DNA of 32,938 nt from Betaproteobacteria bacterium (lineage in GTDB: Bacteria > Pseudomonadota > Gammaproteobacteria > Burkholderiales > SG8-41), in contig JACPTK010000008.1 in the NCBI GenBank assembly GCA_016192825.1, positions 1 to 32,938 on the forward strand, read 5' to 3'. The notes beneath the pieces are model-generated. The model had not been told where the DNA came from. It saw nothing but the letters and a program-made list of their open reading frames with translations, and did no database searches. Shown here piece after piece: positions 1 to 32,938 of the stretch. The first letter of the stretch is position 1; the number at the start of each line of letters is the position of its first letter. The position numbers and the translations under genes are program-made.

Positions 1-20
1 AGGCTTGGCTAATTGCATAA
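1..20 (+). repeat. Left 20-bp terminal inverted repeat of the RAYT element
   Basis: Bases 1-20 are the exact reverse complement of 948-967. On the minus strand this copy encodes the last residues of the transposase (YAISQA) and the first base of its stop codon. The window begins at the outer end of the repeat. Confidence 0.85.
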
Positions 21-955
21 AGGTGCCGATCGAGGGCTTTGGCGAAAGTGGAGGACTTTCGCGAGCGTTCCTCGATACGGGAGCGAGCATGGCTGAGGGT
101 AGAGATGTCGCGCCCGAAGCGCTGGGCGAGTGTGGTGAGCGGGGCGGCTAGGGTCTTGAGCGCAAGCCAGGCGAGGAGCGCGCGCGCCTCGGCGGGCAGA
201 CGCGCCCTGCCAGCGGCGAGTAGCTCCTTCTCGTTCAGACGGTAACAGCGGCACACGTAGGTTACCAGTTCCGTGATGGTGGGTGCGCGGCGGCGCCTCG
301 CGTTGCGTTTGAGGATCGCTTTGACGAAGTCCTCCTCACCGACAATGCGCGAATCGGCTTGCCCCCCGTAGAACGCCGCGTTGTGACCTTCGGCCTTGCC
401 GTCATTGACGAATTGATGGTAACGCGCGCGGGCCACACCCACGCGCGAGCCGAACTGTCCGAGTACCCAGTCAGTGGTAAGCCAAGCCAAGTCCTCCCGT
501 CCGAGATAGGCGCGGTGGCCGCTGTAAGCGTAGGCGGCGGGCTGCTTGACGATGCGGGCGCGCACCGGATTGAGGTGGATGTAGCGCACCAAGGCGAGCC
601 CGTAAGCATCCTGATCGATGAGGTAGGCCTTGTAGCGGCCCTCGAACAGATGGCCGATTCGCCTCAGTCGCGCATTGAGGTAGCGCGTGTAGCGGAAGGC
701 GAGGTTTTGCATGCCGGCGGACAGCGATTGATCGCCGGCTTGCAGCGCCAGGTGCAGGTGATTGCTCATGAGACAGAAGGCGTGCACCCGGTAGCCGAAG
801 CGGGTTATGCCTTCGGCCAACAGCTCATAGAAGCGGCGCCGGTCTTCCGGAGCAAAGAAGACATCCTGCCGGGCGTTGCCGCGTAGGATGACGTGGTAGA
901 GGCCGCCGGGCACATGCAGGCGCGGTTTGCGGGTCCAAGGCAGAGCATTATGCAA
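1..955 (-). CDS. REP-associated tyrosine transposase (RAYT, Y1_Tnp/IS200-like)
   Basis: The minus strand is open from a TTG at 955 to the window edge, giving 318 residues. The first base of the next codon (T) is base 1, so the stop is two bases outside the window. It is predicted to be TGA because the matching repeat at 948-967 is followed by GA. The N-terminus after the TTG reads like the usual RAYT opening (RKPRLHVPGGLYHVILRGN). The HUH metal site is seen in MSNHLHL, the likely catalytic tyrosine lies in FRYTRYLN, and GHLFEGRYKA follows. The last ~100 residues (TTLAQRFGRDISTLSHARSR) resemble the DnaA-type helix-turn-helix found in long RAYTs. No in-frame ATG lies upstream of the domain, and a TAA immediately precedes the TTG; CTG at 940 is the alternative start. 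Family knowledge: RAYTs nick and mobilise REP hairpins as single-strand DNA transposases. The ORF looks intact. Confidence 0.85.
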   Translation of the reverse strand, partial: MHNALPWTRKPRLHVPGGLYHVILRGNARQDVFFAPEDRRRFYELLAEGITRFGYRVHAFCLMSNHLHLALQAGDQSLSAGMQNLAFRYTRYLNARLRRIGHLFEGRYKAYLIDQDAYGLALVRYIHLNPVRARIVKQPAAYAYSGHRAYLGREDLAWLTTDWVLGQFGSRVGVARARYHQFVNDGKAEGHNAAFYGGQADSRIVGEEDFVKAILKRNARRRRAPTITELVTYVCRCYRLNEKELLAAGRARLPAEARALLAWLALKTLAAPLTTLAQRFGRDISTLSHARSRIEERSRKSSTFAKALDRHLYAISQA

Positions 956-967
956 TTAGCCAAGCCT
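948..967 (-). repeat. Right 20-bp terminal inverted repeat of the RAYT element
   Basis: Perfect inverted copy of 1-20. It contains the TAA that closes the upstream frame and the TTG (953-955) used here as the transposase start. The sequence continues outward with TGACCCCGTTCTTGCA, the beginning of a short repeat cluster. Confidence 0.85.
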
Positions 968-971
968 GACC

Positions 972-1057
972 CCGTTCTTGCACCGAAGCCTGACCCCGTT
1001 CTTGCACCGTTCTTGCAGACCCCGTTCTTGCACCGTTCTTGCAATGCCGTTCTTGCA
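972..1057 (+). repeat. Cluster of six CCGTTCTTGCA 11-mers
   Basis: The 11-mer CCGTTCTTGCA occurs at 972, 996, 1007, 1022, 1033 and 1047, two pairs being directly adjacent. It lies immediately outside the RAYT inverted repeat and includes two copies of AAGCCTGACCCC. No coding function is supported. It may be a scar of repeated insertion or slippage next to the RAYT end. Confidence 0.8.
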
Positions 1058-1080
1058 ATGCGCAGAGTGGACTTCACCCC

Positions 1081-1260
1081 CATCCCCGCCCTTCCCCCCT
1101 CAAGGGGGAAGGGAGTTAACAGGGCTACGCCAAACTCGTCCTCCCATCCCCGCCCTTCCCCCCTCAAGGGGGAAGGGAGTTAACAGGGCTACGCCAAACT
1201 CGTCCTCCCATCCCCGCCCTTCCCCCCTCAAGGGGGAAGGGAGATAACAGCGCTGCGCGC
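1081..1260 (+). repeat. 64-bp tandem repeat, about 2.8 copies, each with a C/G hairpin
   Basis: Units start at 1081, 1145 and 1209 with a period of exactly 64 bp. The first two are identical over the whole unit; the third diverges after its hairpin. Each carries a stem of CTTCCCCC and GGGGGAAG around a 5-base loop, followed by a GTTAAC/GATAAC segment. Apparent reading frames are low-complexity. This is probably a REP-type palindrome amplified in tandem. Confidence 0.85.
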
Positions 1261-1300
1261 CGTGAGGATCGAGGGATGAGGAGAACGCTCCCACCACCCC

Positions 1301-1335
1301 GGCACTTTGTGCCACCCCTCCTCAAGCCGGAGGGG
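1301..1335 (+). repeat. Two adjacent short hairpins (GC-rich intergenic repeat)
   Basis: GGCAC-TTT-GTGCC (1301-1313) is followed by CCCCTCC, a 7-base loop and GGAGGGG (1315-1335). There is no T-run, so it is not a clear terminator. The composition matches the C/G hairpin repeats seen elsewhere in this window. Confidence 0.6.
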
Positions 1336-1359
1336 AGTTTTCTAACTGCGTAACTGCGT

Positions 1360-1440
1360 CACTCGGCACCCAGCACTTGGCACTCAGCACTCAGCACTCA
1401 GCACTCAGCACTCAGCACTCAGCACTCAGCACTCAGCACT
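1360..1440 (+). repeat. Heptamer tandem tract, CACTCAG x 8.5 plus three degenerate copies
   Basis: From 1381 to 1440 the unit CACTCAG repeats eight times plus CACT, preceded by three imperfect units from 1360. The tract runs directly into the stop codon of the next minus-strand gene, whose TAG uses the last two bases of the tract and one base beyond. Confidence 0.95.
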
Positions 1441-2305
1441 ATTTGAACCGGACGGAAACGGCCGGATTCCCCGGCAACCCCTCATAGCGCACCGTGACAT
1501 CAAGCCCCGGCCGCGGCCGCAGCGGCGGCGTGAACGAGCCCAGGCTCAGCCTGTCGCCCGGCTTGAGCTTGATTCGGGATCGCTCCAGATCCTGAACGAG
1601 CCACAGCACGGCGTTGAGCGGATGATCGAGGATCGCCGCGCCCTTCGCGCTCGCCAGTTCCTTGCCGCGCTGATCGGACACCACCACGCGCATCGCGGCG
1701 AGCGATTCCGCGAATTCGGGCGTCGCCCGGACTGGCACCCCCTTCCCCACCACGCCGAGCCGCGCGCCGACGTTGAGCGACACGATGAGCGGCGCGGAGA
1801 GCTTCTCGCCTTCCGCGACCAGGAGGTCCGGCAGCTCGATGAACGGGATCACGAGCGAGAGCGAGCGCAGCACCTCGAGGTGCGTCTTCGCCTTGTGGAT
1901 CGCGGCGTCTTTCACCACAACCATGAGATCGGCCTCGAATACCGGCCGCGCGCCAAAATTGAACGGCACATCGGCACCGCCCTCCAGCAGCATCTTCTCG
2001 AGCAGCACGCCGCGCACCGGGCTCGCGACGCCGAAACGCTCCTGCACCGCCTTGCTCGTCAGCCCGGCCTTGTAGCCGACGACGCGGTTGTCGCTCGATT
2101 CGAGCTTCTCGACCAGGCGCCGGCGCCCGCATTCCGCGTCCTTCATGGAAAGGTCCGTGCGCAGGCCGCGCACCGGCTCCCGCGCCTCGAGGAAGCGCAC
2201 GAGCGCGTTGACCCGCTCGTGGCTCGGGCACGCGGCGCGCGCATCGCCCTGCCCCCACAGCATTGCCGTCAACGCAAATAGATGCAGATACGTTCTAGCT
2301 TTCAC
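1439..2305 (-). CDS. Exported 2-keto-4-pentenoate hydratase-like protein (MhpD/FAH-fold family)
   Basis: 288 residues from a GTG at 2305, chosen because it gives a good Sec signal peptide (MKARTYLHLFALTAMLWG... ending DARA|AC). A TTG at 2326 would add seven residues translated from a repeat. The mature part resembles 2-hydroxypenta-2,4-dienoate hydratases: VGYKAGLTSKAVQERFG, then PVRGVLLEKML, FEADLMVVV, IPFIELPD, a LNVGAR-like segment and GDRLSLGSFTPPLRP near the C-terminus. Family members hydrate 2-keto-pentenoate intermediates of meta-cleavage in the cytoplasm. A predicted periplasmic location and no aromatic-degradation neighbours make the true substrate unknown. It stands alone; a heptamer tract abuts its stop codon. 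Confidence 0.75.
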   Translation of the reverse strand: MKARTYLHLFALTAMLWGQGDARAACPSHERVNALVRFLEAREPVRGLRTDLSMKDAECGRRRLVEKLESSDNRVVGYKAGLTSKAVQERFGVASPVRGVLLEKMLLEGGADVPFNFGARPVFEADLMVVVKDAAIHKAKTHLEVLRSLSLVIPFIELPDLLVAEGEKLSAPLIVSLNVGARLGVVGKGVPVRATPEFAESLAAMRVVVSDQRGKELASAKGAAILDHPLNAVLWLVQDLERSRIKLKPGDRLSLGSFTPPLRPRPGLDVTVRYEGLPGNPAVSVRFK

Positions 2306-2349
2306 GGAAAAATCGACAGGATTCAATCCACATGAAGATCAAGAGGAGA

Positions 2350-2452
2350 ATGGACAGGATTTACAAGATTTACAGGATTAAATCAAGGAAAGAACCCGGA
2401 AGATTCCAAGCGTCGCTTTTTGAATCATGTTAATCCTGTTAATCCTGTCCAT
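2350..2452 (+). repeat. Inverted pair of ACAGGATT-type 9-mer repeats
   Basis: ATGGACAGGATTTACAAGAT... at 2350-2382 (three 9-bp units ending ACAGGATT) faces an inverted arm at 2429-2452, whose complement reads ATGGACAGGATTAACAGG. About 45 bp lie between the arms. The same motif (GACAGGATT) also occurs at 2314-2323, beside the start of the hydratase gene. It is non-coding. Confidence 0.8.
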
Positions 2453-2466
2453 TTCTTTTTGCGCCG

Positions 2467-2472
2467 TATAAT
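2467..2472 (+). promoter_or_regulatory. Consensus -10 box (TATAAT)
   Basis: A perfect TATAAT lies 103 bp upstream of the ATG at 2575, in an AT-richer stretch just after the ACAGGATT repeat arm. No strong -35 is seen; TGTCCA 15 bp upstream is the closest candidate. It probably drives the spermidine-synthase-like gene. Confidence 0.5.
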
Positions 2473-2527
2473 ACGCCCCTTTTGCCCGGCAACCGGCAGC
2501 GCGGCCGGCAGGAACAGGCGCCGAATG

Positions 2528-2571
2528 ACGAGCCACGAATCACGAGTCACGAGTCACGGGTCACGGTTTCC
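2528..2571 (+). repeat. Heptamer tract (ACGAGTC type, six units)
   Basis: Six 7-bp units: ACGAGCC, ACGAATC, ACGAGTC, ACGAGTC, ACGGGTC, ACGGTTT. The tract ends four bases before the ATG at 2575. It replaces any normal Shine-Dalgarno spacing and would be read as a spurious N-terminal extension if a TTG at 2482 were used. Confidence 0.9.
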
Positions 2572-2574
2572 AAA

Positions 2575-4587
2575 ATGATCCTCTACGCCCTCACCATCTT
2601 CGCGAGCGCGTTCCTGCTGTTCCTCGTGCAGCCGATCATGGCGAAGCAGATTCTGCCGTGGTTCGGCGGCTCCGCCGCGGTGTGGTCGACCTGCCTCGTG
2701 TTCTTCCAGTTCCTGCTGCTCGCGGGCTACGCGTACGCGGACTGGACCACGCGCAAGCTCGGCGCCCGCAAGCAGGTGGCGCTGCACATCGTGCTGCTCG
2801 CCGTGAGCCTCGCCTCGCTGCCCATCCTTCCCGACGCCGGCTGGAAGCCCGCCGGCGACGAGGATCCGGCGTGGCGCATCCTCGGCCTGCTCGCCGTCAC
2901 CATCGGGCTGCCCTACTTCCTGCTCTCGACCACCGGCCCGCTGGTGCAGGCGTGGTTCGCGCGCACGTTCCCGGCCGGCACGGTGTACCGCCTGTTCGCG
3001 CTGTCCAATTTCGGCTCGCTGCTCGCGCTGCTCTCCTATCCCTTCGCGTTCGAACCGTGGATCGCCACGGCCACCCAGTCGTGGGGCTGGAGCGCCGCGT
3101 ACGTCGTATTCGTCGCGATGTGCGCGGCTGCGGCCATCTACAGCATTCGCGCGCAGCCGCAGGGCGCCGGCCCGGCGCAGGCGGTCGCGGGGCCGAACGA
3201 CGGCCCGCCGCCCGGGGCCGGCGACTACGTGGCGTGGCTGCTGTTCGCGGCAATGGGCGCCTTCATGCTGCTCGCCGTGACCAACCACATCACGCACGAC
3301 GTGGCCTCGGTGCCGTTCCTGTGGATCCTGCCGCTCACGCTCTACCTCGTGACCTTCATCCTGTGCTTCGAGGGGCGCGGCTGGTACCGGCGCGCCATCT
3401 TCCTCGGGCCGCTGCTCGCGATCGTCAGCGCGATGGCGTGGGCGCTCCACAAGGAGGGCGGCCTCATGGACGTCAAGGCGGCGGTCCCGCTCAACCTGGT
3501 GGGGCTGTTCGTGATGTGCATGTTCTTTCACGGCGAGCTCGCGGCGCGCAAGCCCGCGCCGCGCTACCTGACGGTCTTTTACCTGATGGTGTCGCTGGGC
3601 GGGGCGATCGGCGGGCTCGCGGTCGGCATGGTCGCCGTGAAGCTCTTCAACACCTACTACGAGTTCGGCATCGGCCTCGTCGCGACGCTGGTGATCGCCG
3701 CCTACGTCACCCGCCTCATGCACTCCGCGGTGCCGCTGCTGGTGATCGCCGCCGTCGGGTTCAGCGGCTTCCACGTCTATCAGTACATCCGGTCGCTGAC
3801 CGAGGACACGCGGGTCATGACGCGCAATTTCTACGGCACCCTGCGCGTGAAGGACATCGGGGAGGACGAGGACGGCCTGCGGCGCCTGGTGCACGGCGTG
3901 ATCATGCACGGCGAGCAGTACCGCGCGCCGGAGCGCCGCAACGAGCCCACCACCTACTATGGCGCCACCTCGGGCATCGGCCGCGCGCTCAAGGCGCTCG
4001 ACTCGACCGCGCTCCGGGTCGGCGTCGTGGGGCTCGGCACCGGCACGCTCGCCGTCTACGGGCGCAAGGGCGACGTCTACCGCTTCTACGAGCTCAATCC
4101 GCAGGTGGTGGATATCGCGCGGCGCGAGTTCAGCTTCCTCGGCGACAGCGGCGCGCGGGTCGAGACCGTCCTGGGGGACGCGCGCCTTGCGATGGAGCGG
4201 GAGGCGCCGCAGCACTACGACGTCCTGGTGATCGACGCGTTCTCGAGCGATTCCATCCCGGTGCACCTCATCACGCGCGAGGCGATGGCCGTCTACCTCG
4301 GGCACGTGAAGCCCGGCGGGGTGATCGCGTTTCACGTCACCAACCGTTTCCTGGAGCTTGCCCCGGTGGTGAAGCGCATCGCCGAGGAGCGGCGGCTGCA
4401 CGCGGCGCTGATCTCCGACGACGCGGAGGACAGCGACCTCGCCCGCACCGACTGGGTGCTGGTCGCGCGCGACCCCGCGCTCTTCAAGCGTCCCGACATC
4501 GCGAAATTCACGAGCGAGATCGAGGACATTCCGGGATTGGCGGTGTGGACCGATGATTTCAACAATCTCCTGCAGATTCTGAAATAG
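2575..4587 (+). CDS. Membrane-anchored spermidine synthase-like (SpeE-fold) fusion protein
   Basis: 670 residues from ATG 2575. The start begins with a transmembrane segment (MILYALTIFASAFLLFLV); the upstream TTG extension would be heptamer-repeat translation. Roughly the first 410 residues form many hydrophobic helices (FLLFLVQPIMAKQILPWFGG, then LLSTTGPLVQAWF typical of the family). The C-terminal ~250 residues are a spermidine-synthase/methyltransferase fold: VGVVGLGTGTLAVYG near 481 and DVLVIDAFSSDSIPVHLITREA near 550. Family knowledge: such fusions are common and annotated 'fused MFS/spermidine synthase', but aminopropyltransferase activity is rarely shown. No Shine-Dalgarno is visible. 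No polyamine genes are nearby, so substrate and role are open. HtrA follows in the same direction after 72 bp. Confidence 0.8.
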   Translation: MILYALTIFASAFLLFLVQPIMAKQILPWFGGSAAVWSTCLVFFQFLLLAGYAYADWTTRKLGARKQVALHIVLLAVSLASLPILPDAGWKPAGDEDPAWRILGLLAVTIGLPYFLLSTTGPLVQAWFARTFPAGTVYRLFALSNFGSLLALLSYPFAFEPWIATATQSWGWSAAYVVFVAMCAAAAIYSIRAQPQGAGPAQAVAGPNDGPPPGAGDYVAWLLFAAMGAFMLLAVTNHITHDVASVPFLWILPLTLYLVTFILCFEGRGWYRRAIFLGPLLAIVSAMAWALHKEGGLMDVKAAVPLNLVGLFVMCMFFHGELAARKPAPRYLTVFYLMVSLGGAIGGLAVGMVAVKLFNTYYEFGIGLVATLVIAAYVTRLMHSAVPLLVIAAVGFSGFHVYQYIRSLTEDTRVMTRNFYGTLRVKDIGEDEDGLRRLVHGVIMHGEQYRAPERRNEPTTYYGATSGIGRALKALDSTALRVGVVGLGTGTLAVYGRKGDVYRFYELNPQVVDIARREFSFLGDSGARVETVLGDARLAMEREAPQHYDVLVIDAFSSDSIPVHLITREAMAVYLGHVKPGGVIAFHVTNRFLELAPVVKRIAEERRLHAALISDDAEDSDLARTDWVLVARDPALFKRPDIAKFTSEIEDIPGLAVWTDDFNNLLQILK

Positions 4588-4606
4588 CTTCGCCCAATTT
4601 CCGAAT

Positions 4607-4648
4607 CGGTGACTCGTGACTGGTGACTGGTGGCTGGTGGCTGGTATA
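4607..4648 (+). repeat. Heptamer tract (GGTGACT type, six units)
   Basis: CGGTGAC, TCGTGAC, TGGTGAC, TGGTGGC, TGGTGGC, TGGTATA fill most of the spacer between the preceding stop (4587) and the protease ATG (4660). The last unit provides TATAGT, a possible -10 box. Confidence 0.9.
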
Positions 4649-4659
4649 GTTTCGCAACC

Positions 4660-6027
4660 ATGAAGCGCTCGGCTGCTCTTCTCGTTGGCTGTGTCTTGGC
4701 GGCACAGCTGCTGTCCGCGCCCGCGGTGGCGCAGCCGCAGGCGGATGCGCGCGGGCTGCCAACGCTCGCGCCGCTGGTCGAAGCGGTGACGCCGGCGGTG
4801 GTGAACATCTCGGTCGTGACGCGCTCACCGCTCGAGAGCAACCCGCTGTTCCAGGACCCCTTCTTCCGGCGCTTCTTCAACCTGCCCGACAAGCCGCAGC
4901 GCCAGGAGCAGGCTGCCGGTTCGGGGGTGATCGTGGACGCCGTGCGCGGCTACGTGATCACCAACCACCACGTGATCAAGGACGCCGAGCAGACGATCGT
5001 CACGCTCAAGGACCGCCGCCAGTTTCAGGCGAAGCTCGTCGGCACCGATCCCGGCACCGATATCGCGGTGCTGCAGATCGAGGCGCGCAACCTCTCGGCA
5101 ATCCGGATCGGAGACTCCGACGCGGTGCAGGTCGGCGACTACGTGATCGCGATCGGCAATCCCTTCGGCATCGGCCAGACCGTCACTTCCGGCATCGTCA
5201 GCGCGCTGGGACGAAGCGGTCTTTCCCCCGAGGGCTACGAGGACTTCATCCAGACCGACGCGTCGATCAACCCTGGCAATTCGGGCGGCGCGCTCGTCAA
5301 CATGCGCGGAGAGCTGATCGGCATCAACAGCGCCATCGTCGCGCCCGCCGGGGGCAACATCGGGATCGGCTTCGCGGTGCCTTCCAACATGGCGCGCGCG
5401 GTGATGAGCCAGATCGCGCGCTTCGGCGAGGTGCGGCGCGGGCGGCTCGGGATCGAGATGGGGGACCTGACGCCCGGAATCGCGAAAAAGCTCGGCATCG
5501 CCGCGCAGGAGGGCGCGTTCATCGGCGCGGTCCAGCCGGGCTCCCCGGCGGAAAAGGCGGGGCTGCGCGAGGGCGACGTGGTAGTCGCGTTGAACGGCCG
5601 CCCGATCCGCGCGGCCGCCGAGCTGCGCGCGCGGCTGGGGCTCACGCCGGTGGGCGAGGAAATCGAGCTGCGGGTGGCCCGCGGGAGGGAGACGCGCGCC
5701 GTCCGGACGCGCATCGCCGCGCCGCAGGAAGCCGCCGGCGCCGAAGGCAAGGCGGTGCCGCAGCTGCCGGGCCTGAGCGTGGTCGAGATCGAGCGCGGCA
5801 GCCCGCTCTTTCAGCGCCTGAGGGGCGGCGGGCTGGTGGTCACCGCCGTGCAGCAGGACAGCCGCGCCTTCCAGGCCGGTTTCCGTCCCGGCGACATCCT
5901 CTACGCCGTCAACCGCCGGCGCGTGCAGACCGTCGCCGAGTTCCAGGCCGCCGTGCGCGGCGCGCAGGGCCGCTACGCGGTGTCGCTGCTGCGCGGGGAC
6001 TTCAACGTAACGATCATCGTTCGATAA
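4660..6027 (+). CDS. HtrA/Deg-family periplasmic serine endoprotease
   Basis: 455 residues from ATG 4660. A GTG start at 4630 would only add repeat-encoded residues. A Sec signal peptide covers residues 1-24 (LLVGCVLAAQLLSAPAVA|QP). The trypsin-like domain shows the full triad: H104 in TNHHVI, D134 in DPGTDIAVL and S208 in NPGNSGGAL. Two PDZ domains follow (about 275-350, with GSPAEKAGLREGDVVVALNG; about 375-455, with DSRAFQAGFRPGDILYAVNR). Size and layout match DegP/DegQ/MucD, which degrade or chaperone misfolded envelope proteins. It follows the spermidine-synthase-like gene, without evidence of a shared function. DegP and DegQ cannot be told apart here, so no symbol is given. Confidence 0.95.
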   Translation: MKRSAALLVGCVLAAQLLSAPAVAQPQADARGLPTLAPLVEAVTPAVVNISVVTRSPLESNPLFQDPFFRRFFNLPDKPQRQEQAAGSGVIVDAVRGYVITNHHVIKDAEQTIVTLKDRRQFQAKLVGTDPGTDIAVLQIEARNLSAIRIGDSDAVQVGDYVIAIGNPFGIGQTVTSGIVSALGRSGLSPEGYEDFIQTDASINPGNSGGALVNMRGELIGINSAIVAPAGGNIGIGFAVPSNMARAVMSQIARFGEVRRGRLGIEMGDLTPGIAKKLGIAAQEGAFIGAVQPGSPAEKAGLREGDVVVALNGRPIRAAAELRARLGLTPVGEEIELRVARGRETRAVRTRIAAPQEAAGAEGKAVPQLPGLSVVEIERGSPLFQRLRGGGLVVTAVQQDSRAFQAGFRPGDILYAVNRRRVQTVAEFQAAVRGAQGRYAVSLLRGDFNVTIIVR

Positions 6028-6170
6028 GACAGGACGCGAAGCGCCGGCTTGTCTCCGCGCGATCGAGCGGACGACGCCTCGCCCCTCATCGCGCAGCGGT
6101 CCCTCCGAGGCCGAGGAGAAGACAGCTGCCTTCTGCCCACCCGCTTCCGCCTCTCCCCTCGGTTTTCCGG

Positions 6171-6455
6171 CTACGCGGCCGGCTTCACGCCGTAGGTGGC
6201 CTCGATGTAGCGCCGCATCTCCTCGGGGGTGACCACGCCGTCGCGGTTGATGTCCGCGTCATTGAAGCGCGGTCCGAAGCCGAGGTCGCCGCGCGCTTCG
6301 TCACGGGTCAGCACGCCATCGCCGTTGAGATCGAGCGCGCGGAATGCCGCCATGTCGGCATCCGCCGCGCGGCGGTTGTAGACCTCACGGTCGTCCGCCG
6401 CGACTGCGCACGCCGCCGCGGCCAGCGCGATCGCCAGCCAGATTCGCAATTTCAT
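6171..6455 (-). CDS. Exported EF-hand calcium-binding protein
   Basis: 94 residues. The start at 6455 is supported by AAGGAG about 8 bases upstream and by an immediate signal peptide (MKLRIWLAIALAAAACAVAA). The mature ~74 residues contain two EF-hand loops, DLNGDGVLTRDE and DINRDGVVTPEE, with acidic residues at positions 1, 3, 5 and 12, so both can probably bind Ca2+. Small secreted EF-hand proteins are common in proteobacteria; the partner is unknown. It is divergent from the alpha/beta hydrolase gene, with a 131-bp spacer that must carry both promoters. Confidence 0.85.
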   Translation of the reverse strand: MKLRIWLAIALAAAACAVAADDREVYNRRAADADMAAFRALDLNGDGVLTRDEARGDLGFGPRFNDADINRDGVVTPEEMRRYIEATYGVKPAA

Positions 6456-6553
6456 GTGGTTTCTCCTTGGCGCGCGGCCGGTCGCCGCACGCTCCAATTA
6501 CACTAGCTGGGACCGCGGCCGGCCGGCAAAGTTTTCCCGCGACGAGGCCGGGT

Positions 6554-6559
6554 TATACT
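6554..6559 (+). promoter_or_regulatory. Possible -10 box (TATACT) for the hydrolase gene
   Basis: TATACT sits 28 bp upstream of ATG 6587, in an otherwise GC-rich divergent spacer. The upstream GTTTTC is a weak -35 match. It would give a short leader carrying GGAGGAACC. Confidence 0.45.
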
Positions 6560-6586
6560 GGCGCCCTGTCCGGACCCGGAGGAACC

Positions 6587-7381
6587 ATGAAAATCAAGTC
6601 GAACGGCATCGACATCAACTACGAGATCGAGGGCAGCGGCCCGTGGCTCACGATGAGCCATTCCCTCGCCTGCAACCTCCACATGTGGGACCCGCAGATG
6701 CCGGTTCTCACGAAAAAATTCAAGGTCTTGCGCCTCGACACGCGCGGCCACGGGCAGTCGGGCGCGCCCGCTGGCGAGTACACGCTCGAGCAGCTCGCCG
6801 ATGACGTGAAGGGGCTGCTCGATGCGCTGAAGATCAGGCAGACCCACTGGGCGGGGCTCTCGATGGGCGGGATGATCGGGCAGGCCGTCGCGCTCAAGTA
6901 CCCCGGCGTGTTCCAGAGCATGGTGCTCGCCGACACCACCAGCCGCCGGCCGCCCGATGCGGCGAAGATGTGGAACGACCGCATCCAGACCGCGCAGACC
7001 CAGGGCATGGGCGCCCTGGTCGAGTCCACGCTCGCGCGCTGGTTCACGGAGCCCTACCGCAAGTCGCACCCGGACGTGATGCGGCGCATCGGCGACGGCA
7101 TCCGCAACACGCCGGTCGCGGGCTTCGCCGGCTGCTGCCACGCCATCGCCAAGGTGGATTATCTCGACCGCCTCGGCGAAATCCGGATCCCGGTGCTCGT
7201 GATGGTCGGCGAGCAGGATCACGGCACGCCGCCGGAAGCGGCGCGCGCGATCCACCAGAAGCTGGCGGGCTCGGAGCTGAGGATCATCCCCTCCGCCGCG
7301 CACCTCTCCAATGTCGAGCAGACGGAGACGTTCAACAAGACAATGATCGCCTTTCTCGACCGCGTATCACAGCGGAGCTGA
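6587..7381 (+). CDS. Alpha/beta hydrolase, 3-oxoadipate enol-lactonase-like (PcaD-like)
   Basis: 264 residues from ATG 6587, with a clear Shine-Dalgarno (GGAGGAACC-ATG). The alpha/beta hydrolase core shows the nucleophile S92 in the elbow GLSMGG, acid D211 in GEQDHGTPP, and H239 in PSAAHLSNVEQ. The oxyanion region is SHSLACNLHMW, and LDTRGHGQSGAP is typical of the family. The sequence is closest in style to PcaD lactonases and related esterases. No pca, cat or other aromatic-catabolic gene is adjacent, so the true substrate cannot be named. The next gene is convergent, 123 bp away. Confidence 0.8.
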   Translation: MKIKSNGIDINYEIEGSGPWLTMSHSLACNLHMWDPQMPVLTKKFKVLRLDTRGHGQSGAPAGEYTLEQLADDVKGLLDALKIRQTHWAGLSMGGMIGQAVALKYPGVFQSMVLADTTSRRPPDAAKMWNDRIQTAQTQGMGALVESTLARWFTEPYRKSHPDVMRRIGDGIRNTPVAGFAGCCHAIAKVDYLDRLGEIRIPVLVMVGEQDHGTPPEAARAIHQKLAGSELRIIPSAAHLSNVEQTETFNKTMIAFLDRVSQRS

Positions 7382-7504
7382 TTCCGCGAGATGAATCGCC
7401 ACGATCGATTCGCCACGAAACACGGCGATCATTAAACTACGGGCGAGGCCCCGCTCCCTCGAGTACCAAGTGACGAGAGTCCAATTCCATTATCCGCGCG
7501 CGGG

Positions 7505-8683
7505 TCATGGCCTGCTGCGCGCGGATTGGCGCTCGACGAGGTGGCCGTAGTAGCTGCTGCCGAGCAGCAGCGCGGAGCAGGAAACGAACACCGGCGTGAA
7601 GCCGAACGCGGTGCCGATGCCGCCGAAGGCGAGCGGCACCACCAGATGCATGAAGTGGTTGAACATCACGCGCAACCCGGCGCCCTCGGAGGCGCGTCCG
7701 GGCGGCGACAGGCTGTAGATCAGCGACATCGACATCGGCTGCCCGACGCCGCACCCCAGCCCCAGCAGGAACGACGCCAGCGCGAGCAGGTACGGGTCCC
7801 GGAAGAAAGGAAACAGCACGAACACCGCGCCCGCAAAGCCGATGGCGTAGAGCAGGATCCCGAATTCACCCCAGCGCCTGACGAGGCTGGGCAGCGCAAG
7901 CCTGATTGCGAACACGGCAATCGCGAACGTGCTGATGACCATCCCGATCACCGAGGCCGACAGGCCGATCGAGTGGCCGTAGATGGGGAAGTAGAATTGA
8001 TACAGGTCCCACGCGATGGAGATCAGGCCGCTCGCGACGATGGCGTCGCGCAACCTGCCATTCCGCAGCAGCTCGAACGAGCTCGATTTTTTCGGTTCCT
8101 CGCCGGTTCGCACCGCGGCCTTGGGCAGCAGGCCGCCCTTCAGCCACAGCAGCAGTACGGCGGCGGCCACGCAGGACGCGAGCGCCAGGTAGGCCGCCCG
8201 GTAACCAAGGTAGTCGATCGAGAAGCCGGCGATCAGCGGACCGAGAAACGACGCGATCGAGAACCCCACGGCGAGCAGCGAGTAGTTGCGGGCGCGATCC
8301 TCCGGCCCGCCGAGGGCGCCGGTGATGCCCTGGGCCGGAACGAAGAAGAACTGGAACGCGGTGCCCACCGCCAGCGCCATCACGTAGAGCGCCGCGACGC
8401 CGGGAAAAAAGTAAGGCACCAGCAACGCGACCATCACGCCGAGGGTTCCGCCGACCATCGGCACCCGCGGCCCGACCCGGTCCACGAGCTTGCCGACGTA
8501 GAGCGCGATCAGCATCGGGCACAGCGCCCACAACGCCATCATGACGCCGACGGTGAACGGGTCCACCCCGAGATTGAGCGCGTGCAGCGGCAGCGCGACC
8601 TTGGCGCCGCCGAAGCCGGCGTGGACCAGCACGCAGGACAGGACGATCAGGTAAATCGGCATCGCGAAACGGGGCGGCCGCAT
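7505..8683 (-). CDS. MFS transporter, unknown substrate
   Basis: 392 residues with about 12 hydrophobic segments. The loop between the second and third helices carries the MFS signature-like GKLVDRVGPRVP. A charged central loop (GEEPKKSSSFELLRNGRLR) separates the two six-helix halves, and GLGCGVGQPMSMSLIYSLSP lies in the second half. A downstream ATG (MPIYLIVL, seven codons in) is an equally plausible start, because no good ribosome site marks 8683. Style suggests a drug/metabolite efflux MFS, but substrate cannot be read from sequence. It is convergent with the hydrolase and has its own promoter candidate at 8723-8728. Confidence 0.85.
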   Translation of the reverse strand: MRPPRFAMPIYLIVLSCVLVHAGFGGAKVALPLHALNLGVDPFTVGVMMALWALCPMLIALYVGKLVDRVGPRVPMVGGTLGVMVALLVPYFFPGVAALYVMALAVGTAFQFFFVPAQGITGALGGPEDRARNYSLLAVGFSIASFLGPLIAGFSIDYLGYRAAYLALASCVAAAVLLLWLKGGLLPKAAVRTGEEPKKSSSFELLRNGRLRDAIVASGLISIAWDLYQFYFPIYGHSIGLSASVIGMVISTFAIAVFAIRLALPSLVRRWGEFGILLYAIGFAGAVFVLFPFFRDPYLLALASFLLGLGCGVGQPMSMSLIYSLSPPGRASEGAGLRVMFNHFMHLVVPLAFGGIGTAFGFTPVFVSCSALLLGSSYYGHLVERQSARSRP

Positions 8684-8722
8684 CGGCGCCCGCCCCGTTA
8701 ACAGGAAAGTTGGTGAACGTTG

Positions 8723-8728
8723 ATTATA
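8723..8728 (-). promoter_or_regulatory. Consensus -10 box (TATAAT) upstream of the MFS gene
   Basis: On the minus strand TATAAT lies about 40 bp before the MFS start, in an AT-rich patch. No clear -35 is seen. The rest of the 8684-8934 spacer holds no feature I can support. Confidence 0.5.
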
Positions 8729-8934
8729 CTGCGGACGGGCACGAACCTTGCGGATATTCCATTATATGGACGAACAATGCCGCTGGTGAAACGGCAATTT
8801 CTCTATGAAATATGGGCACCGCCCGGCGCCAGCCCGGCCACAGCTTACCGCGAGTCCACAAACTGGCGCTGCGTGCAAAGACGTGATCCGTGTTCCGAAG
8901 GCGTTCGGGAGGCCGGCCTTGAACCGCGTGCGGC

Positions 8935-9915
8935 TCATTGCGGGAGGACCAGATAATGAACGCCGAACCTCAGTTTCGCGTCCGTCCAGCACTCGACCGG
9001 CTCGAACCCGGCGCCGGCGGCAAGCGCCTGGAATTCGGCCACCGAGTACTTGCACGAGTTCTCGGTGTGTATGGTCTCGCCGGCGCGAAACCGGATGACG
9101 CGGCCGCCGATCGTGACGCGCTGCTCCTTCAGGCTCAGGAGGTGCATCTCAATGCGCCCGAGCGGCTCGTTGTAGAACGCCTGGTGGCGGAACGCGCCGA
9201 GATCGAAATCGGCGCCGAGCTCGCGATTGATGCGCGCGAGCAGGTTGAGATTGAACTCGGCCGTGACGCCCTGCCGGTCGTTATAGGCGGCATTCAGGCG
9301 GGCGGCGTCCTTCTTGAGATCCACGCCGATCAGCATCGCGCCGCCCGGGCCGACCAGATCGCGGGCATTGCCGAGAAAGGCGACGGCCTCGTCCGGCGTG
9401 AGATTGCCGATGGTCGAGCCCGGGAAATACACGATGCGCCGCCGCGCCTCGAACCGGTCGATTTCCGGCAGCGCCAGCGGGCGCGAGTAATCCGCGCAGA
9501 ACGCCACCACCGGGAGTCCCGGAAAATCGCTCGCGAATTCGGCCGCCATGCTCCTCAACTGCTCGCGCGCGATGTCGATCGGAACGTAGGCCACGGGCCG
9601 CAGGGCCTCGAGCAGGACGCGGGTCTTGCGCCCGCTGCCGCACCCGTACTCGACCACGGCGCATCCCGGCCCGAGGCGCCGCGCCATCTCGCCGGCCTTT
9701 TCCTGCATCAGCGCGGTCTCGACGCGGGTGAGGTAATACTCCGGCAGCTCGCAGATCGCCTCGAACAGCCGGCTGCCGCGCTCGTCATAGAAATACTTGG
9801 GCGGAAGCGCCTTGCGCGGCTGCGACAGCCCGGCGATCACGTCCTCGAGGAAGCTGCCGGCGGCGGGCAGACGGTCGTGAAATGAAAAGGCGGCGGCGCG
9901 GCCGTCCACGAGCAT
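8935..9915 (-). CDS. egtD: L-histidine N(alpha)-methyltransferase (ergothioneine biosynthesis EgtD)
   Basis: 326 residues from ATG 9915, preceded by GAGGAGG; a GTG at 9978 is less likely. It matches EgtD throughout: PPKYFYDERGSRLFEAI near 39-54, ELPEYYLTRVE, SAM-binding VVEYGCGSGRKT near 88-98, PIDIA, FPGSTIGNLTP (N171), Y211 in AYNDRQG, and THTENS-type pocket residues E285 and S287. In the mycobacterial enzyme the equivalents of these Asn, Tyr, Glu and Ser residues hold the histidine substrate. It trimethylates histidine to hercynine, the first step to ergothioneine. No egtB or other sulphur-insertion gene lies in the window. It is downstream of and codirectional with the PBP7 gene. Confidence 0.9.
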   Translation of the reverse strand: MLVDGRAAAFSFHDRLPAAGSFLEDVIAGLSQPRKALPPKYFYDERGSRLFEAICELPEYYLTRVETALMQEKAGEMARRLGPGCAVVEYGCGSGRKTRVLLEALRPVAYVPIDIAREQLRSMAAEFASDFPGLPVVAFCADYSRPLALPEIDRFEARRRIVYFPGSTIGNLTPDEAVAFLGNARDLVGPGGAMLIGVDLKKDAARLNAAYNDRQGVTAEFNLNLLARINRELGADFDLGAFRHQAFYNEPLGRIEMHLLSLKEQRVTIGGRVIRFRAGETIHTENSCKYSVAEFQALAAGAGFEPVECWTDAKLRFGVHYLVLPQ

Positions 9916-9988
9916 GGGCCTCCTCGAACACGCGCCGGTGACCGGCGCCGGATTGTTATTCGCGGCCCGCGGGACCACGGGCGCGCGC

Positions 9989-10867
9989 TCAGCCCGCGGG
10001 CTGGCGCGAGAAGTTACTTTCGAGCCACTTCTTGATGCGGTTGGCGTCGCCGATGCGCGTGAGCTTGCCCCACGAGTCGAGCAGCACGATGATCACCGGC
10101 GTCGCCGCGATCTTCGCCTGCAGCACCAGGCAGCGCCCGGCTTCGCTGATGTAGCCGGTCTTCGACAGCCCGATCTCCCAGCCCGCGTTGTTGACCAGCC
10201 GGTTGGAGTTCGAATACTGCAGCCGCTGGCCATTGCCAAGCTCGACGGTATAGGTGGAATCGGTGGTGTCCCTGCGTATCACCGGGTGCTGGTAGGCGGC
10301 GGCCACCAGCCGCGCGAGGTCCTGGGCGGTGGAGACGTTATCGCGCGAGAGCCCGGTGCCGTCCACGAAGCGGGTGCGCCACATGCCGAGCGCGATCGTC
10401 TTCTGGTTCATCGCCGCGACGAAGGCCGGCGCGCCGCCGGGATAGGCGCGGGCGAGCGCCGCGGCCGCGCGGTTCTCGGAGGCCATCAGGGCGAGCTTGA
10501 GCAAATCGCCGCGAGCAAGCACGCTGCCGACCTTCAGGCGCGAGCGCGTATGTTTCAGGCCGTCTTTGTCCTCCGCGCTGATGGCGACGGGCTCATCGAG
10601 GGGCAGGCCCGAATCCAGCACGACCAGTGCCGTCATGAGCTTGGTGATGGAGGCGATCGGAACGACCGTCTCCTCGTTCTTGGCGTAGAGCACGCGCTGC
10701 CCGCTCTGGTCCATCACCAGGGCGGCAGCGGACTTCAGGTTGAGGACGCCGGTCTTGGCCGCAACGACCGCACCGTGCGCCTGAGAACGCGCCTCGACGG
10801 CATGCATCAGCGCCAAGCCGATGCCGATGGCAAACAACAGTGGTTTCAGACCCTCCTCCTCCCCCAC
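9989..10867 (-). CDS. pbpG: D-alanyl-D-alanine endopeptidase (penicillin-binding protein 7 type)
   Basis: 292 residues if the GTG at 10867 is used. The three serine-peptidase motifs are present: S73-x-x-K76 in ASITKLMTA, SEN at 130-132, and KTG near 236 in IGLSKTGYISEAG. A hydrophobic N-terminal segment (LLFAIGIGLALMHAVEA) is a signal peptide. The start is uncertain: a GGAGGAGGAGGG purine run lies inside codons 2-5, which would suit a slightly later non-ATG start. Family role: cleaves meso-DAP-D-Ala cross-links in periplasmic murein. It has no SH3 or C-terminal anchor domain. A strong terminator for an upstream minus-strand transcript lies about 125 bp before the start. Confidence 0.88.
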   Translation of the reverse strand: MGEEEGLKPLLFAIGIGLALMHAVEARSQAHGAVVAAKTGVLNLKSAAALVMDQSGQRVLYAKNEETVVPIASITKLMTALVVLDSGLPLDEPVAISAEDKDGLKHTRSRLKVGSVLARGDLLKLALMASENRAAAALARAYPGGAPAFVAAMNQKTIALGMWRTRFVDGTGLSRDNVSTAQDLARLVAAAYQHPVIRRDTTDSTYTVELGNGQRLQYSNSNRLVNNAGWEIGLSKTGYISEAGRCLVLQAKIAATPVIIVLLDSWGKLTRIGDANRIKKWLESNFSRQPAG

Positions 10868-10992
10868 AAGAGCCCCGGGGCGCGATACGCCCGCGCCGAA
10901 TGGGCAAATCAGCCGCTAAAATACAGGGTTAGGACGAACTTTTCAACCGCCTATTGAACTGAAGCCGAATGGCAGCCGCGTGGCGGACGGCC

Positions 10993-11035
10993 AAAAAAAA
11001 CTCCGCCCGGGACAGTGTGGGTTGTCCCGGCGGAG
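10993..11035 (-). terminator. Strong intrinsic terminator on the minus strand
   Basis: Bases 11023-11035 pair with 11001-11014 (GCGGAG...TGTCCC, one bulged base) around an 8-base loop. On the minus strand the stem is followed by eight T (10993-11000). There is no annotated minus-strand gene ending here: the nearest upstream sequence on that strand is gene-free to beyond 11500. It may therefore end a small RNA or act as an attenuator in the leader of the PBP7 gene 126 bp downstream. Confidence 0.8.
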
Positions 11036-11182
11036 CTTAAAGAGGCCATACAACCATCCGCTCAGCACAGATAATTGCAACTGCCAGGCCTCCGAGGAGG
11101 AAAGTCGGAGCAAACTGCGGGGGCGTTTCAGCCGAGCATCCCGCGTAATGGATGCAGCCTAAACCGACCCCCTTACGCCAAA

Positions 11183-11225
11183 CTTACAGTCCAAATTTAA
11201 TTTGTAAGAATGTGAACCCGTTCAC
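11183..11225. promoter_or_regulatory. Two palindromes in an AT-rich patch
   Basis: CTTACA (11183-11188) and TGTAAG (11203-11208) flank an AT-rich core with AAATTTAATTT. GTGAAC-CC-GTTCAC (11212-11225) follows directly. This is the most AT-rich part of the 10868-11551 gap and looks like an operator/promoter region for the possible minus-strand small transcript. No regulator can be assigned. Confidence 0.4.
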
Positions 11226-11283
11226 GTTTGTCCTGCCCGCCTGTCCATAGGTATCGAGCGTCCTGAGGATGCTTCACAACGCT

Positions 11284-11371
11284 CGACCCCTCACCCCTTC
11301 CCCCTCCCCAAGCGGAGAGGGGGAAGGGTCGGCGGTAAATGGGTTGTCAACCATTTACCGAATGCTCAAAA
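11284..11371 (+). repeat. Composite palindromic repeat, copy A
   Basis: It starts with CGACCCCTCACCCCTTCCC. A 12-bp perfect stem follows (11295-11306 with 11316-11327), then the palindrome at 11333-11360 (GGTAAATGG...CCATTTACC) and GCTCAA. The same order of elements recurs at 27907-28074. The remaining gap to 11551 holds a GGCCGG/CCGGCC hairpin near 11375-11390 and nothing coding that I can support. Confidence 0.8.
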
Positions 11372-11524
11372 GGGCCGGAATCCGGCCGGGAATGACGGTG
11401 GCCGAGGCACGCGGGAGGCGGCCATCAGCGGCGGTGAACCGGGGACGGCGAATGACCCGAAGCCCGGCTGCCCGGCTCGCATGGACATCGGACGCAATCC
11501 GCTGCGATAAACTATCTTGATTTG

Positions 11525-11541
11525 CCGGGCCCTGCGCCCGG
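11525..11541 (+). repeat. Hairpin just upstream of the response-regulator start
   Basis: CCGGGC and GCCCGG around CCTGC, ending 10 bases before ATG 11552. The flanking TTTGCCGGGCC also occurs in the hairpin at 19685-19716. It occupies the ribosome-binding region, so it could affect translation. Confidence 0.5.
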
Positions 11542-11551
11542 GGCGATTCTG

Positions 11552-12232
11552 ATGCGCATCCTCATTGTTGAAGACGATCCGGTACTGGCCGACGGCCTGA
11601 CCCGCTCCCTGCGCGCGGCCGACTACGCGGTGGACTGCGTCACCGATGGAAGCGAAGCCGACCATGCGCTGACTACCCAGAACTGCGACCTCGTGATCCT
11701 CGACCTCGCCCTGCCCCGGATGGACGGCTTCGAGGTCCTGCGCCGGCTGCGCCGTCGCGGCTCGCGCATACCGGTGCTGATGCTCACCGCCCGCGACGCC
11801 CTCGAAGACCGCGTCAAGGGTCTCGACCTCGGCGCCGACGACTATCTCACCAAGCCGTTCGACCTGCCCGAGCTCGAGGCGCGCGTGCGGGCGCTCATCC
11901 GGCGCGGACAGTCGGGCGGGGGGTCCGTGATCGCGCACGGCGCGCTGACGCTCGACACGGCGGGCCGGCGCGCCACGCTGAACGGCGAGCCGCTCGAGCT
12001 ATCGGCCCGGGAGATCGGCGTGCTGGAAGTGCTGATGCTGCGCAGCGGTCGGGTCGTGAACAAGGAGCAGCTTGCCGAGCAGCTCTACGGCTGGGACGAG
12101 GAGGTCGGCCCCAACGCGATCGAGGTTTACGTGCACCGGCTGCGGAAGAAACTGGAGCCCGCGGGCGTCGCCATCCGCACCATTCGCGGGCTCGGCTATC
12201 TGCTGGAAAAACCAGGTCATGCCCAGGAGTAG
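11552..12232 (+). CDS. OmpR/PhoB-family response regulator (TctD/QseB-like)
   Basis: 226 residues from ATG 11552. The receiver domain (1-115) has the acidic pair ED at 7-8, phospho-acceptor D51 (VILDLALPRMDG), T79 and K101 (LTKPFD). A winged-helix DNA-binding domain (about 130-220) ends with NAIEVYVHRLRKKLE and IRTIRGLGYLLE. The kinase gene starts 14 bp before this gene ends, so the pair is translationally coupled. The style is nearest TctD/QseB regulators. The signal is unknown; tct-type transport genes are not adjacent, although a Bug receptor lies 18 kb away. Confidence 0.93.
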   Translation: MRILIVEDDPVLADGLTRSLRAADYAVDCVTDGSEADHALTTQNCDLVILDLALPRMDGFEVLRRLRRRGSRIPVLMLTARDALEDRVKGLDLGADDYLTKPFDLPELEARVRALIRRGQSGGGSVIAHGALTLDTAGRRATLNGEPLELSAREIGVLEVLMLRSGRVVNKEQLAEQLYGWDEEVGPNAIEVYVHRLRKKLEPAGVAIRTIRGLGYLLEKPGHAQE

Positions 12233-13613
12233 GACGCTGCGGCGCCAGCTGATGGCCTGGCTCGCGGGGCCGTTGCTCATCCTGTGGTCGGTAAGCACGG
12301 TCATCGACTACGACATCGCGAAGCGCTTCGTCAATTTCGCCTACGACCGCGCGCTGCTCGAGGCCGCGCAGGACATCGGCCGCCAGATCAAGGTCATCAA
12401 CGACCAGGTCTACGTGGACCTTCCGGAAATCGCCCTGCAGATGCTGCGGACGCACGAGTCGGGGCGGCTGTACTACCTCGTCACGGGGCCTGGCCAGGAA
12501 TACATCAGCGGTGAGCCCGACCTGCCACGGCCGCCGGACGAGTCTGCCGACGAGGTCCCCGACCGCGTGCAATATTACGACGACGGGTTTCGCGGCCGCG
12601 TGATCCGCGCCGTGGCGTTGCGGGTGCCGATCCAGCCCGGCTCGGGCAGGGGGGCGGTGCTGATCCAGGTCGCCGAGCGCGTCACGGTGCGCGACGAATT
12701 CGCGCGCCAGATCATCCTGCGCATGATGCTGCCCCAGGGGCTCCTGATCCTGCTCGCCGGGCTCGCGGTGTGGCACGGCGTGGGGCGCGGGCTCGCTCCG
12801 CTCGCGTCGCTGCGCCGCGAAATCGAGAACCGCTCGCTTCGGGACCTGTCCGCCCTGCCCGAGGAACAGGCGCCGCGGGAAGTGCAGCCGTTGATCCGGG
12901 CGATGAACGATCTGCTCAAGCGCCTCGCCGCCGCGGTCGCGGCCCAGCAGCGGTTCATCGCCGATGCCGCCCACCAGTTGCGAACGCCGGTGGCGGGCAT
13001 CAAGACGCAGACGGAGCTCGCGCTGCGCCACTCGCAACTGGGCGAGGCGCAGGCCACGCTCAGGCACCTGCACGCCGCCTCGGAGCAGATCACGCGCATC
13101 GTCAACCAGATGCTTTCGCTCGCCCGCGCCGAGCCCGGCGCCGGGCAGCACTGGCAGCCGCAGCCCCTCGACCTGGTAACCCTCGTTCGCGAGTCCACCA
13201 CCGAGTGGGTGCCGCGCGCGCTGGAGCGCAGGATCGATCTCGGCTTCGAGAGCGCGCTCGCGAGCGCGCGCATCGAAGGCGAGCCCTTCATGCTGCGGGA
13301 AATGCTCAACAACCTGCTCGACAACGCGGTGCGTTACACGCCGCCGGGCGGTCAGGTGACGGTTCGCGTCATGCCGGAGTCGCACGGGTTCGCGGTGAGC
13401 GTCGAAGACAATGGCCCGGGGATACCGGCGGCCGAGCGCGAGCGGGTGTTCGAGCGGTTTTACCGGATTCTCGGCAGCGGGGCCGACGGCTGCGGGCTGG
13501 GCCTTGCGATCGTGCGGGAGATCGCGCTCGCGCACGGCGCGGAGGTGAGTCTCGACAGCGGCGCCGGCGGTTCCGGCAACGTGGCGCGCGTCGTCTTTCG
13601 CCGCGCCGCCTGA
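12219..13613 (+). CDS. Sensor histidine kinase (TctE/QseC-like)
   Basis: 464 residues from ATG 12219, overlapping the regulator by 14 bp. A transmembrane helix lies at about 12-30 (WLAGPLLILWSVSTVIDY), followed by a ~130-residue periplasmic sensor domain resembling the two-component sensor N-terminal (2CSK_N) domain of TctE. A second helix is near 168-190 (MMLPQGLLILLAGLAVW), then a HAMP-like linker. The H-box is AAHQLRTPVAGIKTQ (H near 250), the N-box NNLLDNAVRYTPPGG near 363, with DNGPGIP and GCGLGLAIV boxes. All ATP-binding boxes look intact. It faces the ABC exporter gene. Confidence 0.93.
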   Translation: MPRSRTLRRQLMAWLAGPLLILWSVSTVIDYDIAKRFVNFAYDRALLEAAQDIGRQIKVINDQVYVDLPEIALQMLRTHESGRLYYLVTGPGQEYISGEPDLPRPPDESADEVPDRVQYYDDGFRGRVIRAVALRVPIQPGSGRGAVLIQVAERVTVRDEFARQIILRMMLPQGLLILLAGLAVWHGVGRGLAPLASLRREIENRSLRDLSALPEEQAPREVQPLIRAMNDLLKRLAAAVAAQQRFIADAAHQLRTPVAGIKTQTELALRHSQLGEAQATLRHLHAASEQITRIVNQMLSLARAEPGAGQHWQPQPLDLVTLVRESTTEWVPRALERRIDLGFESALASARIEGEPFMLREMLNNLLDNAVRYTPPGGQVTVRVMPESHGFAVSVEDNGPGIPAAERERVFERFYRILGSGADGCGLGLAIVREIALAHGAEVSLDSGAGGSGNVARVVFRRAA

Positions 13614-13690
13614 AAGACGGGAGATCGGGAGGTCGTGAGAGGGAGGTTTGCCCCCTCTCCCGCACTCACGCTCTCGCGCCCTCACGGATT
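13613..13690 (+). repeat. Inverted G/A-rich repeat between convergent genes
   Basis: GAAAGACGGGAGATCGGGA... at 13613 and a stem GAGAGGG / CCCTCTC around 13637-13660 separate the kinase stop and the ABC gene stop. The CACTCACG part overlaps the ABC gene stop codon (13666-13668). The stem could act as a two-way terminator. A matching copy lies on the other strand at 15577-15613. Confidence 0.6.
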
Positions 13691-15510
13691 GCGTTTTTCT
13701 CTCGCTCGGCTTCTTCCTGCTGCTGCAGCGTCCACATCTGGGCGTAGGCCCCGCCGCGATCGAGGAGCTCCCGGTGCGTGCCGCGCTCGACGATGCGGCC
13801 GCGGTCCATGACCAGGATCTGGTCCGCGTCCATCACGGTGGAGAGCCGGTGGGCGATGACGAGCGTGGTGTGCCCGCGCGCGATGCGGTTGAGCTCGGCC
13901 TGGATCGACTTCTCCGAGCGGGAGTCGAGCGCGGAGGTCGCCTCGTCGAAGATCAGGATGCGCGGGTTCTTGAGGATGGCGCGGGCGATCGCCACGCGCT
14001 GCTTCTCGCCGCCCGAGAGCTTGAGCCCGCGCTCGCCGACCGTCGCCTCGTAGCGCTCCGGCAGGCTTTCGATCAAGTCGTGAATGTGCGCCGCCTGCGC
14101 CGCGGCGATCACCTCCCCGCGCGGCGCATCGGGCCGGCCGTACTGGATGTTGTAATAGATGGTGTCGTTGAACAGCACCGTGTCCTGCGGCACGATGCCG
14201 ATCGCCGCGCGCAGGCTCGATTGCGTCGCGTCGCGGATGTCCACGCCGTTGATGGCAATCAAGCCGGTATTGACGTCGTAGAAGCGGTAGAGCAGCCGGG
14301 CCAGCGTGGACTTGCCCGAGCCGCTCGCGCCCACCACCGCCACCTTGGCCCCGGTCGGCACGTCGAACGACACCTCGTGCAGGATCTGCCGCTTCCCGTC
14401 GTAGCTGAAGCCGACGCGGTCGAAGCGGATCATCGCGCCGCCCTCCGGCAGCGGCGCGGCGCCCGGCCGGTCCTCGACCTCGCGGTTCTCGTCGAGCAGG
14501 CGGAACATGCGGTCCATGTCGATCCGCGCCTGCTTGATCTCGCGGTACACCATGCCGAGGAAATTGAGCGGGATGTAGAGCTGGATCAGCAGCCCGTTGA
14601 TCAGCACCAGGTCGCCGAGCGTGAGCGCGCCGGCGGCGACGCCGTCCGCGGCCAGCATCATCAGGACGGTCACCGCGACGGCGATGACGAGGCTCTGCCC
14701 CACGTTGAGCAGGCCGAGCGACGCCTCGCTCTTGACCGCCGCCGCCTCGTAGCTGCGCAGGTTCTCGTCGTAGCGGCGCGCCTCGTATTCCTCGTTGTTG
14801 AAATACTTGACCGTCTCGTAGTTGAGCAGGCTGTCGATGGCGCGCGCATTGGCGCGCGAGTCGAGCTCGTTGGCGCGGCGGCGTATGCCGATGCGCCACT
14901 CGGAAATCGCGAAGGTGTAGGCGAGGTAGCACGCGACGGCGGTGAACGTCACGGCGACGAATCGCCAATCGAACTTGGCGAACAGCACCGCCGCCACCAG
15001 GCCGAATTCCAGGATCACCGGCACGATCGAGAACAGCATGTAGGAGAGCAGCGTGGAGACGCCGTTGGTGCCGCGCTCGATGTCGCGCGACACGCCGCCG
15101 GTCTGGCGCTCGAGATGGAACCTCAGCGACAGGCTGTGCAGATGGCGGAACACCGACAGCGCGAGGCGCCGGATGGCGCGCTGGGTCACCGGGACGAACA
15201 CGACGTCGCGCAGCTCCGCGAACAGGGTCGTGGACAGGCGCAACAGGCCGTAGGCGGCGAGCAGCGCGAACGGCACGGCTACCGCGGCGCGCGTCGGGTC
15301 GAGGCCGTCGACCACCTCCTTGAGCACCAGTGGCACGCCCACGTTGGCGAGCTTGGCGGCGACCAGGCAGGTGAGTGCGAGGGCGACGCGCCAGCGGTAT
15401 TCCCACAAGTAGGGCAGCAGCATCGCAACGATCCGCCATTCACGGCGCCGCGGCGCGGCCGCAGCCGGCGATGCGAGGGGAGCGGACAACGCGTGGTGTT
15501 GTGTACTCAT
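13666..15510 (-). CDS. Atm1/HMT1-type ABC exporter (fused permease-ATPase)
   Basis: 614 residues from ATG 15510 (MSTQHH); a longer start at 15585 would translate repeat DNA. The N-terminal half has about six transmembrane helices and the Atm1-specific run LLNYETVKYFNNEEYEARRY. The ATPase half has Walker A GASGSGKST near 391, LSGGEKQR near 492, Walker B ILIFDEATSALD near 512 and the H-loop IAHRLS. Homologues export glutathione-linked persulphide or metal-glutathione adducts and are tied to Fe-S assembly or metal tolerance. The gene is monocistronic here and flanked on both sides by inverted copies of a G/A-rich repeat. Confidence 0.92.
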   Translation of the reverse strand: MSTQHHALSAPLASPAAAAPRRREWRIVAMLLPYLWEYRWRVALALTCLVAAKLANVGVPLVLKEVVDGLDPTRAAVAVPFALLAAYGLLRLSTTLFAELRDVVFVPVTQRAIRRLALSVFRHLHSLSLRFHLERQTGGVSRDIERGTNGVSTLLSYMLFSIVPVILEFGLVAAVLFAKFDWRFVAVTFTAVACYLAYTFAISEWRIGIRRRANELDSRANARAIDSLLNYETVKYFNNEEYEARRYDENLRSYEAAAVKSEASLGLLNVGQSLVIAVAVTVLMMLAADGVAAGALTLGDLVLINGLLIQLYIPLNFLGMVYREIKQARIDMDRMFRLLDENREVEDRPGAAPLPEGGAMIRFDRVGFSYDGKRQILHEVSFDVPTGAKVAVVGASGSGKSTLARLLYRFYDVNTGLIAINGVDIRDATQSSLRAAIGIVPQDTVLFNDTIYYNIQYGRPDAPRGEVIAAAQAAHIHDLIESLPERYEATVGERGLKLSGGEKQRVAIARAILKNPRILIFDEATSALDSRSEKSIQAELNRIARGHTTLVIAHRLSTVMDADQILVMDRGRIVERGTHRELLDRGGAYAQMWTLQQQEEAEREKNAIREGARA

Positions 15511-15576
15511 AGTCGGGGAAGCAATCGGATCGTGAGGGCGGGAGAGCGGGAGGGCGAAAGAGCGAAGCACCCCTTT

Positions 15577-15613
15577 CACGATCACCCGATTTCCCGATCT
15601 CCCGGTCTTTCAG
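15577..15613 (-). repeat. Inverted copy of the 13613 G/A-rich repeat
   Basis: Read on the minus strand it is GAAAGACCGGGAGATCGGGA..., nearly matching the start of the repeat at 13613. The rest of the gene-free 15511-15891 stretch has a GA-rich segment (15530-15570), an AT-rich patch near 15785-15810 and a small CCGGC/GCCGG hairpin near 15843-15856. I see no gene in it. Confidence 0.65.
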
Positions 15614-15891
15614 GCAATGATCGTAACATGAGGGCGGGACGGCCTTTTTCGAGGGTTCGCAAAAAAAGGGCGTGGGTTGGACCGCACCCGAAAAACGTAC
15701 CAAGGGAGAAGGATGAAAGCGCGAGGACTTGCGTCCTCCTGCTTACATCAATCGACAAGGCAAGACGGATGCCAGGAAATCTTGTTAATTTAATCAAATG
15801 GTTACTCGTTATGCCGCGCGCGAACCGTGCCCCAATACTGCACACCGGCATGCGCCGGCGTACTAACGTTGACCGCATCACGACTCACGCC

Positions 15892-17058
15892 TTACGTAAA
15901 TTCCTCGGCACGGCCGTAGGCAAACACCCCGGTTAGGAAGCGCGCGAGCCCGTAGCAACTCCAGGTAAAAAAGCGGGTGGTCCATGGCTGGTCCCGCCAG
16001 CTCTCGCGCCGGACCTGCCGCGCGCCCTCGGCGATGGCGCCGACCAGGCTCTCCCGCAGCTCGCCGGCGAACCCGTCGTCCTCGATCACCACGTTGGCCT
16101 CGCGCGCGAGCAGCAGGCTGTAGGGGTCGATGTTGGACGAGCCGACCGTCGCCCAGCGGCCGTCCACCACGGCGACCTTGGCGTGCAGGAAGCTCCGGTG
16201 GTACTCGTAGATCTCGATTCCGGCGTCGAGGAACGCGCCGTAGAGAGCGCGCGAAGCATAATGCTGGAGCACGTATTCCACCCGTCCCTGCAGCAACAGG
16301 GCGACCCGCACGCCGCGCGCGGCCGCCTCCATCAGCGCGTGGCGGAAGGTGATGCCCGGAAAGAAGTAGGCGTTGGCAACGAGGATTTCGCTCTTCGACC
16401 TTCCAATCGCCTCGAGGTAGGCCTGCTCGATGTCGCGGCGATGCGCGATGTTGTCGCGCACCACGAATGCCGCGCGCTGCCCGCCGCGGAATTCCACCGG
16501 CCGCTCGATGCGGCCGGCGTGCGGCCAGCGCGCGCGGAACTGGATGGCGCTCGCCCGGGCCCACAGCCGCTTCGCCTCGGGATGGATCTTCGCCACCAGC
16601 GGCCCTTCGACGCGCACCGCGTAATCGAAGCGCGGCGGCGTGCCGCCCGGCGCGTCGGTGTCGTCCACCACGTTGATGCCGCCGACGAACGCGATGCGGG
16701 CGTCCACCACCGCGATCTTTCGATGCAGGCGCCGCAGGCGGGTGCGCCGCAGGGTCCACGGCGAGATGTTGGGGCGATAAACCAGGAACCGGACGCCGGC
16801 CGCCCGCATCTCGCGCACCAGCGCACGGTCGAGGTCCTGCGAGCCGTATCCGTCCACCATGACGTGGGTCGCCACGCCGCGTCCCGCCGCGCGCATGAGC
16901 GCGCCCGCGATGGAGCGCCCCGTCGCGTCATCCTCGAAGATGTAGGTCTCGAGGCGGATCTCGCGCCGCGCCGCGTTGATTTCCGCCTCGAGCGCGGGAA
17001 AATACTCGACGCCGCTTCGCAGCAGCGTGATGCGATTGCCGTCGACGAACTCGATCAT
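15892..17058 (-). CDS. clsB: Cardiolipin synthase B (two-HKD phospholipase D family)
   Basis: 388 residues from ATG 17058. Two HKD motifs are visible: HRKIAVVDARIAFVGGIN near residue 113 and HAKVAVVDGRWATVGSSN near 290, the pair needed for phosphatidyl transfer. Length and the family-typical RLETYIFEDDATG and FDYAVRVEGPLV segments fit ClsB, which joins phosphatidyl groups to make cardiolipin or phosphatidylglycerol at the inner membrane. The start overlaps the upstream gene's stop (ATGA), so the two are translationally coupled. The same partner order (ybhP then ybhO/clsB) is known in E. coli. Confidence 0.92.
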   Translation of the reverse strand: MIEFVDGNRITLLRSGVEYFPALEAEINAARREIRLETYIFEDDATGRSIAGALMRAAGRGVATHVMVDGYGSQDLDRALVREMRAAGVRFLVYRPNISPWTLRRTRLRRLHRKIAVVDARIAFVGGINVVDDTDAPGGTPPRFDYAVRVEGPLVAKIHPEAKRLWARASAIQFRARWPHAGRIERPVEFRGGQRAAFVVRDNIAHRRDIEQAYLEAIGRSKSEILVANAYFFPGITFRHALMEAAARGVRVALLLQGRVEYVLQHYASRALYGAFLDAGIEIYEYHRSFLHAKVAVVDGRWATVGSSNIDPYSLLLAREANVVIEDDGFAGELRESLVGAIAEGARQVRRESWRDQPWTTRFFTWSCYGLARFLTGVFAYGRAEEFT

Positions 17059-17813
17059 AACGGAACCAGCGTTGCCGTCAGCGCCGCATGGTCGGAAATG
17101 CGCGCCCACGCGCGCCCGTGGTGGACGTGAGCGGTGGGCACCCGAAAACCGCGCACGTAGATGCGATCGAGCGACATGAACGGCAGCGCCGCCGGAAAGG
17201 TGCGCGCGGGCCGGCCCTTCACCAGCTCGAACACCTCGTAGAGGTTGAGGGGATGCGCCAGCTCCTGTGTCGCGCGGTAGCGCCAGTCGTTGAAATCGCC
17301 CGCGACGATCAGCGGCGCCTCCGGCGGCACCAGCCGCTCGATGCGCTGCCGCAGCTTCTCCAGCTGACGGCTGCGCTCGTGCGCCCGCAGCCCGAGATGC
17401 ACGCACACGCAATGCAGCGACCGGCGCCAGCGCGGGATCCGGATCTCGCAGTGCAGGAGACCGCGCCGCTCGAAGCGGTGACTGGAAACGTCCTCGTTGT
17501 CCCAGCCGAGGATCGGGAAGCGCGACAGGACCGCGTTGCCGTGATGGCCCGCATCGTAGAGCGAATTCCTGCCGTAGGCGAAGTCGCTCCACACCGCGTC
17601 GGCGAGAAACTCGTACTGCGGCGCGGCCGGCCAGTTCTCGTAGCGCCGGGCGTGACGCTCGTGCTTGCCGTGCACCTCCTGCAGGAACACGATATCGGCG
17701 TCCAGCGCGCGCAGCTTCTCGCGCAGCTCGTGTATGGTGAGCCGCCGGCTGAGCAGCGGCGTCACCGAGAGGCCCTTGTGGATGTTGTAGGTCGCGACGC
17801 GGAGCGTTCGCAT
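17055..17813 (-). CDS. Endonuclease/exonuclease/phosphatase (EEP) family protein, YbhP-like
   Basis: 252 residues from ATG 17813 (MRTLRVATYNIHKG); longer starts would translate heptamer repeats. EEP-fold metal and catalytic motifs are present: TYNIHKG (Asn), IVFLQEVHG (Glu), VCVHLGL, VAGDFNDW (Asp/Asn), SLDRIYVRG and SDHAALTATL (Asp-His). Such proteins hydrolyse phosphodiesters. The E. coli homologue YbhP also sits beside clsB, suggesting a link to phospholipid metabolism, but its substrate is not known to me. It overlaps clsB by 4 bp. Confidence 0.9.
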   Translation of the reverse strand: MRTLRVATYNIHKGLSVTPLLSRRLTIHELREKLRALDADIVFLQEVHGKHERHARRYENWPAAPQYEFLADAVWSDFAYGRNSLYDAGHHGNAVLSRFPILGWDNEDVSSHRFERRGLLHCEIRIPRWRRSLHCVCVHLGLRAHERSRQLEKLRQRIERLVPPEAPLIVAGDFNDWRYRATQELAHPLNLYEVFELVKGRPARTFPAALPFMSLDRIYVRGFRVPTAHVHHGRAWARISDHAALTATLVPL

Positions 17814-17823
17814 GTTTTCAGAT

Positions 17824-17932
17824 GCGTGATTGGTGATGGGTGAGTGGTGATTGGACGAGTGCGCTGGACGCAAACCGCCTTCATGAACGCCTTAGTCCAT
17901 TCACCATTCACCATTCACTATTCACCATTCAC
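17824..17932 (+). repeat. Two opposed heptamer tracts
   Basis: GCGTGAT, TGGTGAT, GGGTGAG, TGGTGAT, TGGACGA (17824-17858) lie just upstream of the EEP start. CATTCAC x3, TATTCAC, CATTCAC (17898-17932) lie on the far side, about 40 bp away. The two arms are roughly inverse-complementary (GGTGAT versus ATTCACC). Confidence 0.9.
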
Positions 17933-17952
17933 GCCTTTCAAAGTGTAATCCG

Positions 17953-18472
17953 TTATGGCTGCTTGAGCGTAAAGTAGCGCTCAAGCAGCCATGGGTCGTC
18001 GAAATGCCGCCGGCCGACGAAAGCGGTGGCATGGCGCCCCCACTGCCGCATCGCGCCCGGCTCGGGCACACCCATCGGCCAGAACAGCCAGCGCTCGCCG
18101 CGCTCGCTGCCGGGCACGATGCCATCCGGGCGGAACACGCTGCGCCGCCCGCCCCCCCGGCAGCGGGACCGACCGCAGCGAATCGTCCTCCGCGAAAATA
18201 TACTCGATTGCCGGTCCCGGCGGATTGGCGCCGACGATCACGCGTTGCAGATAATGGGTGCCCGCTTCGAGCCGCAGCATGATAGCCGCGCCGGTCGCGA
18301 CGCGGGGCAGCGCCTGGGGCACGAAAGCCGTTTCCTCCAGCGTGGCCGCGGCCCACATGCGGTGACGGCCGATGCTCCACAATGCATGGGCGAGCGCCTC
18401 CGCGCGCTCCCCGGGCAGGTTGGCGAATTCGACCGCGTACGCCCGGCTTCCCAGCGAGACCATGCGGTCCAT
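17953..18472 (-). pseudogene. Frameshifted gene of unknown function
   Basis: One open frame (18472 down to about 18165: MDRMVSLGSRAYAVEFANLPGERAEA... ending SLRSVPLPGG) is interrupted at a run of seven G on the minus strand. The sense continues in another frame (RRSVFRPDGIVPGSERGERW... to FTLKQP, stop 17953). Joined, it would make about 173 residues. A one-base indel in the G run explains it: a sequencing error, a pseudogene or homopolymer phase variation. I do not recognise the family and see no signal peptide or membrane segment. Residues encoded just upstream (RFAEW) look protein-like, so the true start may be earlier. The gene lies between two heptamer-filled spacers. Confidence 0.6.
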
Positions 18473-18496
18473 CCATTCGGCGAAGCGCGCACAGCA

Positions 18497-18617
18497 GCGT
18501 GACCGTTGCAGCGTGACTGATAAGGCGTGACTGATGCGGCGTGACTGATGTGGCGTGGATCATAGGGTCGGCGACTCACGAATCACGGTTCACGAATCAC
18601 GGTTCACGAATCACGGT
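18497..18617 (+). repeat. 14-bp and 7-bp GTGA/TCAC tandem tracts
   Basis: GCGTGAC recurs at 14-bp spacing (with TGATNNG between copies) over about 18497-18560. After a short gap, six heptamers TCACGAA/TCACGGT alternate from 18576 to 18617. The final units contain the TGA stop (18611-18613) of the SRPBCC gene. Confidence 0.9.
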
Positions 18618-19162
18618 TTCCCGGGCTCGCGATGCTGGCGCTCGATCTCTTCGACCAGGGCGCGGAAGGTCCTCTCGACGTGGTGACTGAGAACCCAGGT
18701 GCCGATGAGCGGCGGGACGTAGAAGTCCGGAATCATGCGTCCCGTGTAACGCAGCAGCACGTGCCCCTCACCGGCCTCAAGCTCGTAGGTGCCCCGCATT
18801 TCGCGGAAGTTGCCGGCAACGGCGCGTGACTCCAGCCGCTCGTAGGGATGCTCCGCGATGACGAGCCGCACGTTGATGGGATAGCTGAAGAACAGCACTT
18901 TCGCCTCCCCTTTCTGCTCCACGACGGCGCCGTTGCGGTCGCGGGAAATCACACGGCTCGACGCAACGCCGGGAACGTAGTCGGCGATGCGGTCGTAGTC
19001 GGTGAGCACCTGCCAGGTGCGGGCGATGCCGCCTGCGAATTCGGCTCTGGCTTCGACCTCGAGCGCCTCGCCGTTGCGCGTGGCGTGAACGACGACCTCC
19101 GCGGCCTGCGCGGGAATGACCAGCGCCAGCAGCGGCAGCAGGAATGAGCGCGCCCCGGGCAT
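18611..19162 (-). CDS. Exported SRPBCC (START-like, COQ10/RatA-type) protein
   Basis: 183 residues from ATG 19162 with a Sec signal peptide (MPGARSFLLPLLALVIPAQA|AE). The remainder is one SRPBCC domain: FAGGIARTWQVLTDYDRIADYVPGVASSRVI near 43-73 is the classic N-terminal helix-turn of the family, and LRYTGRMIPDFYVPPLIG follows. Cytoplasmic relatives bind lipids or ubiquinone in a deep pocket. An exported version suggests a periplasmic hydrophobic ligand, which is inference. A hairpin of the 19170-19551 repeat sits 8 bp upstream of the start. Confidence 0.78.
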   Translation of the reverse strand: MPGARSFLLPLLALVIPAQAAEVVVHATRNGEALEVEARAEFAGGIARTWQVLTDYDRIADYVPGVASSRVISRDRNGAVVEQKGEAKVLFFSYPINVRLVIAEHPYERLESRAVAGNFREMRGTYELEAGEGHVLLRYTGRMIPDFYVPPLIGTWVLSHHVERTFRALVEEIERQHREPGKP

Positions 19163-19169
19163 GACGCTC

Positions 19170-19551
19170 CTAGCAGCCTGTCGGACTTACCAGTCGGGAC
19201 AGGCTGCTAACAGCAAAACCGGCCGGATTTCCACAAGATATCATTCAAATAGCCTCAACAGCCGCGTGCGCACGCACGTTTCTTCGTGGTTCGGGCCACT
19301 CAGTAGTGTTTTCGACCTCATTCCGGCGGCCGGTTTTGCATAAGGAGCTTGTCACATCGTAAGTCCGACAAGCGCCTTAGCGAAAACCGCCCCGGATAAA
19401 AATGCGAAAGTGCCATCAAAAACCTGCCGAAACACCATCCTTACGCGTTTCCCGAGGTGAATGGACTGTGGGATTAAACGCTATTCAAAAAAAATGGGGC
19501 GGTTTTGCTTTTAGCAGCCGGTCGGACCATCGAAGTCCGACAGGCTGCTAG
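19170..19551. mobile_element. CTAG-bounded palindromic non-coding element (MITE-like), 382 bp
   Basis: Both ends are CTAG plus a hairpin: left TAGCAGCCTGTC...GACAGGCTGCTA (19171-19209), right TAGCAGCC...GGCTGCTA (19512-19550). Each is followed inward by a GCAAAACCG-type block, so the ends form ~55-bp imperfect terminal inverted repeats. A third, related hairpin lies in the middle (about 19340-19378), bordered by inverted GGCCGGTTTTGC and GCGAAAACCGCC blocks. No ORF is credible inside. The flanking CTAG could be a target duplication or part of the repeat. Confidence 0.7.
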
Positions 19552-19556
19552 CGTAA

Positions 19557-19590
19557 AGGATTTTGGCGGACCTGCGTCCGCCAAAATCCT
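19557..19590 (+). repeat. Perfect 14-bp-stem hairpin
   Basis: AGGATTTTGGCGGA and its exact complement flank the loop CCTGCG, immediately outside the CTAG element. No T-run follows. It may be a REP-type unit. Confidence 0.75.
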
Positions 19591-19684
19591 CATCGCACCC
19601 TGCAAAGGGAACACGAAGGCCGGGTCCAGGAGACCCCGCGCGATGGTCCCCCTCCGATATGAATCGCTTTTGGGTTGAATATTA

Positions 19685-19716
19685 GGAATTTGCCGGGCCT
19701 GGGTCCGGCGAATTCC
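19685..19716 (-). repeat. Hairpin abutting the nadA stop codon
   Basis: GGAATTTGCCGG and CCGGCGAATTCC pair with one T:G mismatch around an 8-base loop. It begins immediately after the nadA stop on the minus strand. It could stabilise or terminate the nadA transcript but has no T-run. Confidence 0.6.
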
Positions 19717-20814
19717 TCAGGAGACCGCGAGCATGCGGTCGAGGGCGATGCGCGCCAGCTCGGCGTCCTGCCGCGGCACCTTGATCGGGTTGACCACCTT
19801 GCCGGCGACCAGGTTTTCCAGCGCCCAGGCGAAGTGCTGCGGGTCGATGCGCGCCATGGTCGAGCACATGCAGACCGTGGGCGCCATGAACTGCACCAGC
19901 TTGCCCTGCGACTTGTACTGTTCCGCGATGCGGTTCACCAGGTTCAATTCCGTCCCGACCAGCCAGCGCGTGCCCGGAGCGCTCGCCGCAATGGTCCTGA
20001 TGATGAAATCGGTGGAGCCGACGTAGTCGGAGAGCTTGCACACGTCGAACCGGCATTCGGGGTGCGAGATCACCATGCCGGAGGGATTCCGCTCGCGCCA
20101 GCGCAGGACGTGTTGCGGCTGGAACATCTGGTGCACCGAGCAATGCCCCTTCCACAGCAGGATCTTCGCCATCTTGATCTGCTGCGGCGTCAACCCGCCG
20201 AGCTCCTCGTCGGGATCCCATACCAGCATCTCGGCGAGCGGTATGTTCATGAGGTAACCGGTCCAGCGTCCCAGGTGCTGGTCCGGGAAGAACAGCACCT
20301 TGTCGCGCCGCGCGAACGACCATTCGAGGATGCCTCGCGCGTTGGAGGACGTGCAGACGATGCCGCCATGCTCCCCGCAGAAGGCCTTCAGGTCCGCCGC
20401 CGAGTTGATGTAGGTCACCGGCGTGACGTGCTGGTCGGGATCGAGCACCGTGGCGAGCTCGCGCCAGGCGCGCTCGACCTTGGCGAGGTTGGCCATGTCC
20501 GCCATCGAGCAGCCGGCGCCGAGATCGGGAAGTATCGTCGCCTGCTGCGGCTTGGACAGGATATCCGCCACTTCGGCCATGAAGTGCACGCCGCAGAACA
20601 CGATGTACTGGGCATCGGTCTGCGCGGCGAGCTTGGAGAGCTGCAGCGAATCGCCCGTGAGATCGGCGTGCTTGTAGACTTCCGGCCGCTGGTAGTGATG
20701 GCCCAGGATTACCGCGCGCTTGCCGAGCGCGGCGCGCGCGGCGCGGACGCGCTCGTCGCACGCCTCGTCGGCGAGCGGCTTGAAACGGTCGAAGGTGATG
20801 GTTGCAGTTTCCAC
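19717..20814 (-). CDS. nadA: Quinolinate synthase NadA (4Fe-4S enzyme)
   Basis: 365 residues from a GTG at 20814, with GAGG about 11 bases upstream. NadA signatures: LGHHYQRPEVYKHADLTGDSLQLS near 38-60, VFCGVHFMAE near 72-81, the GCSMAD cysteine C102, the HPECRFD cysteine and VCMCSTM towards the C-terminus; these three supply the [4Fe-4S] cluster. It condenses iminoaspartate with dihydroxyacetone phosphate to quinolinate in NAD synthesis. nadB and nadC are not in the window. The length is full. A -10 box lies at 20848-20853. Confidence 0.95.
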   Translation of the reverse strand: METATITFDRFKPLADEACDERVRAARAALGKRAVILGHHYQRPEVYKHADLTGDSLQLSKLAAQTDAQYIVFCGVHFMAEVADILSKPQQATILPDLGAGCSMADMANLAKVERAWRELATVLDPDQHVTPVTYINSAADLKAFCGEHGGIVCTSSNARGILEWSFARRDKVLFFPDQHLGRWTGYLMNIPLAEMLVWDPDEELGGLTPQQIKMAKILLWKGHCSVHQMFQPQHVLRWRERNPSGMVISHPECRFDVCKLSDYVGSTDFIIRTIAASAPGTRWLVGTELNLVNRIAEQYKSQGKLVQFMAPTVCMCSTMARIDPQHFAWALENLVAGKVVNPIKVPRQDAELARIALDRMLAVS

Positions 20815-20847
20815 TGCGCTTCTTCCTCTTCAATCGATCCCGCACAT

Positions 20848-20853
20848 ATTATA
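20848..20853 (-). promoter_or_regulatory. Consensus -10 box (TATAAT) for nadA
   Basis: Minus-strand TATAAT in an AT-rich run about 33 bp before the GTG start of nadA, inside the 95-bp gap after nudB. The -35 is not obvious. It suggests nadA is transcribed separately from nudB. Confidence 0.55.
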
Positions 20854-20909
20854 TATGACAGAAATTCGCCGCATGAATTCGGCGCATTTCCGCAGAGTCC
20901 GCATCCTGG

Positions 20910-21368
20910 TCATGGTTTTTCTGCGCGCTGCGTCACGCGCTGCGGCAATTCGCGTATCGCCTCCGCGTTGCTCCACGAAAAAGCCCTTTCCGCGGCCATC
21001 TGCCAGGGAACCCACTCGTAGCGCAGGTGCTCCCGGGGCTCGAGCGTGATTGCCGCCGGCTGCGGCACGAGCAGGCCGAACACGTGCTCGGTGTTGTGCG
21101 TCACACCCGGCGCATAGCGGCTCCGCCAGCGCCGGTAGATTTCGTAGCGGTTCTGCTTGCGCCAGTCCGCGAGCTCGTAGCGCGCCGCGTCGAGCCCGGT
21201 CTCCTCCTTGAGCTCCCGCACCGCGGTATCGCGCAGCGTCTCGCCCTCGTTCTGGCTGCCGGTCACCGACTGCCAGAAGCTCGGTCGGTCGGCGCGCTCC
21301 AGCAGCAGCACCTCGAGCGCAGGCGTGTGCACCACCACCAGCACCGACACCGGACGCTTATATCCCAT
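20910..21368 (-). CDS. nudB: Dihydroneopterin triphosphate diphosphatase (Nudix family)
   Basis: 152 residues. The Nudix box is complete (GSQNEGETLRDTAVRELKEETGLD, near 37-60, fitting G-x5-E-x7-REU-x-EE-x-GU). The start MGYKRPVSVLVVVHT and SFWQSVTGSQ, plus WRSRYAPGVTHNTEHVFGL, are typical of NudB. It removes pyrophosphate from dihydroneopterin triphosphate in folate synthesis. The aspS-nudB neighbourhood is conserved in many proteobacteria; here the barnase/barstar pair lies between them. Confidence 0.9.
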   Translation of the reverse strand: MGYKRPVSVLVVVHTPALEVLLLERADRPSFWQSVTGSQNEGETLRDTAVRELKEETGLDAARYELADWRKQNRYEIYRRWRSRYAPGVTHNTEHVFGLLVPQPAAITLEPREHLRYEWVPWQMAAERAFSWSNAEAIRELPQRVTQRAEKP

Positions 21369-21439
21369 GCATCAGCCGCCACGACGCCAAGCAATGCGGA
21401 ACCCAACCAGGCCGTCTTGCTGAATCATGAATTCCGGTA

Positions 21440-21871
21440 TCAGCGTAACGGGGACAGCGCCAGCCCCGTTACGCTGTCGCGGTCCACGACCACGAGGAAG
21501 ACCCGCCCGCTGCTCCCCCAGTAGATGGCTGCCTCCCGGAGGATTTCAAGGGCGGCGGTCACCGCCGCGGGCGAGCGCCGCGCCAGCTCCTCCCCGCGCC
21601 GCCAGTGCACGACGGCTCCCGGCGTCCCGTCCCCGGCGCGGTCCAGCAGGCATTCGTGCAGCGCGTCCCGGTTGTGCCCGAAGTAATCGGGGAGCGCAAA
21701 TACCGCCGCGCAGCGACGGAAAAATCCCTCGTCATCGGCCACGCCGGCGAGATCGAGATCGTGCCAGGCGATGCCCGCGCGCCTCGCCGCCGCCCGCAGC
21801 GGCCCGACGAGCCGCGGTGCGGCGTACACGCCCGCGCGGCCGGAGCGGAGGATCTTGTAGTAGCGTGACAT
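21440..21871 (-). CDS. Barstar-family ribonuclease inhibitor
   Basis: 143 residues from ATG 21871 (MSRYYKIL). In-frame ATGs at 21901 and 21916 lie inside a 15-bp repeat and would add MSR-rich residues, so the start is uncertain. The barstar core is clear: AGIAWHDLDLAGV, then FALPDYFGHNRDALHECLLD, corresponding to the barnase-binding helix (Asp retained in RDAL, Glu where barstar has Asp39). The last ~12 residues are encoded by a perfect hairpin (21441-21476) and may be a late addition. The upstream gene encodes a barnase-like RNase, so this protein likely protects the cytoplasm from it. Confidence 0.85.
   Translation of the reverse strand: MSRYYKILRSGRAGVYAAPRLVGPLRAAARRAGIAWHDLDLAGVADDEGFFRRCAAVFALPDYFGHNRDALHECLLDRAGDGTPGAVVHWRRGEELARRSPAAVTAALEILREAAIYWGSSGRVFLVVVDRDSVTGLALSPLR
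21441..21476. repeat. Perfect 13-bp-stem hairpin overlapping the barstar stop
   Basis: CAGCGTAACGGGG and its exact complement flank a 10-base loop. On the minus strand it encodes the end of barstar and its TGA. Being both coding and palindromic, it could be a REP-like insertion that extended the protein, or a transcript-end stabiliser. Confidence 0.75.
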
Positions 21872-22005
21872 GGTGATTCGTGACGTGATAATTCGTGACA
21901 TGGCGAAGCGTGACATGAAAAGGCGTGTCTATTTCATTGTGGTCTCGGCTACGCACGCCCCATCACGTCACGCTCCATCATGTCACGGTGCATCACGTCA
22001 CGCAT
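21864..22005. repeat. Opposed 15-bp tandem tracts between RNase and barstar genes
   Basis: CGTGAC recurs at 21864, 21879, 21894 and 21909 (period exactly 15). On the other side CATCA-C/T-GTCACG units repeat at 21961, 21976 and 21991 (period 15), inverse-complementary to the first set. The first tract carries the barstar start codon (CATGTCACG on the minus strand reads ATG TCA CG). The second ends four bases before the RNase stop codon. Confidence 0.9.
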
Positions 22006-22008
22006 CAT

Positions 22009-22425
22009 TCATTCCCGAATGCGCCTGAAACTGCGATAGTGGTCATCGGTGTAGTAAAGCTCCCCGCCCTTGCCGGCCACGATGCGCCGCGCGCCTCGAT
22101 CCTTCGCGCCCGGAGTCCTCACGGTGTATTCCCGGTAGTAGCCGCGCGCCTGCGCCGGCAACCGTTTCTCGAAGTTGCCGAACACGGCACCGTCGCGCGC
22201 ATGGGGATACGGCCCGCCCGTGCGGATCAGGGCGATCGTTGCGCGCGCCTCCTGCGGCAGCTCCGCCGCCGCGATTTCCGGTACTGCCGTCTTGCCGGAC
22301 GCCTCCCCGCCCGCCCATGCCCGCGGCGGCCCGAGGGCAGCCGCTCCGAGCGCGAGCCAGATCAGGCACGGCAGAAGCAATCCGGCCACCGGTATCCATT
22401 TCAGTATCCGCCGCCGGTGATCCAT
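22009..22425 (-). CDS. Secreted barnase-like ribonuclease (RNase Sa/N1 family)
   Basis: 138 residues from ATG 22425. A hydrophobic signal segment covers about 8-38 (ending AWA|GG). The C-terminal ~85 residues match microbial guanyl-specific RNases: LPQEARATIALIRTGGPYPHARDGAVFGNFEKRLP then YYREYTVRTPGAKDRGARRIVAG and YYTDDHYRSFRRI. The catalytic set is present: E99 (REYT), R114 (GARRI) and H129 (DDHY). It cleaves RNA after G. It lies between aspS and its cognate barstar gene in the same direction. No secretion or Rhs/CDI partner is seen, so simple export of a nutritional or competitive RNase is the simplest view. Confidence 0.88.
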   Translation of the reverse strand: MDHRRRILKWIPVAGLLLPCLIWLALGAAALGPPRAWAGGEASGKTAVPEIAAAELPQEARATIALIRTGGPYPHARDGAVFGNFEKRLPAQARGYYREYTVRTPGAKDRGARRIVAGKGGELYYTDDHYRSFRRIRE

Positions 22426-22503
22426 GGTGGAAAAATATTTCCGGAAGCCGCCCCCGCGGCCTGAAATGTCTCGATGCACCTGCCCCAGCGGGTGCGCCGG
22501 GGA

Positions 22504-24285
22504 TCACTTCTTGGCGGCTTCCTGCCGCAGGCGGATGTGCAGCTCCCGCAGCTGCCGCTCGTCCACCGCGCTGGGCGCGTGCGTGAGCAGGCACTGCGCG
22601 CGCTGCGTCTTGGGAAACGCGATCACGTCGCGGATCGAGTCGACGCCCGCCATCAGCGCCACGATGCGGTCGAGCCCGAAGGCGATTCCGCCGTGCGGTG
22701 GCGCGCCGTACTGCAGCGCATCGAGCAGGAAGCCGAACTTGGCCTGGGCCTCGTCGGCCCCGATGTTGAGCGCCCGGAAGACTTTCTGCTGGACGTCAGC
22801 CCGGTGGATCCGCACCGAGCCGCCGCCGATTTCCCATCCGTTCAGCACCATGTCGTGCGCCTTGGCGCGCGCGGAGCCCGGATCGGATTCGAGGCGGTCT
22901 TCGTGCCCATCGGCGGGCGCCGTGAACGGATGATGCATGGCGTTCCAGCGCTTTTCCTCCTCGTCCCACTCGAACATCGGGAAATCGAGCACCCACAGCG
23001 GCCGCCATCCCGGCTGCGTGAAGCCGCGCTCGTGGCCGATCTTCGCGCGCAGCGCGCCGAGAGCCTCGTTCACGATCCTGGCCTTGTCCGCGCCGAAGAA
23101 GATGAGGTCGCCGCTCTGCGCGCCCGAGCGCCCGATCGCGGCCCTGAGGGCCGGTTCGGACAGATTCTTGACGATGGGCGACTGCAGCCCGGTCTCGTTC
23201 AGCTGGCTCGCGTCGTTGACCTTGATGTAAGCAAGTCCCTTGGCGCCGTAGATCTTCACGAACTCGGTGTAAGCGTCGATCTCGCCGCGGCTCATCGCGG
23301 CGCCGCCCGGCACCCGCAGTCCCGCCACGCGCCCGCCCGGCGTGTTGGCGGGCCCGGCAAAGACCTTGAAGGCGACGTCCTTCATCGCATCGGTCAGCTC
23401 GGTGAGCTCGAGGGTCACGCGCAGGTCGGGCTTGTCGGAGCCGTAGCGCCGCATCACCTCGTCGTAGGACAGCCGCGGGAACGGGTCGGGCAGCGCCACG
23501 CCGAGCACCTCCTTGAAAACGTAGCGGATCAGCCCCTCCATGATTCGCGTGATCTCGTCCTGGCCGAGGAACGAGGTCTCGACGTCGATCTGCGTGAATT
23601 CGGGCTGGCGGTCGGAGCGCAGGTCCTCGTCGCGGAAGCACTTGACGATCTGGTAGTAGCGGTCGTAGCCCGCCACCATCAGCATCTGCTTGAACAGCTG
23701 CGGCGACTGCGGCAGGGCGTAGAACTCGCCCGGGTGCACGCGCGAGGGCACCAGGTAGTCGCGCGCGCCCTCGGGTGTGGAGCGCGTGAGCATCGGGGTC
23801 TCGATGTCGAGGAAGCCCTGGCCGTCGAGGAAGTTGCGCACCGCCATCGCCGTCCGATAGCGCAGCCTCAGGTTCTGCTGCATGGCCGGGCGGCGCAGGT
23901 CGAGCACGCGGTTCTCGAGCCGGACCGTCTCCGAGAGGGTATCGTCGTCCAGCTGGAACACCGGCGGGAGCGAAGCGTTGAGGATGGCGATATCGCGCGC
24001 CAGCACCTCCACTTCTCCGCTCGCGAGCTCGGCATTGACGGTTCCCGCGGGCCGCTCGCGCACCTTGCCCTCGACGCGAACGACGTACTCGCCGCGCAAC
24101 CGGTCCGCGGTCTTGAAGGTCTCCGGCAGGTCCGGGTCGCAGACCACCTGCACCAGCCCCTCGCGGTCGCGCAGATCGATGAAAATCACGCCGCCATGGT
24201 CGCGGCGGCGGTGCACCCAGCCGCACAACGTCACGGCCCGGCCGACATGTTTGCGGCTTATCCTGCCGCAGTATTCGCTGCGCAT
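22504..24285 (-). CDS. aspS: Aspartyl-tRNA synthetase, probably non-discriminating (Asp/Asn)
   Basis: 593 residues, the normal bacterial size. OB-fold anticodon-binding domain (1-110, [22 protein letters not shown]), class II motifs 2 ([23 protein letters not shown]) and 3 ([13 protein letters not shown]), and the bacterial GAD insertion in between. Residue 30 is His in RRDHGG; from memory, His here marks non-discriminating bacterial AspRS, while discriminating enzymes such as E. coli's have Leu. That would imply tRNA-dependent Asn synthesis via GatCAB. It starts 3 bp after the DUF502 stop, so the two are in one operon. Confidence 0.96.
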
Positions 24286-24288
24286 TCG

Positions 24289-24954
24289 CTACGGGTTGGC
24301 GGCGCGCTGTTGCGCCGGCGCCGGACGGACAACGGCGTCTCTCCGGCCGTTGCCATCGGTCGTCACGACACCCATCGAAACGATGTACTTCAGCGCCGTC
24401 TCGACCGACAGCTCGGTCTCGATCACGTCCTCGCGCCTGACGTAGAAGTAAAAGCCGTTGACCGGGCTCGGCGTGGTCGGGATGAACACCGCCACGTGAT
24501 CCTCCTTCAGCCGGCCCGCCACCTCCGCGGGCACGTTGGTCTGGAACGCGAGCGACCAGGCTTGCGGATGCGGGTAGCGCACCAGCAGCACCTTGCGAAA
24601 GGCGTGACCGGAACCGGAGAACAACGTGTCGCTCACCTGCTTCACGCCGTTGTAGATCGAGTTCACGACGGGGATGCGCGCGAGCACGCCTTCCCAGAAT
24701 CTCACCAGCCGCTGGCCGATGATGTTGGCGGCCAGGACGCCGGTGACGAACACGATCAGCAGCGTCAGCACGACCCCCAGCCCCGGAACGTGCACGCCCA
24801 GCCAGGCCTCGGTGCGCCACTCGGGCGGCAGGAGCAGCAGCGACTGGTCCATCGTGCCCACCAGCAGGTTGAGCACCCACAACGTGATGACCAGCGGCAC
24901 CCAGATCAGGAGCCCGGTGACGAGGTAGCGTCGGATGAGGTGTTTCTTGGACAT
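24289..24954 (-). CDS. DUF502 membrane protein
   Basis: 221 residues from ATG 24954. Two N-terminal membrane helices (RRYLVTGLLIWVPLVITLWVL near 9-29; VVLTLLIVFVTGVLAANIIG near 61-80), then the family-typical RIPVVNSIYNGVKQVSDTLF and a soluble domain with VFIPTTPSPVNGFYFYV. The function of DUF502 is not known; its fixed position before aspS in betaproteobacteria suggests a housekeeping role. A small CTAG-bounded repeat lies just upstream, between it and fmdB. Confidence 0.88.
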   Translation of the reverse strand: MSKKHLIRRYLVTGLLIWVPLVITLWVLNLLVGTMDQSLLLLPPEWRTEAWLGVHVPGLGVVLTLLIVFVTGVLAANIIGQRLVRFWEGVLARIPVVNSIYNGVKQVSDTLFSGSGHAFRKVLLVRYPHPQAWSLAFQTNVPAEVAGRLKEDHVAVFIPTTPSPVNGFYFYVRREDVIETELSVETALKYIVSMGVVTTDGNGRRDAVVRPAPAQQRAANP

Positions 24955-24984
24955 GACCGTCCGCTGCGGCGGCGCAGCGGAACG

Positions 24985-25069
24985 CTAGGAGTTTGTCGGA
25001 CTATTCGAAATTTGCAGGCGGTTTTGCTGTTAGCCGCCTGTCGGAACACCAAGTCCGGCAGGCTGCTAG
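24985..25069. mobile_element. Second, 85-bp CTAG-bounded palindromic element
   Basis: The ends CTAGGAGTTTGTCGGACT and AGTCCGGCAGGCTGCTAG are imperfect inverted repeats. The right ~52 bp, from GGCGGTTTTGCTGTTAGC to the end, aligns closely with the right end of the 19170-19551 element. It is a solo or deleted copy inserted between fmdB and the DUF502 gene. Confidence 0.7.
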
Positions 25070-25090
25070 AGCATGACGGCTGGAACGGGA

Positions 25091-25396
25091 TCAGCCGCAG
25101 GCCGGGCAGGCCCCGGTGCCGCAGGCGGCGTCGCCCGTGGACGGTTCCTTGCTGGAGATCTCCGCGGGCTTCGCGCCGTCCGCGGCCTTGTCCTTTGCCG
25201 CGGGCTTCACGCCGCCGTTCCTGAAGTCGGTCGCGTACCAGCCGGTGCCCTTCAACTGAAAGCCGGCCGCGGTGACGAGCTTGTTCAATGCGCGCTTGCC
25301 GCACTCCGGACAATCCGTGAGCGGCGCATCGCTCATGCGCTGCAGATATTCCTTTTGGTAGCCGCACTCCCCGCAGCGGTATTCGTAGATCGGCAT
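25091..25396 (-). CDS. FmdB-family zinc-ribbon protein
   Basis: 101 residues from ATG 25396, with GGAGG four bases upstream. The N-terminal zinc ribbon MPIYEYRCGECGYQ...CPECGK supplies four cysteines. A Lys/Ala/Glu-rich linker and a second Cys cluster (ACGTGACPACG) end the protein. The family is regulatory-looking, but its role is not settled. It heads the fmdB-DUF502-aspS run. A TATAAT box lies 23 bp upstream. Confidence 0.88.
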   Translation of the reverse strand: MPIYEYRCGECGYQKEYLQRMSDAPLTDCPECGKRALNKLVTAAGFQLKGTGWYATDFRNGGVKPAAKDKAADGAKPAEISSKEPSTGDAACGTGACPACG

Positions 25397-25418
25397 GCTG
25401 CCTCCGGACCAAAAAACC

Positions 25419-25424
25419 ATTATA
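25419..25424 (-). promoter_or_regulatory. Consensus -10 box (TATAAT) for the fmdB-DUF502-aspS run
   Basis: Minus-strand TATAAT just before the fmdB ribosome site, in a short AT-rich patch. It would give a leader of about 16 bases. No good -35 is seen. Confidence 0.5.
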
Positions 25425-25567
25425 CCTGAGAAGGTTAACCCACGCCTACGGTAGCTGGGGACGAACCGGAAAATTGCAAGCCTCGAGCCGGCGGCGGTCC
25501 CATTTCGTGTGGCGCCGCAGCAGGCGAAACGGCACAATCGCGAGATCCACAATCAGGGAGCCCCGTC

Positions 25568-26506
25568 ATGACCGGGAAAAAACCCGTGCCATTCACGTTC
25601 AGCCGGCTGATCGCCAGCGTCCGCCGCAAGGATCCCCCGATCACCGCCGTCGTGCACCCCTGCGATCCCGAGTCCGTGCGCGGTGCGGTGGAGGCAACGC
25701 GCAGGAAACTGATCCGCGCGGTGCTGGTAGGCCCGCAAGCGAAAATCCGGCGCGCGGCGGAGGAAGCGGCGGTGAGCATCCGCGGCCTGGAGATCGTCGC
25801 GACCGAGCACAGCGAAGCGGCCGCGGTGGCGGCGGTCGCGATGGCCCGCGAGGGCCGCGCCGATTGCCTGATGAAGGGAAGCCTGCACACCGACGAGCTG
25901 ATGTCCGCCGTGGTGGCCGAAAGCGGCGGGCTGCGCACGGCGCGGCGCGTCAGCCACGCCTTCGTGCTCGACGTGCCGGCCTATCCGCGCCCGCTGATCA
26001 TCACCGACGCGGCGATCAACATCTATCCCGATCTCGAGGAGAAGCGCGACATCGTGCAAAACGCCATCGACCTCGCGCACGCGCTCGGGATCGTCCGCCC
26101 GCGGGTCGCGATCCTGTCCGCCGTCGAGACGGTGACGCCGAAGATCCGCTCGACCCTGGATGCCGCCGCGCTGTGCAAGATGGCGGACCGCGGCCAGATC
26201 ACCGGCGGGATACTGGACGGCCCGCTCGCGTTCGACATCGCGATCTCCGAGGCGGCGCGCCGCACCAAGCACGTGCACTCCGCGGTGGCCGGCCGTCCCG
26301 ACATCCTCCTCGTGCCCGATCTGGAGGCGGGGAACATGCTGGCGAAGCAGCTTCAGTACCTCGCCGGGGCGAAGTCGGCCGGCATCGTGCTTGGCGCGCG
26401 GGTGCCGATCGCGCTCACCAGCCGCTCCGACCTGGCGGAATCGCGTCTCGCGTCCTGCGCGATCGCATCGCTGATGCGCGTGCATGGCCTGAGGAAAAAG
26501 GCGTGA
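25568..26506 (+). CDS. Phosphate acetyl/butyryltransferase-family enzyme
   Basis: 312 residues from ATG 25568 (GGGAG upstream). It matches the short Pta/Ptb family: TAVVHPCDPESVRGAV, AVLVGPQAKI, DCLMKGSLHTDELM near 98-111, RRVSHAFVLDVPAYPRPLIITDAAINIYPD near 125-154, VAILSAVETV, GGILDGPLAFD and LVPDLEAGNMLAKQL. Such enzymes interconvert acyl-CoA and acyl phosphate. The acyl length (acetyl, propionyl or butyryl) cannot be read with confidence. Its stop TGA lies within the first unit of a heptamer repeat. It is followed by acetate kinase, the natural partner. Confidence 0.9.
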   Translation: MTGKKPVPFTFSRLIASVRRKDPPITAVVHPCDPESVRGAVEATRRKLIRAVLVGPQAKIRRAAEEAAVSIRGLEIVATEHSEAAAVAAVAMAREGRADCLMKGSLHTDELMSAVVAESGGLRTARRVSHAFVLDVPAYPRPLIITDAAINIYPDLEEKRDIVQNAIDLAHALGIVRPRVAILSAVETVTPKIRSTLDAAALCKMADRGQITGGILDGPLAFDIAISEAARRTKHVHSAVAGRPDILLVPDLEAGNMLAKQLQYLAGAKSAGIVLGARVPIALTSRSDLAESRLASCAIASLMRVHGLRKKA

Positions 26507-26583
26507 CAAGTGATAGGTGATAGGAAGTTTCTCCCGCGCAACGCGCGGAGATTCTTGTCACTTATCACCCGTCACTTATCACG
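26503..26583. repeat. Opposed 7/14-bp tracts between pta-like gene and ackA
   Basis: GTGACAA, GTGATAG, GTGATAG (26503-26523) are opposed by GTCACTTATCACCC and GTCACTTATCACGC (26556-26583). Between them is a CTCCCGCG/CGCGGAG hairpin. The TGA at 26504-26506 of the first unit is the stop codon of the preceding gene. Confidence 0.9.
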
Positions 26584-26595
26584 CCTCATCCAGCG

Positions 26596-27798
26596 ATGAG
26601 CGGCGAAATCCTCGTACTGAATTCCGGCTCGTCGAGCATCAAGTTCGCGCTCTACACCGCGGCGCGCGATCCGGCGCTCGTGCTGCAAGGCATGATCTCC
26701 GGGATCGACGCTTCGCCGGGCTTCAGCGCCGAGGACGCGGACGGCAGGCCGCTGCCGGCGAACCTGCCCGAGGGCGGCGCGGCGCCGCTCACGCACGAGA
26801 CGGCGCTCGCCCGGCTGTTCGACTGGCTCGCGCGCGGGGGCCACAGCACGGAGCTGCTCGGCGCCGGCCACCGCGTCGTGCACGGCGGCGTGCGCTACGC
26901 CGAGCCCGTCCGCATCGACGCCGGCGTTTATGCCGAGCTCGAAAGGCTGGTGCCCCTGGCGCCGCTGCACCAGCCGCACAACCTCGCCGCCATCCGCGTA
27001 TTGATGAAGCTCCTGCCGGATCTCCCGCAGGTTGCCTGCTTCGACACCGCGTTTCACCGCACCCAGCCGATGATCGCCCAGAGCTTCGCGCTGCCGCGGG
27101 AGATCACGGCCGGCGGGGTACAGCGTTACGGGTTCCACGGGCTGTCGTACGAGTACATCGCGGGCGTGCTGCCGCAGACGCTTGGAACGCGGGCGGATGG
27201 CCGCGTCGTCGTCGCGCACCTGGGCGCCGGCGCGAGCATGTGCGCGATGCTCCGGCGCAGGAGCGTCGCGACCACGATGGGATTCACCGCGCTGGAGGGC
27301 CTGATGATGGGCACCCGCACCGGCGCGATCGATCCGGGCGTGCTGTTCTACCTGATGCGCGAAAAGTCCATGACCCCCGCGCAAGTCGAGGACCTGCTCT
27401 ATCACCGCTCGGGCCTGCTCGGCGTGTCGGGCGTGAGCAGCGACATGCGGCTGCTCCTCGCCAGCACCGATCCCCACGCGCGCGAGGCGATCGAGCTCTT
27501 CTGCTACCGGGCGGCGCGCGAGCTGGGGTCGCTCGCCGCGACCGTGGGCGGGCTCGACGCGCTGGTCTTCACCGCCGGCATCGGCGAGCGCGCGGCGCCG
27601 GTGCGGGCGCGGATCTGCAAACAGGCGCGCTGGCTCGGCGTCGAGCTGGACGAGGCGGCCAATCGCGAACACCGCGCCGTCATCAGCACGCCGTCGAGCC
27701 GCGCCACGGCTTGCGTCATCCCGACCGACGAGGAGATCATCATCGCGCGCCACACCGGCCGCCTGCTGGGCATCGGCAACCCCGGGCGTGCCAACTGA
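26596..27798 (+). CDS. ackA: Acetate kinase
   Basis: 400 residues from ATG 26596, with no Shine-Dalgarno (a repeat tract ends 12 bases upstream). All acetokinase landmarks are present: LVLNSGSSSIKF at 7-18, GHRVVHGG near 91-98, PLHQPHNL, FDTAFHRTQP, HGLSYEYI, VVAHLGAGASMCA, TRTGAIDPG near 237, and FTAGIGERA near 328. It makes acetate and ATP from acetyl phosphate or the reverse. With the upstream acyltransferase it forms a Pta-Ack route. Confidence 0.95.
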   Translation: MSGEILVLNSGSSSIKFALYTAARDPALVLQGMISGIDASPGFSAEDADGRPLPANLPEGGAAPLTHETALARLFDWLARGGHSTELLGAGHRVVHGGVRYAEPVRIDAGVYAELERLVPLAPLHQPHNLAAIRVLMKLLPDLPQVACFDTAFHRTQPMIAQSFALPREITAGGVQRYGFHGLSYEYIAGVLPQTLGTRADGRVVVAHLGAGASMCAMLRRRSVATTMGFTALEGLMMGTRTGAIDPGVLFYLMREKSMTPAQVEDLLYHRSGLLGVSGVSSDMRLLLASTDPHAREAIELFCYRAARELGSLAATVGGLDALVFTAGIGERAAPVRARICKQARWLGVELDEAANREHRAVISTPSSRATACVIPTDEEIIIARHTGRLLGIGNPGRAN

Positions 27799-27906
27799 AC
27801 GGCGCTGACATCAGGAGGGGGTGCGGAGACTTCCCATGCGCCCCCGTTCCGGTCAAGAATAGGGACTGGGAGATTAACGAGCATCTTGAAAATTGCTGAC
27901 GCAGCG

Positions 27907-28074
27907 CGACCCCTCACCCCTTCCCACTCGACCCCCTCATCCCTTCCCCTTCTCCCGAGGGGAGAAGGGGAATCTCGAGCCTCCCTCTCCGCTCGGGAGA
28001 GGGGCGGGGGTGAGGGATAGAGGGGAAATGGACAGCGGCAAATAGTTTGCCAACCATTTGCCCGAGGCTCAATA
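27907..28074 (+). repeat. Composite palindromic repeat, copy B (expanded)
   Basis: It starts with the same CGACCCCTCACCCCTTCCC as copy A at 11284. Nested C/G hairpins follow (CCCCTTCTCC / GGAGAAGGGG at 27945-27970; CTCTCC / GGAGAG near 27984-28001). It ends with the palindrome GGCAAAT...ATTTGCC (28037-28062) and GGCTCAATA. The palindrome differs from copy A by a paired T-A to C-G change. It ends 12 bp before the citrate synthase ATG. Confidence 0.8.
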
Positions 28075-28085
28075 AGAGGACCGCA

Positions 28086-29228
28086 ATGGAAGAAACCAGC
28101 GAGAAGATCGAGATTCAACGCGGGCTGAAGGGCGTCTACTTCGACCGCTCGCGCGTGTGCTACATCGATGGGCGCGCCGGCGAGCTGCGCTACCGCGGCT
28201 ATTCGATCCACGACCTTGCCCAGCGCTCGACTTTCGAGGAGACCTGCTACCTGCTCCTGAAGGGCGGGCTGCCGACGCGCACGCAGCTCGACGCGTTCAC
28301 GGCGGAACTCAAGGCCGCGCGCGCGCTGCCCGAGCCGGTCTATGACGTGATCCGGACGGTCCAGGCCGCGCATCCGATGGACGTACTGCGCACCGGGGTG
28401 TCGGCGCTCGCGGCGTTCGACCCCGACACCGCCGACAAGTCGCCCGAGGCGATGCTGCGCAAGGGCATCCGGCTCACCGCGCAGGTGCCAATGATCGTCG
28501 CCGCGCACGAGCACATCCGCAACGGCCGCGAGCCCGTCGCGCCCGACCCGCGGCTCGCGCATGCCGCGAACTTCCTCTACATGCTCAAGGGAAAAGCGCC
28601 CAGCGCGGACGCGGCGCGGCTGATGGAGACCGACATGGTGCTGCACGCCGAGCACGGCTCGAACGCTTCTTCGTTCGCGGCGCGCGTGGTAGCCGGCACC
28701 GATGCCGACCTGCACGGGGCGATCACGGCAGCGGTCGCGGCGCTCGCCGGTCCGGCGCACGGCGGCGCGGCGGAGAACGTCATGCGCATGGCGCAGGAAA
28801 TCGGCGACGCGTCCCGTGCCGCCGAGTACGTGAAGACCAAGCGCGCGAACGGTGAGCCCGTGATGGGTTTCGGCCACCGCGTCTATCGCGCCGAAGACCC
28901 GCGCGCGCGCCACATGCGCGCCGGGGTCGAGAAGCTCTCGCGCGAGATGGGCCAGCCGCAGTGGTACCAGATCCTCGAAGCCGTCGTGGCGGCGATGAAG
29001 CCTTACGCGCGCCACGGCGTGAACGTGAACGTGGACTTCTACGCCGGCGTCGTCTATTTCCTCAACGGCATCGCGGAAGACCTGTTCGTGCCGATCTTCG
29101 CCGTCGGCCGCGTGCCGGGCTGGACGGTGCAGGTGCTCGAGCAGATCGAGAACAATATCCTGATCCGCCCCCTCACCCTCTACAACGGCCCCGCGCCGCG
29201 GGACTACGTGCCAATCGACGCGCGCTGA
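28086..29228 (+). CDS. Citrate synthase / 2-methylcitrate synthase family enzyme
   Basis: 380 residues from ATG 28086, with AGAGGA five bases upstream. The catalytic triad regions are intact: EHGSNASSFAARV (His near 190), MGFGHRVYR (His near 266) and VNVDFYAGVV (Asp near 317). The short ~380-residue form resembles Bacillus-type CS and PrpC rather than the 430-residue E. coli GltA. Citrate and methylcitrate synthases cannot be separated by eye. It lies 287 bp after ackA, with a composite repeat between them. Confidence 0.93.
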   Translation: MEETSEKIEIQRGLKGVYFDRSRVCYIDGRAGELRYRGYSIHDLAQRSTFEETCYLLLKGGLPTRTQLDAFTAELKAARALPEPVYDVIRTVQAAHPMDVLRTGVSALAAFDPDTADKSPEAMLRKGIRLTAQVPMIVAAHEHIRNGREPVAPDPRLAHAANFLYMLKGKAPSADAARLMETDMVLHAEHGSNASSFAARVVAGTDADLHGAITAAVAALAGPAHGGAAENVMRMAQEIGDASRAAEYVKTKRANGEPVMGFGHRVYRAEDPRARHMRAGVEKLSREMGQPQWYQILEAVVAAMKPYARHGVNVNVDFYAGVVYFLNGIAEDLFVPIFAVGRVPGWTVQVLEQIENNILIRPLTLYNGPAPRDYVPIDAR

Positions 29229-29331
29229 AGACAATCCGCGGCGGTGCTTGTCGGAGTTTCAGTTTCTGCTTCCGGCCAAGAGCGGCCGTTCATTAATTCT
29301 CCAAGTCCTGCCGCCTCTTCGAGTAGCACGC

Positions 29332-29772
29332 TCATCCGCGTTCCCCCGCGATGTAGCGCTCGAGCTGTTCGATGATGAATTTTTGCTCGGAGATGACGTC
29401 TTTCACCAAGTCGCCGATGGAAACGAGGCCGATCAGCTTGCCCTTGTCCATGACGGGCAGATGGCGCACGCGTTTTTCCGTCATCAGTACCATGCATTCT
29501 TCGCTGGTCTGGCCGGGGCGCACGTACATGACCGGGGATGTCATGATGTCGCATAACCGCGTATCTTTCGAAGACCGTGCCATGAGAACGATTTTGCGTG
29601 CATAGTCGCGCTCGGTAATGAGCCCGACTACTGTTTCGCCCTCCATTACCACGAGCGCGCCGATGTTCTTCTCGGCCATCAGTTTGATGGCGTCAAACAC
29701 CGACGCCGCAGGGGTTGTCGTATAGATGGTCTTGTCAGGTTTCGAATTAAGAATCTGCGCCACGGTTGTCAT
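29332..29772 (-). CDS. CBS-domain pair protein
   Basis: 146 residues from ATG 29772; AGGGGG five bases upstream fixes the start. Two CBS motifs: residues ~10-65 (TTPAASVFDAIKLMAEKNIGALVVMEGETVVGLITERDY) and ~75-130 (MTSPVMYVRPGQTSEECMVLMTEKRVRHLPVMDKGKLIGLVSIGDLVK). Stand-alone CBS pairs bind adenine nucleotides and act as energy sensors; partner unknown. It is convergent with citrate synthase. An FNR/Anr-type site lies about 200 bp upstream. Confidence 0.9.
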   Translation of the reverse strand: MTTVAQILNSKPDKTIYTTTPAASVFDAIKLMAEKNIGALVVMEGETVVGLITERDYARKIVLMARSSKDTRLCDIMTSPVMYVRPGQTSEECMVLMTEKRVRHLPVMDKGKLIGLVSIGDLVKDVISEQKFIIEQLERYIAGERG

Positions 29773-29968
29773 AGACGCCCCCTCGAGTTCCTGAAGCGAA
29801 TCCCCACTTGCCTCGGAAAAGTTTGTGCGCACATAGGGCAGACGGCAAGCAAGTTGCTGCAAAGGTGGTCAAAGGCCCCGCCAGAGCGCGGCAGTTATCG
29901 GCCAATAGCAGTCATACGTCTGTAGCACTGTCTCTATAGCGTTTACCCCCACCGCCGGGGTTCAGGCT

Positions 29969-29982
29969 TTGACAAAGATCAA
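29969..29982. promoter_or_regulatory. Possible FNR/Anr/Dnr binding site
   Basis: TTGAC-AAAG-ATCAA matches the FNR/Anr palindrome TTGAT-N4-ATCAA with one mismatch. On the minus strand a TATAGA box lies about 31 bp downstream (29938-29933), towards the CBS gene. The rest of the 29773-30265 gap holds a CCCC/GGGG hairpin near 29947-29961 and a tiny ORF at 30129. Confidence 0.45.
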
Positions 29983-30128
29983 AGTCGGACAAGAAAAAGA
30001 TGTTTCAACCATGACAGCGTTACTGAAAAGCGACAGACTTACCGTCGCTCCGACCCGAATAATTGGCCTAACAAGAAGTAAGTCTGGCACCGGAAACCGC
30101 AATTCAAGATTCCTGCGTAGGAAATCCG

Positions 30129-30191
30129 ATGAAGGCAAGAATTATCCTTTTATTGCTTGCAATCGGCGCGGCGGGAGCACTTCTGGATTGA
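30129..30191 (+). pseudogene. 20-codon ORF resembling a truncated signal peptide
   Basis: ATG 30129 (GTAGGAAA upstream) encodes MKARIILLLLAIGAAGALLD, then TGA. It looks like the start of an exported protein cut short. Similar frames do not continue after the stop. It may be a decayed gene or a leader peptide for the receptor gene 74 bp downstream. Confidence 0.25.
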
Positions 30192-30265
30192 TTGTCCTTC
30201 GTTCAACGCTGCGACGGCGTCGGCGCGTGAAAGAGACGGCCGATTATCCTATCGGGGGAGGAGTC

Positions 30266-31246
30266 ATGAACAAATTGAAGCAAGCGATGTGCTGGCAGTT
30301 AGCGGGCTTGGCGATCCTTTTTACTTTCATCACACCAGCTATAGCGCAGAAGTATCCGGTCAGGCCCATCCGTGTGGTCGTGGGTTTTATCGCCGGAGGT
30401 ACTATAGATGCTACGGCTCGTCTGGTGGCGCAGACGCTGCATGAAACGTGGGGCCAAACAGTGGTGGTGGACAATAGGCCGGGTGTAGGCGGCAATCTCG
30501 GAGCGGCGATTGTTGCGAAGGCGAACGCTGATGGCTACACACTGCTGATGACTAGTCCCGGACCCGTTGCGATTAACCCCAGTCTGATGAAGCTCCCGTA
30601 CAATCCGCGCACAGAATTGGCGCCCATCACACTGGTCGCCTTTGGTCCGAACGTACTTGTTGTGCCTATGTCGTCAGCGGCCACGAGCTTGAAGGAGTTC
30701 ATCGCGCTCGCGCGAGGCAGTTCGAAGCGGCTCAGTTACGGATCATCTGGATTGGGCAGCACGCCTCATTTGTCGACGGAACTGCTCAAGATGATGGCAA
30801 ACGTCGACATGGTCCATGTGCCTTACAAGGGCTCAAATCAGGCCGCTATCGATCTCATTGCAGCTCGTATTGACCTCATGATCGTGTCTGCTCCAACCGT
30901 ACTTGGCCACATTCGCGCACAGCGGCTTAGGGCGCTCGGCGTGACGTCTCTCGAACGCATCTCGGTCCTTTCGGATGTGCCCACATTCAATGAGGCCGGT
31001 GTTCCCGGTTACGAGGCAGGCGCGTGGTGGGGCATGATGGCTCCGGGTGGAACGCCAGCCGAGTTAATCCATAAGTTGCAGCAAGCGATTGCGGCTAGCC
31101 TTAAAACGGCTGAAGTGAGTTCGCGCATCTTGGCGAGTGGTGCGATACCAGTCGGCAACAACCCGCGCGCATTCGGTGAATACATCGAGAAAGAAACCAG
31201 CAAGTGGGCTGCCGTGATCAAGCGAGCCAGGATCACATTGGAATGA
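30266..31246 (+). CDS. Bug-family (TctC-like) periplasmic solute-binding receptor
   Basis: 326 residues from ATG 30266, with GGGGGAGGAG upstream. The signal peptide is MNKLKQAMCWQLAGLAILFTFITPAIA|Q. Typical Bug features: YPVRPIRVVVGFIAGGTIDATARLVAQ, VVVDNRPGVGGNLGA, NADGYTLLM, VPYKGSNQAAIDLIAARIDLM, DVPTFNEAGVPGYEAGAWWG and APGGTPAELI. Such proteins bind carboxylates or amides and usually work with TctAB permeases, absent here. Orphan Bug genes are abundant in Burkholderiales. Codon use and lower G+C differ from genes at 1-29 kb. Confidence 0.9.
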   Translation: MNKLKQAMCWQLAGLAILFTFITPAIAQKYPVRPIRVVVGFIAGGTIDATARLVAQTLHETWGQTVVVDNRPGVGGNLGAAIVAKANADGYTLLMTSPGPVAINPSLMKLPYNPRTELAPITLVAFGPNVLVVPMSSAATSLKEFIALARGSSKRLSYGSSGLGSTPHLSTELLKMMANVDMVHVPYKGSNQAAIDLIAARIDLMIVSAPTVLGHIRAQRLRALGVTSLERISVLSDVPTFNEAGVPGYEAGAWWGMMAPGGTPAELIHKLQQAIAASLKTAEVSSRILASGAIPVGNNPRAFGEYIEKETSKWAAVIKRARITLE

Positions 31247-31514
31247 GAAGCTGCGGGGAAGGCCGCAAACAAGATCCCGGAATACACGTTCGCTCGCGGA
31301 TTATGGTGCATAACGAGTTACGACGTGGCTTATACTCGTGTAATCGCGTGACTAACGCCGTGACGACAGCATTCAATGACGACATCATCGCGCTCCCGTG
31401 GCGCGTGTGGCTATCGCAATCCTCGAAACTCGCATTTGGCTTCGACCTGTAGTCACTCTACGTCCGCAAGAAACTCTTCGAACGGCTCATCTATCCGCAC
31501 CGAGGGAGGCAACA

Positions 31515-32477
31515 ATGTCTGCAACAACCACCAACAACCGTGGACTCGACAAATATCCCGAAATCCCGTGGCACGTAGAGAAATATTCTAAGGCGCCGCG
31601 GCTCAAGTTCGAATGGCCCGGAGGGGCGCGCGTCGCAGTCCTGATGCACACCGCTTTCGAGATATTCAGTGAGATACAGACGATTCCTGCAATTACGCAT
31701 TTTAGAAACGCGTACTCTGACGCACCCTCCGGAGGGTGGCTTCCTGCAGGGACGACTGCTTCTTATGACTTCAGCTCTTCTATTGAGCACGACTACAGCG
31801 GTCGCGTAGGTATTTGGCGCATTCTGCGCCTACTAACAAAGTACGGCATTAAGGGGACGATTTCTGTCACTGGACTTTGCACTGAGCGCTTTCCCGACGC
31901 CGTAAAGGAAATTGCAAGACAAGGGCACGAGATTTGTGCGCACGTGTGGGCCCAGGACATCCGGCACTCAATTCTGTCGCCGGAACTACAGCTTGACGAC
32001 ATCCGGCGCAGTGTCAGCGCTCTTGAACGGTTGACGGGACGACGGCCGGTCGGGTGGATCTCGCCGGGGGGGAATGCCACGCAATACACAGGCCAATTTC
32101 TCGCTCAAGAAAAGTTTCTATGGTGGGGCGATCCGGGAAAGAACGACGACCTCCCTTACTTGATCGAGATAGACGGCCACAAAATGGTCATCATTGGGAG
32201 TCGTCGCGGTAAGGCGGGCATAAATGCGGTAGAGCTAATCCACCGGGGCGGGCAACAGCGCGAACTGTACCAGCGATTCGTCGACGAATTCAACGGCCAG
32301 TACGCGGAAAGTGAACAGGGGCCGGGTCTTATTTACGCCGTGATGCACGCAGATTTCCATACCGCCGGACTTAACCAGGTCTACGACGACATGATTCAGT
32401 ACGCGCGACGATTCCCAGGAGTATGGTTCACGACGAGAGAAGAAATCGCTCGATACCTCCTCGAGAAGTACGGTTAA
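31515..32477 (+). CDS. Polysaccharide deacetylase-like (NodB fold), PuuE/allantoinase-like clade
   Basis: 320 residues from ATG 31515 (GAGGGAGG upstream). NodB-fold order is visible: RVAVLMHTAFEIF near 37, DYSGRVGIWRILRLLTKYGIKGTISVTG near 95-122, QGHEICAHVWAQD near 136-148, TGRRPVGWISPGG near 176, DDLPYLIEIDGHKMVII near 214-230 and VWFTTREEIARYL at the end. The usual metal-binding TFDD motif is not seen; the equivalent segment reads LMHTAFE. This resembles PuuE/urate-pathway allantoinases, where that site is also altered. The substrate could be a cyclic amide or an acetylated compound. It follows the Bug receptor in the same low-GC segment, 268 bp downstream with no gene between. Confidence 0.75.
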   Translation: MSATTTNNRGLDKYPEIPWHVEKYSKAPRLKFEWPGGARVAVLMHTAFEIFSEIQTIPAITHFRNAYSDAPSGGWLPAGTTASYDFSSSIEHDYSGRVGIWRILRLLTKYGIKGTISVTGLCTERFPDAVKEIARQGHEICAHVWAQDIRHSILSPELQLDDIRRSVSALERLTGRRPVGWISPGGNATQYTGQFLAQEKFLWWGDPGKNDDLPYLIEIDGHKMVIIGSRRGKAGINAVELIHRGGQQRELYQRFVDEFNGQYAESEQGPGLIYAVMHADFHTAGLNQVYDDMIQYARRFPGVWFTTREEIARYLLEKYG

Positions 32478-32497
32478 GTCATTCGATGGTCAGAGTC

Positions 32498-32523
32498 GCA
32501 CGAAAAAAGGGCACGAAAAAAGG
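32498..32523 (+). repeat. 13-bp direct repeat, two copies
   Basis: GCACGAAAAAAGG is repeated directly, followed by GGACGCGCCC, just after the deacetylase stop and 20 bp before the IS remnant. Confidence 0.7.
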
Positions 32524-32542
32524 GGACGCGCCCGAATGGCAC

Positions 32543-32812
32543 TTACTTAACCTTCTTGGGATGGCCATACTTTTGGATCTTGGCTCTGGCGATCTCGCGT
32601 GGTGTGGTGAGCAGTGGGTAGCATTTGGGTCGTCGCTTGATGGCGCGAGGCTCGATGCGGCCAAGGCGATCGCCGACGCGCTGTTGGGCGATCAGCAGCA
32701 GGAGGCCTTGGAATTGGTCGCGGTCAGCGGGAGCTTGATGATTCCAGGCGATACAGAGCTGCACGGTATGTTTGAAGCTGAGCTGTCGTGCAAAAAGATT
32801 GGGGTCAACGCT
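32543..32812 (-). pseudogene. 3' remnant of an IS4-type transposase gene
   Basis: The minus frame is open from just after a TAA at 32813-32815 to TAA 32543-32545, about 89 codons. It reads VDPNLFARQLSFKHTVQL...CIAWNHQ, then IEPRAIKRRPKCYPLLTTPR and HGHPKKVK-like C-terminal residues. LSFKHTVQ and KRRPKxYPLLTxPR are typical of the C-terminal end of IS4-family transposases. The N-terminal ~75% with the DDE residues is missing. It was probably cut by arrival of the neighbouring RAYT sequence. Confidence 0.75.
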
Positions 32813-32846
32813 TTACCTTATAGGATGGGTGTATTAGCATCGCGGC

Positions 32847-32938
32847 ATGTCCCGTCCGCTGCGTCTGGAATTCGCCGGCGCGTTGTATCACGTCACCGCG
32901 CGCGGCAATGCACGCGATGACATCTTTCGCGATGATGG
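32847..32938 (+). CDS. Second RAYT (Y1_Tnp) transposase, N-terminal fragment
   Basis: ATG 32847 opens MSRPLRLEFAGALYHVTARGNARDDIFRDD and runs off the right edge. This is the characteristic start of REP-associated transposases (R-P-L-R-x-E-F/x-G-A-x-YHV-x-x-RGN). It belongs to a different subfamily from the gene at 1-955, judging by the first 30 residues. No ribosome site is evident. GGGGTCAAC upstream echoes the TGACCCC beside the left RAYT. Confidence 0.85.
   Translation, partial: MSRPLRLEFAGALYHVTARGNARDDIFRDD

Follow-up and report, generated by a model that had tools for sequence, protein, structure and literature searches.

Gene-edge heptanucleotide repeats with a GTGA core, paired in a single polarity, in the spacers of a betaproteobacterial genome

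The tandem repeats with a GTGA (or, on the opposite strand, TCAC) core found in a 32,938-nucleotide stretch of betaproteobacterial DNA (the window) are confirmed to be real, genome-wide and far beyond chance. They follow a seven-base period, are nearly absent from genes, are anchored at gene edges and pair in one polarity only. We prefer to see them as intergenic heptanucleotide hairpin repeats that are lineage-specific, mostly neutral, grown by slippage and kept out of genes by selection, an explanation whose chances we regard as about even.

The initial annotation placed such tracts at seven sites of the window, and all of them are present at essentially the same coordinates. Tandem repeats were called with TRF, and GTGA arms and period-7 tracts by criteria of our own, as follows.

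1360..1440, minus strand: 11.6 copies of CACTCAG (AGTGCTG as read on the minus strand) in a period-7 tract (TRF period 7)
2526..2564, minus strand: single TCAC arm of 6 units (TRF period 7 at 2528-2565)
4609..4640, plus strand: single GTGA arm of 5 units (TRF period 7 at 4608-4645)
17826..17850, plus strand: GTGA arm of 4 units, 5' arm of a hairpin (TRF period 7 at 17821-17851)
17851..17900, no strand: loop separating the arms of the 17.8-kb pair (from the arm calls)
17901..17932, minus strand: TCAC arm of 5 units, 3' arm of the 17.8-kb hairpin (TRF period 7 at 17897-17932)
18497..18557, plus strand: 14/28-bp repeat holding GTGA (GCGTGACTGATGAG), facing the arm at 18576..18614 (TRF period 14 at 18511-18557)
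18576..18614, minus strand: TCAC arm of 6 units (TRF period 7 at 18583-18618)
21864..21917, plus strand: 15-bp repeat arm (CGTGACATGGTGATT), 5' arm of a hairpin (TRF period 15)
21954..22003, minus strand: 15-bp repeat arm (CACGCTCCATCACGT), 3' arm of the 21.9-kb hairpin (TRF period 15)
26503..26520, plus strand: GTGA arm of 3 units (TRF short period-7 row at 26510-26524)
26558..26589, minus strand: TCAC arm of 5 units, 3' arm of the 26.5-kb hairpin (TRF short period-7 row at 26554-26582)

The window thus holds 7 GTGA arms and 4 period-7 tracts, against means of 0.02 and 0.0 in 100 dinucleotide shuffles. The GTGA/TCAC core at first ascribed to nearly all units is found at the other sites and is missing from the CACTCAG tract at 1360-1440. 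The proposed overlaps with stop codons are seen directly in the sequence: the first tract covers the TAG (1439-1441) of the minus-strand gene 1439-2263 (whose label as a hydratase is unconfirmed, a Pfam search giving no match), and the outermost unit of the arm at 18576..18614 and the first unit of the arm at 26503..26520 each provide, with the TGA of their GTGA, the stop of the adjacent gene (18611-18613 for gene 18611-19162 on the minus strand; 26504-26506 for the PTA_PTB gene 25568-26506). As to the ATG starts said to lie next to tracts, those at 2575, 17813 and 26596 are also the choices of our gene finder, and 4660 was its choice in round 0, with 4726 taken in the four later rounds. The arm at 2526..2564 stops 10 bp short of the ATG at 2575, the arm at 4609..4640 begins 21 bp past the stop of gene 2575-4587, a gap of 12 bp separates the arm at 17826..17850 from the point where gene 17055-17813 (minus strand) starts, and the arm at 26558..26589 ends 6 bp ahead of the acetate kinase start at 26596. 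The initial annotation did not mention that the sites at 17.8, 18.5, 21.9 and 26.5 kb consist of two arms each in inverted orientation; the 21.9-kb hairpin is flanked by barstar-like and barnase-type genes.

The window genome was sampled as 57 stretches plus the window (1.147 Mb; 3 of 60 stretches, shorter than 10 kb, were dropped), and genes were predicted by an iterated gene finder. This sample contains 124 GTGA arms (0 in each of five shuffles) and 117 period-7 tracts (0, 0, 0, 1 and 0 in five shuffles), so that the system suspected at first from a few spacers extends far beyond them. A control pattern read backward gave 32 and 51 matches as compared with 251 and 258 for the pattern itself, whereas in genome G010 the backward control exceeds the pattern (56 and 68 vs 31 and 40). 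The unit is mostly GTGANTN. Noncoding tracts number 108 at a period of 7 bp, 69 at 14, 32 at 21 and 28 at 28, with 20 each at 15 and 30 bp and at most 12 at any other period from 4 to 30. Period 7 is dominant among the tandem repeats and is common to other unit families such as CACTCAG; GTGA is kept at other spacings (5 bp at locus L085, 7+8 in the 15-bp family).

The placement of the arms is clearly non-random with respect to genes: 95 of the 124 are intergenic, 28 lie at gene edges and 1 is inside a predicted gene (3/33 within predicted genes in genome G015). The outer end of an arm has a median distance of 10–12 bp from the gene and the inner end one of 78–87 bp, which bears out the anchoring at gene edges supposed earlier. 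The outer distance is the smaller one for 46/59 unpaired (P 1.9e-5) and 53/60 paired arms (P 7.7e-10), 119 of the 124 arms being counted since those with no flanking gene or near a stretch end were omitted. The same is observed in 400 kb of G015 (7.5 vs 78 bp; outer smaller in 24/30). The excess of stop codons within tracts is also real and concerns the first unit (22 of 30 stops; 22:6:2, P 1.4e-5). Nevertheless, stop codons cannot be the general seed of the arrays, because start sides are as frequent (single arms in tandem spacers: 21 stop-side, 19 start-side) and divergent spacers are occupied as well (arm groups in 63/692 tandem, 13/114 convergent and 12/120 divergent spacers, P 0.73).

Half of the arms are found in inverted pairs, in which a GTGA arm is followed after 15–131 bp by a TCAC arm. 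Within 500 bp, the order GTGA-TCAC occurs 32 times in the window genome and TCAC-GTGA 0 times; 400 kb of G015, with 30 noncoding period-7 tracts, gives 5:0. Among the genomes of the family the GTGA-then-TCAC order is found in 38/60 and the opposite order in 0/60, and the count for the class is 10/369, the window's own genome being included in both the family and the class count. GGGA-type pairs were found in 1/274 genomes of the class. No second period-7 tract lies within 160 bp inward of 44/61 unpaired arms (121 of 124 arms used; those with no flanking gene or near a stretch end omitted), which implies that many second arms were lost or never formed. The two arms of one locus share their unit flavour in the window genome (0.533 vs 0.429 between loci), so some exchange between arms is needed. 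In G011 the variable positions of one arm do not pair in register with those of the other (0.481; null 0.493). Loops are dissimilar, with 0 matches among 31 pairs in the window genome and 1 match among 20 loops in G011, where the 20 loci were drawn from listed hairpin hits and are biased to full pairs.

Slippage, one of the origins proposed initially, is supported by the comparison of close relatives and by the likeness of neighbouring units (0.66 vs 0.44 for random units). In G124 and G248, which belong to another family of the class outside the window's own genus, the unit number differs in all four shared orthologous tracts (91–96% identity; 11/9, 26/7, 8/19 and 4/5 units; 10 G248 loci were set against 22 G124 loci, 6 of them having no counterpart among those fetched). 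The lengths differ by 14, 133, 7 and 67 bp, exact multiples of 7 in three of the four cases; such whole-unit change between relatives is what is known from slippage-grown simple sequence repeats. Tracts occur in 23/25 family genomes. Loss of mismatch repair is excluded as the driver, as mutS is intact in the window genome (it was matched in 24/25 genomes, in 23 over the cut-off). The hairpin nuclease SbcD passed the curated cut-off in 0/25 genomes, array-poor relatives included (weaker matches in 7/25; the cut-off is strict, only 8/14 control genomes passing it); since array-poor relatives give the same result, SbcD loss would be at most permissive.

According to the preferred explanation, a GTGANNN tract, which starts a few bases from a gene edge and extends into the spacer with its GTGA strand pointing away from the gene, would probably grow and shrink by slippage in seven-base steps. 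About half of the tracts are followed by an inverted partner 15–131 bp further in, close to the neighbouring gene, and such a spacer could form a hairpin or cruciform; the second arm may come from fold-back (template-switch) copying inward into the spacer. Selection would exclude the tracts from genes, and they would presumably have no gene-specific function. Several observations do not fit this explanation easily. Pure slippage predicts neither the polarity nor common arm borders, nor does it predict that GTGA is constant while three bases drift, although this constancy is partly a detection effect. The sharing of unit flavour by the arms of one locus and the orthologous difference of 67 bp, not a multiple of 7, also speak against it, and nested hairpins (G011, locus L200) look like an element inserted in an element.

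The last point suggests a miniature mobile hairpin element, the arms being the ends of a small palindrome that would be inserted in spacers by some enzyme and whose heptads would then be varied by slippage. We consider this unlikely. In its favour, arms have common borders: in the bases preceding the arm, A occupies positions -6 to -4 in 57–66% of 122 arms and C position -1 in 90/122 and GA after the last unit (inner border) in 68/122 (122 of 124 arms counted; those with no flanking gene or near a stretch end omitted). Similar borders are seen by eye in G011. In G289 the unlike arms GTGAAAG and GTGAATA are paired in 4/4 fetched loci, in both orientations, and three of the four have an 11–12-nt border in common. 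However, the borders of G015 are A-rich with no GC, so that the A-rich/GC foot of the window genome is only partly repeated, and the loops are dissimilar. Of the two marks of a MITE, a conserved interior and a target-site duplication, the first is not seen here. Mobility of the REP/RAYT kind is unsupported: the Y1/REP-type transposase PF01797 associated with REP/REPIN sequences was not found in the array-rich genomes G002, G005 and G012 (G005 83% and G012 81% complete), and no arrays occur at 8/8 fetched transposase loci. REP/REPIN sequences are moreover conserved and copied between loci, whereas recurrence here is limited to the GTGA core and short borders. The window's own PF01797 copy (2-913) lies ~450 bp from the CACTCAG tract. 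A synthetic GTGA tract searched against plasmids gave no match, the low-complexity filter being able to hide matches.

Heptamer repeats are also the basis of the cyanobacterial STRR sequences. Explanations given so far for bacterial heptamer repeats are the contact length of the polymerase, G-quadruplexes and the binding of regulators. Our literature search found no report of such repeats for this lineage, and a search by the repeat letters returned no title on bacterial repeats. Still, the system, described at first as not familiar, has similar ones in print, from Xanthomonas (PMC4692102), Beggiatoaceae (PMC4679880) and Geobacter (PMC2700814). The heptameric repeats of Xanthomonas (GGGAATC, (GGGANTN)n) and Nostoc (GGGGA(C/T)T) were described by Rehm et al. 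2015 (PMC4692102). Those of Xanthomonas are conserved at positions 1–4 and 6 of the 7-nt unit, are 89–93% intergenic, make up 70 convergent inverted pairs in one genome and 75 in another, and lie closer to their 5' neighbour (28 vs 160 nt), however that gene is oriented. They overlap stop codons, vary in length between related species, are under-represented in divergent spacers and have no known function (PMC4692102). The tandem 7-bp intergenic unit and the convergent inverted pairs near the 5' neighbour are found here too (replicated in G015). By contrast, the core in the window genome, an uncultured betaproteobacterial family member, is GTGA with no G3 tract, its unit is more degenerate, the arms have A-rich/GC feet and a GA(C) inner border, and divergent spacers are not depleted per spacer. 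With no G3 tract no classical G-quadruplex is expected, and the repeats are a variant of the Xanthomonas kind and not members of that family; the same architecture with a G3-less unit, together with several units of one period, makes G-quadruplexes unlikely as the general cause and opens the polarity and the seven-base step to testing.

In marine Beggiatoaceae, TAACTGA direct repeats (MacGregor 2015, PMC4679880) likewise form genome-wide intergenic arrays, many of which end a few bases before a start codon, but they are of one fixed unit in 2–6 copies, mostly start-oriented, with a single inverted repeat. The paired tandem sites of Geobacter metallireducens (PMC2700814) resemble the present ones in their short tandem units, opposite-strand pairs and variable spacing (those of class 3 mostly consist of five MTYCTGA heptanucleotides in tandem; class 1 sites may adjoin insertion sequences). 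They differ in numbering 16–48 per class and are read by their authors as predicted binding sites of global regulators. Long simple sequence repeats, with heptamers in excess and most abundant, Burkholderia included, are ascribed to Mrazek et al. 2007 by PMC4679880 and PMC4692102, and polymerase slippage has been proposed for such repeats; single-polarity pairing is undescribed in these citations. Taken together with GTGATTA heptamers in Helicobacter (reported in PMC4692102), the units GTGANTN here, GGGANTN in Xanthomonas and GGGGA(C/T)T in Nostoc might be the product of a sequence-directed, strand-polar process, not kin to known transposases, that writes seven-base units from the gene edge into the spacer in several lineages. 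This is unlikely in our opinion. If true, the common GKGANTN pattern and the one polarity would both go back to a single mechanism other than G-quadruplexes or chance slippage.

It is decidedly unlikely that the arrays are protein-binding sites, in which GTGA at seven-base spacing would be recognised by an oligomeric DNA-binding or nucleoid protein and paired arms would be bound across the spacer by this putative protein. The constancy of GTGA amid three drifting bases, its retention at non-7 spacings (L085, the 15-bp family) and the Geobacter reading (PMC2700814) are consistent with such sites, and pairs of variable spacing with no covariation of variable bases fit them better than base pairing. 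Against such sites speak the large copy-number change between close relatives, the fact that different species seldom have arrays in the same spacer, and the many other unit families of the same period in one genome.

A role at the RNA level appears very improbable, be it as bidirectional terminators, in the protection of mRNA 3' ends or in the control of translation (control at mRNA ends or of translation had been raised initially). Three of the four window pairs are very stable hairpins (fold z -7.59 at 17.8 kb, -7.50 at 21.9 kb and -10.11 at 26.5 kb), the foot is often A-rich on one side and hence T-rich on the other, and stops fall in the first unit beyond chance. The 18.5-kb pair folds poorly (+0.87), as do the lone arms at 2.5 kb (+2.00) and 4.6 kb (-0.19). 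Against such a role, tandem, convergent and divergent spacers are equally occupied, unlike the downstream-of-gene placement of intrinsic terminators, and single arms are about equal at stop and start sides. The sense strand is more stable in 12/23 cases and wobble on the transcribed strand is unbiased (23 vs 28); this lack of folding preference for the transcribed strand argues against RNA-level control. An Rfam search of the window gave no match, and for one window gene the spacer upstream of the orthologue has an array in 2/20 relatives (spacers were read at 20 of 80 loci, one of which, L103, has only 5 bp upstream). Terminators and RNA-level control are therefore unsupported by the spacer occupancy and fold tests.

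In the annotation of these metagenome genomes, hairpins of this kind are to be expected between genes, and the number of repeat units may be wrong in assemblies. That the tracts themselves are an assembly artefact of draft metagenome genomes has a negligible probability: the window genome is a draft in 123 contigs, its contamination being estimated at 5%, but the architecture is repeated in many family genomes, orthologous tracts are present in two independent genomes (G124 and G248), and tracts of the same kind are found in contigs of 3.72 Mb (G287) and 4.98 Mb, the latter being the single contig of G289.

The repeat tracts in the window are real. The initial annotation had described GTGA/TCAC tandem repeats at seven intergenic sites, and all seven are present where it placed them. 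By the criteria used, the window holds 7 GTGA arms (runs of GTGA heptad units; a TCAC arm is the same on the opposite strand) and 4 period-7 tracts, with means of 0.02 and 0.0 in 100 dinucleotide shuffles. The consensus unit is best given as GTGANTN, with four near-fixed bases and three drifting ones; since GTGA was required for unit detection, the fixed core is partly a matter of construction. Of the 277 units in paired arms, 212 have T at position 6. A tract of another heptamer lies ~450 bp from a transposase gene:

2-913, minus strand: REP-type transposase gene (Y1_Tnp match and DnaA C-terminal-type helix-turn-helix)
1360-1440: CACTCAG heptamer tract, a different heptamer from GTGANTN

Beside the transposase gene, repeats of 11-26 bp occupy 962-1058, and 1079-1258 holds 2.8 copies of a 64-bp unit containing a G/C-rich palindrome. 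A separate family of 9-bp repeats, ACAGGATTT at 2354-2379 and AATCCTGTT at 2423-2448, mutually inverted, is found upstream of the gene at 2575 (span 2354-2448), and similar letters stand ahead of the orthologous gene in the fetched locus L099. A hairpin of 15-bp repeats sits between barstar-like and barnase-type ribonuclease genes, both on the minus strand (21440-22479).

The window corresponds to contig C39 of a draft genome of 5.1 Mb in 123 contigs. Sixty stretches of this genome were taken, and the 57 of at least 10 kb were kept together with the window (1,147,118 bp, ~22% of the genome); genes in them were called with a purpose-built iterated gene finder. Noncoding tandem tracts number 108 at period 7, 69, 32 and 28 at periods 14, 21 and 28, and 20 each at 15 and 30, with at most 12 at every remaining period from 4 to 30. 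In five shuffles of the sampled DNA, period-7 tracts numbered 0, 0, 0, 1 and 0 and GTGA arms were absent, the observed numbers being 117 and 124. GTGA or TCAC occurs at least twice in 62 of the 108 noncoding period-7 tracts, and the others consist of different units (e.g. AGTGCTG, GAGGGAT, TTGGCAG, GCTGGTA). Judged by eye, most G-rich members of these other heptamer families (seen at loci L033, L040, L097 and others) start beside the 5' gene, the GCTGGTA family seeming to be an exception. Once the multiples of 7 and periods 15 and 30 are set aside, period 9 is the commonest (12 noncoding tracts here, 13 in G015, another genus of the family). At L085:19303-19501 a GGTGA 5-bp repeat adjoins a long G/C tract, GTGA being retained despite the spacing of 5.

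Genome-wide, a four-unit GTGA pattern has 251 and 258 overlapping matches on the two strands, as against 32 and 51 for the backward control. It matches in 23 of 25 family genomes searched (own genome counted) and in 3 of 16 from the order's other families; in the family member G010 the backward control outnumbers it. The GTGA-TCAC pair pattern occurs in 38 of 60 family genomes and in 10 of 369 genomes of the class sample (own genome counted in both); none of the 60 has the reverse pattern.

Among the sample's 124 GTGA arms, intergenic ones number 95; 28 cross a gene edge and 1 lies within a predicted gene. For half of the arms (61 of 122) an inverted partner lies no more than 160 bp away, and among neighbours within 500 bp the GTGA arm precedes the TCAC arm in 32 cases and follows it in none, the two being 15-131 bp apart, or 302 bp in one case. 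The median distance to a gene is 10-12 bp from the outer edge (near the gene) and 78-87 bp from the inner edge to the next gene. In a set of 122 arms, the bases at -6 to -4 before the outer edge are A in 57-66%, the base at -1 is C in 90, and GA follows the inner edge in 68, with C next in 43 of these. Unpaired arms are oriented to the nearest gene as paired ones are (46 of 59), and for 17 of 61 a further period-7 tract lies up to 160 bp inward, compared with 44 of 1,160 random stretches. In 400 kb of G015, an independent sample, the main pattern recurs, with 30 period-7 tracts in noncoding DNA, orders 5:0, outer and inner distances of 7.5 and 78 bp (outer smaller in 24 of 30) and 3 of 33 arms within predicted genes; the foot there is A-rich, without GC.

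The impression that repeats overlap stop codons proved right, because stops inside arms favour the first unit (22, 6 and 2 cases in units 1, 2 and 3; 10 each expected for a random frame, P 1.4e-5). Stop codons were rejected as the general cause of arms: single arms in tandem spacers lie 21 on the stop side and 19 on the start side, and array groups per spacer are equal in tandem (63/692), convergent (13/114) and divergent (12/120) spacers (P 0.73).

Folding is far better than in shuffles for three of the four pairs in the window (z -7.59, -10.11 and -7.50), but not for the 18.5-kb pair (z +0.87) or the two single arms (z +2.00 and -0.19). No sign of selection on RNA folding was seen: in 23 pairs of tandem spacers, transcribed-strand differences are wobble-compatible in 23 cases and incompatible in 28, and the sense strand is more stable in 12 of 23.

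We give about an even chance to the reading that these are hairpin repeats, largely neutral and excluded from genes, whose heptad tracts would grow by slippage and whose second arm may arise by inward fold-back copying. It is rated no higher because slippage alone does not account for the polarity, for the GTGA core or for the borders. Arms of the same locus are alike in 31 pairs of this genome (0.533 vs 0.429), no more in register (0.533) than out of it (0.532); in 20 selected pairs of another genome, G011, variable bases of the two arms are unmatched in register (0.481 vs null 0.493). Between G124 and G248, two relatives that belong to a different family within the class, 4 of 10 fetched G248 tract loci have a counterpart among 22 fetched G124 loci (nucleotide identity 91-96%), and unit numbers differ in all four (11/9, 26/7, 8/19, 4/5; length differences 14, 133, 7 and 67 bp). 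The gene at 2575-4587 has its best seven relatives in GTDB genomes at 72-81% protein identity (metagenome assemblies, mostly Betaproteobacteria); arrays occur in the spacer upstream of it both in the window and in L100 and L101, 2 of the 20 relatives read, at differing spots.

That the hairpins are a mobile element is doubtful. In its favour, one hairpin is nested within another in G011 (L200), and in a 4.98-Mb contig of the genome G289 all four fetched loci (L183-L186, with arms of as many as 34 units) pair GTGAAAG with the unlike unit GTGAATA, in either orientation, with an 11-12-nt loop border common to three. Against it, the loops of 31 loci in this genome show no similarity to one another, no REP-type transposases were found in the array-rich G002, G005 and G012 (G005 83% and G012 81% complete), and none of the 8 transposase loci fetched has an array. 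A protein-binding array is quite improbable.

The closest match is the GGGANTN heptamers of Xanthomonas, for which Rehm et al. 2015 (PMC4692102) give 89-93% intergenic location, convergent inverted pairs (70 in one genome and 75 in a second), a mean distance of 28 nt to the 5' gene against 160 nt to the other, some overlap with stop codons and no known function. Unlike these, GTGANTN has no G3 tract, and G-quadruplexes are therefore unlikely as a general cause. Searches of open-access literature listed no report on such repeats for this lineage. A GTGATTA heptamer of Helicobacter is mentioned in PMC4692102 from others' work, and the TAACTGA repeats of Beggiatoaceae (PMC4679880) and paired Geobacter sites (PMC2700814) are further relatives in kind.
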